A stretch of DNA of 64,000 bases from Clostridium pasteurianum (lineage in GTDB: Bacteria; Bacillota; Clostridia; Clostridiales; Clostridiaceae), in contig NZ_MCGV01000001.1 of the NCBI RefSeq assembly GCF_001705235.1, positions 3,104,181 to 3,168,180 on the forward strand, given 5' to 3'. Both the position numbers and the translations under genes were made by a program. Below the pieces are notes generated by a model. That model did not search any database, was not told the DNA's origin, and saw only the letters and a list, made by a program, of their open reading frames with translations. This document shows positions 1 through 64,000 of the stretch, in pieces (position 1 is the first letter of the stretch; the number at the start of each line of letters is the position of its first letter).

Positions 1-885
1 GTTTTTTACATGGTTTTAGGAGCTCGCACGAAAAATAGTGTAGGCTGTGCTTTGATTTATGAATCCTTAGATTTAAAAGAGTGGAACTATAAAAGTAGAA
101 TTGAAACAAAACAACCATTTGGTTATATGTGGGAATGCCCCGATTTGTTTGAAATTGGTACAAAAAAGATTTTAATGGTATGCCCTCAAGGTCTTAAGAA
201 GCGAGGTTACCAATATGAAAATATTTATCAGAGTGGTTACTTTTTTATTAAAGGTAATATAAAAGATAATTTGATGGTATATAATTTTACGGAGTTAGAT
301 TATGGATTTGATTTTTATGCACCTCAAACGTTTGTAGATAAAAGCGGCAGAAGAATAATGATTAGTTGGATGGGTTTACCGGATATTCCATATAAAAATC
401 CAACTGTTAGTAAAGGCTGGCAGCATGCCTTGACTTTACCTAGAGTATTATTTTTAAAAGATGATAGTTTGTATCAGTATCCAATTGAAGAAACAAAAAA
501 ATTAAGAAAAAATCATGTTCATAGAATATTAGCTATAGATGAAGTTATTTCTACTTTAAGTAAGGTTTATGAAGCACAGCTTATGCCGCTCAATGATAAT
601 TTTAAAATCAGATTAAGAAAAGATGTTACTTTAAATTATTATAATCACATATTGACATTATCGTTAAAGGAAAGCGGTTATGGCAGAAATGAAAGACATG
701 TAGAAATAAATAAAATAGAGCAAATAAATATATTTAGCGATACATCATCACTAGAAATATTTATTAATAATGGGCAAAAGGCTTTGACTACAAGGGTATA
801 TGATGATGAAAATGATACCTCGTTACAAGTAGATTCTCAGATGATTTTAGATCTGTATGAATTAAACAAATATAAAATAGTGTAG
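1..885 (+). CDS. scrB: Sucrose-6-phosphate hydrolase / beta-fructofuranosidase (GH32), 3' part
   Basis: The reading frame is open from the first base, so the N-terminus, including the expected WMNDPNG nucleophile motif, lies outside the window. Residues near 40 read WECPDLF, the GH32 acid/base glutamate motif. Further on are FYAPQTF, GRRIMISWMG and GWQHALTLPR, all typical of intracellular sucrose-6-phosphate hydrolases. The last 120 residues form the C-terminal beta-sandwich. The enzyme would split sucrose-6-phosphate imported by a PTS into glucose-6-phosphate and fructose. A LacI-type regulator follows, as is common for sucrose operons. Substrate choice within GH32 is inferred. Confidence 0.85.
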   Translation, partial: VFYMVLGARTKNSVGCALIYESLDLKEWNYKSRIETKQPFGYMWECPDLFEIGTKKILMVCPQGLKKRGYQYENIYQSGYFFIKGNIKDNLMVYNFTELDYGFDFYAPQTFVDKSGRRIMISWMGLPDIPYKNPTVSKGWQHALTLPRVLFLKDDSLYQYPIEETKKLRKNHVHRILAIDEVISTLSKVYEAQLMPLNDNFKIRLRKDVTLNYYNHILTLSLKESGYGRNERHVEINKIEQINIFSDTSSLEIFINNGQKALTTRVYDDENDTSLQVDSQMILDLYELNKYKIV

Positions 886-1261
886 AAGGTAAATCTTATT
901 TTACTTTCTATGCTAAAGTTATGTGATATACATATAATAATATACTTATAGGCAATGTATTGTATTCTTAAAGTATTTTGATTTCTGAAAATTTGAAATT
1001 TGCATATTTTATTGCATTTCGTGTAAGCTATTCTGAAAATAACCTATTTTTATGGTTATCTCATATATTTCAAATTAATTCACACAATAATTCACTATGG
1101 TTAATTCCAAAAGATATATCGTTAAGCTTGCCTTCAGATTCACCTTAACAGTAGGTAATATTGTAAATATATGTTTGATATTTTATGTATTTATAGTTAT
1201 AATAGATTTTAAGAAAATTGTACCTGTGTTAAGGTTTATTAAGAATTAGGGGTGAGTTAAA
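886..1261. other. Intergenic region between the GH32 gene and the LacI regulator
   Basis: This stretch of 376 bases is AT-rich and holds no convincing gene. A weak stem with one G.U pair (882-908) lies just after the GH32 stop codon but lacks a clear T tract. A 50-codon frame (1097-1249) would encode a basic N-terminus and one hydrophobic segment, but has no ribosome binding site. An overlapping second frame is also open. Both may be chance or a decayed membrane-protein remnant. AGGGGTGAG at 1248-1256 is the ribosome binding site of the next gene. Confidence 0.4.
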
Positions 1262-2257
1262 ATAAAAACTACAATAGCAGATATAGCTTCCATTGCAGGT
1301 GTAGCTAAAAGTACTGTATCTAGATATTTAAATGGTGGCTATGTTAGTGAACAGACTGGAAAAAAAATTTGTAAGGCAATAAGAGACACAAACTATGTTC
1401 CTAATAATTTTGCCCAAAGTTTAAAAGCAAAAAAGAATAATCTTATAGGTATAATTGTCCCAAGGTTAGATTCGTATGCAAATTCAAGGACATTAGCTGG
1501 AATAGATGAAAGATTAAGAGAGCTAGGATACCAATTAATAATATCATGTACAGGACAAAAGGTTAAAAGAGAAATTGAGAGTATAGAAAATCTTATAAAT
1601 CAAAGAATTTCAGGAATTATTTTAATTTCAGGGAAAATATCAGATAAGCATAAGAAGGCTTTAGGAGAAAGTGATATACCAGTCATACTATTAGGACAGA
1701 AAAATGACGATTTTTATTGTGTTATGCATAATGATGAAGATGCAGGATATCAAATGGGTTCATACATAATAGATAAGGGCCATAGAAATATATGTTATGT
1801 TGATGTAGATAAAAAGGATGTTTCGGCATGGTCAAGAAGAAAATTAGGATTTCAAAAATGTATGAGAGATAATAATATAGATAGCGTTTCATTTTTTGAA
1901 AGTGATTCAACTATAGAAGGTGCCATTAAAATAGAAAAAAAAATATTAACTACTCAAAAACCAACAATTATTGCATGTGCTACGGATAATATTGCAATTG
2001 GAATTATTAAAGGATTAATAAAGAGAGGAATATCGATTCCTAAGGATATTTCAGTTATTGGAATAGGAGATTATGAGGTAGCGAGGATGGTAACTCCATC
2101 TTTGACAACAATTCATTATCCATATAAATCCTGTGGAAAGCTTTTAGCAGAGAAGATTGTAGATTTGATAACCGGAAATGATGTGGAACATGACACAATT
2201 ATTCCAGTAAAATTAGTTGAGAGAGAAAGTGTGTCAATAATTTCGAAAGGATTTTAA
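1262..2257 (+). CDS. LacI/GalR-family transcriptional regulator with an apparent ATA start
   Basis: The frame encodes a full-length LacI-family repressor of 331 residues. The N-terminus reads as a helix-turn-helix (TIADIASIAGVAKSTVSRYL) followed by the hinge region, and the rest is a periplasmic-binding-protein-like sugar-sensing domain. The frame has no ATG, GTG or TTG before the helix-turn-helix: an in-frame TGA lies at 1253-1255 and the first plausible start is ATA at 1262, seven bases after AGGGGTG. The first in-frame ATG, at 1724, would delete the DNA-binding domain. It probably controls the neighbouring sucrose gene. nudC follows after one base, so the two are likely co-transcribed. Confidence 0.8.
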   Translation: MKTTIADIASIAGVAKSTVSRYLNGGYVSEQTGKKICKAIRDTNYVPNNFAQSLKAKKNNLIGIIVPRLDSYANSRTLAGIDERLRELGYQLIISCTGQKVKREIESIENLINQRISGIILISGKISDKHKKALGESDIPVILLGQKNDDFYCVMHNDEDAGYQMGSYIIDKGHRNICYVDVDKKDVSAWSRRKLGFQKCMRDNNIDSVSFFESDSTIEGAIKIEKKILTTQKPTIIACATDNIAIGIIKGLIKRGISIPKDISVIGIGDYEVARMVTPSLTTIHYPYKSCGKLLAEKIVDLITGNDVEHDTIIPVKLVERESVSIISKGF

Positions 2258-2258
2258 T

Positions 2259-3071
2259 ATGAGTGATTTTAAAATATTGCCAGGAGTATTTAAAAATAGT
2301 GAAGATAGAGATTTGTGTTTTGCATTTGTTAGAGGAAACTTAATTGTTAAAAAAGCAGGAGAGAATTTAAGTGTTCCCAGATTTAGTGAAATTAAAAAAA
2401 TGAATATCAAATATGAAAATGAGTTCTTTTTGGGGGAATATGAATCAGAAAACTGCTTTGTAGTTGAAATGTCTCCTAATATTGAAATCGCAGAAGAATT
2501 TAAGCTATTGACATTACGTGAAGTTGGCGTATTAATGGAAAAAGAGATGTTTTTAATAGCAGGAAGAGCAAGTGAAATATTAAATTGGAATAGGAATAAT
2601 AAATATTGCGGCAGATGTGGAAGTGAAATGGAAAACAAAAAAGATGAAATGGCTAAAATTTGCCCAAATTGTGGTAATATAATGTATCCCGTAATATGTC
2701 CGGCTATAATAGTTGCAATTACAAAAGGGGACAAGATATTACTTGCTCATAACAGCAGTTTTAAAAATAATATGTACGGTTTAATTGCTGGTTTTGTGGA
2801 AGCTGGTGAAAGTCTTGAACATGCAGTGAAAAGAGAAATATTTGAAGAAGTTAATATAAAAGTTAATAACATAAGATATTATTCTAGTTCACCATGGCCA
2901 TTTCCTAATTCCTTAATGCTTGGTTTCTTTGCAGAATATGATTCGGGGAAACTTAAGGTTGATGGAAGTGAAATAGTAGATGCGGATTGGTTTACAAAAG
3001 ATGAATTGCCTAATATACCTAAAAAATTTAGTCTTGCGCGAAAATTAATTGATGAGTTTGTAAAATATTAA
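2259..3071 (+). CDS. nudC: NADH pyrophosphatase-type NUDIX hydrolase
   Basis: The 270-residue protein has the NudC layout: an N-terminal domain, a four-cysteine zinc ribbon (CGRCG and CPNCG, about residues 117-139), then the NUDIX domain. The NUDIX box is GFVEAGESLEHAVKREIFEE (about residues 178-197), which carries the metal-binding REXXEE core. Enzymes of this type cleave NAD(H) to NMN(H) and AMP, and some remove NAD caps from RNA. The start ATG lies one base after the regulator's stop codon, with AAAGGA upstream inside that gene. Length and domain order are normal. Confidence 0.88.
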   Translation: MSDFKILPGVFKNSEDRDLCFAFVRGNLIVKKAGENLSVPRFSEIKKMNIKYENEFFLGEYESENCFVVEMSPNIEIAEEFKLLTLREVGVLMEKEMFLIAGRASEILNWNRNNKYCGRCGSEMENKKDEMAKICPNCGNIMYPVICPAIIVAITKGDKILLAHNSSFKNNMYGLIAGFVEAGESLEHAVKREIFEEVNIKVNNIRYYSSSPWPFPNSLMLGFFAEYDSGKLKVDGSEIVDADWFTKDELPNIPKKFSLARKLIDEFVKY

Positions 3072-3199
3072 ATCTAATATTGATATCTATATTTATAAAA
3101 AGTAGAGGTAATTATTGATTAGTACAATATATATACATCTATACGCTTAAAATAATGGTAATGAAATTTTATTATTATTTGTGGATGGGAGATATGATT

Positions 3200-3844
3200 A
3201 TGGATGAAGAATTATTTAAAAAGGCATTAGAGTATATTAAAGAAAAGTTTGAGAATGATTATAGTGGACATGATTATTATCATAGTATAAGGGTATATAA
3301 TTTAGCAACTTGTATTTGTAAAAATGAAAGGGCAGATTTAGAAATAGTCCAGCTATCAGCTTTATTACATGATGTTGATGATTATAAATTATTTGGCGGA
3401 AATGTTGGTGATTACTCAAATGCAAAAATTTTTTTGAGAAATAATAAAATATCAGAAACCGAAATAAAGGCTATATGTGATATAATTTCATCAATATCTT
3501 TTAAAGGTACAGATACTAAAGTTCCTAAAAGTAAAGAAGGAAAAATAGTACAGGATGCTGATAGATTAGATGCAATTGGTGCAATAGGTATTGCCAGGGC
3601 ATTTGCGTATGGTGGTAATAAAAGTAGAATTATGCACATACCTAATGAAAAGCCGCATTATAATATGAACTTTGAGCAGTATTCAAAATATAAAGGAACT
3701 ACTATAAATCATTTTTATGAGAAGCTTTTAAAATTAAAGGATTTAATGAATACTGAAACTGCAAAAAATATGGCTGAAGCTAGGCATAAATATATGGAAA
3801 GTTTTTTAATGGAATTTTTTAATGAATGGGATGGAATAAAGTAG
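3200..3844 (+). CDS. HD-domain metal-dependent phosphohydrolase
   Basis: The protein carries an HD domain: a first histidine in GHDYYHSIRVY, the HD pair in LLHDVDDYKLFG, and a downstream metal-binding aspartate in VQDADRLDAIGAIG. This pattern matches the YedJ-like family of small HD hydrolases, whose substrates are usually nucleotides or other phosphate esters. I placed the start at ATG 3200, eight bases after GGGAG, giving 214 residues. Start codons at 3155 and 3194 are less well spaced. It stands alone downstream of nudC, and a terminator follows at 3942. The substrate is unknown. Confidence 0.75.
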   Translation: MDEELFKKALEYIKEKFENDYSGHDYYHSIRVYNLATCICKNERADLEIVQLSALLHDVDDYKLFGGNVGDYSNAKIFLRNNKISETEIKAICDIISSISFKGTDTKVPKSKEGKIVQDADRLDAIGAIGIARAFAYGGNKSRIMHIPNEKPHYNMNFEQYSKYKGTTINHFYEKLLKLKDLMNTETAKNMAEARHKYMESFLMEFFNEWDGIK

Positions 3845-3941
3845 ATTACAGAATAGTGAATCTATAAAATCTAAATAAGTCTTTAAACTGAAAAAAAACA
3901 TCATACATTATATTTGCGATGTATATAAAGAAATTATAAAA

Positions 3942-3986
3942 AAGACTACATAGAGTTTATTTTCATAAATCTATGCAGCCTTTTTG
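3942..3986. terminator. Bidirectional intrinsic terminator
   Basis: GACTACATAGA (3944-3954) can pair with TCTATGCAGCC (3970-3980), with G.U wobbles. T runs follow on both strands: TTTTT at 3981 on plus, and TTTTTT on minus from the A run before 3944. It can end both the HD gene and the 45-residue minus-strand gene, whose stop codon lies inside the stem. Confidence 0.7.
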
Positions 3987-4108
3987 TCAGTTAAACTTTT
4001 CTCATCTTTTAAGCTTAGTTCATATTCTCTTAAAAGATTTGGACTAAGAGCAAATCCGAGTATCATTAGATGATCCTTACTAAATAATTTTTTTATAAAA
4101 TCCGTCAT
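3971..4108 (-). CDS. Small protein of 45 residues, function unknown
   Basis: The minus strand has GGAGGTG five bases before an ATG at 4108, then 45 codons beginning MTDFIKKLFSKDHLMILGF and ending DKKAA before TAG. A promoter (TTGCAT-N17-TATTAT, 4158-4186) lies about 50 bases upstream, and an intrinsic terminator covers the stop codon, so the unit looks like a complete small gene. The protein starts with a short amphipathic stretch, has a modestly hydrophobic middle and a charged, lysine-rich tail. I do not recognise a family. Confidence 0.55.
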   Translation of the reverse strand: MTDFIKKLFSKDHLMILGFALSPNLLREYELSLKDEKSLTDKKAA

Positions 4109-4157
4109 TTTAACACCTCCATATAAATTAAATATTATTCAATTTCCTTACATGCTT

Positions 4158-4186
4158 ATAATATATCAATTTAACCTATAATGCAA
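4158..4186 (-). promoter_or_regulatory. Sigma-A-type promoter of the 45-residue gene
   Basis: On the minus strand TTGCAT (4181-4186) and TATTAT (4158-4163) are separated by exactly 17 bases. Transcription would start near 4150 and reach the GGAGGTG and ATG of the small gene. Confidence 0.5.
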
Positions 4187-4260
4187 AATAGAAATCGTTT
4201 TATTTTGTTAATGAACAGTTAATAAGATGTAAACAAATTGTAAATACAACAAGAAAACTA

Positions 4261-4289
4261 TTGAAACCGCTTACGTAAACGTATATAAT
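4261..4289 (+). promoter_or_regulatory. Plus-strand sigma-A promoter overlapped by a LacI/CcpA-like operator
   Basis: TTGAAA (4261-4266) and TATAAT (4284-4289) are 17 bases apart, which is close to consensus. The spacer holds the near-palindrome CGCTTACGTAAACG (4269-4282). TGAAACCGCTTACG (4262-4275) matches 12 of 14 positions of the catabolite-responsive element TGWAARCGYTTWCW. No plus-strand gene follows before the terminator at 4343, so it would drive only a short RNA. Confidence 0.5.
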
Positions 4290-4295
4290 ATATTG

Positions 4296-4386
4296 TTTAA
4301 AAAATAACAAGCTAATATAATTTCTTAATTTAATTATAAAAAAATGGTCTAAATTTATTTGAGCAAACAATTTAGACTATTTTTTA
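4296..4386 (+). ncRNA. Candidate short RNA of about 90 nt
   Basis: A good promoter (4261-4289) is followed after about 55 bases by a strong intrinsic terminator (4343-4387), with no ribosome binding site or open frame between. The predicted transcript is AU-rich and ends in the terminator hairpin. The terminator may instead belong only to the minus-strand lipoprotein gene, so the RNA is inferred from site arrangement alone. Confidence 0.3.
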
Positions 4387-4387
4387 T
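4343..4387. terminator. Bidirectional intrinsic terminator
   Basis: AATGGTCTAAATT (4343-4355) pairs with AATTTAGACTATT (4369-4381), with one G.U pair. T runs flank both sides. It ends the lipoprotein gene on minus and would end any plus-strand transcript from 4261. Confidence 0.75.
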
Positions 4388-4389
4388 AA

Positions 4390-4791
4390 TTATTTATTTA
4401 ACAATTCTTTTTTACCAGAGTCTGTTTCTTGACCTTTTGGAAAAAATTGACGTAAAGCTTCGGATATACTAGTTTCCTGATTTTGAGTTATTGTTCCATC
4501 TTTAACTAAATTACTTAAAGGATTAGTACTTTGTTTAGTGCTTTGAGCATTTTTTATAAAAGCAGTTAAAATTTTATCTGATTGAGTTTGATTTATAAGA
4601 CCTTTATTAACAAATTCTTTAAGTTGTGCTTGAATTTTAGCTTTCATTTGACTAATATTTGGTTTCTTTGCCTTAGCAGACACATTTTTTTTAGTGGGTG
4701 TACCACCAGTAGTTGTGCTGCTGCATCCAGCAAGTAAACTTAGAGATAAACTTGCAGCAAGTATTAATATACTGATTTTTTTGAGTTTCAC
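4390..4791 (-). CDS. Small predicted lipoprotein, function unknown
   Basis: This 133-residue protein begins with a basic residue cluster, a hydrophobic stretch and the lipobox LLAGC (cysteine about residue 22), so it should be lipid-anchored on the outer face of the membrane. A Ser/Thr/Gly linker follows, then a lysine- and glutamine-rich helical domain with a repeated theme of a short helix plus a 'GxIxQxQ' turn (GLINQTQ near 78, GTITQNQ near 107). The repeat may bind a partner, but I recognise no family. It has its own terminator and an upstream palindrome at 4818-4841. Confidence 0.7.
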   Translation of the reverse strand: MKLKKISILILAASLSLSLLAGCSSTTTGGTPTKKNVSAKAKKPNISQMKAKIQAQLKEFVNKGLINQTQSDKILTAFIKNAQSTKQSTNPLSNLVKDGTITQNQETSISEALRQFFPKGQETDSGKKELLNK

Positions 4792-4817
4792 TTTTAAAGC
4801 CTCCCCATTAAATAACC

Positions 4818-4841
4818 TTATGTAACAATTATATTACATAA
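4818..4841. promoter_or_regulatory. Palindromic operator-like site upstream of the lipoprotein gene
   Basis: TTATGTAA (4818-4825) and TTACATAA (4834-4841) form a perfect 8-base inverted repeat with an 8-base spacer. On the minus strand the spacer region reads TATAAT, so a bound regulator would cover the -10 box of the lipoprotein promoter. The -35 box is not clear. A role as operator is inferred. Confidence 0.35.
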
Positions 4842-4904
4842 TGGGTTTGCTAAAGTAATTTAACAACATTGTTAATAAATGTTTTACAAATTTTGAGCAA
4901 ATTT

Positions 4905-5537
4905 TTAGTTGCCAGAATTAACAATACGATAAAGCCTTTTTAATGGGATTATGCCTATTATTATAAGACAGATAATACAGTCGATTGATAAAAATGAACC
5001 ATTGTATATTATGGAATACATAAGAGGAGTTTGACCCTTTGGAACATCACTTGCAAAGAAAACTACTCCAGAAATGACGTGAAATATAAATCGCATGAAA
5101 ACTGCAATTATTGTTCCTAGTATTTTTTTGTTTTTAAAGTATCCGGCTGCTCCAAGTGCCATGTATGGGAGAGGATAGTCAAAGAGTACTTGAACTGGAT
5201 GAAGTATATATGGTTCTAAAATAAGATCAATTATACCAAACAAGAATCCAGTTAAAAATCCAACCTCTGGTCCATAGAAGAATGCAATTAAAAGGATCGG
5301 TACCATACTTCCTAAAGTTACACTTCCACCTTGAGGCAGTCTGTATATTTTAAAAAAGCTAAGGACAGTTGATAGTGCAAGGACTATTCCTATTTGTGCA
5401 ACTAATTTTGTGGTGAACTTTATCTTGTTGATTTTTAGAATAACAATTATAATAATTAAAATTCCTACTAGGGCGGCTATGGCAGATGGGTGCTTTAATA
5501 TTTCTGACATGCTTTTTGAAAAAGAAAATTTACTCAT
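4905..5537 (-). CDS. thiT: Thiamine ECF transporter S-component
   Basis: The 210-residue protein is very hydrophobic, with about six membrane segments after an extra N-terminal segment (about residues 19-36). The region RLPQGGSVTLGSMVPIL and the following aromatic-rich loops match ThiT, the thiamine-binding subunit of energy-coupling factor importers. It would work with the shared EcfA/A'/T module, which is not in this window. Regulation is clear: a TPP riboswitch and terminator lie in the leader (5584-5725), so expression should fall when thiamine pyrophosphate is plentiful. It is a single-gene unit. Confidence 0.88.
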   Translation of the reverse strand: MSKFSFSKSMSEILKHPSAIAALVGILIIIIVILKINKIKFTTKLVAQIGIVLALSTVLSFFKIYRLPQGGSVTLGSMVPILLIAFFYGPEVGFLTGFLFGIIDLILEPYILHPVQVLFDYPLPYMALGAAGYFKNKKILGTIIAVFMRFIFHVISGVVFFASDVPKGQTPLMYSIIYNGSFLSIDCIICLIIIGIIPLKRLYRIVNSGN

Positions 5538-5583
5538 AAAAAAACCTCCATAATTTTTGTGTGCTTATGGGGTTTAATACTCA

Positions 5584-5613
5584 TAAAAAAACTGTAATCA
5601 ACATGGATTACAG
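5584..5613 (-). terminator. Riboswitch-controlled terminator before thiT
   Basis: On the minus strand CTGTAATC and GATTACAG (5606-5613 and 5592-5599) form a stem followed by TTTTTTT. It lies between the TPP aptamer and thiT and should be the expression platform, terminating when TPP is bound. Confidence 0.75.
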
Positions 5614-5629
5614 CTAATGCTCTAAAATT

Positions 5630-5725
5630 CATATTGCTTCCCTACGCTGGTATTATCCAGATCAGGTTAAGGGTTAACACTAACAAAACAGTATTGTTTC
5701 TCAGCCCAAAGGCACCCCTAGCACA
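5630..5725 (-). promoter_or_regulatory. TPP riboswitch (THI element)
   Basis: Read on the minus strand, the leader contains the conserved THI-box blocks in order: GGGGTGCC and GGGCTGAGA, then ACCCTTAACCTGATCTGG, then ACCAGCGTAGGGA. These are the TPP-binding helices P2-P5 of the aptamer. It precedes a terminator and thiT, so it controls thiamine uptake. Confidence 0.93.
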
Positions 5726-5815
5726 CATATTTGTTTTTATCTAAGTTATTTTGTAAGAAATATACTAAATTGTAGTAAGTTATATACAATCTATAATTTC
5801 TCATAAATTATTATA

Positions 5816-5879
5816 ATATATAGTACAAAGAATGGCAAGCTGTGTGAAAAAATTACTTGCCATTCTTTGTACTATATAT
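5816..5879. repeat. 24-base perfect inverted repeat after the folate operon
   Basis: The left arm (5816-5839) and right arm (5856-5879) are exact reverse complements over 24 bases, with a 16-base loop. The arms end in GGCAAG and CTTGCC at the loop. The site lies four bases after the folBK stop codon and before the thiT leader. It is probably the folate operon's transcript end, although a continuous T tract is lacking. Confidence 0.75.
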
Positions 5880-5882
5880 GAT

Positions 5883-6710
5883 TTATAAAGTTTGAATTTT
5901 AGATAAATTGTTCTTTATATCGATGATTCTTTTATTTAGTAAAGGATGAATTAAATAAGGATTTATTTCACATAAAGGTGTTAAGACAAAAAGTCTTTCA
6001 GTCATTCTTGGATGTGGAATAATATAGTCTTTGTTACTTGTAACTAAATTATCATAAAGTAATATATCTATATCAATAGTGCGTGGACCCCAGTGTATTT
6101 TTCTTTCACGTTTTAGTTTTTTTTCTGTCTCAAGGAAAAAATTCATCAGTTCATCTGGAGACATAAAGGTTTCTATTTTAGCAGCACAGTTTAAAAAATT
6201 ATCCTGTTCTAAGTAACCAACAGGTCTTGTGTGATAAAAATTTGAAACTTTATTTATGCGGCAGTTAGAATTTTCATTTATTAATTTTAATGCAGTACTC
6301 AAATTTTGAGTTTTATCTCCCATGTTAGAACCAAGTCCTATATATGCTGTGTGCCAGGTTCTTTCTATTTCAACAGAAACATATTTTAAATGCTTTTTTA
6401 GTGGAGCCCAAGGCTTTTTTAAGATTACTTTTACGGTTTTTACAGCATTGTAGTTTAATAAAACAAATTCTGCTATTTTTTCTGCGGCAGTTTCTATAAG
6501 ATCAAATTTTTCTTTCGTAAATTCTTTTTCGATTTTTTCTGAAAGTTCAGCGTAATTTACAGTTTCATTTAAATTTCTTGATAATGCTGGTTTTCTTAAA
6601 TCTAAATAAAGATAGACAGAAAGTAAAAATTTTTGTCCTAATTCTTTTTCCTCACCTAATACACCATGATTTGCAAATATTTCAAGGTCTTCTATAGTTA
6701 TTTTATCCAT
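5883..6710 (-). CDS. folBK: Bifunctional dihydroneopterin aldolase / HPPK (FolB-FolK fusion)
   Basis: Residues 1-120 form dihydroneopterin aldolase, with FANHGVLGEEKELGQKF near the start and the catalytic-lysine region VILKKPWAPLKK near 100. Residues about 121-275 form 6-hydroxymethyl-dihydropterin pyrophosphokinase, with YIGLGSNMGD, the RPVGYLEQDNFLNCA pterin site and the WGPRTIDIDILLYD metal site. One chain would therefore convert dihydroneopterin to hydroxymethyl-dihydropterin and activate it for FolP. It lies four bases downstream of folP in the same minus-strand operon. Natural FolB-FolK fusions are known in clostridia. Confidence 0.92.
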   Translation of the reverse strand: MDKITIEDLEIFANHGVLGEEKELGQKFLLSVYLYLDLRKPALSRNLNETVNYAELSEKIEKEFTKEKFDLIETAAEKIAEFVLLNYNAVKTVKVILKKPWAPLKKHLKYVSVEIERTWHTAYIGLGSNMGDKTQNLSTALKLINENSNCRINKVSNFYHTRPVGYLEQDNFLNCAAKIETFMSPDELMNFFLETEKKLKRERKIHWGPRTIDIDILLYDNLVTSNKDYIIPHPRMTERLFVLTPLCEINPYLIHPLLNKRIIDIKNNLSKIQTL

Positions 6711-6714
6711 TAGA

Positions 6715-7521
6715 TCATCTCCTTACTACTGCGTCAGCAATCATGCAAGCTCTTTTGTTTTCCAAAACATCATGAACTCTTACGAAGTCACAGCCTTTAG
6801 TTATACCTAGTACTGAAGTTGCAATTGTACCTTCAACTCGTTTATCTGAAGGTAGATCTAAAATATTACCTATCATTGATTTTCTTGAAGTTCCTAAAAG
6901 AATAGGATAGTTTAAACTTTTTAATTTTTCTAGATTGTTCATCAAAAGAAGATTTTGATCAAAAGTTTTTGCAAAGCCTATACCCGGATCTATAATTATA
7001 TTTTCTGCTTTTACTCCTGCATTTAAAGCTATATCAATGCTTTCTTTTAAATCATTTAACACATCTTTTATAAAGTTATTATATTTAGTATTAGTTCTAT
7101 TGTGCATTAAACAGCATGGAACATTATATTTTGCAGCAACTTTAGCTATGTATGGATCTTTCTTAAAACCCCAAACATCGTTTATTAGATGTGCACCGGA
7201 TTTTATGGCAAGTTCTGCAACCTTTCCCTTATATGTATCAATGGAAATTGGAATGTCAAAATTTCTTGATAAAGTTTCGATTATAGGGATAACTCTTTTA
7301 ATTTCCTCTTCCTCTGATACAGGAGTGCTATTGGGTCTTGTGGATTCTCCACCTACGTCGATTATATCTACACCGTCATTTACCATTTCAAGGACATGTT
7401 CCATTGATTTTTGTATAGTATTAAATTTATTTCCGTCAGAGAAGGAATCAGGGGTAACATTTAAAATTCCCATTATGTAAGTTCTTTTTCCAATTATAAA
7501 ATGTTTGTTTCCTATTTTCAT
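6715..7521 (-). CDS. folP: Dihydropteroate synthase
   Basis: This 268-residue TIM-barrel protein has the signatures GILNVTPDSFSDG (about residues 18-30) and GVDIIDVGGESTRP (about 50-63), plus the late pterin and sulfonamide site LLGTSRKSMIG. It joins p-aminobenzoate to hydroxymethyl-dihydropterin pyrophosphate to give dihydropteroate. It sits between an HD-domain gene (10 bases upstream) and folBK, forming a compact folate operon. No folE, folC or pab gene is in view. Confidence 0.95.
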   Translation of the reverse strand: MKIGNKHFIIGKRTYIMGILNVTPDSFSDGNKFNTIQKSMEHVLEMVNDGVDIIDVGGESTRPNSTPVSEEEEIKRVIPIIETLSRNFDIPISIDTYKGKVAELAIKSGAHLINDVWGFKKDPYIAKVAAKYNVPCCLMHNRTNTKYNNFIKDVLNDLKESIDIALNAGVKAENIIIDPGIGFAKTFDQNLLLMNNLEKLKSLNYPILLGTSRKSMIGNILDLPSDKRVEGTIATSVLGITKGCDFVRVHDVLENKRACMIADAVVRR

Positions 7522-7531
7522 ATTACTACTC

Positions 7532-8017
7532 CTAATATACTATGTTTAAATTTTTTTTATGGTGATTCCAATTGCATTCATCGTGGGCTTTGCAATTAAA
7601 GCAATTTCTTGAAAGTTTGTCGCTTTTATAAAGTATATAACTTAGGCTTGATGCATTGTTTGATTCTCTATGATTTTTTATAGCTTCGGTTATTATGACA
7701 ATCTCATTTGGTCTAAAGTTGCAGTCTTTTAAAATATCAATTGATAGTTTAAAACTTGCCTCACTGTGAGAAATTCCTAATTCATATTGCTGCCATCTTC
7801 CTATATCATGGAGAAGTGCAGAAGCGTAAATTATATCTTTTTTTATATCAAGTTTTCTTTCAAGAACAATTATGTATGCAATTCTTGCCACATCTAAAGA
7901 ATGTTCTAGGTTATGTACACAAAATTTTCTTTGCTTTTCGTACTCGGAATTTTTAGATAAATATTTTTTGAAACTATTGTGGTTTAATATTAAATTTATT
8001 CTGTTGTTTTCTTCCAT
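7532..8017 (-). CDS. HD-domain protein, first gene of the folate operon
   Basis: The 161-residue protein has an HD motif in ASALLHDIGRWQQYE, an earlier histidine in HNLEHSLDVARIA and a later AIKNHRES, so it should be a metal-dependent phosphohydrolase. Its C-terminus carries cysteines in NCFNCKAHDECNW, possibly a metal or Fe-S site. It is 10 bases upstream of folP on the same strand. A role in removing phosphate from a dihydroneopterin phosphate, the unassigned step before FolB, is an attractive inference but unproven; it could equally act on nucleotides. Confidence 0.7.
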   Translation of the reverse strand: MEENNRINLILNHNSFKKYLSKNSEYEKQRKFCVHNLEHSLDVARIAYIIVLERKLDIKKDIIYASALLHDIGRWQQYELGISHSEASFKLSIDILKDCNFRPNEIVIITEAIKNHRESNNASSLSYILYKSDKLSRNCFNCKAHDECNWNHHKKNLNIVY

Positions 8018-8270
8018 ATAAAGCTCCTAAGGTAAAATATTTATCAACATTATATCATTAAAAATTAATATTAAGAATAGAATAATTAAATCTTCAAATA
8101 AAAGTTACAATCAAGGAACATTATGTAATTATAACCATGAAGTAAATTTTTATGCTTTTAGTAATTAACTTAAATTTTCTATATGTAAATTAACGTAACA
8201 TTTTTAAATTGTAAAAGTTGAGCAGTTAGCTTTAAAATAATGTATAATTTATTATTGGGATGTGATTACA

Positions 8271-8780
8271 GTGAAGAAAAAATTAATAATAATAAACGGA
8301 ACTATGGGAATAGGTAAAACGGCAGTATGTAAGCAGCTAAATAAAACTTTAAAGGATTCTGTCTGGCTTGATGGAGATTGGTGCTGGATGATTAATCCAT
8401 TTACAGTTAATGAAGAAAACAAGAATATGGTTATGAATAATATAACTTATATGCTTAAAAGTTTTTTGAATAATTCTTCATTAAAATATGTTATATTCAA
8501 TTGGGTAATTCATGAAGAAAGTATTTTTGACAGTATACTTGAACCCTTAAAAGATATTGAATTTAATTTAATTAAAATAACACTTACTTGTTCAGAGGAA
8601 ACTTTAAAAAAGAGAATACAAAAGGATATTAAGGATGGTTTAAGGGATGAGACATGCCTTGAAAGAAGTATGAAACGATTAAAAATGTATGACAATATGG
8701 ATACTGAAAAAATAGATACTGATGAACTTTCAATAGAAGAAATAGTGCAAAAAATAACGAACAAACTGAAGCAAAATTAA
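8271..8780 (+). CDS. P-loop nucleotide kinase-like protein
   Basis: The N-terminus reads KLIIINGTMGIGKTAVC, a Walker A loop (GTMGIGKT) typical of small ATP-dependent kinases and AAA_33-type proteins. LDGDWCWM (about residues 35-42) could hold the catalytic aspartate, and a lid-like arginine-rich stretch (DGLRDETCLERSMKR) follows near 125. Similar Bacillus and Clostridium proteins are annotated as shikimate-kinase-like or nucleotide kinase-like. I prefer GTG 8271, ten bases after GGGA, over GTG 8262, which leaves almost no spacing. It is a single gene upstream of the thiazole operon's riboswitch. The substrate is unknown. Confidence 0.65.
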   Translation: MKKKLIIINGTMGIGKTAVCKQLNKTLKDSVWLDGDWCWMINPFTVNEENKNMVMNNITYMLKSFLNNSSLKYVIFNWVIHEESIFDSILEPLKDIEFNLIKITLTCSEETLKKRIQKDIKDGLRDETCLERSMKRLKMYDNMDTEKIDTDELSIEEIVQKITNKLKQN

Positions 8781-8840
8781 AATAATATTTGCATTTTTTG
8801 TTTCGTTGTGCTAAATTAAGAGTGTAAAAATTAAATAGCG

Positions 8841-8926
8841 TCACGGGGAGCCTGTGGACAGGCTGAGAGTGGAATGTGATTCCAGACCCTCATAACCTGA
8901 TTTGGATAATGCCAACGTAGGGAGTT
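8841..8926 (+). promoter_or_regulatory. TPP riboswitch of the thiazole operon
   Basis: The blocks CACGGGGAGCCT, GGCTGAGA, GACCCTCATAACCTGATTTG and GCCAACGTAGGGAG appear in order, the full TPP aptamer pattern. A terminator follows at 8997-9026 and then thiS. TPP binding should stop transcription of thiS-thiF-thiG-thiH-tenI. Confidence 0.95.
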
Positions 8927-8996
8927 AATTACAGCATATTTGACATGTAATTCTGCGCAGAAGTTTATATGTTTTTAATATGAATAAGAAAGTTAT

Positions 8997-9026
8997 GAGG
9001 GAAGCGATTTTGCTTCTCTTTTTTTT
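8997..9026 (+). terminator. Riboswitch-controlled terminator before thiS
   Basis: GAGGGAAGC (8997-9005) pairs with GCTTCTCTT (9012-9020), with wobbles, and is followed by a T run to about 9026. Its position between aptamer and thiS makes it the likely expression platform. Confidence 0.8.
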
Positions 9027-9095
9027 ATCTCAAAGTCAAAATTTAAGATGTATTAAAAAATAATAAGTCCACTTAGTGGCTAAAGAGGTGATTTT

Positions 9096-9290
9096 ATGAT
9101 AGTAAATGGTAAAGAAATGAATTTTCAAGCTGGAATAACTGTTTATGACCTCTTAAATAAAATGAAAATTGAAAGTAGCCATGTAGTTGTAGAAGTAGAT
9201 ATGGATATAATAGACAAAAATGAATACAAAAATAAAAAGCTTTCAAGTTCATCAAAAGTAGAAATAATAAGATTTGTTGGTGGTGGCTAA
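9096..9290 (+). CDS. thiS: Sulfur carrier protein ThiS
   Basis: The 64-residue protein is of ThiS size and ends in the required C-terminal Gly-Gly (RFVGGG). That terminus is adenylated by ThiF and converted to a thiocarboxylate that donates sulfur for thiazole formation by ThiG. The beta-grasp pattern starts MIVNGKEM and ends with VEIIRF before the glycines. GAGGTG precedes the ATG at normal spacing. It is the first gene after the TPP riboswitch, and thiF begins three bases after its stop. Confidence 0.92.
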   Translation: MIVNGKEMNFQAGITVYDLLNKMKIESSHVVVEVDMDIIDKNEYKNKKLSSSSKVEIIRFVGGG

Positions 9291-9293
9291 AAA

Positions 9294-10094
9294 GTGAAAG
9301 TGTATGTAAATGAAAAGCTTAAATATATTGAAGATAACACTACACTTATGCAGCTTAAAAGCGAAATTAAAAAGAATGCAGATGTTATTGTCTATAATGG
9401 TTTCATAGTAAAGAAAGATATAAAGCTTAAAGAGCATGATAGCATTGTCTTTATAAAAAAGGGTGAAATCCCCAAAAAAGAGGAAATGGAAGCACAGCTT
9501 GTTTCTAGACATACACCAGAGGTTCATAACAGAGTTAAAAAAGTATCTGTTGGAATAGCCGGACTTGGAGGGCTTGGTTCAAATGCAGCTGTTTCACTTG
9601 CAAGAATTGGCATAGGAAGACTTTTGCTTGTGGATTTCGATGTGGTTGAGCCAAGTAATCTAAATCGGCAATATTATTTTGTGAAAAATGTTGGCATGAA
9701 AAAAACCAATGCATTAAAAGAAATAATAGGTGAAGTAAATCCTTTTGTTAAGATCGATACTTTGGATACATTTATAGATGAAAATAATGTACAGCATATC
9801 TTTAAAGATGTGGATATAATTGTTGAGGCTTTTGATAATCCGGTTTCAAAAGCGGTACTTATAAACACAGTACTAACTAAAATGAAGGATAAGAAAATTA
9901 TTGGAGCATCAGGTATGGCGGGATATTTTTCAAGTAATACCATAGTTACAAGAAAAGTTAATGGCAATTTCTATCTTGTAGGTGATGGAGAAAATGAAGC
10001 TGCGCCGGGTTCTGGTCTCATGGCACCTAGAGTTACCATAGCGGCGAATCATGAGGCAAATGCAGTATTAAGAATGATAATGGAGGAGAGATAG
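9294..10094 (+). CDS. thiF: ThiS adenylyltransferase ThiF with an N-terminal ubiquitin-like domain
   Basis: Residues about 81-266 form an E1-like adenylating domain with the nucleotide loop AGLGGLGSN (89-97), [16 protein letters not shown] and the late [11 protein letters not shown] segment. Residues 1-60 look like a second beta-grasp domain ([11 protein letters not shown] ... [10 protein letters not shown]) resembling ThiS but without a Gly-Gly tail, so it cannot be a sulfur carrier. This is the short clostridial ThiF type, lacking the zinc CXXC pairs of the E. coli enzyme. It activates ThiS. The start is GTG 9294. Confidence 0.88.
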
Positions 10095-10096
10095 AT

Positions 10097-10864
10097 ATGG
10101 ATGAATTAAAAATAGGAGGAGTCAAGTTAGATAATAGACTTTTTGTGGGAACAGGAAAATTAGGTTCAAATGAAATTATTCCTAAGATTATGGAGAAATC
10201 ACAAGCTAAGGTTATAACTGTTGCACTTAGAAGAGTAGACATAACTTCAGAGCAGGACAATATACTTAATTTTGTAAATAAGGATTTAATACTTCTTCCA
10301 AATACTTCAGGAGCCAGAAATGCAGAAGAAGCTATAAGACTTGCTAAAATTGCAAAGGCAGCTGGCTGTGGAAATTGGGTTAAGATAGAAGTTATTTCAG
10401 ATAATAAATATTTGCTTCCAGATAACTATGAAACTATAAAAGCAACAGAAGCTTTAGTGAAAGAAGGATTTACAGTACTTCCTTACATAAATCCTGACCT
10501 TATGGATGCAAGAAGACTTGTTAATGTTGGGGCAGCAGCTGTTATGCCTCTTGGAGCACCAATTGGAACTAATAGGGGACTTAGAACTAAAGAAATGCTT
10601 AACATATTAATAGAGGAAATTAATGAAGTCCCAGTAGTTGTAGATGCAGGAATAGGAAAGCCATCAGATGCAGCAGAGGCTATGGAAATGGGAGCAGATG
10701 CAGTTCTTGTAAATACGGCTATAGCTTCAGCAGATGATCCCGTTCTTATGGCAGAAGCATTTTCTTTTGCAGTTAAGGCAGGAAGGCTTGCATACACTGC
10801 GAAGCTTGGAGCTCAAAAGAAATATGCCGCAGCATCATCTCCTCTTACAGGATTTTTACGATAG
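10097..10864 (+). CDS. thiG: Thiazole synthase ThiG
   Basis: The 255-residue TIM-barrel protein has the ThiG hallmarks: [10 protein letters not shown] near the N-terminus, TVALRRVD (about residues 41-48), [14 protein letters not shown] and the [12 protein letters not shown] phosphate site (about 152-163). With ThiH-derived dehydroglycine, ThiS thiocarboxylate and 1-deoxyxylulose-5-phosphate it makes the thiazole phosphate of thiamine; a lysine forms the imine. It sits two bases after thiF and 11 bases before thiH. Length is typical. Confidence 0.95.
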
Positions 10865-10875
10865 GAAGTGTTAAA

Positions 10876-11982
10876 ATGAGTTTTTATGAAAAATTACAGG
10901 AATATAAGGATTTTGATTTTGACGATTTTTTCTCGAAGGTGACAGACAAGGATATAGAAAATATATTATGTAAGGACAGGCTTCATGAGCTTGATTTCTT
11001 AAAACTTTTGTCTCCAACAGCTGAAAAATATTTAGAACCAATGGCTCAAAAGGCAAGGCAGTTGTCCCTTGAGAATTTTGGAAAAACAGTAGTTTTGTAT
11101 ACTCCTATGTATATTGCAAATTACTGTGTTAATGGCTGTGCTTATTGTGGATATAATGTTAGAAATAAAATAAAGAGAAAGCAACTTACTATGGAAGAGA
11201 TAGAAGAGGAAGCAAAAGCAATACATGCTTCAGGTATGAGAAATATTATAGTTTTAACAGGAGAGTCTAAAGTTAAAACACCTGTTTCATATATAGCAGA
11301 TGCAATAAGACTTTTAAAGAAATATTTCAGCTCAATATGTATTGAAATATATCCTCTTGAGGTTAACGAATACAAAGAACTTGTAGATGCAGGGGCAGAT
11401 AGTCTTACTATTTATCAAGAAACTTATAATGAAGAAAAATATTCAAAGGTTCATTTAAGCGGACCTAAGAGAAACTTTAAATTTAGGCTTAATGCACCAG
11501 AAAGAGTTTGCAAAGCAGGAATTCATTCCATAGGTACAGGTGCTCTTTTAGGTCTTTACAAATGGAGAAGTGAGGCATTTTTCACAGGACTTCATGCTGC
11601 TTACATTCAAGAAAAATTCCCGAGTGTTGAAATGTCTATGTCAGCTCCAAGAATAAGACCTCATGCAGGAAGTTTTAATGATATATATGATGTTAATGAT
11701 AAAAATATTGTACAGGTTATACTTGCATACAAATTATTTCTTCCAAGGGCTGGGACTAATGTAACTACTCGTGAACCAAGAGAATTTAGAGATAAACTCA
11801 TAGCAATAGGGGTTACTAAAATGTCTGCTGGTGTTTCCACAGAGGTTGGTGGACACAGCTCAAAGGACAAAGGTGAAGGACAATTTGATACCAACGATAA
11901 GAGAAGTGTCAAAGAAGTTTATGATAAGATAAAAGAATTGGGTTACAATCCTGTATTTAAGGATTTTCAAAGTACATTATGA
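10876..11982 (+). CDS. thiH: 2-iminoacetate synthase (tyrosine lyase) ThiH
   Basis: This 368-residue radical SAM protein has the cluster motif CVNGCAYCGY with cysteines at 84, 88 and 91, inside a TIM barrel. It splits tyrosine to give dehydroglycine (2-iminoacetate) for ThiG plus p-cresol, which suits an anaerobe; aerobic relatives use ThiO. The late motifs VEMSMSAPRIRPHAGSF and STEVGGHSS are typical of ThiH. Its last four bases overlap the next gene (ATGA), implying translational coupling. Confidence 0.95.
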   Translation: MSFYEKLQEYKDFDFDDFFSKVTDKDIENILCKDRLHELDFLKLLSPTAEKYLEPMAQKARQLSLENFGKTVVLYTPMYIANYCVNGCAYCGYNVRNKIKRKQLTMEEIEEEAKAIHASGMRNIIVLTGESKVKTPVSYIADAIRLLKKYFSSICIEIYPLEVNEYKELVDAGADSLTIYQETYNEEKYSKVHLSGPKRNFKFRLNAPERVCKAGIHSIGTGALLGLYKWRSEAFFTGLHAAYIQEKFPSVEMSMSAPRIRPHAGSFNDIYDVNDKNIVQVILAYKLFLPRAGTNVTTREPREFRDKLIAIGVTKMSAGVSTEVGGHSSKDKGEGQFDTNDKRSVKEVYDKIKELGYNPVFKDFQSTL

Positions 11983-12566
11983 TATATGTAGTTACCAATA
12001 GAAAGCTTATAAAAAATGGGGATTTGTATAGTACAGTTTGTAAGATACTTGAATATGGGGTTAAGAACGTAATACTTAGAGAGAAGGATCTTGAGTATAA
12101 CGAATTGTATGAAGTCGCCGGAGAAATGAAACTTATTGCAGACGAGTATGATGCAAATTTAATTGTCAATGGAAGCTTAAGAGCAGCTGAAGAGGTTAAT
12201 GCATATGCTTATCATACAAGTTTTAGAAATTTTATAGAGAATGGCGGCAGTAAAAAGATAAAAAATGGAGTATCTGTTCACAGCCTTGGTGAGGCAGCGG
12301 AAGCTGAAAAAATGGGAGCGGATTACTTACTTTGTGGAAATGTATATGAAACAAATTGTAAGCCTGGATTAAAGGGGAGAGGGCTAGAATTTGTAAGTTC
12401 CATAGCAAGCTATATTTCTATACCTGAAATTGCCATTGGGGGTATAGGAGAGGAAAATATAGATGATGTCATGAAAGCTGGGGCAAGCGGAGCTGCTGTA
12501 ATGTCATCCGCTATGGAAGATCCTATTGTGGTTAAAAAGTTAATGAATAAATTAGATAATAAGTAA
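11979..12566 (+). CDS. tenI: Thiazole tautomerase TenI (ThiE-like fold)
   Basis: The 195-residue protein has the ThiE/TenI TIM-barrel fold, but its motifs fit TenI better. It has GVSVHSLGEAAEAEK (histidine 101), which I align with the catalytic-histidine motif of Bacillus TenI, and YETNCKPGLKGRG. The acidic magnesium-binding residues of thiamine-phosphate synthase are absent: the usual NDD is NGS (64-66), and the GVHLGQED region is AYHTSFRNF. The expected role is aromatising the ThiG product, not coupling it to the pyrimidine. A true ThiE would then have to be elsewhere. It overlaps thiH by four bases. Confidence 0.75.
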   Translation: MIYVVTNRKLIKNGDLYSTVCKILEYGVKNVILREKDLEYNELYEVAGEMKLIADEYDANLIVNGSLRAAEEVNAYAYHTSFRNFIENGGSKKIKNGVSVHSLGEAAEAEKMGADYLLCGNVYETNCKPGLKGRGLEFVSSIASYISIPEIAIGGIGEENIDDVMKAGASGAAVMSSAMEDPIVVKKLMNKLDNK

Positions 12567-12570
12567 AAAA

Positions 12571-12614
12571 TAAAAATTCGCCAGCAAAAATATTTTTGTT
12601 CGCGAATTTTTATT
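12571..12614 (+). terminator. Terminator of the thiazole operon
   Basis: AAAAATTCGC (12572-12581) pairs with GCGAATTTTT (12602-12611), extended inside by AAAAATATTTTT. The run of T on the right arm ends the thiS-tenI transcript; the A-rich left arm would also serve the other strand. Confidence 0.75.
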
Positions 12615-12706
12615 ATATATATAATTTTGAGTATATAAGATTTATACATTTGTTTTTAGAATCTGGCAAGAATAAAAGCATATGACGTTCTTAAGGAGAA
12701 GATAAA

Positions 12707-13462
12707 ATGGAATGGATAGATAAATTTATTAAACTTCTTTTTTATGGTAGAAAGAAGGAAGCATATAAATTAAAATATGATAATTTTCCTAAAAAGCTTT
12801 ATAAATATGAGATTATAGATGATAAAAGATTAGAGGCACTTAAAAATAATGAAATATGGTTTTCAAATCCAGATAAATTAAATGATCCTTTTGATTCTTA
12901 TGGTGTATGCTTTGATAAAAATGCAGCAGATAAAAAAGATATAGAAGGTTATATTGAGGGACTTAGAGATAATATAAAAGTGTGCTGCTTTTCAGAAGAA
13001 CTTAACAGTATGCCAATGTGGGCACATTATGCTGACAATCATACAGGTATTTGTATAGAATATGATTTTTCTAAGCTAAATTATGATGATAAGTTTTCAA
13101 AATACATTTTTCCTATAAGGTATAGGAGAGAAAAATATGATATAACAGAATTTTTGAGAAAAGTATTTGAGGAAAATGCTGAGGAGAGAATGTATTTGCT
13201 ATTTTTTCTGATGCAGATAAAGCATTTGAGCTGGAGTTATGAAAAGGAATGGAGAATTATTTTAAAAGCTAAAGGAAATAAAAATGGTGGAATAGTTTGT
13301 CCTATAAAACCTGAAGGAATATATTTAGGACTCAACTGCACCGAAAAAAACAGGCAAAAAATAAAAGATACGGTTCTTACAAATATAAAGTGTCCAATAT
13401 ATGAAGTGGAAAAAACTGATAGCAAATTATTTGAATTTAAAACTAAAGCTATGCTAAAATAA
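12707..13462 (+). CDS. DUF2971-domain protein
   Basis: The 251-residue protein shows the DUF2971 pattern: KLYKYEIIDDKRLEALKNNE then IWFSNPDKLNDPFDS, MPMWAHYADNHTGICIEYDF (about residues 103-122) and WSYEKEWRII (about 176-185). The function of this family is not established. It tends to occur as an accessory gene, sometimes near defence or stress genes. AAGGAGA lies at good spacing before the ATG. It is a single-gene unit between the thiazole operon terminator and manA. Codon use looks like its neighbours. Confidence 0.75.
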   Translation: MEWIDKFIKLLFYGRKKEAYKLKYDNFPKKLYKYEIIDDKRLEALKNNEIWFSNPDKLNDPFDSYGVCFDKNAADKKDIEGYIEGLRDNIKVCCFSEELNSMPMWAHYADNHTGICIEYDFSKLNYDDKFSKYIFPIRYRREKYDITEFLRKVFEENAEERMYLLFFLMQIKHLSWSYEKEWRIILKAKGNKNGGIVCPIKPEGIYLGLNCTEKNRQKIKDTVLTNIKCPIYEVEKTDSKLFEFKTKAMLK

Positions 13463-13786
13463 GGAAGGAATTCCTACGTGCCTACGGAATTTTATCATAA
13501 ATAACATTTTGGCGAAACTTACGATCCTTATTGTAATAATATATGATTTAAAGTTTATGTGCTTTTGTGTTAAAATAGATTCGAATGATGAGTTTTTTTA
13601 TTTTAGATTTAACTTAAGCTTTTTTCATGATACTTTAAAGGTATCATTTTGAAATTGGTTTAAGTTGAGTTTTGAAGAAGAGAGCTTGCTATTTAAACCG
13701 TTTTCACAATAGAAAAAGGGAAGGAGGAGCTGACAAATTACTGTGAGAAATAAGTTTACAGTGATATTTGTACAGCGAAGAATATT
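13463..13786 (+). promoter_or_regulatory. manA leader with nested hairpins and a possible short upstream ORF
   Basis: A weak stem (AATTCC/GGAATT, about 13469-13493) follows the DUF2971 gene and may terminate it. Around 13610-13675 is a nested pair: ATGATAC/GTATCAT with a short loop, inside AACTTAAGC/GTTTAAGTT. A strong GGAGGAG (13723-13729) precedes no ATG; GTG 13743 opens an 18-codon frame that overlaps the manA start and ends at 13799. The inverted pair ACTGT/ACAGT surrounds that GTG. The manA ATG has only weak GCGAAG upstream, so coupling to the short frame is possible. Confidence 0.35.
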
Positions 13787-14767
13787 ATGTATCCATTAAA
13801 ATTTCAACATTTATATTATGAAAAAATTTGGGGTGGAAGAAAGCTAGAGAAATTTAGAGATGATGTTCCAGATGGAAATATAGGCGAAAGCTGGGATGTG
13901 GCTTGTCATAAAAATGGAACAAGTATAGTTTCAAATGGGGAGTTTAAAGGAAAAAGACTTGATGATTTAGTAAAAGAAAAAGGCAGTGAAGTAATAGGTA
14001 GTAAAATAGGTAAAGACTGGTTTCCACTACTTATAAAAATTATAGATGCAAAGTCAGATCTTTCCGTTCAAGTACATCCAAATGATAAGTATGCAAAAGA
14101 AGTAGAAAATGAAATGGGTAAAACAGAAGTTTGGTATGTAATTCAGGCGGATGAAGGTGCAGCATTAGTAGTAGGAACTAAAGGTAAATGTACTAAAGAT
14201 GAGCTTAAAGAAGCCATAGAGACAGGAAAACTTGATAAGTATATGAATAAAATACCTGTTAAAGCAGGGGATGTTTGCTTGGTAAGAAGCGGCATGATTC
14301 ACGCTATATGTGGTGGAGTTTTAGTAACAGAAATACAGCAAAATAGTGACACAACTTATAGAGTTTATGATTATAATAGGGGAAGAGAACTTCATGTGAA
14401 AAAAGCTCTCGATGTTATAGATTTAAATCTAAAAGCTAAAAAGAGCAAGGGAATAAAACTTACTTATGAAGGCTATGAGAAAACGCATCTTTGCCTTGGA
14501 AAAGATTTTTCACTTGAACTTTATGATGTTTGTAGTGAATTTACTGAAAAAAGCGATGAAGAAAGATTTTATATATTCACCTGCGTTGATGGAACTGGAG
14601 AAATACTGTATGATGGGGGAACTGAAAAGATAGAGTTTGGAGAAAGTGTTCTTATTCCTGCATCACTTGGACAGTATACAGTGAAAGGAAAAGTTAAGCT
14701 TGTAAAAAGTTATGTGCCTGATGTAGATAAAGTAGAAAAAGAAATAATAAACGAAATAGCATATTAG
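13787..14767 (+). CDS. manA: Mannose-6-phosphate isomerase, class I
   Basis: This 326-residue cupin protein has the zinc-site segments SVQVHPND (about residues 97-104), KTEVWYV (with the metal glutamate, about 116-122) and SGMIHAICGGVLVTEIQQ (about 167-184), followed by SDTTYRVYDYNR with the catalytic arginine. It interconverts mannose-6-phosphate and fructose-6-phosphate. The length matches the short Bacillus-type ManA. It forms its own unit with a strong terminator after it. Its leader is structured (13463-13786), which suggests regulation that the sequence alone does not define. Confidence 0.92.
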   Translation: MYPLKFQHLYYEKIWGGRKLEKFRDDVPDGNIGESWDVACHKNGTSIVSNGEFKGKRLDDLVKEKGSEVIGSKIGKDWFPLLIKIIDAKSDLSVQVHPNDKYAKEVENEMGKTEVWYVIQADEGAALVVGTKGKCTKDELKEAIETGKLDKYMNKIPVKAGDVCLVRSGMIHAICGGVLVTEIQQNSDTTYRVYDYNRGRELHVKKALDVIDLNLKAKKSKGIKLTYEGYEKTHLCLGKDFSLELYDVCSEFTEKSDEERFYIFTCVDGTGEILYDGGTEKIEFGESVLIPASLGQYTVKGKVKLVKSYVPDVDKVEKEIINEIAY

Positions 14768-14777
14768 AGTATATACA

Positions 14778-14829
14778 AAAAAATAACAAGTTAATTAAGG
14801 TACAGTTTTCTTAATTAGCTTGTTATTTT
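14778..14829. terminator. Terminator after manA
   Basis: A 20-base arm beginning AAAATAACAAG pairs with a right arm ending CTTGTTATTTT (to about 14828), with a single G.U pair and a loop of about 10 bases. A T-rich stretch follows. Confidence 0.8.
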
Positions 14830-14850
14830 GATTTTTATAGGAGGTTTTCA

Positions 14851-15669
14851 ATGATAAGCAAGAGTATTGATATATGGGAAGGATTAACTTATGAGGATTC
14901 TGGAAATTCAGGTTTCAGGCCTAAATTAAAAACATACATTCTTGATGGAGATAAAAAAAGGCCGGCAGTTCTAATTTTTCCTGGCGGAGGATATAATCAT
15001 ACTTCACTTAGAGAGGGTGAACCTATAGCTGTAAATTATAATGCTGCAGGATTTAGTAGTTTTGTACTTAATTATAGTGTTTATCCTAATAGATATCCAC
15101 AGCCACTTTTAGATGCAGCAAGGGCCATTTCAATAATAAGACAAAATGCTGATGAGTGGAATATTGACAAAGGAAAAATTGCAGTTTGTGGATTTTCAGC
15201 AGGAGGACACTTAGCGGCGCTTCTCGGAGTATATTTTGATAAAGAAGTCTTACTTAATGTTAAGGGAATAAACAAAGAATTTATAAGACCTAACGCATTG
15301 ATACTAGGATATCCCGTAATAACTTCAGGTGAGTTTGCACACAGAGGTTCTTTTGAATGTTTGCTTGGGGAAAATGCAGATGAGAAGTTACTCCATTATA
15401 TGTCAGTTGAAAAACATGTATCTGAAAAGACACCCAAATCTTTTATATGGCATACTTTTTCTGATTCAACTGTTCCTGTCCAAAATTCGATTATGTACGC
15501 AGAAGCACTTAGAAAATATAATGTTTCCTTTGAGCTGCATATATATCCAGAGGGCAGGCACGGCATGGCTTTATGTACTAAGGAAACAGATAATGGTGGG
15601 CGTCTAAATCTTCATGCAGCTTCTTGGTTTAAGCTTAGCGTTGAATGGCTTGAAAACATATTTAAATAG
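14851..15669 (+). CDS. Alpha/beta-hydrolase esterase (acetyl-esterase-like)
   Basis: The 272-residue protein has an oxyanion-hole motif FPGGGYNHTSLREGEP (about residues 45-60), the nucleophile elbow GFSAGGH (serine about 117), an aspartate in HTFSDSTVPVQN (about 207) and a histidine in PEGRHGMAL (about 238). This is the complete catalytic triad of the BD-FAE / xylan-acetyl-esterase-like family of small carbohydrate esterases. There is no signal peptide, so it acts in the cytoplasm. GGAGG precedes the ATG. Its substrate may be acetylated sugars, but this is inferred from family only. Confidence 0.8.
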   Translation: MISKSIDIWEGLTYEDSGNSGFRPKLKTYILDGDKKRPAVLIFPGGGYNHTSLREGEPIAVNYNAAGFSSFVLNYSVYPNRYPQPLLDAARAISIIRQNADEWNIDKGKIAVCGFSAGGHLAALLGVYFDKEVLLNVKGINKEFIRPNALILGYPVITSGEFAHRGSFECLLGENADEKLLHYMSVEKHVSEKTPKSFIWHTFSDSTVPVQNSIMYAEALRKYNVSFELHIYPEGRHGMALCTKETDNGGRLNLHAASWFKLSVEWLENIFK

Positions 15670-15760
15670 TTACTTTGGGAGTAAAGCAATGAAAAAATTT
15701 TTGTATCTATAGAATTTTGAAAATAAAATTATTTAATCTTTAAATAAGTTAATATGTTAT

Positions 15761-15998
15761 TTTTCGCAGGGAAGCGGAGAAAAACTTACCTTGCTTTTTT
15801 ATTCTAAGTGAAGTAATAGTATTTTGGAAACGATTTAAATAAAATTCAATAAGTCTTATTCCAAATTATAAAAAGACTTAGAAATTTTAATTTGTTTGAG
15901 CAGCTTTTTAGCGAGTTACTAAAATTTCTTAGTCCTTTTATAATTTGGAGCTTAGACTTATGAGCTTTATTTAATGTTTCAAAATACTATTACTTCAC
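15761..15998. repeat. Repeat family A, copy 1 (tail plus giant hairpin)
   Basis: Terminal arms at 15808-15831 and 15976-15998 (GTGAAGTAATAGTATTTTG and its reverse complement) enclose arms of about 85 bases that pair across a roughly 25-base asymmetric loop containing TTGTTTGAG and CGAGTT. A tail of about 47 bases (15761-15807, AAACTTACCTTGC) lies outside the hairpin. Similar sequence recurs at 35692, 54774 and 55020. The right terminus overlaps the end of panD and supplies its last codon and stop. No transposase is present. Confidence 0.8.
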
Positions 15999-16348
15999 AC
16001 TTTGGTTATGACATTATCATCATCTACAAATACAACTTTAGGCTTTAATTCAGAGGCCTCATCAGAGGTTATAGTGCAGTAGCACATAATGATAATTTTG
16101 TCACCTACTTCTGCACATCTTGCAGCGGCACCATTTAAGCATATTATTCCGCTTCTGGGTTCACCTGCTATTACGTAAGTTGCAAATCTCTCACCATTAT
16201 TAATGTTTGCAATTTCAACTTTTTCATATTCAAGTATTCTAGCTGCATCCATGAGAGTTTTATCTATAGTAATGCTTCCCACATAGTTTAAGTCAGCCTG
16301 CGTAACTACTGCTCTGTGTATTTTTGATTTTAACATATTTAAGTACAT
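15995..16348 (-). CDS. panD: Aspartate 1-decarboxylase (slightly shortened C-terminus)
   Basis: The 117-residue precursor has the self-cleavage site YVGSITID, with Gly24-Ser25 becoming the pyruvoyl group, and the [10 protein letters not shown] core. It makes beta-alanine for pantothenate. The protein ends at DNVITKV, about ten residues before the usual end of Bacillus-type PanD (about 127). The GTG-TGA that closes the frame is the terminal inverted repeat of a family A element, so an insertion probably trimmed the tail. The catalytic core is complete and the enzyme should still work. It is the last gene of panB-panC-panD. Confidence 0.92.
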
Positions 16349-16350
16349 TT

Positions 16351-17205
16351 TTATTCCTCCAAATTTTTAAAGATAAAGTTGTCTATAAGTCTTATCTTTC
16401 CTATATAAACGGCAATAGCCACTAAAGCGGATTTTTCAATTTCGGGTATACTTTGGAGAGAAAGGATATTCACTATTTCTACATAATCTATTTTAGCAAG
16501 AGGTTCACTTTTAAGTGTAGATGATATGATTTTTTTTATTTCAGTGCAATTTCTTTCACCGGCTTCGATAGCATTTTTAGCTTTTTTAAGACTTTTATAT
16601 AATATGACTGCTGCAGTCCTTTCTTTTTCTGAAAGATAAGTGTTTCTAGAACTTTTGGCAAGACCGTCCTTTTCACGCACTATAGGACATGCAATTATTT
16701 TAATATCAAAGTTTAAATCCCGTACCATTCTTCTTATTACAGCCACTTGTTGAGCATCCTTTTGACCGAAATAAGCCCTGTCTGGAGAAACTATGTTAAA
16801 TAATTTAGAGACAACGGTGCATACTCCTCTGAAGTGACCTGGACGTCTAGCACCACAAAGTACATCCGTGATTTTTGAAGAATTAACAAAGGTTACAGCA
16901 TCATCAAAGTACATTTCAGAAGCTTTAGGGTTAAATAAAATTGAAGCGTTAGCCTCCATGCAAACTTTTTCGTCCCTTTTTAAATCTCTAGGATAAACTG
17001 CAAGGTCTTCTTTAGGACCAAATTGAATTGGGTTTACAAAATCACTTACAACAACCCTGTCATTTTCCTTTGAAGCTCTTTCAATTAAGCTTTTATGGCC
17101 TTCATGTAAGTATCCCATGGTTGGAACAAGTCCTATGCTTAGACCTTCTTTCTTCCACTGCTTTATATATTTTTTAACTTCATTTATTGAATGCAAAGTT
17201 TCCAT
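16351..17205 (-). CDS. panC: Pantothenate synthetase
   Basis: The 284-residue protein has the nucleotide-binding [16 protein letters not shown] (about residues 22-37), [17 protein letters not shown] and the [12 protein letters not shown] segment, followed by the KSSRNTYLS loop. It joins pantoate and beta-alanine with ATP to give pantothenate. It lies between panB (5 bases upstream) and panD (2 bases downstream) on the minus strand, so all three genes of the pathway are co-transcribed. Length is normal. Confidence 0.96.
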
Positions 17206-17210
17206 TTGAT

Positions 17211-18044
17211 TTACTTCCCTTCTAAACTTTCTATAATTGTAGGATTGATTTTAAAAGAATGATCTTGGTCAGGAAAAAGACCTTCTTTTACTTCATATGA
17301 ATAGCTGTTAAAAGCAATTTTCATAACTTTTTTAACATCTGCATATTTTTTTACAAACTTTGGCGTTATGTCATCATACATTCCCAGCATATCCTGATAA
17401 ACTAAAATTTGACCATCACAGTACTTACCAGCTCCAATGCCTATAGTAGGTATTGTTATATTTTCAGTTATTAATTTTGAAAGTTTCCAAGGGATGCCCT
17501 CCAAGGTTACTGCAAATGCACCAGCCTCCTCTATTTTTTTAGCATCTTCAATTACTGTTTGTGCAGCAAGTTCACTTTTACCTTGAACTTTAAAACCTCC
17601 AAAGGCATTTACTGACTGAGGGGTTAATCCTATGTGGCCCATTACTGGAATCTGTGCCTTTACGATTTCTTTAATTTTGTCTGCTACTATAGCTCCACCT
17701 TCAAGCTTTACGGCGTTTGCGTTAGTTTCTTTAATTAATCTTCCAGCATTGTATACTGCATCATAGGTTGAAGTTTGATAAGACATGAAGGGCATGTCCG
17801 CAACTATTAGAGCATTTTTTGCACCTTTTGTTACAGCTTTTGTATGATGAATCATGTCATCCATTGTTACACTTAAGGTATTTTCATATCCAAGACACAC
17901 CATACCAAGAGAATCGCCTACGAGAATTCCATTTATATTGCAGGAATCAATTATTTTTGCTGTGGAATAATCATAAGCTGTTAGCATTACTAATTTTTCT
18001 TTTTTTACTTTGGAATTTTTGAAAGTTTCGATGGTATTTTTCAT
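17211..18044 (-). CDS. panB: 3-methyl-2-oxobutanoate hydroxymethyltransferase
   Basis: The 277-residue TIM-barrel protein has [14 protein letters not shown], the metal-binding [15 protein letters not shown] (about residues 41-55), TVTMDDM-like VTMDDMIHH and [11 protein letters not shown]. It transfers a hydroxymethyl group from methylene-tetrahydrofolate to ketoisovalerate, making ketopantoate, and thus depends on folate. AGGAGA lies seven bases before the ATG. It is the first gene of the panBCD operon. No panE is in the window. Confidence 0.96.
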
Positions 18045-18414
18045 TACAACTCTCCTTATAACTATTTTCTATAGTCTTCCTCATTAAAAAATGAAGAAAC
18101 GGATGAATTGAGTATCACAAAAAAACACCCTTGTCTTTTTATTAGAAAGGAAATTTTAAATTGAAAAGTATGATAGTAATTATTGTCCCATTCTTGTTGA
18201 TATGGGCAACTTTTCTGTATATATAATAAAAAAAACATAGGTGAAGTTCTAGTTAAATAGATACTCCCCATCACAAGTATTAAAATAACATAAATTTAAA
18301 ATATTTACAAGGAAAAATTGTTTTTTAAAATATATGTGTTTTATTATGCATAATATTAAATATGAATACAATTAAATCCAAAAATATAGTTTTAAGGAAG
18401 GTGACGAATTAAGT
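18045..18414. other. Divergent intergenic region between panB and a radical SAM gene
   Basis: This region separates two divergent genes. It holds a stem TTGTCCCAT/ATGGGCAA (about 18183-18207, one bulged base) that could lie in the panB leader. No T-box, known riboswitch or clear terminator is visible. A 70-codon minus frame (18062-18274) has no ribosome binding site and an odd composition, so I do not call it a gene. AAGGAAGGTGA just before 18415 is the ribosome binding site of the plus-strand gene. Confidence 0.4.
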
Positions 18415-19788
18415 ATGATGAATTTTCTAGAAAAAGGCATTAAGGATTCTCTAGTAAAGGCTGTAGCAAAGATTATAGATAAAAATCCTGAAAAAAATAT
18501 AGATAAAATTTTTGCAATATTAGATAAAACTATTAAGGATCCATATAGTAAGCCTGCTATTGAATCAATTTATAATTATTATAAAACAAATGAAACTATT
18601 CATGAATTTATACAAAATATATTGACCACGACGGATAAAAATTGTCTTAAAAAATTTTTTGCAAATTTTTTTGGAAATGCTATATGGTATGGTATGTCAA
18701 GAAGACAGAAATTTTTAGATAAAGAAGATACAAAGGTACCATTTGTTTTGCTTATAAGTCCATCGATGAGATGTACACTTAGATGTAAGGGATGCTATGC
18801 ATCAAAATACAGTAAAAAGGATGACATAACAAAAGAGGAAATCGAAAGAATTGTAAAAGAGGCTAGAGATCTTGGAATATATTATGTAATAGTTCTAGGG
18901 GGAGAACCATTTATTAATGATTATATGCTGGACATATATGAAAAGTTTAATGATATGATTTTTACTCCTTTTACAAATGGTCAGCTTATAACTGAAGAAA
19001 TTGCAGATAGGCTTAAAAAGTGTGGAAATGTAATACCAATGTTTTCGCTTGAAGGGTTTGCGAAGGAGACAGATGCTAGACGTGGAAAAGGTGTTTTTAA
19101 AAGAGTTATGGAATCTATGGATATGCTAAAAAAACGTGGTATGTTATTTGGAGTGTCTTCAGCTGTTTCGGGGAAAAATTTAAATACGGTAACTTCCGAT
19201 GAGTTTATAGATATGCTCATAGATAAGGGTGCTAAAATGAGCTGGTATTTTATATATATGCCAGTTGGAGCAGGAGCAGATGTGAATTTTATGTTAAAGC
19301 CAGATGAAAGGTTGCTTTTAGGTAGAAGAGTAAGGAAAATACGAACTACGAAACCTTATTTTGCTATAGACTTCTTTAATGATGCGCCTTATGTTGGAGG
19401 ATGCATAGCTGGAAAATATTATTGCCATATTAATTCAAAGGAAGATGTTGAGCCATGCATATTTTCACACTTTTCTACCTTTAACTTAAAGGGAAAACCG
19501 TTAATTGAGGCATTTAGGACTGATTTTTTTAAGGAGCTTAGAAGGCGACAACCATATAACGAAAATATGCTTAGACCTTGCATGATGATAGATAATACAA
19601 ATGTAGTACGTGAAGTGGTTTCTAAGGTTAAGGCGCATCCCACAGAAGCTAGTGGAGAAAAGATGATAACGGATAAAAAGTTTATGGCGGATCTTGATAA
19701 ACTAGCCAGCGATTTTAAGATTAAAGCTGATGAAGAATGGAAGAATGTATTTAATGGGAAAGGGAATGATATGATGTCTAAAGGGTAG
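18415..19788 (+). CDS. Radical SAM protein with a C-terminal cysteine-rich region
   Basis: The 457-residue protein has the radical SAM motif in SMRCTLRCKGCYA (three cysteines near residues 120-127), followed by GGEPF and a standard half barrel. After it come further cysteines in GGCIAGKYYCHIN, EPCIF and LRPCMM that resemble an auxiliary-cluster (SPASM-like) arrangement. About 100 residues precede the radical SAM domain, and the tail is helical. No peptide precursor or partner gene lies nearby, so the substrate is unknown. It is a single gene. ATG 18415 and ATG 18418 are both possible starts. Confidence 0.75.
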   Translation: MMNFLEKGIKDSLVKAVAKIIDKNPEKNIDKIFAILDKTIKDPYSKPAIESIYNYYKTNETIHEFIQNILTTTDKNCLKKFFANFFGNAIWYGMSRRQKFLDKEDTKVPFVLLISPSMRCTLRCKGCYASKYSKKDDITKEEIERIVKEARDLGIYYVIVLGGEPFINDYMLDIYEKFNDMIFTPFTNGQLITEEIADRLKKCGNVIPMFSLEGFAKETDARRGKGVFKRVMESMDMLKKRGMLFGVSSAVSGKNLNTVTSDEFIDMLIDKGAKMSWYFIYMPVGAGADVNFMLKPDERLLLGRRVRKIRTTKPYFAIDFFNDAPYVGGCIAGKYYCHINSKEDVEPCIFSHFSTFNLKGKPLIEAFRTDFFKELRRRQPYNENMLRPCMMIDNTNVVREVVSKVKAHPTEASGEKMITDKKFMADLDKLASDFKIKADEEWKNVFNGKGNDMMSKG

Positions 19789-19872
19789 CTAGTTAATTTT
19801 GAAATATATGTATAAGGTATGCTGTAGACTGTAATGAAATAAAATGTTATTATATTGTTTAGGTAACAATAA

Positions 19873-19975
19873 TAGAGAAACCAAGACGAAACTTAATTTA
19901 TATATGCTCCGCAAAATTGTCTTCTAGAGTGTTATATTACTTGTATAAATTAATTGTTTAGCTGGTTTCCCTAAA
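19873..19975. repeat. Repeat family B, copy 1
   Basis: The outer arms, AGAGAAACCA followed by GAAACTTAATTTA on the left and TAAATTAATTGTTTAGC then TGGTTTCCCT on the right, are inverted copies of each other, enclosing a different middle sequence. The same outer arms occur at 21307-21419. The copy lies about 40 bases upstream of the solute-binding protein gene. Confidence 0.65.
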
Positions 19976-20013
19976 ATGATTTCACATGTTTATAGAAATG
20001 AAGGGAAATGCAT

Positions 20014-21306
20014 ATGAAAAAGTTTTTTATAAGAATGTTAGCTTTAATTATGTGTGTTGGTGTTGTTTTTTATGCTTCCGCATGTGGTACTATAAAGAAC
20101 AAAACGTCAGAGCAGAAAGTTAAGAAAGTTAACAATAAACCTGGAAATATAACTATATGGATAAATAGCAAAAATGAAAACATAATAAAAGATCAGATAA
20201 ATATGTTTAATAAAAAGTATAATTACATAGCAGTAAATGCGGTTTTTATGAGTGAGGAAGATATAATAAAAAATTATGAAAATAATTATAAGAATAATGG
20301 TAAGCTTCCTGATGTTGTGGAAATCAGTGATTTAAATGCAGCTGAATTTGTTAATAAATATAAGCAAAAGCTTGTTAATGTATCATCAGACAGTGATATA
20401 AAAAATGATATGTTTTTATCAAATAAAATACATAATTTAACTCAAAACAGCAAGGTATATGGATATCCGTGGTATACAGAACCAGAATTTATGATTTACA
20501 GGTCAGATATACTAAAGCAGTTAAAGATAGATCCTGATGATATAAAGACATGGAAGGATTATAATGAAGTCGGAAATACAGTTAAGCAAAATGGTAAAAA
20601 CTTAATGTATAGTTCTGATTTAGGAAATATTTATGATGTTTGTAACAGTGAACTAGGAGTAAATTTCTTAGATGACAACGATAAAGTAGATGTTAAGGAT
20701 GAAAAATTTAAGGAATCAGCTAATTTTATCTTTGATATTATAAAGAATAATACTAATATAAGTATTACACCAGGTAAGGATATTCCTAAAGCTTTCAGTA
20801 CAGGAGAGGTTGTATCTATGATCGTATCTCCTGAAGAAATGCTATATCTTCAAAATGATTATCCTGGGCTTAAGGGAAAGATTTGTGTAGAGAATTTACC
20901 AGCTTTTGAAGAGGGCGGAAACAATACAGCTTATAAAGATGGAGCTAATTTAATATTGTCCAGCAATGAAAAAACCAAATCATATGCTGAGCAATTTGCT
21001 AAGTTTGTTACAGGTAATGAAGAAGCTGTATATAATCAATTTTCTATTTATGCGCTTTGTTCTAGTAATTCCTCCGTTTATAATTATGATAAAATACATA
21101 AAAAAAATGATTATGTTGGCGGAAAGGATATATATAAAATGTACATGAATTCAGCTAAGCTATTTTCAGATATAAAATATTATAAAGATTACTCAGATAT
21201 AAGAAATTATGTAATTAAAGAAATAGGAGATGAAGCAGCACAAAACAAAGGCATCGATGAAATAATAAGCAACATGCAAAAAGTCTTAAGTGATAAGTAT
21301 AAGTAA
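20014..21306 (+). CDS. ABC-type extracellular solute-binding lipoprotein
   Basis: The 430-residue protein begins with a basic, hydrophobic signal ending in FYASACG, a slightly unusual lipobox, so it is probably lipid-anchored outside the cell. The rest resembles family 1 sugar-binding proteins: NITIWINSKNEN near the start, PDVVEISDLNA (about residues 101-111), YGYPWYTEPEFMIYRSDIL (about 149-167) and a late helical region. No permease or ATPase gene is adjacent, which makes it an orphan binding protein. ATG 20014 has AAGGG eight bases upstream; ATG 20008 is too close. Repeats bracket the gene. Confidence 0.75.
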   Translation: MKKFFIRMLALIMCVGVVFYASACGTIKNKTSEQKVKKVNNKPGNITIWINSKNENIIKDQINMFNKKYNYIAVNAVFMSEEDIIKNYENNYKNNGKLPDVVEISDLNAAEFVNKYKQKLVNVSSDSDIKNDMFLSNKIHNLTQNSKVYGYPWYTEPEFMIYRSDILKQLKIDPDDIKTWKDYNEVGNTVKQNGKNLMYSSDLGNIYDVCNSELGVNFLDDNDKVDVKDEKFKESANFIFDIIKNNTNISITPGKDIPKAFSTGEVVSMIVSPEEMLYLQNDYPGLKGKICVENLPAFEEGGNNTAYKDGANLILSSNEKTKSYAEQFAKFVTGNEEAVYNQFSIYALCSSNSSVYNYDKIHKKNDYVGGKDIYKMYMNSAKLFSDIKYYKDYSDIRNYVIKEIGDEAAQNKGIDEIISNMQKVLSDKYK

Positions 21307-21419
21307 AGGGAAACCATGTGAAACTTAATTTAGGCGTGTACCAAAATGCCAATCTCCAAGGCATTATGGTACACGCCTAAATTGATAGTTGAACTGGTTT
21401 CCCTAAAAGGGGGTAAAGG
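21307..21419. repeat. Repeat family B, copy 2 (full hairpin)
   Basis: AGGGAAACCA-TGTGAAACTTAATTTAGGCGTGTACCA on the left and TGGTACACGCCTAAATT...AGTTGAACTGGTTTCCCT on the right form one long hairpin around GCCAATCTCCAAGGC. The element starts directly after the TAA of the solute-binding gene and probably acts as its transcript end. It has the same orientation as copy 1. Confidence 0.8.
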
Positions 21420-21442
21420 CATAGCAAAAAATTATAGACATA

Positions 21443-21512
21443 AAAAATGCCAATCTCCAAGGCATTATGGTACACGCCTAAATTATTAGTTGAACTGGTT
21501 TTCCTAAAAGGG
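21443..21512. repeat. Repeat family B, copy 3 (right half only)
   Basis: About 70 bases repeat the right part of copy 2 almost exactly, from AAAATGCCAATCTCCAAGGC to the TGGTTTTCCTAAAAGGG end. The left arm is missing, so this is a partial tandem duplication with the start at about 21443. Confidence 0.8.
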
Positions 21513-21899
21513 AATTCCATAATTTGTTGACGAGCGGAGCAATGTCAAGCACTACTCACTTCAGCTGATGTAAAACAGATTAGATAACCGATTATAAATA
21601 TACCATAATATTTTGATGCTAATATTTTTGAACATGCATAGTTTAAGTTTCGCTTGGCTTTCATTAGCTGAACCCAAACCTTTCAGCATCGTATTTTTGC
21701 GGATAAAAACCCAAACTAAGTTTCAAATTTTTTTAGTTATTGTAACAAGTCTCATTAAGTCAGCAAAATGAATTATAATCATATAAAAATATCCTGTTAA
21801 ACGTTTACTAAAATACTAAAATGTGATACAATAAAAAATGCCGAAAATAAATTATATATTTATTTTATTTGCTCTATTTTACATAGGGAAAATTGAAGT
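21513..21899. other. Intergenic region with no recognised gene
   Basis: This AT-rich region holds only a short hairpin (GCTGAA/TTCAGC, about 21667-21687). I see no open frame with a ribosome binding site and no promoter that leads to a gene. Confidence 0.4.
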
Positions 21900-21955
21900 A
21901 ATAAAAGTGAGGTTAAATAAAAATCATTAAATTTTTATTTAACCTCACTTTTATT
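21900..21955. terminator. 25-base perfect hairpin after a glycosyltransferase gene
   Basis: The arms 21900-21924 and 21931-21955 are exact reverse complements with a 6-base loop (CATTAA). The stem contains GTGAGGTTAAAT. It lies just after the minus-strand gene ending at 21967 and should end its transcript. Confidence 0.8.
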
Positions 21956-21966
21956 TAAGTAATTAT

Positions 21967-23091
21967 TTAAGAAAATTTTTCATAGATTTTTTTGTATGCT
22001 TCTAATGTAAGTTTAGCAGTATTTTTCCAAGAAAACTTTTTGGCTTGAGTAAGTCCTTTTATGCTTAAATTTTCTTTTAAATTACTATCTTCAAGTATAT
22101 TTATAATTGAGTTTTTTAGTTCATTAGTATTAAATGGATCTATAAGGATAGCAGCATCTCCTGCAATTTCTGGCATCGAGGAAATATTTGATGTTATTAC
22201 AGGTACTTTGCAGCTCATTGCCTCAAGTACAGGAAGACCGAAACCTTCGTATAATGAAGGATAAACAAATATTTCACATGCATTATAGAAAACAGGCAGA
22301 AGTTTTTCTGAAATATAGCCTGTAAAAATAACATCATTTGATATCTCAAGTTTATGACATAAATCCTTTAAATTATTAAGTTCATCACGACAGGAACCAA
22401 TTATTACAAGGTTGTGCTTTAAAGTTAATTTTTTATTTGCTTTAGAAAAGGCATGTATAAGTGTTTTGACATTTTTTCTATTACTGAAACCGCCTAGATA
22501 AAGAATAAAAGGTTTTTTAATATCATATTTTTTTGAAATGATTTTTTTACAATTTTCTTTGTTTAGTGGTTTATAGTTATAATTTGCGGCTAGTGGTGCT
22601 ACATATACTTTGTCTGAATTAATTGGAAAGTATTTTAGAATATCTTTTTTAGAATATTCTGATACAGTTATAATTGCATCAGAATTTTCTATTATAAATG
22701 GCATATTTTTTAAAAATTTTAAAAGATAACTTCTACCCACCGTTTCAGGCATAATATATGGAATAAGGTCATGAACAGTAGAGACTTTTATGCAGGGTAT
22801 ATTTTCATTAAGACCTATGCCGTTTTGAGGAACGTGGTATATATCAATGTTATTTTTTAATATATTTTCAGGGAAGTAACAGTTTTCAAAAAAATTGTGA
22901 TAACCCTTTGAAACGATATTTATCTTAGAATTTGTTCTTATGAAATTCTTATAATTACGCCCATACCAATATAGTGTATATGAATTTTTATCATCAATAT
23001 TTAAAAGTTCTTTTACTAAATTTGAAGTATATGTCCCAATTCCAGTTCCTCCGTATAAATTTATTCCTCTGGCATCAATTGCTATGTTCAT
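21967..23091 (-). CDS. GT4-family glycosyltransferase (CotSA-like)
   Basis: This protein of about 374 residues has the two-domain GT-B fold. The N-terminal acceptor domain carries IDARGINLYGGTGIGTYT (near the start) and HVPQNGIGL. The C-terminal donor domain has LYLGGFSNRKN, VIFTGYISEKLLPVFYN and EGFGLPVLEAMSCKVPVITS (near 280-300), the nucleotide-sugar EX7E motif. It is a retaining, nucleotide-sugar-dependent enzyme. Start ATG 23091 has GGGAG at good spacing; an upstream ATG at 23106 has none. Its divergent neighbour is a CotS kinase, the same pairing as CotSA-CotS in Bacillus spore coats. Confidence 0.85.
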   Translation of the reverse strand: MNIAIDARGINLYGGTGIGTYTSNLVKELLNIDDKNSYTLYWYGRNYKNFIRTNSKINIVSKGYHNFFENCYFPENILKNNIDIYHVPQNGIGLNENIPCIKVSTVHDLIPYIMPETVGRSYLLKFLKNMPFIIENSDAIITVSEYSKKDILKYFPINSDKVYVAPLAANYNYKPLNKENCKKIISKKYDIKKPFILYLGGFSNRKNVKTLIHAFSKANKKLTLKHNLVIIGSCRDELNNLKDLCHKLEISNDVIFTGYISEKLLPVFYNACEIFVYPSLYEGFGLPVLEAMSCKVPVITSNISSMPEIAGDAAILIDPFNTNELKNSIINILEDSNLKENLSIKGLTQAKKFSWKNTAKLTLEAYKKIYEKFS

Positions 23092-23254
23092 TTGCACATC
23101 TCCCATTACGCTTTATCCCTATAATATAGTATAGAAATAATAAATAAATGTGTGATAGATTATTGTCAGATTTTTAAAATTATCGTTATATCACATAGTT
23201 TAAGGCATTCTCATATAATAAATGTGTGAGATTAGGTTAAGTGGTGAAAATACT

Positions 23255-24262
23255 GTGAGTGATGTAGAAATTAATAAAATATTAAAAGAAAATTATGATA
23301 TTAACGTAAACGAAGCAAAGAAAATAAAAAACGTTTACAAAATAGAAAGCGGTTCTGAAATTTATTGCCTTAAGTGTACACATTATGATTATGGTCATGT
23401 CTTGTTTATAGTTAATGCTATTGATCATCTTAGAAAAAATGGATTCACTAAGATACCCAAAATTATTCCTACAATTAGTAGAAAAGAAATTATAAAATTT
23501 CAAAATGGATATGCTTATCTTACAAACTGGATTGATTCAAGAGTATGCAATTTTGATAATCCAGTTGATTTAAAAATGGCAGCAGTTGCCCTTGCTAGTC
23601 TTCATAAAAGTAGCAGGAATTTTATTGTTACAAATGATATGAATCCTAGGATTGGATGGTTTAAGTGGCTAGAAACATTCAAGAGAAGAAAAGACGAAAT
23701 ACTAAATTTTCAAAAAATAATTTGTAGCAAAGAGAATAAAACGGAATTTGATAATTTATATATGAAGTTAATGAAGGAAGAAACTTTAAAAGCTGATAAA
23801 TCAATAAATGATATAAAAAAATCACAGTATGTGGATAAAATGCAGAAGGAATACCGTTTAAAAGGATTTTGCCATCATGATTATGCACATCACAATATAC
23901 TAATAGATAAAGAGGGAGAGGCAAATATTATTGATTTTGATTACTGTATTCTAGATACACATCTTCATGACTTATCAAGTCTTCTCATAAGAAGAATGAA
24001 AAATGGTTTTTGGGATATGCGTACGGCATTATTTATATTAAATGCTTATAATTCTATTTATGCCATTGAAAATAGTGATTTGCCTATCATGGCTGCGTTT
24101 ATGGAATTTCCACAGGGTTACTGGCAGGTTGGACTTCAATACTATATAGAAAAGCAGCCATGGACAGAGGAGTTTTTTATGAGTAAATTGTATAAAATTT
24201 ATAAGGATAAGGGTGAAAGACAGGAATTCTTAGATAAATTTATGTTACTCAAGTATTTATAA
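23255..24262 (+). CDS. CotS-family spore coat kinase-like protein
   Basis: The protein of about 335 residues is of the CotS/YsxE family, which has an aminoglycoside-phosphotransferase-like fold. The catalytic loop GFCHHDYAHHNILID (near residue 210) carries the HxD aspartate and asparagine, and IIDFDYC follows with the metal-binding aspartate. CLKCTHYDYGHV holds the ATP-binding lysine region. GGTGA lies seven bases before GTG 23255, which I prefer to ATG 23222 with no ribosome binding site. Such proteins are coat components in Bacillus; kinase activity is predicted but the substrate is unknown. It is first of three plus-strand genes. Confidence 0.82.
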   Translation: MSDVEINKILKENYDINVNEAKKIKNVYKIESGSEIYCLKCTHYDYGHVLFIVNAIDHLRKNGFTKIPKIIPTISRKEIIKFQNGYAYLTNWIDSRVCNFDNPVDLKMAAVALASLHKSSRNFIVTNDMNPRIGWFKWLETFKRRKDEILNFQKIICSKENKTEFDNLYMKLMKEETLKADKSINDIKKSQYVDKMQKEYRLKGFCHHDYAHHNILIDKEGEANIIDFDYCILDTHLHDLSSLLIRRMKNGFWDMRTALFILNAYNSIYAIENSDLPIMAAFMEFPQGYWQVGLQYYIEKQPWTEEFFMSKLYKIYKDKGERQEFLDKFMLLKYL

Positions 24263-24276
24263 ATAGAGGTGATATT

Positions 24277-25032
24277 ATGGATACCGTAAGGAATGTTTCG
24301 TTTACAGATTATATACAAAATAAGGGAATAAAACTTTCAAAAAGCTTTCCATCTGTGGATAAAAAAAATATAAGTGCAAAAAAAATCACAGAACAAATTA
24401 ATATAATAGCAGAGTTTCATTCTGTAGTTAAAAATTATAATGGTCTTGATGCGAAAACGATAAAAAATAAGACTGGAAAACTTATTGGAAGATATAAAAT
24501 TCAAGTGAAAAATTTAAAAAAATATGCAGCAATAAAAGAAAAAAGTTCTAGCCTTAATACTTTTGAAAAATATTTTTTAAACACGTATAAGGATGTTGTC
24601 AAAAGATGTGAACAATGTTTAGAGTATATTAATGACGATGAATATTTTAATATTATAAAGAGAAGTATGAAAGATAGTGAAATATGTTTAGGAAACTGTT
24701 ATTTCGACAATATATGGAAAGAAAAAAGCATATTTATAAGAGACTACAGTGATATATCTTTTAATATGGTTGAGATAGATGGAATAAGTTTTATAAATAA
24801 ATTAAAATGTAGTAACTGTAATTTGAATTTTAAAGATATTATAGATGAATACATTTATGCAGAAGATATTAGTAGTGCAAGTAAGAATTTCATGATGGCA
24901 CTTATATCGTATCCTAACGAATATATAAAATGTATTGAAAGATACAGACGAAATGGAAGTTATGAAACAGAGGAGAGATTTGCTAAAAGACTTGCTAAAG
25001 CAATAAAGAAAGATGGAGAGAGTATTATTTAG
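24277..25032 (+). CDS. CotS-like probable pseudokinase
   Basis: The 251-residue protein lies between two CotS genes and shares the C-terminal layout but not the catalytic residues. Where CotS has CHHDYAHHNI it has CLGNCYFDNI, so the HxD aspartate is replaced. Where CotS has IIDFDYC it has IFIRDYSDIS, losing the DFD motif. The N-terminal ATP-binding lobe is largely absent, so it is shorter by about 85 residues. Later segments (MALISYPNEYIKCIERY) match the CotS tail (FPQGYWQVGLQYY). It is an intact frame, so a structural or regulatory role is more likely than decay. Confidence 0.6.
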   Translation: MDTVRNVSFTDYIQNKGIKLSKSFPSVDKKNISAKKITEQINIIAEFHSVVKNYNGLDAKTIKNKTGKLIGRYKIQVKNLKKYAAIKEKSSSLNTFEKYFLNTYKDVVKRCEQCLEYINDDEYFNIIKRSMKDSEICLGNCYFDNIWKEKSIFIRDYSDISFNMVEIDGISFINKLKCSNCNLNFKDIIDEYIYAEDISSASKNFMMALISYPNEYIKCIERYRRNGSYETEERFAKRLAKAIKKDGESII

Positions 25033-25043
25033 GAGGTAAACAT

Positions 25044-26078
25044 ATGCCGAGTTTAAGATCATATAGGGAAAAAGAGTTGGCGAGTTATAATTTGGATGTA
25101 GAGTTATTTAATCAATTTAATCTTTCTGTATATAGTGTAATGCCTCTTAGAAAAACATTTTTAATTTCTACGGATAAGGGTGATAAAATACTAAAAAAAG
25201 TAGATTATACTCTTGAGGAATTTCAATTTATTTTAGCTGCAGTGAATTATATAAAAAATGAAAATGGATTTAACGAAATTATGAATTTTAATAAGACGAT
25301 AGATGGAAAAGAATACTATATAGACAATGGTGATTTATATTGTGTTATGGATATGATAGAGGGTAAAGAATGTGAATATAGTAACCCAATTGATTTAAGT
25401 GTAAGTGCATTTGGTTTAGGAAAACTTCATAGTGCTTCTGAGGGATTTAGGTACAGCGAACTTGAGTGTAAAAATATATGGGGTAAAATGATAAAGAGTT
25501 TTATAAGAAAAAAGGAAGAAATAGCTTTCTTGAAGAATATGGTGAAACTATATGAGAATTTAAATGAGTTTGATAATATTTTCCTTGAAAATGTAGATTA
25601 TTATATAAAACAAATGGAGAAAAGCATTGATATTCTAGAGAAAAGCCAATATTATAAGTTGTGCAGCGAGGAGGATAAAATAGTACTGTGTCATCATGAT
25701 TTAGCTCATCGAAATATAATTATAAAAGATGAAAAGGCATATTTTATAGATTTTGATTATGCAATAATAGATCTTAAAGTGCATGATCTTTGCAATATGA
25801 TATCAAAAGCAGTAAAAGTATTTGATTACAGCATTAACAATTCAAAAATTATAATTTCAAATTACTTAAAATCCAATAGTCTTAATGCTAATGAATTTGA
25901 AGTACTGTTTGGAATGCTTAGTTTTCCTGAAGATTTTTATAATATGGCAAAGGTATATTATACTAAAAGAAAAGAATGGTCTGATGAAACATTTATAAGT
26001 AGGATGAATAAAAAGATTTGTAATGAAGAGAATAGGATAGAGTTTCTTACAGATTTTAAAAAGAATTTTAAGATTTGA
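25044..26078 (+). CDS. CotS-family spore coat kinase-like protein
   Basis: The 344-residue protein carries a complete catalytic loop LCHHDLAHRNIIIKD and FIDFDYAIIDLKVHD, with an ATP-binding lysine region near ILKKVDYT. AGGAGG lies before the ATG. It is third in the plus-strand run after one CotS gene and the pseudokinase (spacing 11 bases), and converges on a second GT4 gene. The divergence between the CotS copies in this cluster suggests distinct substrates instead of recent duplication. Confidence 0.83.
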   Translation: MPSLRSYREKELASYNLDVELFNQFNLSVYSVMPLRKTFLISTDKGDKILKKVDYTLEEFQFILAAVNYIKNENGFNEIMNFNKTIDGKEYYIDNGDLYCVMDMIEGKECEYSNPIDLSVSAFGLGKLHSASEGFRYSELECKNIWGKMIKSFIRKKEEIAFLKNMVKLYENLNEFDNIFLENVDYYIKQMEKSIDILEKSQYYKLCSEEDKIVLCHHDLAHRNIIIKDEKAYFIDFDYAIIDLKVHDLCNMISKAVKVFDYSINNSKIIISNYLKSNSLNANEFEVLFGMLSFPEDFYNMAKVYYTKRKEWSDETFISRMNKKICNEENRIEFLTDFKKNFKI

Positions 26079-26119
26079 TTCCGCTATTGAAAGATGCTTG
26101 TAAAAATTGAATATAAATT

Positions 26120-26158
26120 AAAATAAGTGAAGATTATACTATTTTCTTCACTTATTTT
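26120..26158. terminator. Bidirectional terminator between CotS and GT4 genes
   Basis: AAAATAAGTGAAG (26120-26132) and CTTCACTTATTTT (26146-26158) are exact inverted copies with a 13-base loop. It overlaps the last codons of the minus-strand glycosyltransferase and lies after the plus-strand CotS gene. Confidence 0.75.
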
Positions 26159-27282
26159 AGTCTAAGTATATTTTTATAGGCATTAACAGTTGAAAGGGCT
26201 GTATTATTCCAGGTAAGTTTTTTTGAAAGTTCAAATCCCTTTTTAGAAAAAGCTTCTCTTATACATTTATCATTATACATAAGTTCCATGCAATCACTAA
26301 GCCTATTTATATCATATGGGTTTACCATAAGTGCAGAATTACAAAATAATTCATAAAGTGATGTTATATTAGAAGTAATTACAGGAAGCTTACAAGCCAT
26401 AGCTTCAAGGGGAGGTAGTCCAAAACCTTCATAGAAAGATGGATAGACTAAAAATTCTGCAGCATTATATAAAAATGGCATATATTTTAGTGGCACAAAA
26501 CCAGGAAATATAATATCTGACGATATATTTAATTTTTTTGCGATATCAATATAATTTTCATATGAGGGACCTTTTTTACCTGCTACTATGAGTTTTAATT
26601 TTGAAGTAGAGCTTCTTTTCATTTTGCTAAAAGCTTGTATTATACCTGAAATATTTTTTCTAGGGCTAAAACCTCCCACGTATAATATATAATCACAGTC
26701 TACTCCATATGCTTTTTTTATTATATTTTTTGAAAGATTTTTATCAATGGGTTTGTATATATTTTCAGCAGATAAATAAGTTACAAATATATTGTTTTTA
26801 GGATAATTAAAAAATGTTGATATATCACTTTTGGAAAAATTAGATACTGTTATAATTCCATCACAAAGAGGAATTATTTTAGGAAGTTCAGTTTGAAAAA
26901 TTTGAAGATATTTTTTACTAACAGTTTCAGGCATTTTATATGGGATGATGTCATGAAGCGTTATAGTAAAACGGCAGCTTTTATAACTGGGAAGGCCGAT
27001 GCCATTTTGAGGAACATGATACAATTCAGCTTCATCAGCGTTTATTGTATTTGCTCTAGTATTAACTTCATCCCAAAAGTCATTTCTTGTTGTGCAATTT
27101 ATATTTTTTAATTTAAAATTATTTTTAAAATTTAAATTTAGATTTAGGGAACCTGGTAAAAAAATAGTATAATCGTTTATTTGATCAAGCTTGTTTATAT
27201 GATTAATAAGTTGATAAGTATATGTCCCTATACCTGTGCCTCGATACCATTTGGCTGCCCTGCCGTCAATTCCTATTTTCAT
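26152..27282 (-). CDS. GT4-family glycosyltransferase (CotSA-like)
   Basis: This 376-residue GT-B enzyme is a paralogue of the one at 21967. It opens with IGIDGRAAKWYRGTGIGTYT, has HVPQNGIGLP and, in the donor domain, LYVGGFSPRKN, FPGFVPLKYMPFLYNAAE and EGFGLPPLEAMACKLPVITS with the EX7E pair. The presence of two related GT4 genes in one coat-like cluster suggests a short glycan built in steps. It is divergent from the CotS gene at 27467. The donor and acceptor are unknown. Confidence 0.85.
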   Translation of the reverse strand: MKIGIDGRAAKWYRGTGIGTYTYQLINHINKLDQINDYTIFLPGSLNLNLNFKNNFKLKNINCTTRNDFWDEVNTRANTINADEAELYHVPQNGIGLPSYKSCRFTITLHDIIPYKMPETVSKKYLQIFQTELPKIIPLCDGIITVSNFSKSDISTFFNYPKNNIFVTYLSAENIYKPIDKNLSKNIIKKAYGVDCDYILYVGGFSPRKNISGIIQAFSKMKRSSTSKLKLIVAGKKGPSYENYIDIAKKLNISSDIIFPGFVPLKYMPFLYNAAEFLVYPSFYEGFGLPPLEAMACKLPVITSNITSLYELFCNSALMVNPYDINRLSDCMELMYNDKCIREAFSKKGFELSKKLTWNNTALSTVNAYKNILRLK

Positions 27283-27466
27283 AAAATATCTCCATACAAA
27301 GTATTACACTATTTATTATATTCATGTGGATATTTTTGTTGCAAAGAAACATATATAGGGTAAAGGGTAAACCAAATTATTAATTAATGCGTAAGTCATA
27401 TGAAATTTTCTCTTCTAAAAGCATATTATAGCACATATAAATTTAATGTATTGGAGGTGATTTTAA

Positions 27467-28468
27467 ATGATGAGGGAATTTGAAATTGAGAGGCAGTTCA
27501 ATATTAAAATTGAACATATTAAGCCTAATAAGGGCGTGTATTTTGTTAAGACAAACCAAGGTAACAAATGCCTCAAAAAAATAAATTATGGTGTGCAAAA
27601 ATTATTATTTGTTTATGCTGCAAAAGAACACCTTATAAATAATGGTTTCAAATATGTAGATAAGTATTGTCTTAATACAGAAGAGAATCCCTATGCATTA
27701 GTAAATGAAGATATTTATACATTATCTGAATGGATAGATGGGAGAGAATGCAGTTTTTATGATACAGGTGATCTGGTTAAAGCATCAAAAACGCTTGCAG
27801 AAATGCATGAATGTTCAAAAGGATATGAGCCGCCAGAAAATAGTAAATTAAAAAGTGACCTTGGAAGATGGCCGCATCTTATGGAAAAGAGAATTAAAGC
27901 TTTAGATAAGATGAGAGATATGGCAAGAAAGAGAGGGAATAAGAAGGATTTTGATGTAAATTATATTAAAAATGAAGATTTTTTTAAAGAGCAAGGCATA
28001 AAATCTATGAATATACTTAAAAATTCAAAGTATGAGAATTTATGTGCAATAGCAGATGAAGAAAAGGGATTCTGCCATCACGATTATACTTATCATAATA
28101 TAATAATAGATAATTCTGATAATGTATATGTTATAGATTTTGATTATTGTAAAAGAGAAGTAAGAGCTTATGATATTTCAAATTTTATGATAAAAGTACT
28201 TAAACGCTCTAATTGGAATATTAAAACAGCTGAACTTATTTTGGATTCTTATAATAGTGTATCGAAATTAAGTGAAGATGAATACGGTGTTATATATGCA
28301 TTTTTAGTATTTCCACAAAGATTTTGGCGACTTGCTAATAGATATTATTACAATGAGGTAAATTGGGGGCAAAACACTTTTAATAATAAAATGGAGGAAC
28401 TTATTGAGGAGAGAGAAAAATACATTAAGTTCATCGATGAATTTAAAGAAGTTTATAATCCCCATTAG
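27467..28468 (+). CDS. CotS-family spore coat kinase-like protein
   Basis: The 333-residue protein has the full catalytic pair FCHHDYTYHNIIID and VIDFDYCKREVRAYD, with CLKKINYG as the probable ATP-lysine region. GGAGGTGA lies six bases before the ATG at 27467; the next codon is also ATG. It is the last CotS gene of the cluster and is followed by yabG. The link to a spore-specific protease supports a role in coat formation in the mother cell. Confidence 0.83.
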   Translation: MMREFEIERQFNIKIEHIKPNKGVYFVKTNQGNKCLKKINYGVQKLLFVYAAKEHLINNGFKYVDKYCLNTEENPYALVNEDIYTLSEWIDGRECSFYDTGDLVKASKTLAEMHECSKGYEPPENSKLKSDLGRWPHLMEKRIKALDKMRDMARKRGNKKDFDVNYIKNEDFFKEQGIKSMNILKNSKYENLCAIADEEKGFCHHDYTYHNIIIDNSDNVYVIDFDYCKREVRAYDISNFMIKVLKRSNWNIKTAELILDSYNSVSKLSEDEYGVIYAFLVFPQRFWRLANRYYYNEVNWGQNTFNNKMEELIEEREKYIKFIDEFKEVYNPH

Positions 28469-28533
28469 TAAATGTAACAAGGTAAGTCTCACTTTCATAG
28501 TATATTATGTGTAATTACTGTGGGGTGAGATTT

Positions 28534-29454
28534 TTGGTTATCGGTGATTTTGTTGTAAGAAAATCTTATGGCGGAGATATAACTTTTAAAATAATAGATA
28601 TAGTATCAAGTAAAAAAGGTACTTACTGTATTCTTAAAGGTGTTAATTTAAGAATAGTAGCTGATTCCCCTGAGGGTGACTTAAAACTTGTACAATCAAA
28701 TAATGAGGGCAAAGTTGAAAGTGTTTTTAATGAATTTATAAATAATTCTATTAGAAATATAATTTTGCGCAGGAATAGTGGACCTGCAGCAATGGTGAAC
28801 ACTATAGAAAGAAAGAAAATATATAAGAAAAAAAAAATGAGAATACAAAATTCAAGTAAGCATGATAGTAGTGTAGAATTGACTTTTGCAAGACCTGGTA
28901 GAGTACTCCATGTTGACGGTGATTCGGAATATCTTGAAGTTTGTCTTAAGGTATATAAGCAGCTTTCAATAGATACTGTAGGTAAGGTTATACCAGAAAA
29001 AGAACAACCAGATAAAATAGTTGATATTGTAAAAGAAGTAAAACCGGATATAGTTGTAATAACAGGGCATGATGGTATGGTTAAAAATGCTACAGATTAC
29101 ATGGATATAAAAAATTATAGAAATTCTGCGTATTTTATGAAAGCTGTTTCTAACCTAAGAGATTACGAACCAAGCTATGATGATTTAGTTATATTTGCTG
29201 GTGCATGTCAGTCTTGCTATGAAGGAATTTTAGATTGTGGTGCTAACTATGCAAGTTCCCCAGGGAGAGTACTTATTCATTGTTTAGATCCAGTTTTTGT
29301 ATGTGAAAAAGTAGCATATACAAGTGTAAGTGATATAGTTAATATTAAAGATGTGGTTAAAGGAACTGTAACAGGTGTTAAAGGTATAGGTGGATTACAA
29401 ACAAGAGGAAAATGCAGAGAAGGCTATCCTAAATCATCGTATAGAATCATATAG
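28534..29454 (+). CDS. yabG: Sporulation-specific protease YabG
   Basis: The protein of about 306 residues matches YabG along its length: an opening VIGDFVVRKSYGGD, HVDGDSEYLEVCLKVYKQL, PDIVVITGHDGM, VIFAGACQSCYEGILDCGANYASSP and a late GLQTRGKCREGYP. YabG is a mother-cell cysteine protease that processes spore coat proteins. I prefer TTG 28534, five bases after GGGGTGA, because it aligns with the normal YabG start; the ATG at 28507 adds nine residues without a ribosome binding site. It sits at the end of the CotS/GT4 cluster. Confidence 0.9.
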   Translation: MVIGDFVVRKSYGGDITFKIIDIVSSKKGTYCILKGVNLRIVADSPEGDLKLVQSNNEGKVESVFNEFINNSIRNIILRRNSGPAAMVNTIERKKIYKKKKMRIQNSSKHDSSVELTFARPGRVLHVDGDSEYLEVCLKVYKQLSIDTVGKVIPEKEQPDKIVDIVKEVKPDIVVITGHDGMVKNATDYMDIKNYRNSAYFMKAVSNLRDYEPSYDDLVIFAGACQSCYEGILDCGANYASSPGRVLIHCLDPVFVCEKVAYTSVSDIVNIKDVVKGTVTGVKGIGGLQTRGKCREGYPKSSYRII

Positions 29455-29726
29455 GGGCTTGGGCTTAAGCCCATTAGTCTCTTAGCTATATACAGGTATT
29501 TTTTATATTGGTTAATTAGAATATTTGAAAGTAAGAATAGGCTGAGCTAAAAACTTGACCTATTTTATTATATAAATTGCAGTCCAAACACTTATAAGTT
29601 TTTACTTAAAACTTATAAATTGAAGATATTAAGGCTAATAGTATGTAAAATGGATTAATACATAAGAAAATACAAGCTATGGGGTATAGGATTACTTAAG
29701 ATATAAATGTTAATAAAAAATTAACC
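29455..29726. other. Intergenic region upstream of veg
   Basis: A short palindrome GGGCTTAAGCCC follows the yabG stop codon (about 29460-29472). TTATAAGTTTT/AAAACTTATAA (29592-29602 and 29608-29618) is a perfect 11-base stem. Neither has a T tract. I see no open frame with a ribosome binding site. Confidence 0.45.
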
Positions 29727-29796
29727 TTGACAATACATATATTTTACTGGTAAAATAATAGTTTTGCTTGACAAAACCGCAAAATTATTATATAAT
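29727..29796 (+). promoter_or_regulatory. Tandem strong sigma-A promoters of veg
   Basis: The downstream promoter is TTGACA (29768-29773), 17 bases, TATAAT (29791-29796), a perfect consensus. An upstream one is TTGACA (29727-29732) with TAAAAT (29751-29756) after 18 bases. veg is known for strong tandem promoters in Bacillus, so this arrangement is conserved in kind. Confidence 0.85.
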
Positions 29797-29823
29797 AATT
29801 AGTGTTGAAAGAGGGTGTTATTT

Positions 29824-30060
29824 GTGATAGGGCAGAATGGTTTGGCCTCGATTAAAGCTAATATAGAGAATCATGTTGGCGAGAAAGTTACACTTAAATC
29901 AAATGGCGGAAGAAAAAAGATTGTTGTTAATAATGGAGTCATAGAAAAGACTTATCCGAGTATTTTTGTTGTTAGATTAGATAGCGACACCCAAAGGACT
30001 GTGACATATAGTTATTCAGATGTGTTAACTAAATCAGTACAGATTGTTTTTGGTGCATGA
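29824..30060 (+). CDS. veg: Veg protein
   Basis: The small protein of 78 residues matches Veg: an N-terminal helix (ASIKANIENHVGEKVTL), the SNGGRKK turn, EKTYPSIFVVRLDSD and VTYSYSDVLTKSV. In Bacillus, Veg is very strongly expressed and affects biofilm formation and spore outgrowth; its exact biochemical role is not settled. I chose GTG 29824, six bases after GAGGGTG, since the upstream GTG at 29815 lies inside that ribosome binding site. A terminator follows. Confidence 0.9.
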   Translation: MIGQNGLASIKANIENHVGEKVTLKSNGGRKKIVVNNGVIEKTYPSIFVVRLDSDTQRTVTYSYSDVLTKSVQIVFGA

Positions 30061-30072
30061 TTTAAAATAAAG

Positions 30073-30119
30073 GGAGTGCTGGATTAACGGTTTTTCAATT
30101 GTTATAGTACTTCTTTTTT
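30073..30119 (+). terminator. Terminator of veg
   Basis: GGAGTGCT (30073-30080) pairs with AGTACTTC (30106-30113) through two wobbles, then TTTTTT follows. It lies 13 bases after the veg stop. Confidence 0.65.
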
Positions 30120-30169
30120 GGCTGAACATTAAGTTAATATTATTTGGTAATTTATTTAAAATTAGCATG

Positions 30170-30217
30170 CAAACTAAGGGAAAAACTTTATTCTTTAGTT
30201 TGTTTTTTTTTTTTTTT
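30170..30217 (+). terminator. Second terminator downstream of veg, with a run of 15 T
   Basis: CAAACTAA (30170-30177) pairs with TTAGTTTG (30195-30202), and 15 consecutive T residues follow (30203-30217). It may back up the veg terminator. There is no open frame between the two. Confidence 0.7.
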
Positions 30218-30366
30218 GGATTTATAAAATCAGGGTTTTAATTTTTGATTTGTTAGAAATTAATTGAGAGTTTTTTTATAAATAAAGCTCTGTTGAATTT
30301 TCTGAGTGTAGTTTATTTAAACAATTCTGTAAAAAATATAATTATTGCAATTAATAATAGTTAGCA

Positions 30367-30456
30367 ATAAAAAAGAAAGATGGCTTTAAGTCCATCTTTC
30401 AACTATGGTATAAAAGGGTATTGAGAATTTATGAGAGGTTATATGGTCAATAACCA
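30367..30456 (-). ncRNA. Candidate small RNA of about 90 nt
   Basis: On the minus strand TTGACA (30486-30491) is followed after 17 bases by TAACAT (30463-30468), giving a start near 30456. A perfect 9-base hairpin, GAAAGATGG/CCATCTTTC (30375-30383 and 30392-30400), with a T run beyond it ends the unit near 30369. There is no ribosome binding site and no gene downstream on this strand. The pattern is that of an independently transcribed small RNA, inferred from promoter and terminator only. Confidence 0.4.
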
Positions 30457-30747
30457 TTTTCTATGTTACTATATATTTTTAAAATTGTCAAGCCTATTTT
30501 TTGTAATTATATAGATAATATATATATTTTACTGCGAAAGAAGTAGAAAAAAGTCGATAAAAGTCGATAAGTATAAAAGTTATATTTATGTAAATATAAC
30601 ACATTAGTTTGAAAGAATAATATTTTAATTTATGTTGATAAAAATAATTAAAAAGTATCATATTTTTTATAATTCTTATATAAATTATAATATGCAAATA
30701 AATTGTGTATTGATGTTTATTAAAATATATTTATAGGAGGATGCACT

Positions 30748-32310
30748 ATGGCAGCTGAATTGGTAATGGAAAATATAGATTATGAAAAAACAATTGGACA
30801 AAATGTTGTTGATACTGTTATTAAAGAGGAATATGTTATACCTGATACTAGGCCGGATGTTAAACAAATACTTATGGTAGATGCAAAGCCTAAAATTTTA
30901 AATACGGAAATAATGCAGGATAAAATATATGTGGAAGGCCAAATGGAATTTAGTGTAATATACTCGGGTATTGAAGATTCAAAAAATGATGTGTATGGAG
31001 TAAATTATACATCTAAATTTTCTAACTATATAGATATATCTAATTGTGAACGGGATATGGTTTGCAATGTAAACCCATATGTAGAGCATATGGACTGTAA
31101 TATTGTAAATGAAAGAAAAATATGTGTTGAAGGGATAATTGAAATTAAAGCTAAAGTTAATGAACCATCTAAAGCTGATATGGTGAAGGATGTAGTTGGA
31201 ATTGGTGAAGTACAGTTTTTAAGAAATAAAATTAAAATAGACAACATAGTTGGAAGAAAATCGATAGATCTAATTGCAAAATCAAATATACAGATACCTG
31301 AGGATAAAGAAGAAATAGGGGATATATTAAAGTGTGATGTTAATACTCATAAAAGGAATGTTAAAATTTTAGATGGAAAAATAGAGGCAAGTGCTTTTGC
31401 ACATGTAGGTATATTATATAAAAGTAAAGAATCAGGAGAAATTAATTACCTTGAAGATGATGTGCCAATAAGTGGAGAAGAGGATATTGAAGGGGCAGAT
31501 CCTACTATGGATAATGATTCTTCTTTCAATGTTGATGCCTATGAATTTGTTGTCAAGGAAAATGATTTAGGGGAAAAGAGGATAATAGCTACAGATGCAA
31601 TTGTAAAATGTGATGTTAAAGTTATTAATAGGACAGAAGTAAATTCAATAGATGATGTATATTCACCTGAAGTTGTTTTAAATGTTGAAAAAAAAGATTA
31701 CATGGTAAATATGCTTAAGGAGCATGCGCTTTCTGAATGCATAGTTAAAGAAAATATAGAAATCCCTTCTGATTATCCGGCACCAACGGCTATAGTTGCA
31801 AGTTTTGGTGATGTAATTATTACCGAGAAGAAGATGTTTGAAAATAAAGTTTCAACAGATGGTATATTAAATGTTACAGTGCTTTGCAAAACTGCAGACA
31901 AGGATAGAATGGTGTATGCTTTAAACGAAGAGATACCTTTTAATTCTTCTTCAGAAGTAGATGGCTGTAAAATAGATATGTCTTGTAATGTTAGAGGAAA
32001 TATTGAAAATATAGAAGGCAAATTAGAGGCTAATACTATAGCAATTAAGGCCCTTGTATCTCTTGATATACAGGTTAATTATGATGAGCAAAAGAGCTTT
32101 ATAGTAAATGTGGAACCATCAGAAGATGGCATTCCAGAAAAGAGAGCTAGTATTACTATATATTGTGTTCAAACTGGAGATTCATTGTGGAAAATAGCAA
32201 AGCAATATGCTACTACAGTAGAAAATATAGTAAAAGCTAATAATGTTGAAGATGAAAAAGCAATAATGCCGGGGCAGAAACTTATAATACCTGGAAGAAT
32301 TGTTTTATAA
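30748..32310 (+). CDS. sipL: SpoIVA-interacting protein SipL (DUF3794 repeats plus LysM)
   Basis: The 520-residue protein has the DUF3794 (SPOCS) domain in repeated form, with IPDTRPDVKQIL near residue 32 and related IPEDKEEIGDIL and IPSDYPAPTAIV segments later. A C-terminal LysM domain spans about residues 471-516, with the typical TGDSLWKIAKQY and MPGQKLIIPG. This is the layout of clostridial SipL, which binds the coat ATPase SpoIVA and is needed to encase the forespore. GGAGGATG precedes the ATG. It is a single-gene unit. Confidence 0.9.
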   Translation: MAAELVMENIDYEKTIGQNVVDTVIKEEYVIPDTRPDVKQILMVDAKPKILNTEIMQDKIYVEGQMEFSVIYSGIEDSKNDVYGVNYTSKFSNYIDISNCERDMVCNVNPYVEHMDCNIVNERKICVEGIIEIKAKVNEPSKADMVKDVVGIGEVQFLRNKIKIDNIVGRKSIDLIAKSNIQIPEDKEEIGDILKCDVNTHKRNVKILDGKIEASAFAHVGILYKSKESGEINYLEDDVPISGEEDIEGADPTMDNDSSFNVDAYEFVVKENDLGEKRIIATDAIVKCDVKVINRTEVNSIDDVYSPEVVLNVEKKDYMVNMLKEHALSECIVKENIEIPSDYPAPTAIVASFGDVIITEKKMFENKVSTDGILNVTVLCKTADKDRMVYALNEEIPFNSSSEVDGCKIDMSCNVRGNIENIEGKLEANTIAIKALVSLDIQVNYDEQKSFIVNVEPSEDGIPEKRASITIYCVQTGDSLWKIAKQYATTVENIVKANNVEDEKAIMPGQKLIIPGRIVL

Positions 32311-32398
32311 AGAAGAGGACGCTAATAAAGTTTATAAAAAGTCATGTTTTAAATACGTATAAAAAGATTATTTATTTAAAACATATTCTATTATTAAA

Positions 32399-32453
32399 AT
32401 AATGACCATATTGAGAATGTTTTTGAAGTTTTTCATATGGTCATTATTTTTTT
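32399..32453 (+). terminator. Terminator after sipL
   Basis: AATGACCATA (32401-32410) pairs with TATGGTCATT (32436-32445), and a T run follows. It separates sipL from ispE. Confidence 0.8.
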
Positions 32454-32582
32454 GCAAGACTTTTTGTGCAAAGAAAATATCATATAATCTAGAATGTTTT
32501 GGGTGTGATATAATAGGAATTATATAATAGTGGTGTAAAAATAAAAGAGTACAGCCTTAAAAATGAATGGAGGATAGATTTA

Positions 32583-32615
32583 GTGAGAGTTTGCAATTGC
32601 TCTTTCACTATATAA
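32583..32615 (+). CDS. Candidate leader peptide of ten codons before ispE
   Basis: GGAGGA (32569-32574) lies eight bases before GTG 32583, which opens a frame of ten codons (MRVCNCSFTI) ending in TAA at 32613-32615. The ispE ATG follows three bases later in the same frame and has no ribosome binding site of its own. AGTGAGAG and CTCTTTCACT within the frame can form a stem with a two-base bulge. Coupled re-initiation of ispE is plausible but inferred. Confidence 0.35.
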   Translation: MRVCNCSFTI

Positions 32616-32618
32616 AAT

Positions 32619-33461
32619 ATGGAGATTAAAGCTTATGCTAAAATAAATATTTCATTAGATGTTGTAGGTAAAAGGGAAGATGGGTATCATTTACTTAAAA
32701 TGATAATGCAAAGTATTGACTTATACGATGTAATTGATATAAAAGCTGTAGATAAAGGTATACGTATAGCTTCAGACAGTAAAAAGATACCTAATGACAG
32801 TAGAAATATAGCTTATAGGGCAGCAAAACTTTTTTTAGATACATATAAAATTAAGAGTGGAGTCAGTATACATATAAAAAAGAATATACCTGTAGCTGCT
32901 GGGCTTGCAGGTGGAAGTACTGATGGAGCGGCAGTATTAAAACTTCTTAGAAAGCTTTTTAAACCGGAGCTTACAGATAATGAACTTATAAATTTGGGGG
33001 TAAAAATAGGTGCTGATATACCTTTTTGTATAGTAGGTGGTACAGCATTATGTGAGGGTATAGGAGAAAAAATAACTGTACTCAAAAAGTTAGGTAATAA
33101 AATACTTGTACTTGTAAAACCTGAATTTGGAGTTTCTACGAAGGAAGTTTATATGAAATATGATGGGTGCAAAAATGTAAAACATCCTGATAGTACGGCA
33201 TTAATAAGAGCTGTGAACGATGGAAATTTTAATTTTGTGGTTAACAATATGGTTAATGTTTTGGAGAATGTTACTTCAAGTGAATATGAAGATATAAATA
33301 AGATAAAATGTAAGGCAATGGAGTATAAAGCTTTGGGGAGTATGATGAGCGGAAGTGGGCCAACTGTTTTTTCGTTCTTTAAGGACAATACTCTAGCACA
33401 GGAATATTTTAATGAAATGAAAAAGAAATATAAACAAGTTTTTATAGTGAGGACGGTATAG
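32619..33461 (+). CDS. ispE: 4-diphosphocytidyl-2-C-methyl-D-erythritol kinase
   Basis: The 280-residue GHMP kinase begins EIKAYAKINISLDVVGKR, has the ATP loop IPVAAGLAGGSTDGAAVL (about residues 89-106) and the late MSGSGPTVF glycine motif. It phosphorylates the methylerythritol-phosphate pathway intermediate on the way to isoprenoids. The ATG has no ribosome binding site; a ten-codon frame just upstream has a good one. The next gene begins four bases after the ispE stop. Confidence 0.93.
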   Translation: MEIKAYAKINISLDVVGKREDGYHLLKMIMQSIDLYDVIDIKAVDKGIRIASDSKKIPNDSRNIAYRAAKLFLDTYKIKSGVSIHIKKNIPVAAGLAGGSTDGAAVLKLLRKLFKPELTDNELINLGVKIGADIPFCIVGGTALCEGIGEKITVLKKLGNKILVLVKPEFGVSTKEVYMKYDGCKNVKHPDSTALIRAVNDGNFNFVVNNMVNVLENVTSSEYEDINKIKCKAMEYKALGSMMSGSGPTVFSFFKDNTLAQEYFNEMKKKYKQVFIVRTV

Positions 33462-33465
33462 AAAT

Positions 33466-34275
33466 ATGATTTGTTTTTTATGCAGTTTTTATGCTGAAGC
33501 TGAAGAGATAATTTCTTACTATAATTTAAAAAAGAAATTTTCACCTTCAAGCTTTCAAATTTTTTCAAAGGATGATATTAAATTAATAGTCAGCGGTGTT
33601 GGAAAGATAAATGCAGCATGCGCAGTTGGTTATATTGCAGATTCTATGGGAAAATGTCAAAATAATATTTTTATAAATGTAGGTATATGTGGAAGTAAAA
33701 ATAGAAATATAGGGGAAGCGGTTTTAGTAAATAAGATATCTGACGAGGATACTTTAAGAGAGTCTTATCCTGATATTATACTGAAACATAATTTTGAAGA
33801 AGGAAGTCTTGAAACATTTTCTTCTCCTGTATGGGATGATAGCGTTATTGATATATGTGATATGGAAGGAAGTGCTTTTTTTGAAAGTGCTTCTAGATTT
33901 TTAGAAAAGCATCAAATAGCACTGATAAAAATAGTTTCAGATAATCTTGATGAGATTGATATGAATTCAGAATATGTAAAGAATTTAATAAAAAATAATA
34001 TTGATAAAATAAATTCGTATGTAGAGGAATATAAAAAAGTTTTTTGTGGACAAAAATTTTTAAGTGATTTATGTGAAAAAAACATGGAAAAGATTATCAA
34101 TAATTTGAGATGTACAGAAAGTCAAGATATACAGCTTAAAAGAGCTGTTACAGCATATAAAATTAGAAATAATAAAGAGTTTGATTTCAGTGGCTTTTTA
34201 AATACAGAGGTGAAAGTAAAAAGTGAAGGAAAAAAACATTTCTCAAAACTCATGGATACCATGTGGGAAAGATGA
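33466..34275 (+). CDS. Nucleoside phosphorylase/nucleosidase-like protein next to splB
   Basis: The 269-residue protein has the PNP/MTAN-like fold in its first 180 residues: an early acidic stretch (FYAEAEEI), VSGVGKINAACA, INVGICGSKNRNIGEAVL, DMEGSAFFESA and IVSDNLDEI. The glutamate in DMEG and the aspartate in VSDN match the sugar-binding and catalytic positions of methylthioadenosine nucleosidase. About 90 further helical residues follow. Its last 53 bases overlap splB. It might cleave 5'-deoxyadenosine released by radical SAM chemistry; this is inference. Confidence 0.7.
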   Translation: MICFLCSFYAEAEEIISYYNLKKKFSPSSFQIFSKDDIKLIVSGVGKINAACAVGYIADSMGKCQNNIFINVGICGSKNRNIGEAVLVNKISDEDTLRESYPDIILKHNFEEGSLETFSSPVWDDSVIDICDMEGSAFFESASRFLEKHQIALIKIVSDNLDEIDMNSEYVKNLIKNNIDKINSYVEEYKKVFCGQKFLSDLCEKNMEKIINNLRCTESQDIQLKRAVTAYKIRNNKEFDFSGFLNTEVKVKSEGKKHFSKLMDTMWER

Positions 34276-35266
34276 TAAATTAGGTTTGTTACAGAAAAAA
34301 TTTTCACATATATATGTTGAAAATGAGATTAGGGATTTATATTTTACCAAAAGAATACTTGATAAGTTTTCTGAAAGTAAGATTATTTATATAAATAATT
34401 ATAAAGATATATTTGATAGGGCAAAGCAAAATTTTAATGTTCAAAAAAATTCTCAAAAACTTATACTTGCGAAGGCTTATGATAATTTTATATATGAAGG
34501 ATCTGAAATGTGTGAGGATTTTGGACAAAGAAATTTTTATTATTCATCGAGTATCCTAAATTGCATATACGATTGTAAATATTGTTATTTAAAAGGATTA
34601 TATCCATCGAGTAATATTGTTATATTTGTAAATGTAGAAGATTTTATAAGTGCGGCTATATCTAAAAGTGAAGGAAAAAATATATATGTCTGTATATCTT
34701 ATGATTCGGATATTTTGGCTTTTGAAAACCTAACAGGTTTTGCTGGTAAATGGATAGAAGCTGCGAGAGAAAATAAAAACATATTGATAGAAATAAGGAC
34801 TAAGAGTACTAATTTTAAAAGTATTAAACATCTTGATATACCATCTAATGTTATATTTGCTTGGTCGTTATTACCTGATGAAGTAATTCAGAAGTATGAA
34901 CTAAAAGTACCAAGTTTGAATAGCAGATTAAGTAGTATAAATGAAGCGATTTTAAAGGGAGCTCAGGTTAGAATATCGATTGAGCCCATAATGAATATAA
35001 ATAATTTTGAGGAAATATATAAACAATTTGTAGATAAAATCTTTAGTGTTATAGATCCAAATAGAATAAGAGATATAAACATCGATACTTTTAGAGTAAA
35101 AAGAGAGCATTTAAAGCGAATGAGAAAACTGAATCCTTATGAAACAATTTTTGGATATAAATTTTTAAAGGTAAATGATTATTATGTTTATGAAAATTCA
35201 AATAAAATGAAGCAGTATGTTTCTGAACTTGTTAAAAAATATGTAAATGATGATAAAATATTTTAG
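34223..35266 (+). CDS. splB: Spore photoproduct lyase
   Basis: This 347-residue radical SAM enzyme repairs the thymine dimer (spore photoproduct) formed by UV in spore DNA. The cluster motif is NCIYDCKYCYLKG with cysteines 114, 118 and 121. A later cysteine in VCISYDSD (about 157) is a good candidate for the conserved hydrogen donor, and SIEPIMN lies near 250. GTG 34223 has GAGGTGA nine bases upstream, so the gene overlaps the nucleosidase-like gene by 53 bases in another frame. Its 3' end overlaps a convergent gene by four bases. Confidence 0.93.
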   Translation: MKEKNISQNSWIPCGKDDKLGLLQKKFSHIYVENEIRDLYFTKRILDKFSESKIIYINNYKDIFDRAKQNFNVQKNSQKLILAKAYDNFIYEGSEMCEDFGQRNFYYSSSILNCIYDCKYCYLKGLYPSSNIVIFVNVEDFISAAISKSEGKNIYVCISYDSDILAFENLTGFAGKWIEAARENKNILIEIRTKSTNFKSIKHLDIPSNVIFAWSLLPDEVIQKYELKVPSLNSRLSSINEAILKGAQVRISIEPIMNINNFEEIYKQFVDKIFSVIDPNRIRDINIDTFRVKREHLKRMRKLNPYETIFGYKFLKVNDYYVYENSNKMKQYVSELVKKYVNDDKIF

Positions 35267-35676
35267 TACTTTGAAGGTACAAGTATTTTTTCACCTATGT
35301 ATATAAAACTGTTTATATTGTTTATTTTTCTAATTAGCCTTGCTGTTCTCCAGGGATTGCAACCTGGCATACAAAGAGTAGCTATAGTTAATAAAGAATC
35401 ACCTTCTCTTACTATGTATGTTATTAATTCTGATTTTTTTAATAATATGCATTCATAAATTATTGGCAGCAATATCAGGATAATTGAAATTGCTATTGTT
35501 AGCATAAATAAAAATATATATGTTAAGTAATGATGATATTTGCTTTTGAAGCAATCACAAATAATACCACTCTCAAGTAAAAATATTGAAAAAAGCGCCG
35601 TGTTAATAGTATGTATTTCTTCAGGCGTTTTTTTGTTGTACAGTTTTTTTATTAAAGTTAAACTGAATTTATTCAT
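35263..35676 (-). CDS. LysM-domain membrane protein
   Basis: The 137-residue protein has a basic N-terminus, about two hydrophobic segments (near residues 26-42 and 50-75) and a C-terminal LysM-like domain (YIVREGDSLLTIATLC ... YIGEKILVPSKY). A small cysteine- and tryptophan-containing insert (MPGCNPWRTA) lies inside the LysM region. It may hold a peptidoglycan-binding domain outside the membrane. It converges on splB and overlaps its end by four bases. The function is unknown; the setting suggests a spore role. Confidence 0.65.
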   Translation of the reverse strand: MNKFSLTLIKKLYNKKTPEEIHTINTALFSIFLLESGIICDCFKSKYHHYLTYIFLFMLTIAISIILILLPIIYECILLKKSELITYIVREGDSLLTIATLCMPGCNPWRTARLIRKINNINSFIYIGEKILVPSKY

Positions 35677-35691
35677 TGTATTACCACCTGA

Positions 35692-35775
35692 TTTTAAATT
35701 GTTTCCAAAATACTATTACTTTTCTTAGAATAAAGGCAAGGTAAGTTTTTCTACGCTTCTCTACGAAAAATACAT
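35692..35775. repeat. Repeat family A, copy 2 (terminus and tail only)
   Basis: GTTTCCAAAATACTATTACTT (35701-35721) is the family A terminus, followed by the tail (CTTAGAATAAAGGCAAGGTAAG and CTACGCTTCT). It aligns in reverse complement with 15761-15831. The long hairpin part is missing, so it is a truncated copy. Confidence 0.75.
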
Positions 35776-35836
35776 TAACCTATTTAAAAATCAAATAATA
35801 TAGATGTCAAAGTAAATCTGTATAGTTTACACCTAA

Positions 35837-35866
35837 AATTCCTTCGTTACGGAGGAATTTTTTTTA
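35837..35866 (+). terminator. Strong orphan terminator upstream of spoIIR
   Basis: AATTCCTTCG (35837-35846) pairs with CGGAGGAATT (35850-35859), with one wobble and a 3-base loop, then a run of T. The nearest plus-strand gene upstream, splB, ends about 570 bases away. It may end splB read-through or an unannotated RNA. Confidence 0.75.
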
Positions 35867-36043
35867 TGTTACGAATTAATGTTAGTTTGCATTATTTATT
35901 ATTGACATAAATAAAATTTGTATGAGTAAAAAAATGGTAATAACGTTGAATATAAAAATTAAAATTGGAAATAAATTTAAATAGATATTAAAGTAAATCA
36001 GCTGTTTACTAATTGAATTTATATAACTGAACGGAGTGATATT

Positions 36044-36703
36044 ATGAAGAAAAAATTTTTAATGGTAATTGTACTTATAATTTTTTATGTAGTTTTTATG
36101 GGAGCAAATTATGTTTTAGCATACACAAATTCAAATGAGGATGTTATTCAAAAAAATATAGCTAAAAAGGTTATAAGGTTTCATGTTCTTGCAAATAGTG
36201 ATTCTGATAGTGATCAAAGTTTAAAATTAAAAGTAAGAGATGCAGTTATAAATTATATGAGACCTAAGCTTGAAAATTGCAAAAATATAAATGAATCCAG
36301 AAAAATTTTAATGGACAATAATTATAATATAAAAAAGTTAGCTAATGGCGTTGTGAAACAAAATGGATATAGTTACAATGTCAATACTGAACTTTCAGAA
36401 GTTAATTTTCCAGTAAAAAGTTATGGAAATATAGTTTTACCAGAGGGGAAATATGAAGCGTATAGAGTACTTATAGGACAAGCTAAAGGGCATAATTGGT
36501 GGTGTGTGATGTTTCCGCCTTTATGTTTTACGGATATAACGAGGGGAGAAATTGAAGAGAAGAAGACTGATTCAGAAATGCGAAAGGTGCTGACACCTGA
36601 AGAATATAAGGTAGTTTACAATTCAAATAAAAATTCAAAAATTCAAGTGAAATTTAAAATTGTAGAGGAAATAAAAAAGTTAGTTAAAAAATTAGATGAT
36701 TGA
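36044..36703 (+). CDS. spoIIR: Stage II sporulation protein R
   Basis: The 219-residue protein starts with a signal peptide (hydrophobic residues about 5-27, LAYTN) and has the SpoIIR signature IRFHVLANSDSDSDQSLKLKVRD (in two parts) and HNWWCVMFPPLCF. It is made in the forespore, secreted to the intermembrane space and triggers SpoIIGA to activate sigma-E in the mother cell. ACGGAGTG precedes the ATG. A GGTAATAACG sequence upstream (about 35937) resembles a sigma-F -10 box, but its -35 spacing is not convincing. Confidence 0.93.
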   Translation: MKKKFLMVIVLIIFYVVFMGANYVLAYTNSNEDVIQKNIAKKVIRFHVLANSDSDSDQSLKLKVRDAVINYMRPKLENCKNINESRKILMDNNYNIKKLANGVVKQNGYSYNVNTELSEVNFPVKSYGNIVLPEGKYEAYRVLIGQAKGHNWWCVMFPPLCFTDITRGEIEEKKTDSEMRKVLTPEEYKVVYNSNKNSKIQVKFKIVEEIKKLVKKLDD

Positions 36704-36709
36704 AATTGA

Positions 36710-36748
36710 AAACAATGCAGGTTAGCTTTGGTAGTCTGCATTGTTTTT
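36710..36748. terminator. Bidirectional terminator between spoIIR and a glycosyltransferase
   Basis: AACAATGCAG (36711-36720) and CTGCATTGTT (36736-36745) form a perfect stem, with T or A runs on the two sides. It overlaps the last codons of the minus-strand gene. Confidence 0.78.
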
Positions 36749-37873
36749 CTGTGATTTTGAATTATTAATTATTGATACTAATAAATCACATATATCTTTT
36801 CCACTTGAAGGTTTTGAAAATTTTCTACAGTTATTTTTCATATTTTCAAGTAAAACTGGGTTAGAAATTAAATTTTCTATGGATTCGAGATAATTCTTAC
36901 TGCTTGTTAAGCTTATTGCAAGATTATGCTTTAATAAGAAATCTTCATTTTTTTCCTCTTGACCAGGTATAGGTGAAAACAGTACTAGCGGTATTTGGCA
37001 AATTAGGGCTTCAGTAATTGTAAGCCCACCTGGTTTAGTAAGAAGTAGATCGGATGCTTGCATATATTTATTGACATCTTTAGTATACCCTAGTATTCTT
37101 GTTTCCACATTTGAGGTTTCTTGCATTTCAAGTAATTTTGAGTATAATTTTTTGTTATTTCCTGTTATTATTATAATTTGAATATTTGCAGTGGATTTTG
37201 AAATTTCCTCATAAATATTTTCTATTTTTCCTATTCCAAGACTTCCACCCATTATTAATATTGTTTTCTTATTTAAAGATAAATCAAGTTGACTTAAAGT
37301 TTTTCTTTTATCAAACTTCTTCATAAAATCCGGATCAACTGGTATTCCAAAATCATAAATAGAATCTCTATTAACACCTCTATTAACCATCTCATCAACC
37401 ATATCAGAATTTGATACTATGTATGAATCAACTTGAGGTCTTATCCAAAAGCTGTGGGGTGAATAATCTGTAAGTATACAAGTCATAGGTACTTTTAAAG
37501 ATTCTTTTGTTTTTAATATAGAAATCATCTCTATTGGAAAGGGATGTGTGCATACAATTATATCTGGATTGAATTCTTCAATTAATGGTATAAGTTTATA
37601 TGCTACAAGTTCATTTAGTTTGTTGCTTAAAGTAGCAAGATTATCGTCTTTTTCAGTAAAATTATAAAGTTTGCCGAATAATGAAGGAGAAATCTTTAAA
37701 GTTTTCAAATATCCACCTATAATTACCTTATCCAGAAAAGGATTTAGATATTTAATAGTATCCAGCACTTTAACTTCGGAATTTTCTTCATACTTTGTTA
37801 TGTATTTTTTTAGTGCGAAAGCAGCATGAATATGTCCACCGCCGGCTGAAACCGAAAGAATTAAAAATTTCAT
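36722..37873 (-). CDS. MGDG-synthase-like glycosyltransferase (GT28 type, UgtP-related)
   Basis: The protein of 383 residues opens with LILSVSAGGGHIHAA, the glycine-rich loop of monogalactosyl-diacylglycerol synthase-type enzymes. It has ICTHPFPIE-like VCTHPFP, DFGIPVD and the donor site MGGSLGIG ... LLTKPGGLTITEAL ... PIPGQEEKN. It would add a sugar to diacylglycerol or another lipid on the cytoplasmic face of the membrane. AAAGGTGA lies seven bases before ATG 37873, six codons inside the longest frame. Donor and acceptor are not defined by the sequence. Confidence 0.85.
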   Translation of the reverse strand: MKFLILSVSAGGGHIHAAFALKKYITKYEENSEVKVLDTIKYLNPFLDKVIIGGYLKTLKISPSLFGKLYNFTEKDDNLATLSNKLNELVAYKLIPLIEEFNPDIIVCTHPFPIEMISILKTKESLKVPMTCILTDYSPHSFWIRPQVDSYIVSNSDMVDEMVNRGVNRDSIYDFGIPVDPDFMKKFDKRKTLSQLDLSLNKKTILIMGGSLGIGKIENIYEEISKSTANIQIIIITGNNKKLYSKLLEMQETSNVETRILGYTKDVNKYMQASDLLLTKPGGLTITEALICQIPLVLFSPIPGQEEKNEDFLLKHNLAISLTSSKNYLESIENLISNPVLLENMKNNCRKFSKPSSGKDICDLLVSIINNSKSQKNNADYQS

Positions 37874-37903
37874 TATTATTTCACCTTTCAATAAAGGGTT
37901 ACC

Positions 37904-37990
37904 GTACTAGAGCTTAAGTTATTCATTTTTCAAAATGCTAATCTTCATGGCATTATGATATATGTATAACTTAAAAGGAGGCAATCCTGT
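37904..37990. repeat. Repeat family B, copy 4 (diverged)
   Basis: The core AAAATGCTAATCTTCATGGC (37933-37952) and the following ATTATGATATATG closely match the family B core at 21345. Flanking TTAAGTTAT and ATAACTTAA are inverted. Outer arms GGGTTACC and GGCAATCCT are degenerate. It lies between a minus-strand glycosyltransferase and ypeB. Confidence 0.55.
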
Positions 37991-38223
37991 AATTAGTCTT
38001 AAAATAAATGCTAAATATATAAAAATATAATTTTTGTTATATAAAATCTACAAGTGATTATTGCAGAAATAATTAACGCACCTTTAATTATATATAATAT
38101 AGCATGAATTATAAATACTTTTTAACATTATTTATTGAAAATTAGTATTTATTAAGTATATTATTTTCGAAAAAAAGAAAACTATAGCTATAATATATTA
38201 AAAATAATAGGAGTGGATTAATA
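37991..38223. other. Upstream region of ypeB
   Basis: The region is AT-rich and carries no open frame. GCATG (38102-38106) and CATTATT (38126-38132) loosely resemble a sigma-G promoter, but the spacing is 19, so I treat it as weak. AGGAGTGG before 38224 is the ribosome binding site. Confidence 0.3.
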
Positions 38224-39591
38224 ATGAAAAGCAGTACTAAAAGAATTATATATACATTAGTAGTATCGCTTATAGTGGTCTTTTCCACTACTTTTGCCAT
38301 ATTAATGACTTTGGAAAGAACAGATTACAGAAACTATCTTCAAGGAGAATATGATAAAAGTATGTATCAACTTATAGATGCGGTAGAGAATATAGGATCA
38401 AATCTTTCAAAGGTTCCGGTACTTGGCTCACGTGAACAAAATATTTTAGCCTTGGGACAGATATACAGATATTCTACGGTAGCTAATGATAAGCTTCATT
38501 CTTTACCAGTAGCACAACAGCAACTTGAAGGTACAAGTAAGTTTGTAACACAGGTTGGAGATTTTTGTTATGTCCTTGGAAATAAGGTAACTAAAGGAGA
38601 ACAGTTAAGTGATTCTGATATAGGTCAGATTGAAAAGCTCAAAAATGAATCCTTGAGTTTGGAAAATCAACTAAAAGCCGTTCAGAGTGATATATCACAA
38701 GGAAAGGTTAAGTGGGGTGAAATAAGGAAAAAAGTTAGTGGAGTTTTAGCTTCTAACAAAGGTGATAATGCATCAGATAAATTTGTAGATATTCAAAAAC
38801 AGGCAGTACAATATCCAGCACTTATATATGACGGACCTTTTTCGGATAATAATCTTGAAATTACACCTAAAGTTAACTCTATGAAGGAAGTAAGTGTACA
38901 GCAAGCTGAAGATGAAGTAAAAAAAGCAATTGGCGCAGATAGAATAAGCAGCATAGAGAGAGCTAGTGATGGAAGAATTGACATTCCTGTATATGAATTT
39001 AATGTTTCTTTGAAAGGAAGAACTGATAAAGGAAGTAAAATTAATTGCCAGGTTACAAAACATGGTGGTAGAGTACTGTCTTTGCTTGATAATAAAAAAG
39101 TAACTAAAAGCAGTGTTAATATGAAAATGGCTTTAGATATTGGTAAAAGTTATTTAAGTAGTTTGGGATATAAGGATATGATGCCAACATATTTTTTGGA
39201 TTATGATAATATAGGTACGATAAGTTATATATCTACAAAAAATAATGTATCAATTTATCCTGACATGATAAAGCTTAAAATAGCATTAAATGATGGAAAT
39301 ATAGTTGGAGTTGAAGCAGACAAATATCTTAAGGCACATGATGATAATAGAGTTATAGGTACACCTAAAATAAGTCAAGATACAGCAAAGCAAAGAGTTG
39401 GAAAGAGGCTTAATATCTCAAGTGTAAAACTTGCTGTAGTTCCAACGGAAACTAATAAAGAGGTTTTGACTTATGAATTTGTTGGAAGATACAATGGCGA
39501 TGAATTTGTTGAGTATATAGATGCTAATACTGGATATGAGGTTAAAGTGCTTCAAATAAGAAATACTCCAAATGGAAAATTAACAATGTAG
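38224..39591 (+). CDS. ypeB: Germination protein YpeB
   Basis: The 455-residue protein has one N-terminal membrane anchor (about residues 8-29), then a long helical region and C-terminal PepSY-like repeats (KMALDIGKSYLSSLGYKDM and QRVGKRLNISSVKLAVVP). It matches YpeB, which in Bacillus is co-expressed with and stabilises the cortex-lytic enzyme SleB. No sleB gene is next to it here, and a terminator follows. The length is normal. Forespore expression is expected but not shown by a clear promoter. Confidence 0.88.
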   Translation: MKSSTKRIIYTLVVSLIVVFSTTFAILMTLERTDYRNYLQGEYDKSMYQLIDAVENIGSNLSKVPVLGSREQNILALGQIYRYSTVANDKLHSLPVAQQQLEGTSKFVTQVGDFCYVLGNKVTKGEQLSDSDIGQIEKLKNESLSLENQLKAVQSDISQGKVKWGEIRKKVSGVLASNKGDNASDKFVDIQKQAVQYPALIYDGPFSDNNLEITPKVNSMKEVSVQQAEDEVKKAIGADRISSIERASDGRIDIPVYEFNVSLKGRTDKGSKINCQVTKHGGRVLSLLDNKKVTKSSVNMKMALDIGKSYLSSLGYKDMMPTYFLDYDNIGTISYISTKNNVSIYPDMIKLKIALNDGNIVGVEADKYLKAHDDNRVIGTPKISQDTAKQRVGKRLNISSVKLAVVPTETNKEVLTYEFVGRYNGDEFVEYIDANTGYEVKVLQIRNTPNGKLTM

Positions 39592-39596
39592 AATGG

Positions 39597-39639
39597 TACC
39601 GCAGAATAGTTTTAAAAATTGTTCTGCGGTAGTTTTTTA
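39597..39639 (+). terminator. Terminator of ypeB
   Basis: TACCGCAGAA (39597-39606) and TTCTGCGGTA (39622-39631) pair exactly, and a T run follows from 39633. Confidence 0.88.
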
Positions 39640-39714
39640 TTCTGATTTTATATATTATAATAGTTATAGGTTTTTGTGTTACGATTTTATAATGAATTTT
39701 GAAGGAGAGATATT

Positions 39715-40746
39715 ATGAAAAAGAAAGTGGCTGTATTATTTGGAGGACAATCAACAGAACATGAAGTATCAAGAGTGTCAGCAGCATCTGTTTTAAAGAA
39801 TATAGATACATCAAAGTATGAAGTATTTCCTATAGGAATAACTAAAAAAGGTGAATGGTTTGAATATACTGGAAGCACAGATAAAATAGAAAATGGAGAA
39901 TGGGAGAAAGATGAATTTTATAAGAGTCCTAAGGGACAGGAAGTTTTATTTAATAGAGAGGTAGATGTTGTATTTCCTGTAATGCATGGATTATACGGCG
40001 AAGATGGAACTATACAGGGACTTTGTAAACTTGTGGGCATACCGTGTGTTGGACCTTCAGTATTATCATCTTCAGTTTGTATGGACAAAGTATATACAAA
40101 ATATATTCTTGAACATTTTAATATAAAACAGGCTGATTATGTTATTGTAAATTCATATGAATATAAAAAGTGTAAAGAAGACATAATAAATGAAATAGAG
40201 AGCAAACTTGGTTATGCAGTTTTTATAAAGCCATCTAATAGCGGTTCGTCAGTTGGAATAACTAAAGCTCATAATAGAAAAGAACTTGAAAATGGTTTGG
40301 ATGAAGCTATGAAATATGATAGAAAGATTTTAGTTGAAGAGGCTATTAATGCTAGAGAAATTGAAGTCGCAGTTCTTGGAAATGATGAACCTAAAGCTGC
40401 TGTTCCAGGAGAAATACTTCCTGCAAAGGAATTTTATGATTATGAAGCTAAATATCAAGATGAAGAATCAAAACTTTTAATACCTGCAAAATTAAGTGAT
40501 AAAGATACTCAAAAAATAAAAAATATTGGGATTAAAGTGTATAAAGCTCTTGATTGTGCTGGAATGGCAAGGGTGGATTTCTTAGTAGATAAGGATACTA
40601 CTGAAATGTATTTAAATGAAGTAAATACTATACCAGGATTTACAAGTATAAGTATGTACCCTAAATTATGGGAAAAATCAGGAAAAGAATACAGCAAACT
40701 TATAGATGATTTAATAGAGTTTGCTATAGATAGAAACAATCTTTAA
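39715..40746 (+). CDS. ddl: D-alanine--D-alanine ligase
   Basis: The 343-residue ATP-grasp enzyme has LFGGQSTEHEVSRVSAAS near the start, HGLYGEDGTIQGLC (about residues 88-101), FIKPSNSGSSVGI and LNEVNTIPGFTSISMYP. It makes the D-Ala-D-Ala dipeptide used for peptidoglycan precursors. The long form with the WFEYTG insertion and EDGT motif resembles the DdlA/Van-type subfamily. AAGGAGAG precedes the ATG. A DUF1934 gene starts 16 bases later. Confidence 0.93.
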   Translation: MKKKVAVLFGGQSTEHEVSRVSAASVLKNIDTSKYEVFPIGITKKGEWFEYTGSTDKIENGEWEKDEFYKSPKGQEVLFNREVDVVFPVMHGLYGEDGTIQGLCKLVGIPCVGPSVLSSSVCMDKVYTKYILEHFNIKQADYVIVNSYEYKKCKEDIINEIESKLGYAVFIKPSNSGSSVGITKAHNRKELENGLDEAMKYDRKILVEEAINAREIEVAVLGNDEPKAAVPGEILPAKEFYDYEAKYQDEESKLLIPAKLSDKDTQKIKNIGIKVYKALDCAGMARVDFLVDKDTTEMYLNEVNTIPGFTSISMYPKLWEKSGKEYSKLIDDLIEFAIDRNNL

Positions 40747-40762
40747 ATAGGAGAAGTTTAAA

Positions 40763-41176
40763 ATGGGCAAAAGGGCGATTATAAGTATTTCAAGTGAAGA
40801 AATTGGAGAGGATAAACCTATATCAGTGGTTACTCCGGGAAATTTTTATGAAAGAAACAACTGTTATTATGCAGTTTATAAGGAAACGGAAATATCAGGT
40901 ATGGAAGGGACAACTACTACATTAAAAATTAAAAGTGATAAGCTTTCTATTATAAGAATGGGAACAACTTCAACTAAAATGGAGTTTGAAAAAGATAAGA
41001 AACATTATTCAATGTATAATACGCCTTATGGAACTATGGAGCTTGAAATAAACACCAAGGAAATGAAGATAGATGTTGGTGAGGAAGGCGGAACCGTAAA
41101 AATTAAATATGATCTTAAATTAATAAATCAATTATCCCAAAGAACTAAAGTAAATATAGATATAAGGGTTTGCTAA
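40763..41176 (+). CDS. DUF1934 beta-barrel protein
   Basis: The 137-residue protein fits the DUF1934 (YwiB) family, a small calycin-like beta-barrel whose function is not known. It has a central YKETEISGMEGTTTTLKI (about residues 39-56) and MYNTPYGTMELEI (about 90-102). TAGGAGAAG lies at good spacing. It follows ddl closely and may be co-transcribed. It has no signal peptide. Confidence 0.8.
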   Translation: MGKRAIISISSEEIGEDKPISVVTPGNFYERNNCYYAVYKETEISGMEGTTTTLKIKSDKLSIIRMGTTSTKMEFEKDKKHYSMYNTPYGTMELEINTKEMKIDVGEEGGTVKIKYDLKLINQLSQRTKVNIDIRVC

Positions 41177-41268
41177 AATATTATCCCCTTTTCGCAAAAA
41201 TATGTTTAATTACAAGCTTTATGTAAATAATGTAAATAGTGATTAAATATGTGAAGAGGGGCGTTTTT

Positions 41269-41556
41269 ATGTTTAAAGAAAATTATGAAAAGATAATTGA
41301 GAGTATATGTGAATATAAGGGTATTTCATCAGGAGAACTTTGCGAAATTTTAAGAGATAAAGATTGCAAGTATATGTTTTTGCTTTTGATGAAAAAGTAT
41401 GGCATGACTTTTGAATTTGCTAATAAGAATTTAAAACAATTCAGCAAAAGAAAAATAATTTATAATTATAAAAAAGCGCAAAAAAAATTTCTTATTAATA
41501 AGAATTTTAGGGAAATGTACTTTAGGATTGATAATGAGGTGAAAAACATCAAATAA
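41269..41556 (+). CDS. Small basic protein, function unknown
   Basis: The protein of 95 residues is lysine-rich and mostly helical, with KGISSGELCEILRDKDCKYMF near residues 13-33 and QFSKRKIIYNYKKAQKKF later. GAGGGG lies at good spacing before ATG 41269; an ATG ten codons upstream has none. The middle could be a helix-turn-helix-like fold, but I do not recognise a family. It precedes pyrG. Confidence 0.6.
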   Translation: MFKENYEKIIESICEYKGISSGELCEILRDKDCKYMFLLLMKKYGMTFEFANKNLKQFSKRKIIYNYKKAQKKFLINKNFREMYFRIDNEVKNIK

Positions 41557-41744
41557 TAGTTAAATATTATTTCAAATAAAAGTAGAAAAAAAAACACATA
41601 TATGGTACAATAAAATACATGTGTTAAAAATAAAAAAAAGTATTACATACAAGAATATATACATAAGTGAGTGTATTTTTTATTATATACTTATTTATGT
41701 ACGTTGTCAATGCTGAATTTAATGTATTGACTTTTAATTTTTAA

Positions 41745-43403
<1,659 letters not shown>

Positions 43404-43409
43404 TTAATA

Positions 43410-43446
43410 GAAAATTTTGCTGTTCACTCAGCAAAATTTTCTTATT
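43410..43446 (+). terminator. Terminator of pyrG
   Basis: GAAAATTTTGCTG (43410-43422) and CAGCAAAATTTTC (43429-43441) form a perfect 13-base stem with a 6-base loop, then TTATTTT. Confidence 0.88.
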
Positions 43447-43544
43447 TTAAAGGATTTTAAAGTGTTTTATAGAAGTATTAATTATTGAAGATATTAAATT
43501 TTTAGGTACTTTTTGTTTTAAATTAAAATATGGAGGTGAAAATT

Positions 43545-43886
43545 ATGGCACTTAGCACTTCTATAATTATTGCAATGAAAAGTAAATATGGTGGATATAA
43601 TATAAAAGAAATTGCTATTTTTGAATTAGAGAAGGAGAATATTATATTCGATAGCCTTGAATTAAAATTTAAAAATAAAAAGATAAACATTAAATTTAAA
43701 TGTCCTATATGTGATAAATATCATAATTTTAGTTACAATATTCGTGATGTTTACAGAAGAGAGATATTAATTGGAGGATGTGAGACTTTAGGAGTGCCTG
43801 TTATACTATTAGGAAGAGCTGACAAAGTAAAATATAGGCTAGAAAAATATGTTGCAATTAATAAAAAGGCATACATGCTTATGTAA
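43545..43886 (+). CDS. Small protein with a CPIC motif, function unknown
   Basis: The protein of 113 residues has a central FKCPICDKYHNFSYN (about residues 50-64) and a later GGCETLGVP, which could make a small zinc site. The rest is alternating beta and helix. GGAGGTGA precedes ATG 43545; a longer frame from 43530 lacks a ribosome binding site. It is a single gene between pyrG and rho. I do not recognise the family. Confidence 0.6.
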   Translation: MALSTSIIIAMKSKYGGYNIKEIAIFELEKENIIFDSLELKFKNKKINIKFKCPICDKYHNFSYNIRDVYRREILIGGCETLGVPVILLGRADKVKYRLEKYVAINKKAYMLM

Positions 43887-44108
43887 ATAAACTTAATTAC
43901 TTGATTTTTATTTTGTTTAAGAGTAAACTATTCTAAACAATGGTTATGATTTCTAATGCTTAACTAAAATTATTCTATTTTGAAAATAATATTATCTTTT
44001 CTTATTCATTTCTATCGTTATGACGAAAATTCCTATATAAATATAAATGTGTTTTGCGTTATTTGAAAATATTTATTGACAATATAAATTATTGGAGGTG
44101 CTTACTTT

Positions 44109-45551
44109 TTGATTAATAATGACTTAAATGACATAGAAAGCATGACTGTTACAGAACTTAAGGAAGTAGCAAAAAAGTTTGGATTGAAAAATTTATCGAA
44201 GTACAGAAAAAAAGACTTAATTGATGAGATAAATAAGTTGTCTTCTAAAGCTAACACTGTGAAAAAGAATGGGGTTATACTTAAGGAGAAAATAAGTCCT
44301 AAAGTAGCTCATTTTACAGGTGAAAATAATAATAATAAGTTAGCTGAGAAAACACATAGTAATAATAATTTCAAAAATTCGTCAAAAGAAAAAGAAATTA
44401 AAAATGAAAAGTTTAAGGAAATGGTTGATGAATCAGATTCTGCTAAAGGAGTTCTTGAGCTAGTTGAGAATAATAATTTTGGATTTTTAAGAGGTAAGAA
44501 TTATTTAACAAGTCCAGAAGATATATACGTTTCTCCATCTCAAATAAGAAGATTTAACTTGAAAACGGGTGATGAAGTTCAAGGTAAGGTTAGGATTCCT
44601 AAAGAGGGTGAAAAGTTTAAGGCTCTCCTATATGTTCAAAAAGTTAATGGTGAAAACCCAGAGAGATCTGTGAGAAGAGCACCATTTGAAAATCTAACTC
44701 CAATATATCCTAATCAAAGGTTAAAACTTGAAAAAAACAGTAATGAACTTGCTACAAGACTTATGGATCTCATAAGCCCAATAGGAAAAGGTCAAAGAGG
44801 ACTTATAGTAGCACCACCTAAAGCTGGAAAAACAACTTTGCTTAAAAATGTTGCTCAAAGTTTAGCGTCTAATCATCCGGAAGTTAAACTTATAGTGGTT
44901 TTAATTGATGAAAGACCTGAGGAAGTTACTGATATGCAGAGAAGTATAAAGGGTGAAGTAATATATTCTACTTTTGATGAAGAGCCAGAACATCATACTA
45001 AAGTTGCTTATATGGTTCTTGAAAGAGCTAAGAGAATGGTAGAACAAGGTCAGGACGTTGTAATACTTCTAGATAGTTTAACAAGGCTTGCAAGGGCGTA
45101 TAACCTTACAATAACCCCTACAGGGAGAACACTTTCTGGAGGATTAGATCCTGGAGCATTAATTATGCCTAAAAAATTCTTTGGAGCAGCTAGAAATATA
45201 GAAGAAGGCGGAAGTCTTACTATACTTGCAACAGCCTTAATTGACACAGGTAGTAGAATGGACGATATGATATTCGAAGAATTTAAAGGAACTGGAAATA
45301 TGGAAGTACATCTTGATAGGAAGCTTCAGGAGAGAAGAATTTTTCCTGCTGTGGATATATATAAATCAGGAACAAGAAAAGAAAATGAATTGCTTTCACA
45401 TGATGAGCTTGAAGCTGCATTTAAGATAAGAAGAGTATTATATAATAATAACAACAGTACTCAGGATGTAACTGAAAAGCTTATTAAAATGTTAAATGAA
45501 ACTAAGAACAATAACGAAGTTGTAAATATAATAAATAAAGGAAAATGGTAG
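44109..45551 (+). CDS. rho: Transcription termination factor Rho
   Basis: The 480-residue protein has an N-terminal HeH/SAP-like segment ([19 protein letters not shown]), an asparagine/lysine-rich low-complexity linker (about residues 50-105), a cold-shock-like RNA-binding domain (NNFGFLRG ... [11 protein letters not shown]) and the ATPase core. Walker A is [11 protein letters not shown] (about 235-246), and [12 protein letters not shown] and [19 protein letters not shown] are typical of Rho. The linker is longer than in E. coli Rho, as in other clostridia. The start is TTG 44109, eight bases after GGAGGTG. Confidence 0.96.
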
Positions 45552-45585
45552 GAACGATAGAAAATTAGAATAGATTATTTTATAA

Positions 45586-45627
45586 AATGAAGCTTTGCAG
45601 CTTGAAGGTCAAAGCTTCATTTTTTTA
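45586..45627. terminator. Terminator between rho and rpmE
   Basis: ATGAAGCTTTG (45588-45598) and CAAAGCTTCAT (45610-45620) are perfect inverted copies, followed by TTTTTTT. A-rich sequence on the other side makes it usable for the convergent rpmE transcript too. Confidence 0.85.
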
Positions 45628-45689
45628 CGCAAAAAACAAAGAAACGAAGATAAATTTAAAACTTACTCCGCTTCCTCTAAATAATTAAT

Positions 45690-45902
45690 TTATTTGTTTG
45701 CTGATAGATTGTATTTCTTTCTGAACTTCTCAACTCTTCCACCAACATCAACTATTTTTTGTTGTCCTGTAAAGAATGGATGACATTTTGAACAAATATC
45801 AACTTTTAATTCTTTTTTAGTTGAGCCTGTTGTAAAAGTATTTCCGCACGCACATTTAACAACTGCATCATGGTAATATTCAGGTTGTATATCCTTTTGC
45901 AT
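45690..45902 (-). CDS. rpmE: Ribosomal protein L31, zinc-binding form
   Basis: The protein of 70 residues begins [20 protein letters not shown] and has the CXC and CSKCHPF pairs, the four cysteines of the zinc-containing L31 type, then the [18 protein letters not shown] signature. It is part of the large ribosomal subunit. ATG 45902 is chosen to match the family start; a GTG three codons upstream is in frame. It is on the strand opposite rho, while in many related genomes rpmE follows rho in the same direction. Confidence 0.93.
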
Positions 45903-46070
45903 TACATTCACATCTCTAAGTATCTTACATTATCAACTATGATATTATATCATTTAGAAAGGCCTTAGTCAATAAAATTGTATATTGTCTAAATTAAGTA
46001 CTTTAATTACTTCTCTATATTTGATAGAATATAGATACTTGGAAAATTTTCATGAGGGAGATAATATTTT

Positions 46071-46658
46071 ATGTATGGACCAAAAAATCACGGATGGATT
46101 GAAGTAATTGTAGGACCGATGTACAGTGGAAAATCAGAGGAACTTATAAGACGTGTAAGAAGAGTAAAAATTGCAAAACAGAGGATTCAGGTTTTTAAGC
46201 CAGAAATTGATGATAGATATAGTAAAGAAGATGTGGTATCGCATATAGGAGAAAAGGAAGAAGCAGTTCCAATAAAAACCAGTAAGGATATATTAAAATT
46301 TCTTAAGGATGATACACAGGTGATTGCAATTGATGAAGTACAATTTTTGGATGAAGGTATAGTAAAAGTTGTAAATGATCTTGCGGATAAAAATAAAAGA
46401 GTTATCTGTGCAGGACTTGATATGGATTTTAGAGGAGAGCCGTTTGGAGCTATGCCGGATCTTATTGCAATTGCAGAATTTGTAGATAAATTTCAGGCAA
46501 TTTGTATGGTTTGCGGAAATCCAGCCACTAGAACTCAAAGACTTATAAATGGAAGACCGGCAAATTATGATGAACCAACAGTTTTGGTGGGTGCAAAAGA
46601 ATCCTATGAAGCAAGATGCAGGAAATGCCATGTTGTCCCTAAAAAAGAGGTGGAATAA
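46071..46658 (+). CDS. tdk: Thymidine kinase
   Basis: The 195-residue type II thymidine kinase has the Walker A GPMYSGKS (15-22), [11 protein letters not shown] (about 84-94), the lasso-like [15 protein letters not shown] and a zinc site in [13 protein letters not shown] and CRKCH. It phosphorylates thymidine for the salvage pathway. GAGGGAG precedes the ATG. It is the first of a run (DUF1385, prmC, prfA) with very small gaps. Confidence 0.95.
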
Positions 46659-46661
46659 AAA

Positions 46662-47630
46662 TTGAGTAGAAAAGGTTCAGTTGGTGGTCAGGCAGTAATT
46701 GAGGGAGTTATGATGAGAGGACAGAAGGGAGTAGCGACAGCAGTTAGAACTTCTGATGGAAATATAGTAGTTGATTTTAAAGATATTATCCCATATACCA
46801 AAAAAAATAAATTTTTTGGTTTGCCATTTATAAGAGGATTTGTATCACTTATTGAATCACTTATTATAGGTATTAAAACTTTAAATTATTCAGCTTCATT
46901 TTTTGAAGATGAAGAAGATGAGGAAAGACCTTCAAAGTTTGAAAAATGGCTTGAAAGAGTTTTAGGTGACAAAGCTAATGATCTTATAATGGGTTTTTCA
47001 CTTATAATATCGCTTGTATTTGCAGTTGGTATTTTCTTTATATTACCTACTTTCTTAGCAAATTTATTTTCAAAATTCAGTTCGAATTCTATAGCGTTAA
47101 ATTTTTTTGAAGGTATAATAAGAGTAGCTATATTTATAATGTACATATATCTTATAGGCAAGATGAGTGATATTGAAAGGGTTTTTCAGTACCATGGAGC
47201 AGAGCATAAGACAGTTTTTTGCTATGAAAATGAAGATGAATTGAAACCAGATAAAGCATTAAAATATTCAAGATTTCATCCTAGATGTGGAACGAATTTT
47301 TTATTTTTAGTAATGATAGTAAGTATAATTGTTTTTTCTTTTACAAAGTGGAATTCGCTTCCTGAAAGAGTGATATGGAGAATTGTACTTTTGCCTATTG
47401 TTTCGGGGATTACTTACGAAATTATAAAGTGGATGGGAAAGAGTGAAAGCAAAATTTCAAAAATATTAGCCTGTCCAGGATTAATGCTTCAAAGGCTTAC
47501 AACTAGGGAACCGTCAGAGGATCAGCTTGAAGTTGCAATAAAAGCTTTAAAGGTTGCTGAAGGTATAGATGATGAAATAGAAGAAGATGACATAGAAACT
47601 GATATAGATGAGGAGAAGTATAAAGAATGA
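46662..47630 (+). CDS. DUF1385 membrane protein (YqhQ-like)
   Basis: The 322-residue protein starts SVGGQAVIEGVMMRGQKG, the DUF1385 signature, followed by several membrane segments (about residues 105-165 and 215-260) and the conserved YHGAEHKTVFCYE and HPRCGTNFLF motifs, rich in potential metal ligands (His, Glu, Cys). An acidic tail (EIEEDDIETDIDEE) ends it. Function is unknown; the family is conserved next to prmC and prfA in Firmicutes. The start is TTG 46662, with GAGGTGG inside the end of tdk. It overlaps prmC by four bases. Confidence 0.85.
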   Translation: MSRKGSVGGQAVIEGVMMRGQKGVATAVRTSDGNIVVDFKDIIPYTKKNKFFGLPFIRGFVSLIESLIIGIKTLNYSASFFEDEEDEERPSKFEKWLERVLGDKANDLIMGFSLIISLVFAVGIFFILPTFLANLFSKFSSNSIALNFFEGIIRVAIFIMYIYLIGKMSDIERVFQYHGAEHKTVFCYENEDELKPDKALKYSRFHPRCGTNFLFLVMIVSIIVFSFTKWNSLPERVIWRIVLLPIVSGITYEIIKWMGKSESKISKILACPGLMLQRLTTREPSEDQLEVAIKALKVAEGIDDEIEEDDIETDIDEEKYKE

Positions 47631-48484
47631 AAATAAAAGAGGCTCTTTTTAAGGCATATAATCTTTTAAAAGAGAAGAATAATGAGTTCTATAGGGAAGA
47701 TAGCCAGATTCTACTGTGTCATGTTATTAAAAGGGATAAATTATTCATACTTACTAACAGGGACTATGAAATAGACGATAAATTAGTGGATAAATATTTT
47801 GAATGTGTTGATATGAGGAAGAAAAAAATGCCCATTGCATATATAACTCAAAAGTGCGAGTTTATGGGGCTTAATTTTACCATAAAAAGTGGAGTATTAA
47901 TACCAAGGTCTGATACTGAAATTTTAGTTGAGGAAGTTATAAAGCGCATAAAGAATAAAAACTACAAGACAGTATGTGATGTTTGCACTGGAAGTGGTGC
48001 AATAGGACTCTCTATAGCAGAATATGTACATGAAGTTACAGTACTTTGTACGGATATATCACCTAAGGCTGTTGAGGTTGCTTCATTAAATTGTAGTAGT
48101 TTAAAACTTCAGGACAGGGTAAGAATAGAAAAGGGAAACCTTATAAGAAATTCAATAGAAAGAGGAGAAAAATTTGATGTTGTAGTGTCTAATCCACCAT
48201 ATATAAGGGAAAATGAAATCCCTGAATTAATGAAAGATGTTAAGGATTATGAGCCTAAACTGGCACTTTCAGGTGGAGAAGATGGACTTGAATTTTACAG
48301 AAAAATAACGTCAATGAGTAAGAAAATTTTAAATGACAATGGTCTTATTGCGTATGAAATTGGAAGCGATGAGGCAAATGACGTGGAAAGTATATTAAAA
48401 GAAGAAGGTTTTGTTCACGTGGAAACTATAAAGGATCTTGCAAGAATGGATAGAGTAGTTTTAGCCGTAAGAGGTGGATTGTAG
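47627..48484 (+). CDS. prmC: Release factor glutamine methyltransferase
   Basis: The 285-residue protein has the SAM-binding motif VCDVCTGSGAIGLSIA (about residues 115-130) and the catalytic VVSNPPYIRENE (about 184-195), typical of PrmC/HemK. It methylates the glutamine of the GGQ motif in release factors. It overlaps the DUF1385 gene by four bases and lies 81 bases upstream of its substrate gene, prfA. Length is normal. Confidence 0.94.
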   Translation: MKIKEALFKAYNLLKEKNNEFYREDSQILLCHVIKRDKLFILTNRDYEIDDKLVDKYFECVDMRKKKMPIAYITQKCEFMGLNFTIKSGVLIPRSDTEILVEEVIKRIKNKNYKTVCDVCTGSGAIGLSIAEYVHEVTVLCTDISPKAVEVASLNCSSLKLQDRVRIEKGNLIRNSIERGEKFDVVVSNPPYIRENEIPELMKDVKDYEPKLALSGGEDGLEFYRKITSMSKKILNDNGLIAYEIGSDEANDVESILKEEGFVHVETIKDLARMDRVVLAVRGGL

Positions 48485-48565
48485 CGAGGCTGAATTTATT
48501 GATTATAAGAGGCTTAATATGTTATAATTAAAAATTGTGAAAATATAAATACGGAGTGATAAATA

Positions 48566-49645
48566 ATGTTAGAAAGACTTGATTTTTTAGAAAGTAAGTA
48601 TGATGAATTATCAGTAAAAATAAGTGATCCATCTATTATGGCCAACCAACATGAATGGCAAAAGTTATGCAAAGAACATGCAGAAGTTGAAACTATAGTT
48701 TTAAAATATAGAGAATATAAAAAAGCAAGAGAAGATCTTGAAGCAGATAAGGAAATGCTTAGAGATAAATTGGACCCTGAACTTAAAGAAATGGTAGAGG
48801 AAGAGATAAAAGAACTTGAAAAAAATATAGTAAATTATGAAGATGAACTTAAAGTAATGCTTCTTCCTAAAGATCCAAATGACAGCAGAAATGTGTTTGT
48901 AGAAATAAGAGGTGGTACAGGAGGAGAAGAAGCTGCTCTTTTTGCCAGTGACCTATTCAGAATGTACACAAGATATTCAGAGAGACAGGGCTGGCATGTT
49001 GAAGTTATGAGTGCAAATGAAACTGATTTAGGCGGTTTTAAGGAAATTGTATTTATGATAAAGGGAAATGGAGCTTACAGTAGACTTAAGTATGAAAGTG
49101 GAACACATAGAGTTCAGAGGGTTCCAGATACAGAATCTAGTGGAAGAATACACACATCTGCTGCTACAGTTGCTGTACTTCCAGAAGTTGATGATGTTGA
49201 TATTAAAATAAATCCTAATGATATAAGAGTAGATGTGTTTAGGGCTACAGGACATGGTGGTCAGTGTGTAAATACTACTGATTCGGCAGTAAGGATAACA
49301 CATATTCCATCAGGTATAGTTGTTTCATGCCAAGATGAAAAAAGACAGTTAAAAAATAAAGAAAAAGCAATGAAGGTACTTAGAGCAAGACTTTATGAAA
49401 GAGCAGAGGCAGAGAGAAGTGCAAAAATTGCAGAAAATAGAAAGAATCAAATAGGCAGCGGCGATAGAAGTGAAAGAATAAGAACTTATAATTTTCCTCA
49501 AGGAAGAATAACAGATCATAGAATAGGTCTTACAATTTATAAGCTTGACCAATTTCTTGATGGTGATATTGATGAAGTTATAGATGGTCTTATAACTGCT
49601 GACCAAGCAGAAAAGATGAAAGAAATGGGAAATACTAACGATTGA
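48566..49645 (+). CDS. prfA: Peptide chain release factor 1
   Basis: The 359-residue RF1 has the GGQ motif in [18 protein letters not shown] (about residues 226-243), whose glutamine is the PrmC target. The codon-recognition region contains [14 protein letters not shown], in the place of the usual PxT tripeptide, and a coiled-coil N-terminal domain. It terminates translation at UAA and UAG. ACGGAGTGA precedes the ATG. It is linked to prmC. Confidence 0.95.
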
Positions 49646-49663
49646 TTTTAGAGGGTGATTATT

Positions 49664-50242
49664 GTGAATTTAAGTAAAGCCATAAAAAAACAAAATAGCT
49701 ATGACAATTTATTTGTTCTTTTTATGTGCTTTGTTTTTGTTATATTGCCAATAATCCTTATGACATCACATGTTGCCAATATATTTTTTATAATCTATTT
49801 AGTTATGATAGAATTTCTCATATCTTTATCTATAATGGTGAGAATAAGCAATAGTTACTTAAAGCATGAATATGATGGCTTTATGCTTAGGATAACAGAT
49901 GGATTGTTCAAGAAAAATAATAATGTGGTTTGTGAAAAGGTAAATCTTGTTCATACTGAAAGTGATGGAAAAGATTTAAGAATAATTTTAATAACGAGAT
50001 TTAGATTTAGAAATAAATATTTAAAACATGTTGGCAAAAATTTTCTAAAGCGATATCCTATTGCAGCTGAATATTATGTGAAAATGAAAAAAGTATATCC
50101 TGAATCTGATTATTACTATGTAATTATAAGAAATGGAGGATATAAAAAATATATACTTTTGAATACTCTTTTTAAAGTATGCTTGCAGGCTAAATTTAGT
50201 GATGAATGTATAGAGCAGCTTAAAAAGATTAAAGAAACCTGA
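49664..50242 (+). CDS. Membrane-associated protein, function unknown
   Basis: The protein of about 192 residues has two adjacent membrane segments (about residues 18-34 and 42-62), then a basic cytoplasmic domain with TRFRFRNKYLKHVGKNF and a repeated tyrosine-rich region (YPESDYYYVIIRNGGYKKY). GAGGGTGA fits GTG 49664; GTG 49655 lies inside that ribosome binding site. It lies between prfA and sua5 with short gaps. I do not recognise a family. Confidence 0.65.
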   Translation: MNLSKAIKKQNSYDNLFVLFMCFVFVILPIILMTSHVANIFFIIYLVMIEFLISLSIMVRISNSYLKHEYDGFMLRITDGLFKKNNNVVCEKVNLVHTESDGKDLRIILITRFRFRNKYLKHVGKNFLKRYPIAAEYYVKMKKVYPESDYYYVIIRNGGYKKYILLNTLFKVCLQAKFSDECIEQLKKIKET

Positions 50243-50253
50243 GGTGTTTAAGT

Positions 50254-51306
50254 TTGTATACTAAAATAATAAAACTAAATGAGGATAATTTAGATAGCAG
50301 TGTTATCGAAGAAGCAGGAAATGCTATAAGAAATGGCAAGTTGGTTGCTTTTCCAACAGAGACTGTTTACGGACTTGGAGCAAATGCTGAGGATGGTGAG
50401 GCTGTAAGGAAAATATTTGAAGCTAAGGGAAGGCCTCAGGATAATCCACTTATAGCTCACATATCTGAATTTAATGATATAGACAAAATTGCTGAAGAAG
50501 TATCCCGTACTGCAAAGGAGCTTGCAAAAAAATTTTGGCCAGGTCCTATGACCTTAATTATGAAAAAAAAGTCTATAATATCTGATGTTACTAGTGCTGG
50601 TCTTTCAAGTATTGGTATAAGAATGCCATCAGATAAAGTAGCAAGGGCTTTGATAAAAAGTTCTGGTGTGCCGGTAGCGGCACCATCAGCCAATATTTCT
50701 GGTAGACCTAGTCCAACAGATATTGAAAGATGTATAGAGGATTTAAATGGAAAGGTTGATTACATAATCGGAGGAAGCCACTGTAAATTTGGCTTGGAAT
50801 CTACTGTAATAGATTGTACAACTAATCCTGTATGCATTCTTAGACCAGGTGCAATTACCATTGAAATGGTAAGAACAATAGATAAAGATGCTTATATTGA
50901 TCCTGCAGTGAATATGAAGACTAATGATAAAATTCGTCCAAAGGCACCAGGAATGAAGTATAAACATTATGCTCCCAAGGCACCGGTAAAAATAATAAAG
51001 GGAGATTTGAAAAAAACTATTGAAAAAATCAATGAAATGGTGCAAAATTATATAGATGACAATAAAAAGGTTGGAATAATGGCAACTGATGAAACAAAAG
51101 GTAGCTATAAACAGGGTACTGTAATATCCCTTGGAAGTAGAAAGGATATGTACTCTATAGGTAAAAATTTGTTTGAAACCTTAAGAACTTTTGATGACCA
51201 TGAAGTGGATATAATACTATCAGAAGCTTTTGATGAAAAAGGTTTTGGGATTGCCATTATGAATCGATTAAACAAGTCAGCTGGATTTGATATATTGAAT
51301 GTTTAA
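50254..51306 (+). CDS. Threonylcarbamoyl-AMP synthase, Sua5 type
   Basis: The 350-residue protein has the YrdC domain (VAFPTETVYGLGANAEDG, GRPQDNPLIAHI, IGIRMPSDKVARALI, PSANISGRPSP) and then, from about residue 225, the separate Sua5 domain joined by a KAPGMKYKHYAPKAPV linker. It makes threonylcarbamoyl-AMP for the t6A modification of tRNAs reading ANN codons. The start is TTG 50254, seven bases after GAGGTG. The ywlE-like gene follows, a neighbour also seen in other Firmicutes. Confidence 0.93.
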   Translation: MYTKIIKLNEDNLDSSVIEEAGNAIRNGKLVAFPTETVYGLGANAEDGEAVRKIFEAKGRPQDNPLIAHISEFNDIDKIAEEVSRTAKELAKKFWPGPMTLIMKKKSIISDVTSAGLSSIGIRMPSDKVARALIKSSGVPVAAPSANISGRPSPTDIERCIEDLNGKVDYIIGGSHCKFGLESTVIDCTTNPVCILRPGAITIEMVRTIDKDAYIDPAVNMKTNDKIRPKAPGMKYKHYAPKAPVKIIKGDLKKTIEKINEMVQNYIDDNKKVGIMATDETKGSYKQGTVISLGSRKDMYSIGKNLFETLRTFDDHEVDIILSEAFDEKGFGIAIMNRLNKSAGFDILNV

Positions 51307-51393
51307 GATAGGTTATTTTTAAGGAAATGTATTCAAGTTGTAGGCAGCTTGAGGCTTATTATAATTTAAATTTGCGATTTTAAGGAGGATTTT

Positions 51394-51846
51394 ATGAAAA
51401 TACTTTTTGTATGTACTGGCAATACTTGTAGAAGCTGTATGGCAGAAGCTATTTTTAATAGTATGTGCAATATACAAGGTATAGAAGCTTTTTCAGCGGG
51501 TACTTCTGTTATTCCTGGAAGTAAAACATCCTTAAATTCAGCATTAGTTGTTAAAGAAAGACTTAATAAAGATATATCAAATAGACAGGCTGTGCAATTG
51601 ACTCCTTTTTTAGTTGATGATTGCGATTTAGTTTTAACAATGACATCATTATTAAGTGATATGCTTAGAGACTATATGGAGAAAAATGCCAATAAAATTT
51701 ATTCTTTAAGTGAATATACAGAAGTAAGAGGGGATATAACTGATCCCTATGGTAGAGATATTGAAGTTTATAGGCAGACTTATGAAGACATTGAAAAAAG
51801 ACTAAAAGTGTTTATTAAAAAATTAAATGAAGATAGAAGTATTTAA
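51394..51846 (+). CDS. ywlE: Low-molecular-weight phosphatase, probably protein-arginine phosphatase
   Basis: The 150-residue protein has the phosphatase loop CTGNTCRS (residues 7-14) and the DPYG general-acid loop. Residue 11 is threonine, the residue that gives YwlE its preference for phosphoarginine over phosphotyrosine; tyrosine phosphatases of this fold usually have isoleucine or similar there. An extra cysteine follows the loop (SCMAEA where MAE is usual). No McsB arginine kinase is in the window. AGGAGG precedes the ATG. Confidence 0.82.
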   Translation: MKILFVCTGNTCRSCMAEAIFNSMCNIQGIEAFSAGTSVIPGSKTSLNSALVVKERLNKDISNRQAVQLTPFLVDDCDLVLTMTSLLSDMLRDYMEKNANKIYSLSEYTEVRGDITDPYGRDIEVYRQTYEDIEKRLKVFIKKLNEDRSI

Positions 51847-51898
51847 TGACATACTCTTATCTTCTTTTTTTGCAATTATGTATTAGTGGAGGTGCTTT

Positions 51899-52357
51899 AT
51901 GAAAATAGCAATAGGTAGTGATCATGCAGGATTTTCTTTAAAGAAAGAAGTTATGAGACATCTAGAAGAAAAAAATATTGAATTCAAGGATTTTGGTACT
52001 TATACTGAGGATTCATGTGATTATCCAGATTATGCATTAAAGGTTGCAGAAGAGGTTGCTCAAAAGAATTTTGATTTTGGAATACTTGTTTGTGGAACAG
52101 GTATAGGAATAAGCATATCGGCAAATAAAGTTCCAGGAATAAGAGCTGCTGTATGTACTGATACATTTTGTGCCCATGCATGTAGGGAGCATAATAATGC
52201 AAACATACTTGCAATGGGAGGAAGAGTTGTAGGTCCAGGATTAGCTATGGATATAGTTGATACTTTTTTAAGTGCAAAGTTTCAAGGTGATAGACACCAA
52301 AGAAGAATAAATAAAATTATAGATATAGAAAAAAAGTATAGTGGGAGGAATAAATAA
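51899..52357 (+). CDS. rpiB: Ribose-5-phosphate isomerase B
   Basis: The 152-residue protein has [13 protein letters not shown] (near the start), [20 protein letters not shown] (about residues 66-79, with the active-site cysteine) and [17 protein letters not shown]. It interconverts ribose-5-phosphate and ribulose-5-phosphate. GGAGGTG precedes the ATG. Its stop codon shares one base with the upp start (TAATG), so the two are translationally coupled. Confidence 0.95.
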
Positions 52358-52986
52358 TGAGTAAAGTAACACAAATATCACATCCGCTTATATTACATAA
52401 GTTGTCATTTATAAGAGATAAACATACAGGATCTAAAGATTTTAGAGAGATGGTAGAGGAAATATCAATGCTTATGGCATATGAAGTAACAAGAGATATG
52501 CAGCTTGAAACTGTTGAAATTGAGACTCCAGTATGCAAGACTAAATGTAAAATGCTTGCAGGAAAGAAAGTTGCAATAGTACCTATTTTAAGAGCTGGTC
52601 TTGGAATGGTAGATGGAGTATTAAGATTAATACCAGCAGCTAAAGTTGGGCATATAGGTTTATATAGGGATGAAAAGACATTAAAGCCTGTAGAATATTT
52701 CTGTAAACTTCCTCAGGATATAGAAGAAAGAGATATAATAATTACTGATCCAATGCTTGCAACTGGTGGTTCAGCAATAGATGCAATAACACTTCTTAAG
52801 AAAAGAGGAGCAAAATACATAAGATTAATGTGTCTTATCGGCGCACCTGAAGGAATAGCAGCAATACAGGAAGCACATCCTGATGTTGATATTTATCTTG
52901 CAGCCATAGATGAAAAATTAAATGAAAATGGATATATAGTTCCAGGTCTTGGAGATGCTGGAGATAGACTATTTGGTACAAAATAG
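52357..52986 (+). CDS. upp: Uracil phosphoribosyltransferase
   Basis: The 209-residue enzyme has [15 protein letters not shown] (about residues 75-89), [15 protein letters not shown] and the PRPP-binding loop [13 protein letters not shown] (about 128-140), ending [10 protein letters not shown]. It salvages uracil to UMP. It overlaps rpiB by one base. GGGAGG lies in the end of rpiB. The operon ends in a large inverted repeat with an internal terminator. Confidence 0.96.
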
Positions 52987-52987
52987 A

Positions 52988-53176
52988 AAAAATTAAGAAT
53001 TAAAAGTTAAAAATTAAGAGTAAAGGACGATTTTTCGCCGATTTGCTCTAGAAAATCTATAATATATAAAAGAACATTTCCACCAGTGGGAATGTTCTTT
53101 TATATTACAAGTTTTTTGTAGTGGAACGGAAAAAAAGTTACTATCATTCTTAATTTTTTAATTCTTAATTCTTAAT
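52988..53176. repeat. Inverted repeat of AATTAAGAATTAA type around a terminator
   Basis: The left arm (about 52988-53019, AAATTAAGAATTAAAAGTTAA...) and right arm (about 53145-53176, ...TTAATTCTTAATTCTTAATTTT) are inverted. The middle contains a perfect hairpin, AAAAGAACATTTCCAC/GTGGGAATGTTCTTTT (53068-53101), a bidirectional terminator for upp and the minus-strand importer. Short AATTAAGAATTAA repeats of this type are common in AT-rich Firmicutes. Confidence 0.75.
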
Positions 53177-53195
53177 TTTAATGTATTGTTTATAA

Positions 53196-54002
53196 TTAAT
53201 TATATTGATAAATTTTTTGTGCTGCAATAGCAATTATTAATGTGAAAACTGATGTAAGTGCAACTGTTCCACCTGGAGCACAATTTAAGTAATAGGAGCT
53301 AAATAAACCAACTAGTATATCTATAAAACTAAATATTATAGATAATATCAATGTCTTTTTAAAGCCTTTCTTAAACTGCATAGCAGCTGCTACAGGGACA
53401 GCTAGAAGTGATGATACAACGAGTATTCCTATTATTCTTATGGAAATTGATATAGCAAAGCCTACAAGAAGAGAAAATAGATAATTTAAAAACTTTGTGT
53501 TTATTCCAGAAACCCGTGCACCTATTTCATCAAAGGTTGTATATAAAAACTTGTTGTAAAATAGAGTTATAATAACTAAAGAAGCAACACTTATAATAAA
53601 AATAGATATTAAATCACTTTTTTCGACAGTTAAAATGCTTCCAAATAAAAAAGATTCTATGTTCCCACTAGCACGTCCACTGGTTGTTAAAGTTATAGCA
53701 ATTCCAACTGAAAATGTTAATACAATTGGAAGTATTAAATCAGAATATTGTTTAAAGGAATCTCTAAGAAATTCTATTAAAACAGCACAGATAGAAACAA
53801 ATATAAATGTTGTTATCATAGGATTTACACCTATAAATATCCCTATGGCTACTCCAGCAAATGAAGCATGAGAGAGAGTATCTCCAACCATTGAGTAGCG
53901 CTTAAGTACTAAAAAAATACCTATTAGTGGGCATAAAATTGCGATCATTATTGAAGCAAGTAAAGCGTTTTGCATAAAGCTTAAATGAAGGAGTTCAATC
54001 AT
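53196..54002 (-). CDS. Metal ABC importer permease, ZnuB/MntB type
   Basis: The 268-residue protein has eight or so membrane segments and the family features LKRYSMVGDTLSHASFAGVAIG (residues about 33-54) and EIGARVSGINTKFLNY. It belongs to the ABC-3 family of zinc and manganese permeases. It overlaps the ATPase gene by eight bases. No substrate-binding protein gene lies in the operon, so ZnuA must be elsewhere or absent. The metal is inferred from the operator; zinc is a good guess, manganese possible. Confidence 0.87.
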   Translation of the reverse strand: MIELLHLSFMQNALLASIMIAILCPLIGIFLVLKRYSMVGDTLSHASFAGVAIGIFIGVNPMITTFIFVSICAVLIEFLRDSFKQYSDLILPIVLTFSVGIAITLTTSGRASGNIESFLFGSILTVEKSDLISIFIISVASLVIITLFYNKFLYTTFDEIGARVSGINTKFLNYLFSLLVGFAISISIRIIGILVVSSLLAVPVAAAMQFKKGFKKTLILSIIFSFIDILVGLFSSYYLNCAPGGTVALTSVFTLIIAIAAQKIYQYN

Positions 54003-54663
54003 TATTTAAGACCTCCTTATTAATTTTTAAGAAATCTTTTATATTAAATAAAGTTCCATTATTTTTGTTTAATTTAAAGATATGAGTCGAATTTTTATAA
54101 GCTGCATTTAAATTATGTTCAACGCATACTATTGTCATGCCATTTTTTGAATTTAATTCTTTTAGAAAGCTGTAAATTTCTTTTTGACTCTTTACATCTA
54201 CACCAGTTGAAGGCTCATCTAAAATTAGAAGCTCAGGATTACCTATTAAAGAACGTGCAAGGAATATTTTTTGCTTTTGACCTCCAGATAGTGAACCGAG
54301 AAGACTATTCTTGTAATTTTCCATACCGATATTTTTAAGAGATTTATCAATTAAGGAATCAGGATTTTTCAATTTTAAAGATTTTGCGTGACACATGAGC
54401 ATTTCATAGATAGTTATAGGAAATGCAAAATTGAAATTTTCTGTACCTTGAGGCACATAACCTATTCTATTACTATTAATTTTAATGGTACCTTTAAGTG
54501 GTGTTAATATATTTAAAATAAGTTTTAATAAAGTACTTTTACCCGCACCATTTTCACCTATTATGGATGTGTAAGAACCATTTTCTATGTTCAAATTTAA
54601 ATTATCTAGTATGTAATCTGAATTTCTATTGTAAGAAAAACACAAATTTTCGATGGATATCAT
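53995..54663 (-). CDS. Metal ABC importer ATPase, ZnuC/MntA type
   Basis: The 222-residue ATPase has Walker A IGENGAGKSTLLK (about residues 35-47), the signature LSGGQKQKIFLARSL (about 124-138), Walker B LLILDEPSTGVD (about 144-156) and the switch histidine in CVEHNL. It powers the permease encoded just downstream. It is preceded by a Fur-family-like operator over the -35 box. AGGAGTGA lies before the ATG on this strand. Confidence 0.9.
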   Translation of the reverse strand: MISIENLCFSYNRNSDYILDNLNLNIENGSYTSIIGENGAGKSTLLKLILNILTPLKGTIKINSNRIGYVPQGTENFNFAFPITIYEMLMCHAKSLKLKNPDSLIDKSLKNIGMENYKNSLLGSLSGGQKQKIFLARSLIGNPELLILDEPSTGVDVKSQKEIYSFLKELNSKNGMTIVCVEHNLNAAYKNSTHIFKLNKNNGTLFNIKDFLKINKEVLNND

Positions 54664-54738
54664 TAAAAAATCACTCCTATGATTTACATTGTTGAAATGG
54701 CATAAAAAATTATTGAGTTTGTTTATTTACATTATTAT

Positions 54739-54767
54739 ATTATAATCACAATGCAAATCATTTGCAA
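54739..54767 (-). promoter_or_regulatory. Promoter with Fur-family-like operator upstream of the metal importer
   Basis: On the minus strand TTGCAA (54762-54767) and TATAAT (54739-54744) are 17 bases apart. The palindrome TGCAAAT-C-ATTTGCA (54752-54766), a 7-1-7 form as used by Fur, Zur and PerR, covers the -35 and spacer. A Fur-family repressor would block the promoter when its metal is plentiful. Confidence 0.72.
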
Positions 54768-54773
54768 GTAGCT

Positions 54774-55015
54774 GCGAAGTAACAGTATTTTAGAACATTA
54801 AATAAAACTCATAAGACTAAGCTCCAAATAATGAAAATCCTAAGAAATTTTAATAACTCGATGTTCATCTCAAACAGATTAAAATTTCTAAGTCTTTTCA
54901 TTATTTGGAGCTTAGTCTTATTGAGTTTTATTTAAACAGTTCTTAAAATACTGTTACTTCGCTTTAGAGTAAATGCAAGGAGGATTTTCTTCTGCTAGTG
55001 CTGCGGAAAATCTGA
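54774..55015. repeat. Repeat family A, copy 3 (full hairpin plus tail)
   Basis: GCGAAGTAACAGTATTTTA and its reverse complement mark the ends of a 190-base hairpin (54774-54963). The loop holds CTGTTTGAG and CGAGTT in reverse orientation relative to copy 1. The tail (54964-55015, GCAAGGAGGATTTTCTTCTGC) lies to its right, as expected for that orientation. It starts seven bases from the metal-importer promoter. Confidence 0.8.
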
Positions 55016-55019
55016 ATTA

Positions 55020-55170
55020 AAAGACTATATAATGCTAAGCTTCAAACAATGGGGAACCTAAGAAATTTTGATGATTAGCCTATTGAATTAAAATTTCTAA
55101 GTCTTTTTATAATTTGGAGCAAGACTTATTGAGTTTTATTTAAATCGTTCTCAAACTTCTATTATTAATT
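55020..55170. repeat. Repeat family A, copy 4 (central hairpin only)
   Basis: AAGACTATATAATGCTAAGC to about 55140 repeats the inner arms of the family A hairpin, with CCTAAGAAATTTTG and AAAATTTCTAAGTC. The outer terminus is degenerate (CTCAAACTTCTATTATT) on the right and absent on the left. It lies back to back with copy 3. Confidence 0.7.
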
Positions 55171-55388
55171 TTTTTCTGTCTTTGTTTATTATGTTGCAGC
55201 ACTCAAAATATGTGCGAAAATGAGATATGATTAATAATATACACAGGGGGGAGTTAAAAATGAGTATAAATTTAATTAAAACATGTAATTAATGTGTGCA
55301 TTTTTTTGCATTTTACTCTATAATTAAAAATGGTTGAAATACGATTAAGTTAGAGAAAAGTTATCTAGTTAATTAAGGAGAATTATTT
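55171..55388. other. Upstream region of comEB with a possible leader ORF
   Basis: A strong GGGGGGAG (55246-55253) precedes ATG 55260, which opens a ten-codon frame (MSINLIKTCN) ending at 55292. It is followed by T-rich sequence and no gene until comEB at 55389. The short frame could be a leader peptide, or its ribosome binding site could be the remains of a lost gene. AAGGAGAA before 55389 belongs to comEB. Confidence 0.35.
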
Positions 55389-55877
55389 ATGGATAGAAGA
55401 GACAAATGTAATTACTATTTAGATATAGCTGAAACAGTTCTTGAGAGGGGAACATGTTTAAGGAGAGATTATGGAGCTATAATAGTAAAAAATGATGAAA
55501 TAATATCCACAGGATATACAGGAGCACCGCGGGGAAGGAAAAATTGCAGTGATCTAGGAACATGTATAAGGAAAAAATTGAATGTACCACGTGGAACCCA
55601 TTATGAACTTTGTAGATCAGTTCATGCTGAGGCAAATGCTATAATAAGTGCTGCAAGGAATGAAATGATAGGTAGTACACTTTATCTTGTTGGGAAAGAT
55701 GCGGAAACACATGAGTTTGTTAAGAATGCTTTTCCATGTTCTATGTGTAAAAGGCTTATAATAAATGCAGGAATAAGTAAAGTGGTAATACGTGATACGA
55801 AAAATGATTATAGAGAAATAGAAGTGGAAGATTGGATTAAAAATGATGACTCACTTGGTGGGGAGATGGGATATTAG
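55389..55877 (+). CDS. comEB: dCMP deaminase (ComEB-like)
   Basis: The 162-residue protein has the zinc site HAEANAIISAA (His and catalytic Glu) and PCSMCK (two cysteines), and an N-terminal DYGAIIVKNDEIISTGYTGAPRG typical of deoxycytidylate deaminases. It makes dUMP for thymidylate synthesis. It is also called ComEB from its place in Bacillus competence operons, but no competence genes are near. It lies in a run towards tagO and wecB. Confidence 0.92.
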   Translation: MDRRDKCNYYLDIAETVLERGTCLRRDYGAIIVKNDEIISTGYTGAPRGRKNCSDLGTCIRKKLNVPRGTHYELCRSVHAEANAIISAARNEMIGSTLYLVGKDAETHEFVKNAFPCSMCKRLIINAGISKVVIRDTKNDYREIEVEDWIKNDDSLGGEMGY

Positions 55878-55975
55878 GGAGAATATTTAAGCTAAGGAAT
55901 TTGAGACAGACATTTTACAACATTTTAACAATTGATTGCTGAAATGTATTCAGCTACATAAAAAGGAAGGTAAAT

Positions 55976-57010
55976 ATGGGAAGTAAGTTCATTATATTTA
56001 TTGCAGCAATGTTAATTTCATTTTTAACTACACCGCTTGTTAGGAAATTTGCAAAGCGTATAAATGCTATAGATGTACCTAAAGATAAAAGAAGAGTTCA
56101 TAAAAAGCCTACACCTAAAATAGGGGGACTTGCAATATATTTTTCATTTGTATTGGTTTTGATATTAAAGCCAGGTCCAATACAAAAGCCAGAAATGGGC
56201 ATAATATTAGGTGGAGGAATAATAGTTCTTGGTGGATTTATCGATGATTTGAAAAATTTAAGGCCATTTCAGAAAATAATATTTCAGCTTTTAGGTTCAT
56301 TTGTTTTAATTGTTTTTAGAATTAGGATTTCAATGATAACCAATCCAATAAGTAATTCATTTTCGTTTATACATATAAATAATTTTGTTGGAATAGCAAT
56401 AACTATTATATGGGTACTAGGAGTTACTAATGCCTTTAACTTAATAGATGGGCTTGATGGATTGTCGGCGGGGGTAGCATTTATTTCAAGTATGACAATA
56501 GCTATAGTTGCGTTTCTAAATGGTCCTAGTAGAATGGAAGCAGAAATATTATCTATTATTTTAGGTGGAGCTATACTTGGATTTTTGCCATATAATTTTA
56601 ACCCGGCATCTATTTTTATGGGAGATACAGGAGCACAATTTTTAGGCTTTGCACTTGCGGCAATATCTATTCAGGGAGCTATAAAATCTGCCTCTGCAGT
56701 TGTTTTGGCTGTGCCAATTCTTGTACTTGGCCTTCCAATATATGATACAATTTTTGCCATAATAAGGAGAAAAATAAATGGCAAACCCATAATGCAAGCG
56801 GATAGAGGACATTTACATCATAGGCTTCTTGATATGGGATTAAGTCAGAAACAAGCAGTTTTAATAATGTATTTTATAAGTGCTATATTAGGACTTATAG
56901 CAGTAATAGCCATGCAACTTACAAATACCAAAGCATATGCTGTTTTTGCTGGAGTTTTAGTATTCATAGCTTTTCTAGCGTGGAAGTTTGGATTATTTAA
57001 GCATAAATAA
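55976..57010 (+). CDS. tagO: Undecaprenyl-phosphate GlcNAc-1-phosphate transferase
   Basis: The 344-residue, multi-membrane-segment protein belongs to the MraY/WecA family. It carries KPTPKIGGLAIYFSF, GGFIDDLKNLRP, NAFNLIDGLDGLSAGV and FMGDTGAQFLGF (the catalytic aspartates) and HLHHRLLDMG. It adds GlcNAc-1-phosphate to undecaprenyl phosphate, the first step of teichoic-acid-type wall polymers. wecB, which makes ManNAc for the next step, follows 37 bases later. The TagO/WecA/RgpG distinction cannot be made from sequence alone. Confidence 0.92.
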   Translation: MGSKFIIFIAAMLISFLTTPLVRKFAKRINAIDVPKDKRRVHKKPTPKIGGLAIYFSFVLVLILKPGPIQKPEMGIILGGGIIVLGGFIDDLKNLRPFQKIIFQLLGSFVLIVFRIRISMITNPISNSFSFIHINNFVGIAITIIWVLGVTNAFNLIDGLDGLSAGVAFISSMTIAIVAFLNGPSRMEAEILSIILGGAILGFLPYNFNPASIFMGDTGAQFLGFALAAISIQGAIKSASAVVLAVPILVLGLPIYDTIFAIIRRKINGKPIMQADRGHLHHRLLDMGLSQKQAVLIMYFISAILGLIAVIAMQLTNTKAYAVFAGVLVFIAFLAWKFGLFKHK

Positions 57011-57047
57011 CTTTTGATATACTAATATTAATTGAGGAGGCAGGATT

Positions 57048-58205
57048 ATGAAACCTATAAAAGTAATCAGCATATTCGGAACAAGACCTGAGGCTATAAA
57101 GATGGCACCTTTGGTCAGAAAATTAGATAAAAATGAGAATATAGAATCTAAGGTATGTGTTACGGCACAACATAGACAAATGCTCGATCAAGTGCTTGAT
57201 TTGTTTGACATAAAACCTGATTTCGATCTAAATATAATGAAAAGTAAGCAGTCTCTTACAGGAATAACTGCTAGAGTTCTAGAGGGATTGGATAAAATTT
57301 TTTATGAGGTAAAACCTGATATTGTACTTGTTCATGGTGATACAACTACTACTTTTACGGCAGCACTTGCAGCATTTTATAAAAAAATAGCAGTTGGACA
57401 TGTAGAAGCAGGTCTCAGAACATATAATAAATATTTTCCATTTCCTGAGGAGATGAATAGGAAGCTTACAGGAACTATTGCCGATTTACATTTTGCGCCA
57501 ACTACAGGTTCTAAGCAAAATCTTTTAAATGAAGGCATAAATGAAAAAAATATATTTGTTACAGGAAACACTGTAATAGATGCTATGAACCATACTGTAG
57601 AGGACAATTATGTTTTTGAAAATGATGAATTAAATAAGCTGGATTATAAAAACAAAAAGGTAATAATGGTAACAGCACATAGACGTGAAAATTGGGGTAA
57701 AGGAATAGAAAATATATGTACTGCTTTAAGAAGAATTGTGGAGGAAAATGAAGATGTTGAGTTAGTATATCTTGTACATTTAAATCCAGTAGTTAGGGAA
57801 GTAGTATATAAAAATTTAAATGGTATGCGTGGAGTACATCTTCTTCCGCCACTAGATACTAAGGAAACTCACAATCTAATGAATAGATGTTTTATGGTAA
57901 TGACGGATTCTGGTGGACTTCAAGAAGAAGCACCTCATCTTGGAAAGCCTGTACTTGTTTTAAGAGATGTTACAGAAAGGCCAGAAGCAGTTGATGCCGG
58001 AACTGTAAAATTGGTTGGAACTGATGTAAAGAAAATTGTAGAAGAGGCTTACAAAATACTTAGAGATGAAAAAGAGTACCAAAAAATGAGTAAAGCTATA
58101 AATCCATATGGTGATGGCAATGCAGCTGACAGGATAGTGGATGCTATATTATATCATTTTGGATATATTAAAGATAGACCTTGTGATTTTATTATTAATA
58201 AATAG
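57048..58205 (+). CDS. wecB: UDP-N-acetylglucosamine 2-epimerase, non-hydrolysing
   Basis: The 385-residue protein has FGTRPEAIKMAPLV (near the start), VHGDTTTTFTAALAAFY, GHVEAGLRTYNKYFPFPEE, MVTAHRRENWGKG and TDSGGLQEEAPHLGKPVL. It converts UDP-GlcNAc to UDP-ManNAc for wall polymer linkage units; the Bacillus name is mnaA. GGAGG precedes the ATG. A strong terminator follows and separates it from thlA. Confidence 0.95.
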   Translation: MKPIKVISIFGTRPEAIKMAPLVRKLDKNENIESKVCVTAQHRQMLDQVLDLFDIKPDFDLNIMKSKQSLTGITARVLEGLDKIFYEVKPDIVLVHGDTTTTFTAALAAFYKKIAVGHVEAGLRTYNKYFPFPEEMNRKLTGTIADLHFAPTTGSKQNLLNEGINEKNIFVTGNTVIDAMNHTVEDNYVFENDELNKLDYKNKKVIMVTAHRRENWGKGIENICTALRRIVEENEDVELVYLVHLNPVVREVVYKNLNGMRGVHLLPPLDTKETHNLMNRCFMVMTDSGGLQEEAPHLGKPVLVLRDVTERPEAVDAGTVKLVGTDVKKIVEEAYKILRDEKEYQKMSKAINPYGDGNAADRIVDAILYHFGYIKDRPCDFIINK

Positions 58206-58224
58206 TACATAAAGGTTAAATGGG

Positions 58225-58287
58225 AACTTATATACGTGTATTATACTTTGTTTTATGTATTTATATACGTATATAAGTTGTTTTTTT
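58225..58287 (+). terminator. Terminator of wecB
   Basis: AACTTATATACGT (58225-58237) and ACGTATATAAGTT (58267-58279) are perfect inverted copies, then a T run follows from 58281. The loop is about 29 bases. Confidence 0.85.
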
Positions 58288-58306
58288 ATTATAATTGAAA
58301 AAAAGT

Positions 58307-58359
58307 TTGTGTTTTTTTTAACAAAATCTATTGATAAAAATAGGTATAGTGGGTATAAT
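58307..58359 (+). promoter_or_regulatory. thlA promoter with a Rex-like half site
   Basis: TTGATA (58331-58336) and TATAAT (58354-58359) are 17 bases apart. This is the recognised strong thiolase promoter type of solventogenic clostridia. Directly upstream, TTGTGTTTTTTTTAACAA (58307-58324) has the outer ends of the Rex consensus TTGTTAANNNNTTAACAA, one half perfect. Redox control by Rex is therefore possible. About 190 bases of leader separate it from thlA. Confidence 0.82.
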
Positions 58360-58557
58360 TAAATTGATGTAAGGAATTAATTTAATTAGGAATCAATTAT
58401 GGAAAATATTTAGAATAAGCTATAAAATTTAGTTTATTTAGTGAAACCAACTTAACTAAAATCTATTTAAAGTTAAGATTTTTGAGAATAAATAGTTTAA
58501 GTTTTGTGGTGTGTTATTCTACTAGAACATGAGATTAAAATTTAGGAGGTTATTGTA

Positions 58558-59736
58558 ATGAAAGAAATTGTAATAGCTAGTGCAGTAAGAACAGCAATTG
58601 GATCTTACGGTAAAGGTCTTAAAGATGTACCAGCAGTTGATTTAGGAGCTTTAGTTATAAAAGAGGCAGTTAAGAAAGCGGGAATAAAACCAGATGATGT
58701 TAATGAGGTTATTTTCGGAAATGTTCTTTCAGCAGGATTAGGACAGAACCCAGCAAGACAGGCATCATTTAGAGCAGGATTACCAGTTGAAATTCCAGCA
58801 CTTACTGTTAACAAAGTTTGTGGTTCAGGTCTTAGAACAGTTAGTTTGGCAGCTCAGATTATAAAAGCAGGAGATGCTGATGTAGTAATAGCTGGCGGTA
58901 TGGAAAACATGTCAAGGGCTCCTTACTTAGTTAATAATGCTAGATGGGGATATAGAATGGGAAACTCAAAATTCATCGATGAAATGATAACTGATGGATT
59001 ATGGGATGCATTCAATGACTATCATATGGGAATGACTGCAGAAAACATAGCTGAGAGATGGAATCTTACAAGAGAAGAGCAGGATGAGTTTGCTCTTGCT
59101 TCACAGCAGAAAGCTGAAAAAGCTATAAAAACAGGTCAATTTAAGGATGAAATAGTTCCTGTAGTTATTAAGACTAGAAAAGGTGAAGTTGTATTTGATA
59201 CAGATGAACATCCTAGATTTGGAAGTACTATAGAAGGACTTGCTAAGTTGAGACCAGCATTTAAGAAAGATGGAACGGTTACAGCTGGTAATGCATCTGG
59301 ATTAAATGATTGTGCAGCAGCACTTGTAGTTATGAGCGCAGATAAAGCAAAAGAACTTGGAATAAAACCTCTTGCAAAGATTGTTTCATATGGTTCAGCA
59401 GGATTAGATCCAGCTATAATGGGATATGGACCTTTCTATGCAACAAAAGGAGCACTTAAAAAGGCTGGTTGGACAGTTGATGATTTAGATTTAATAGAGG
59501 CAAATGAAGCTTTTGCTTCTCAAAGTTTAGCAGTAGCAAAAGATTTAAAATTTGATATGAATAAAGTAAATGTTAATGGAGGAGCTATTGCGCTTGGTCA
59601 TCCAATTGGAGCATCAGGTGCAAGAATACTCGTTACTCTTTTACATGCTATGCAAAAAAGAGATGCTAAAAAAGGTTTGGCAACTTTATGTATAGGTGGA
59701 GGACAAGGAACTGCAATTTTAGTTGAAAAGTGCTAA
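58558..59736 (+). CDS. thlA: Acetyl-CoA acetyltransferase (thiolase)
   Basis: The 392-residue thiolase has the active-site cysteine 88 in [21 protein letters not shown], histidine 348 in [14 protein letters not shown] and cysteine 378 in CIGGGQGTA. It condenses two acetyl-CoA to acetoacetyl-CoA, the entry point to butyrate, butanol and acetone in solventogenic clostridia. Its codon use is the cleanest in the window, as for a highly expressed gene. TTTAGGAGG precedes the ATG at good spacing. A strong terminator ends a single-gene transcript. Confidence 0.97.
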
Positions 59737-59752
59737 TATGTGGCTTTAAAAG

Positions 59753-59790
59753 TACCCCTGTAGAATTAATGGAATAATTCTACAGGGGTA
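59753..59790 (+). terminator. Terminator of thlA
   Basis: TACCCCTGTAGAATTA (59753-59768) and TAATTCTACAGGGGTA (59775-59790) form a near-perfect 16-base stem. TTCTATATATA follows. Confidence 0.85.
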
Positions 59791-59792
59791 TT

Positions 59793-60367
59793 CTATATAT
59801 AAATTTTATGTTAAATATTTTATTTATGCATGTGCAATTAGTAATTTAGTATATGCTTAAATAAAGTTTAAATATTTAAAATTATAAATTGCGTGAAAGT
59901 AGATAATCTGTTTTATATCCATAAAATTAATCACTCTGAATAATTAATTCATACATATATTTGTATAAATATAATAACAAATACATATTTTTTGTATATA
60001 TAACTTTTTGATATAATGATGCATGAAGTTAAAATTAAAGTCAAATGATGGTGAAGGAGATTTAATACGCAATACATATTATTTTAATTAATTGCTAAAT
60101 TTATTAAAAAAGTGTACGATAAAAAATAGGTCATTAAAAATCATAATTGAGTTTAAAATATTCAGTTATTTGAATGATTACTAGCGTAATGCAGTAATGA
60201 GTGAATTTTTTATTTAAATTGATTAAGTTGGCAAGAAATGATTTTTAATCGTTATCATATATGCAAAAAAGCTTAAATGAGTGAAAAAAATCCTTAAAAT
60301 AGAGGTTTATTTATAAAAGGTTAAGATATATAATTGAAATATCGTTTTAATTACTGGAGGAAGTGTT
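59793..60367. other. Long AT-rich region upstream of the ATP synthase operon
   Basis: About 570 bases hold no gene. TATAAT at about 60012 is a possible -10 box, but its -35 is weak. AAGGAGA at 60054-60060 is a good ribosome binding site with no ATG, GTG or TTG at proper spacing behind it; an ATA leads only to eight codons. A leader of over 300 bases before atpI is therefore likely if that promoter is used. GGAGGAAG at about 60357 belongs to atpI. Confidence 0.35.
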
Positions 60368-60748
60368 TTGAATCAAGATATTAAAAAAATGTTAAAAATT
60401 GTAACTATTTGTGATATACTGGTTGCTATTTTGGTATTTGCGGTACTTTTTATTAATATAAATAATTATGTGATTTCATTAATTGCTGTGCTAGGAATTT
60501 TCACAGCAGTTTTAAATTTTTATTTAAGCACTGTTACAGCAAATTTTGTTTTAATAAATAAATCAAGTAATAAATCACTTATAGTATTTAGTTCAATATT
60601 TAGGGTGGTACTTGTTTGTGCTATAAGTATTATTCTATATAAAATATATAAATATTATTTAATTGCCTATATAGGTGGGTATAGTGCTCACTTTATAGCA
60701 CTTATAATTTATGGACTATTGTTAAAAAATAATAGTGGAAGGGAGTGA
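60368..60748 (+). CDS. atpI: ATP synthase assembly-associated subunit I
   Basis: The 126-residue protein has four membrane segments and is in the position of AtpI at the start of the atp operon. AtpI helps assemble the c-ring and may move ions, but is not part of the final complex. The sequence is poorly conserved, as is usual for AtpI, so the call depends on position and topology. The start is TTG 60368, after GGAGGAAG. Confidence 0.8.
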   Translation: MNQDIKKMLKIVTICDILVAILVFAVLFININNYVISLIAVLGIFTAVLNFYLSTVTANFVLINKSSNKSLIVFSSIFRVVLVCAISIILYKIYKYYLIAYIGGYSAHFIALIIYGLLLKNNSGRE

Positions 60749-60752
60749 TTAA

Positions 60753-61418
60753 GTGGATATTAGCATTCAAGCTGAATCATGGTTTAAGTTATTTGGAATA
60801 AATATTACTGATAGTATGGTGCTTCAATTTGCAGTATTGATCATCGTTGCAATAGTATCTATCGTGCTGACTAGGAACATGAAAAAGATTCCAGATAGAA
60901 GACAGAATGTAGCCGAAATCCTTGTTCAAGGAGTTAACAATGTTGTAAAAGAAAATATGGGAGAAAAATATGTTAAGTTTGCTCCATATATATGCGCACT
61001 GGCTTTATATTTGCTCTTTATGAATTGTATGGGGCTTATAGGATTTGAGCCACCAACGAAAGATATAAATGTTCCAGCAGCATTAGCAGCCTTGACATTT
61101 TTTATAGTTCAGGGAAATGCAATAAAAAGAAATGGAGTTAAAAAGTATTTTCTAGGCTATACTAAACCATTTTTGCCGCTGCTTCCTATAAATATTCTAG
61201 AAAGGTTGACATTGCCGCTTTCGCTTTGTCTCAGACTTTTTGGTAATATGGTAGCAGGTTCAGTTATAATGGCACTTGTTTATGGTGCTATGGGACATTT
61301 TGCACTTGTAGTTCCTATACCATTACATGGATTCTTTGATGCATTTGATGGTGTTGTGCAAATGATAGTATTTGTTATGCTAACAATGGTTAACATAAAG
61401 ATAGTTGCAGAAGAGTAA
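60753..61418 (+). CDS. atpB: F0 ATP synthase subunit a
   Basis: The 221-residue membrane protein has the subunit a signature LPLSLCLRLFGNMVAGSVI, with the essential arginine (LRLFGN), and a late VQMIVFVMLTMVNI. It forms the ion half-channels next to the c-ring. The start is GTG 60753, four bases after atpI. Length is on the short side but normal for clostridia. Confidence 0.93.
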   Translation: MDISIQAESWFKLFGINITDSMVLQFAVLIIVAIVSIVLTRNMKKIPDRRQNVAEILVQGVNNVVKENMGEKYVKFAPYICALALYLLFMNCMGLIGFEPPTKDINVPAALAALTFFIVQGNAIKRNGVKKYFLGYTKPFLPLLPINILERLTLPLSLCLRLFGNMVAGSVIMALVYGAMGHFALVVPIPLHGFFDAFDGVVQMIVFVMLTMVNIKIVAEE

Positions 61419-61502
61419 TTTTAATGAGAGTAATTTGTATTTTAAAACATACAGATAACTATAAAATTTATTATTTATAACATAATAAGGAGGAAAAGAA
61501 TT

Positions 61503-61745
61503 ATGAATTCTAAATACTTTGTAGATGGAATGGTAGCTTTAGGTGCAGGTTTAGCTGCAATAGGATGTCTTGGTGGAGGTATTGGAACAGGTAATGCTGC
61601 TGGTAAAGCAGTTGAAGCTGTTGGAAGACAACCAGAAGCTAGTGGTAAAATAACTAGTACAATGATATTAGGTATAGCTTTCTCAGAAGTTACAGCTATA
61701 TATGCATTACTTGTATCATTACTATTAATATTCTTAAAATGGTAA
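61503..61745 (+). CDS. atpE: F0 ATP synthase subunit c
   Basis: The 80-residue hairpin has two membrane helices around the GRQPEA loop. The ion-binding carboxylate is Glu62 (AFSEVTAIY). Residues that bind sodium in sodium-coupled c-rings are missing: the glutamine of helix 1 is Thr29 and the serine after the glutamate is Val63. I therefore predict proton coupling. AGGAGG lies before the ATG. About 85 bases separate it from atpB. Confidence 0.94.
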
Positions 61746-61794
61746 TAAGCAGGTGATTTGCTAAAAGATAAGCAGAAGGGAGGCTTTTGCATAT

Positions 61795-62274
61795 ATGGGA
61801 GCCAGTGGAGTTAGATTTGTATTTACTCTGATAAATTTTTTGCTTTTTTTCCTAGTAATTAAACATTTCTTTTACGACCGTGTCAATGGGAGTCTTGATT
61901 CAAGAACAGAAGAAATTAAACAGACTATTGACAATGCTAATGAGGATAAAAAGAAAGCAGAAGCTTTAAAAGTGGAAACTGAAAAGAAGTTAGCTGGTGC
62001 AAGAGAAGAAGGAAAATCCATAGTAGAAGATTATAAAGTTAAGGCTGAAAAAGTTTCAGAAGAGATAACAACAGGAGCTAAGAATGAAGCTCAGACGATC
62101 TTAGAAAGAGCTAAAAGAGAAACCCAAAGAGAAAAAGAAAAGGCTGAAGATGAAATTAAAAGTCAGGTTGTTGATTTGGCTGTATTATTATCATCTAAGG
62201 CTCTTGAAAAATCCATAAATGAAGAAGAGCATAGAAGACTTATAGAAGATTTTGTATCTAAGGTAGGGATTTAA
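61795..62274 (+). CDS. atpF: F0 ATP synthase subunit b
   Basis: The 159-residue protein has one N-terminal membrane segment (about residues 5-22) and a long charged, alanine- and lysine-rich helix ([20 protein letters not shown] and onward), the dimeric stator stalk. It links F0 to F1 through the delta subunit, encoded next. Three bases separate it from atpH. Confidence 0.92.
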
Positions 62275-62276
62275 TT

Positions 62277-64000
<1,724 letters not shown>

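Follow-up and report, generated by a model that had tools for sequence, protein, structure and literature searches.

The window, a stretch of 64,000 nucleotides from Clostridium pasteurianum, carries four sites of a dispersed giant-hairpin element. Its copies probably make up a gene-free family of mobile DNA elements that are MITE-like and non-autonomous, because they number in the hundreds, lack an inner ORF, have a terminal inverted repeat in common and face empty sites in a related species (G003). Copy number, architecture, common termini and empty sites were observed directly, as were the fusion of copies to gene ends, the stop codons provided by the element and the covariation of its arms without an excess of G.U pairs.

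Copies of the element in the window

The initial annotation had grouped four sites of the window in one repeat family. A family HMM built from copies in the genome matched each of them (15759-15998 on the minus strand; 35692-35771, 54774-55014 and 55019-55163 on the plus strand), showing that all four are homologous, although the second and fourth are only partial. Copies 1 and 3 each comprise a full hairpin and a tail, as had been proposed, and both fold well beyond shuffled sequences (copy 1, DNA fold of -51 kcal/mol, z -12.2; copy 3, RNA fold of -106.9 kcal/mol, z -15.9).

The giant hairpin of copy 1 (15809..15998, sense strand minus), delimited by HMM, DNA fold and sequence, begins at the stop codon of a gene of 117 codons (15995..16348, minus strand) that terminates on the element and that we take to be panD, judging from adjacent panC/panB-like genes, the Rfam pan motif and general knowledge. 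Its oriented tail (15752..15808, minus) consists of a spacer, AAGG and a short second hairpin, as seen in the fold and in an alignment with 30 copies. Comparison by eye with complete copies indicated that positions 15670..15751 (minus) are a probable remnant of a facing second unit without its hairpin, the weakest of the part assignments; this stretch reaches, again by eye, the stop of a convergent esterase-like gene. Copy 2 (35692..35896, plus), rightly counted as a member of the family, has no loop and extends further than assumed, to about 35896; it comprises the end of the right arm, the tail, a spacer, a facing tail with a terminator-like hairpin at 35835-35861 (terminator scan) and a degenerate terminal repeat at 35882-35896. 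Copy 3 (54774..55014, plus) is a complete hairpin with tail by HMM and RNA fold. Copy 4 (55019..55163, plus), which points in the same direction, is a decayed hairpin in which left end and tail are missing; it matches HMM model positions 27-181, in agreement with its sequence.

The terminal sequence thought to be common to all four sites was found exactly, as GTGAAGTAATAGTATTTTG, at site 1 and at no other; site 3 carries GCGAAGTAACAGTATTTTA. The fixed orientation of loop and tail, which marks a unit with direction, was borne out by the 30 best genome copies when aligned. The unit of about 240 nt is likewise real, but it is usually half of a larger element and not the whole.

Abundance and distribution

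A sample of 864 kb, made up of the window plus 40 stretches spaced evenly along its own genome (G000), yielded 77 HMM matches, of which 38 were full hairpins; the matches cover 13,374 of 864,000 bases (1.55%). Extrapolated from this sample, the genome of 4.68 Mb holds about 400 copies. A query of 238 bases gave at least 93 genome matches with scoring limited to 40 of 358 first-look candidates, and the exact loop motif occurred 164 times, its reversed pattern not once. The initial annotation had held that fewer than five copies genome-wide with none in relatives, or a match to a catalogued element, would speak against a new family; the genome-wide search it proposed revealed hundreds of copies, with further ones in relatives, and no catalogued match emerged.

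Within the genus, the family was present in three of the four species examined, each represented by one genome, and was absent from G003. G001 gave 12 HMM matches in 400 kb and G002 gave 46 in 305 kb, the latter sample having been picked around copies and hence giving no density. The motif AATAACTCGC..GCTCARACA was counted 161 times in G000, 98 times in G001, 43 times in G002 and not at all in G003; elsewhere in the bacterial family, which we take to be Clostridiaceae, only four matches appeared, in three of 190 other genomes. The shorter tip AACTCGC..GCTCARACA was more widespread, occurring in 67 of 206 genomes and 16 of 46 genera of the family, in 76 of 225 genomes and 23 of 56 genera across the order, and in 38 of 398 genomes of a draw from the phylum. 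The reversed tip served as control and was absent from most genomes; it matched once in four of the phylum genomes and one to seven times per genome in genus g34, where motif counts are therefore inflated.

Motif loci extracted from other genera were mostly giant hairpins on differing stems. A strong stem was measured at 30 of 36 such loci, and 26 of those 30 have, on their 5' side, a reading frame directed into the hairpin. Of 15 motif sites measured outside the family, a set that includes the G000 sites of L402, 11 had a strong stem. In genus g18, six loci that combine the loop with weak stems were excluded. In viral contigs a strong stem was present at one of 83 measured sites, indicating that the motif arises there mostly by chance. 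The HMM found nothing at 1e-3 in 80 PanC loci from which the own and near genomes had been excluded (best E 0.19), and no match to the element was obtained in the plasmid and phage records searched.

Architecture of complete copies

Six complete copies from G002 measure 531, 532, 532, 571, 572 and 655 nt and contain two units whose tails face each other, flanked on both sides by AAATATTGCGAAGTAA or close variants as terminal repeats; no ORF of 80 aa lies inside them. Along a complete copy, the first terminal inverted repeat is followed by a giant hairpin and its tail hairpin; beyond a spacer come the tail hairpin and giant hairpin of the other half, and the second terminal inverted repeat closes the copy. 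With up to one mismatch, AAATATTGCGAAGTAA occurred 55 times in the own genome, compared with a single occurrence of the reversed control. The sample contained 19 terminal-repeat pairs, 17 of which enclose no ORF of at least 80 aa, and other hairpin-rich interiors carry the same terminal repeat. Neighbouring HMM matches less than 400 nt apart stood tail to tail in 25 cases, head to head in one and in the same direction in 22; many copies have lost part of the complete layout. In a genome of another genus (G198), the copies listed were, by eye, sharply bounded elements of roughly 600 nt with two facing hairpins and the ends GAATAATATTGCGCAC and TAACTAAATTGTTCGTTA. An alignment of 30 copies also revealed recurring modules next to the tails, which form a mosaic, and left junctions that vary.

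Association with gene ends

Among full hairpins, a filter biased towards copies whose left arm is intact, 49 of 79 had a co-oriented stop codon between -10 and +28 nt relative to the start of the hairpin, as against 1393 of 18962 random points (7.3%); a P-value for this excess would be no true probability, since the copies are related. The upstream gene was co-oriented in 60 of the 79, and none of 80 copies was located inside an ORF. The stops pile up at -8, +8 and +27, a pattern that fits a terminus which a gene can enter in three frames, and the element indeed provides stop codons in all three. In G198, a co-oriented frame ends 82-121 nt before the loop in 14 of 15 copies, 12 of these at 112-121 nt, i.e. 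at the edge of the element.

Stop distances varied elsewhere, from 127 to 326 nt before the loop in the 19 copies of G175 and from 114 to 254 nt in the five copies of G204. At 30 strict terminal-repeat places, a co-oriented stop lay within 16 nt in ten cases and at some other distance of up to 145 nt in nine, while 11 had none within -150..+40. Two of the three loci in the window are divergent regions. On all these counts, fusion to gene ends is not universal. Exact targeting of stop codons is weakened by the many distances at the strict places and in G175 and G204. In view of these variable distances, we favour a model in which the element inserts close to a gene end and the intervening DNA is lost afterwards, an order of events that we infer. 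Terminator-like sites, with a G+C-containing stem and a T run behind it, numbered three in the tail region of one complete element (0.2 expected) and one at copy 2 of the window (0.1 expected); the scan of copy 1 detected none.

For eight of 86 clusters, the two neighbouring genes were adjacent in a second genome of the sample; the element was missing from all eight counterparts. All three loci of the window were among them and were empty in G003, while in the G001 counterpart of locus L058 the site was occupied by a different palindromic element. At one further site, a decayed copy was common to G002 and G001. These comparisons were made across species with one genome each, a scale at which recent insertions are not observable. 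PanD is 10 residues shorter than its G003 orthologue, and the panD gene of G003 is followed by an ordinary terminator hairpin; the L219 gene product is about 15 residues shorter than its orthologue. Other genes adjoining the element kept their length or differed by few residues. Read by eye, the counterparts of panD and of the genes in L219, L230, L184 and L231 show a terminator-like hairpin after the stop, which is not seen in the carrier. At convergent pairs whole stop-to-stop regions were replaced.

A course of events consistent with these loci begins with transposition by an enzyme that would act in trans, the element settling close to the 3' ends of genes. Flanking DNA would then be lost, often including the native terminator, as read by eye at a few loci, and sometimes the last codons. 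Gene and hairpin would thereby become fused and the gene would end on one of the element's stops, while the predicted tail hairpins would probably stop transcription in place of the lost terminator.

Covariation of the arms

Covariation was counted in an alignment (A1) of 19 rows hand-chosen from three species of the genus. Double changes were present at 20 of 40 pairs and in 113 cells, compared with 38.9 in shuffles, and none of 500 shuffles scored as high. The 760 pair cells comprised 726 Watson-Crick pairs, eight G.U, ten A.C and 16 others. In 91 copies, G.U occurred 99 times and A.C 171 times, a count distorted by consensus mismatches and made after four copies without a recognised loop had been dropped. 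RNAalifold detected no common fold in a cross-genus alignment of 22 rows (A2); the stems differ and MAFFT probably misaligns them, and covariation was therefore counted within the genus only. An A.A mismatch between the CTAAG motifs of the two arms was kept in 19 of 19 rows, and hairpin tip and bulges are read here as being under selection.

Because G.U is no commoner than A.C, the covariation suits DNA better than selected RNA. The arms may be corrected against each other as DNA, i.e. complementarity would be maintained by arm-to-arm copying. This bears on the second option of the initial annotation, a structured RNA: a 3' UTR hairpin acting as stabiliser, terminator or protein-binding site that is selected as RNA and only occasionally copied. 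Such an RNA would account for the strong RNA fold, covariation far above shuffles, the conserved tip and A.A mismatch, and the position of the hairpin behind the stop on the sense strand, with its co-oriented upstream frame at strong-stem loci of other genera. It accords poorly with the lack of wobble preference in both sets of copies, with lineage-specific sites that have empty counterparts and with different interiors inside common terminal repeats, and we consider it unlikely. Rfam also gave no support: at gathering cut-offs the whole window matched TPP twice and pan, with no match for the element, and at E up to 1 eight element loci returned only weak matches to plant and animal miRNA hairpins, none of them plausible. 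The option is thus not favoured, although the hairpin may still have a role as RNA at mRNA 3' ends.

Search for a mobilizing enzyme

The initial annotation had suggested a MITE moved by a transposase encoded elsewhere, and had proposed looking for target-site duplications and for a transposase gene with the same terminal repeat. Copy number, the missing inner ORF, the terminal inverted repeat and the empty sites agree with this option; the transposase was not found in the DNA examined and no target-site duplication was seen by eye, flanking DNA often being lost and sites diverged. Membership of the MITEs is unproven because these two hallmarks are missing. No transposase lay between the paired terminal repeats of the sample, nor was one enclosed at the 30 of 55 terminal-repeat places of the own genome that were read. 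Inspection of 29 loci with Y1, DDE_Tnp_1 or rve domains revealed no repeat pair that encloses the domain; one of them (L348) has a terminal-repeat pair of about 245 nt beside a transposase-type domain. DDE_Tnp_1 was rejected as the mover, being absent from G000 and G002. The distribution of rve domains (one in G000, two in G002, 12 in G001, none in G003) fits that of the element, although in four genomes only and with no terminal-repeat pair enclosing rve.

On a rival view, transposition never took place, and intergenic regions with palindromic terminators were swapped between loci by recombination or template switching, a terminator family thereby spreading by gene conversion. Replacement of entire stop-to-stop regions at convergent pairs, the module mosaic beside the tails, the variable left junctions and the scarcity of the searched transposase families in the own genome (Y1 three, DDE_Tnp_1 none, rve one) would suit such exchange. 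It is nonetheless improbable, as it does not explain why the same terminal repeat bounds complete copies on both sides, or why copies have sharp ends in another genus as well (G198). Movement as a folded single strand in the manner of REP/IS200-IS605 hairpins or integron attC sites, which also lie at stop codons, is very unlikely despite a tip and bulges that are conserved while stems differ, since Y1 elements are not expected to have terminal inverted repeats and Y1 (RAYT) does not follow the element across the four genomes (three domains in G000, two in G002, none in the carrier G001, four in the element-free G003).

Relation to known repeats and biological meaning

The initial annotation knew of no description of the element, and none was found in one open-licence literature library, a scope outside which most subscription papers lie, nor any paper there containing the loop sequence strings. 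Correia/NEMIS and ERIC are comparable small intergenic repeats. RUP and BOX of Streptococcus pneumoniae are others (PMC3049150), and the element resembles these and other bacterial MITEs in being short, gene-free, high-copy, intergenic and partly palindromic. It differs in that two giant hairpins face each other, copies are fused to gene ends and offer stops in three frames, the tip stays conserved between genera while the stems change, and a partner transposase was not found. REP/REPIN repeats, which are paired with Y1 transposases (PMC3733652), are likewise dispersed palindromes of which a part is conserved; the hairpin of the element is far larger, has terminal inverted repeats and is not followed by Y1. 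AT-rich terminator-like stem-loops near stop codons are described in low-GC Firmicutes (PMC1590033), and the stem-loop families Clop-1 of C. perfringens and Clot-1 of C. tetani measure 93 and 74 nt (PMC2267715). On the features taken from these two sources, all are AT-rich stem-loops shortly behind stops, like the element, and Clop-1 and Clot-1 are repeated families as well. The latter two are, by their description, much shorter, and may belong to the superfamily of the element. Finally, integron attC sites are imperfect hairpins at ORF ends that are recognised by shape. The element resembles them in this respect; its copies are dispersed, unlike attC sites, which stand in cassette arrays.

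Beyond the MITE-like family, a bolder reading can tentatively be put forward, in which the hairpins of the whole class are one mobile DNA element that is recognised when its single strand is folded. The recognising protein would read the tip (AACTC, mini-stem, TCARACA) and the fixed bulges and ignore the stem sequence; lineages would swap the whole stem and keep the tip, and each burst would colonise the 3' ends of genes and replace their terminators. If true, the element would be a 3'-end module of clostridial genes that spreads and can be replaced. As a conserved tip stands on different stems in many genera, recognition of DNA by shape is directly testable. That the arms covary strongly with no G.U excess is also a warning that covariation alone is no proof of a functional RNA. 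For its host, the element rewrites the ends of many genes, i.e. the stop codon, the last residues and probably the end of transcription.

Insertions, arrays and related repeats

In two complete copies of the element (loci L233 and L234; 571 and 572 nt), the giant hairpin was interrupted by a further repeat, and such a repeat was also observed within the giant hairpin at L064:2993-3175. The ends of the inserted repeat were ACGAGGTTTGGG-like and AAGAAGGATAATGGG-like in all three loci. A tandem array of four element units, spaced about 260 nt apart, was found at L053:6572-7591.

Repeats of about 330 nt in another genus (g18; L267, L275, L282 and L284) carried the element's loop motif on weak stems, and the start GAAGTAATAGACAAGCTTAT recurred among them. 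The viral contig record L481 showed four loop motifs (1256-10619), about 3,114 nt apart, a spacing as in a tandem or concatemer.

In the window, Rfam gathering scores were reached at three places (5622-5729, minus strand; 8835-8940, plus strand; 18179-18270, minus strand), twice for a TPP riboswitch and once for a pan motif.

A different palindromic repeat, flanked by tandem CAAAGTACAGAGTACAG-like ends, was observed at orthologous gene ends of the congeneric relative G001 (L201:11053-11318 and L244, 3′ of panD); at panD it appears to be nested within an older palindrome.

Terminal repeats of the element's kind also enclosed other palindrome-rich interiors on both sides, i.e. interiors of 242 nt in G001 (L183:228-469 and L194:14111-14352) and of a 319-344 nt class in G002, likewise congeneric (L222:2242-2576, L230:1543-1886 and L238:14665-14983). 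Several element families therefore seem to have one terminus in common.
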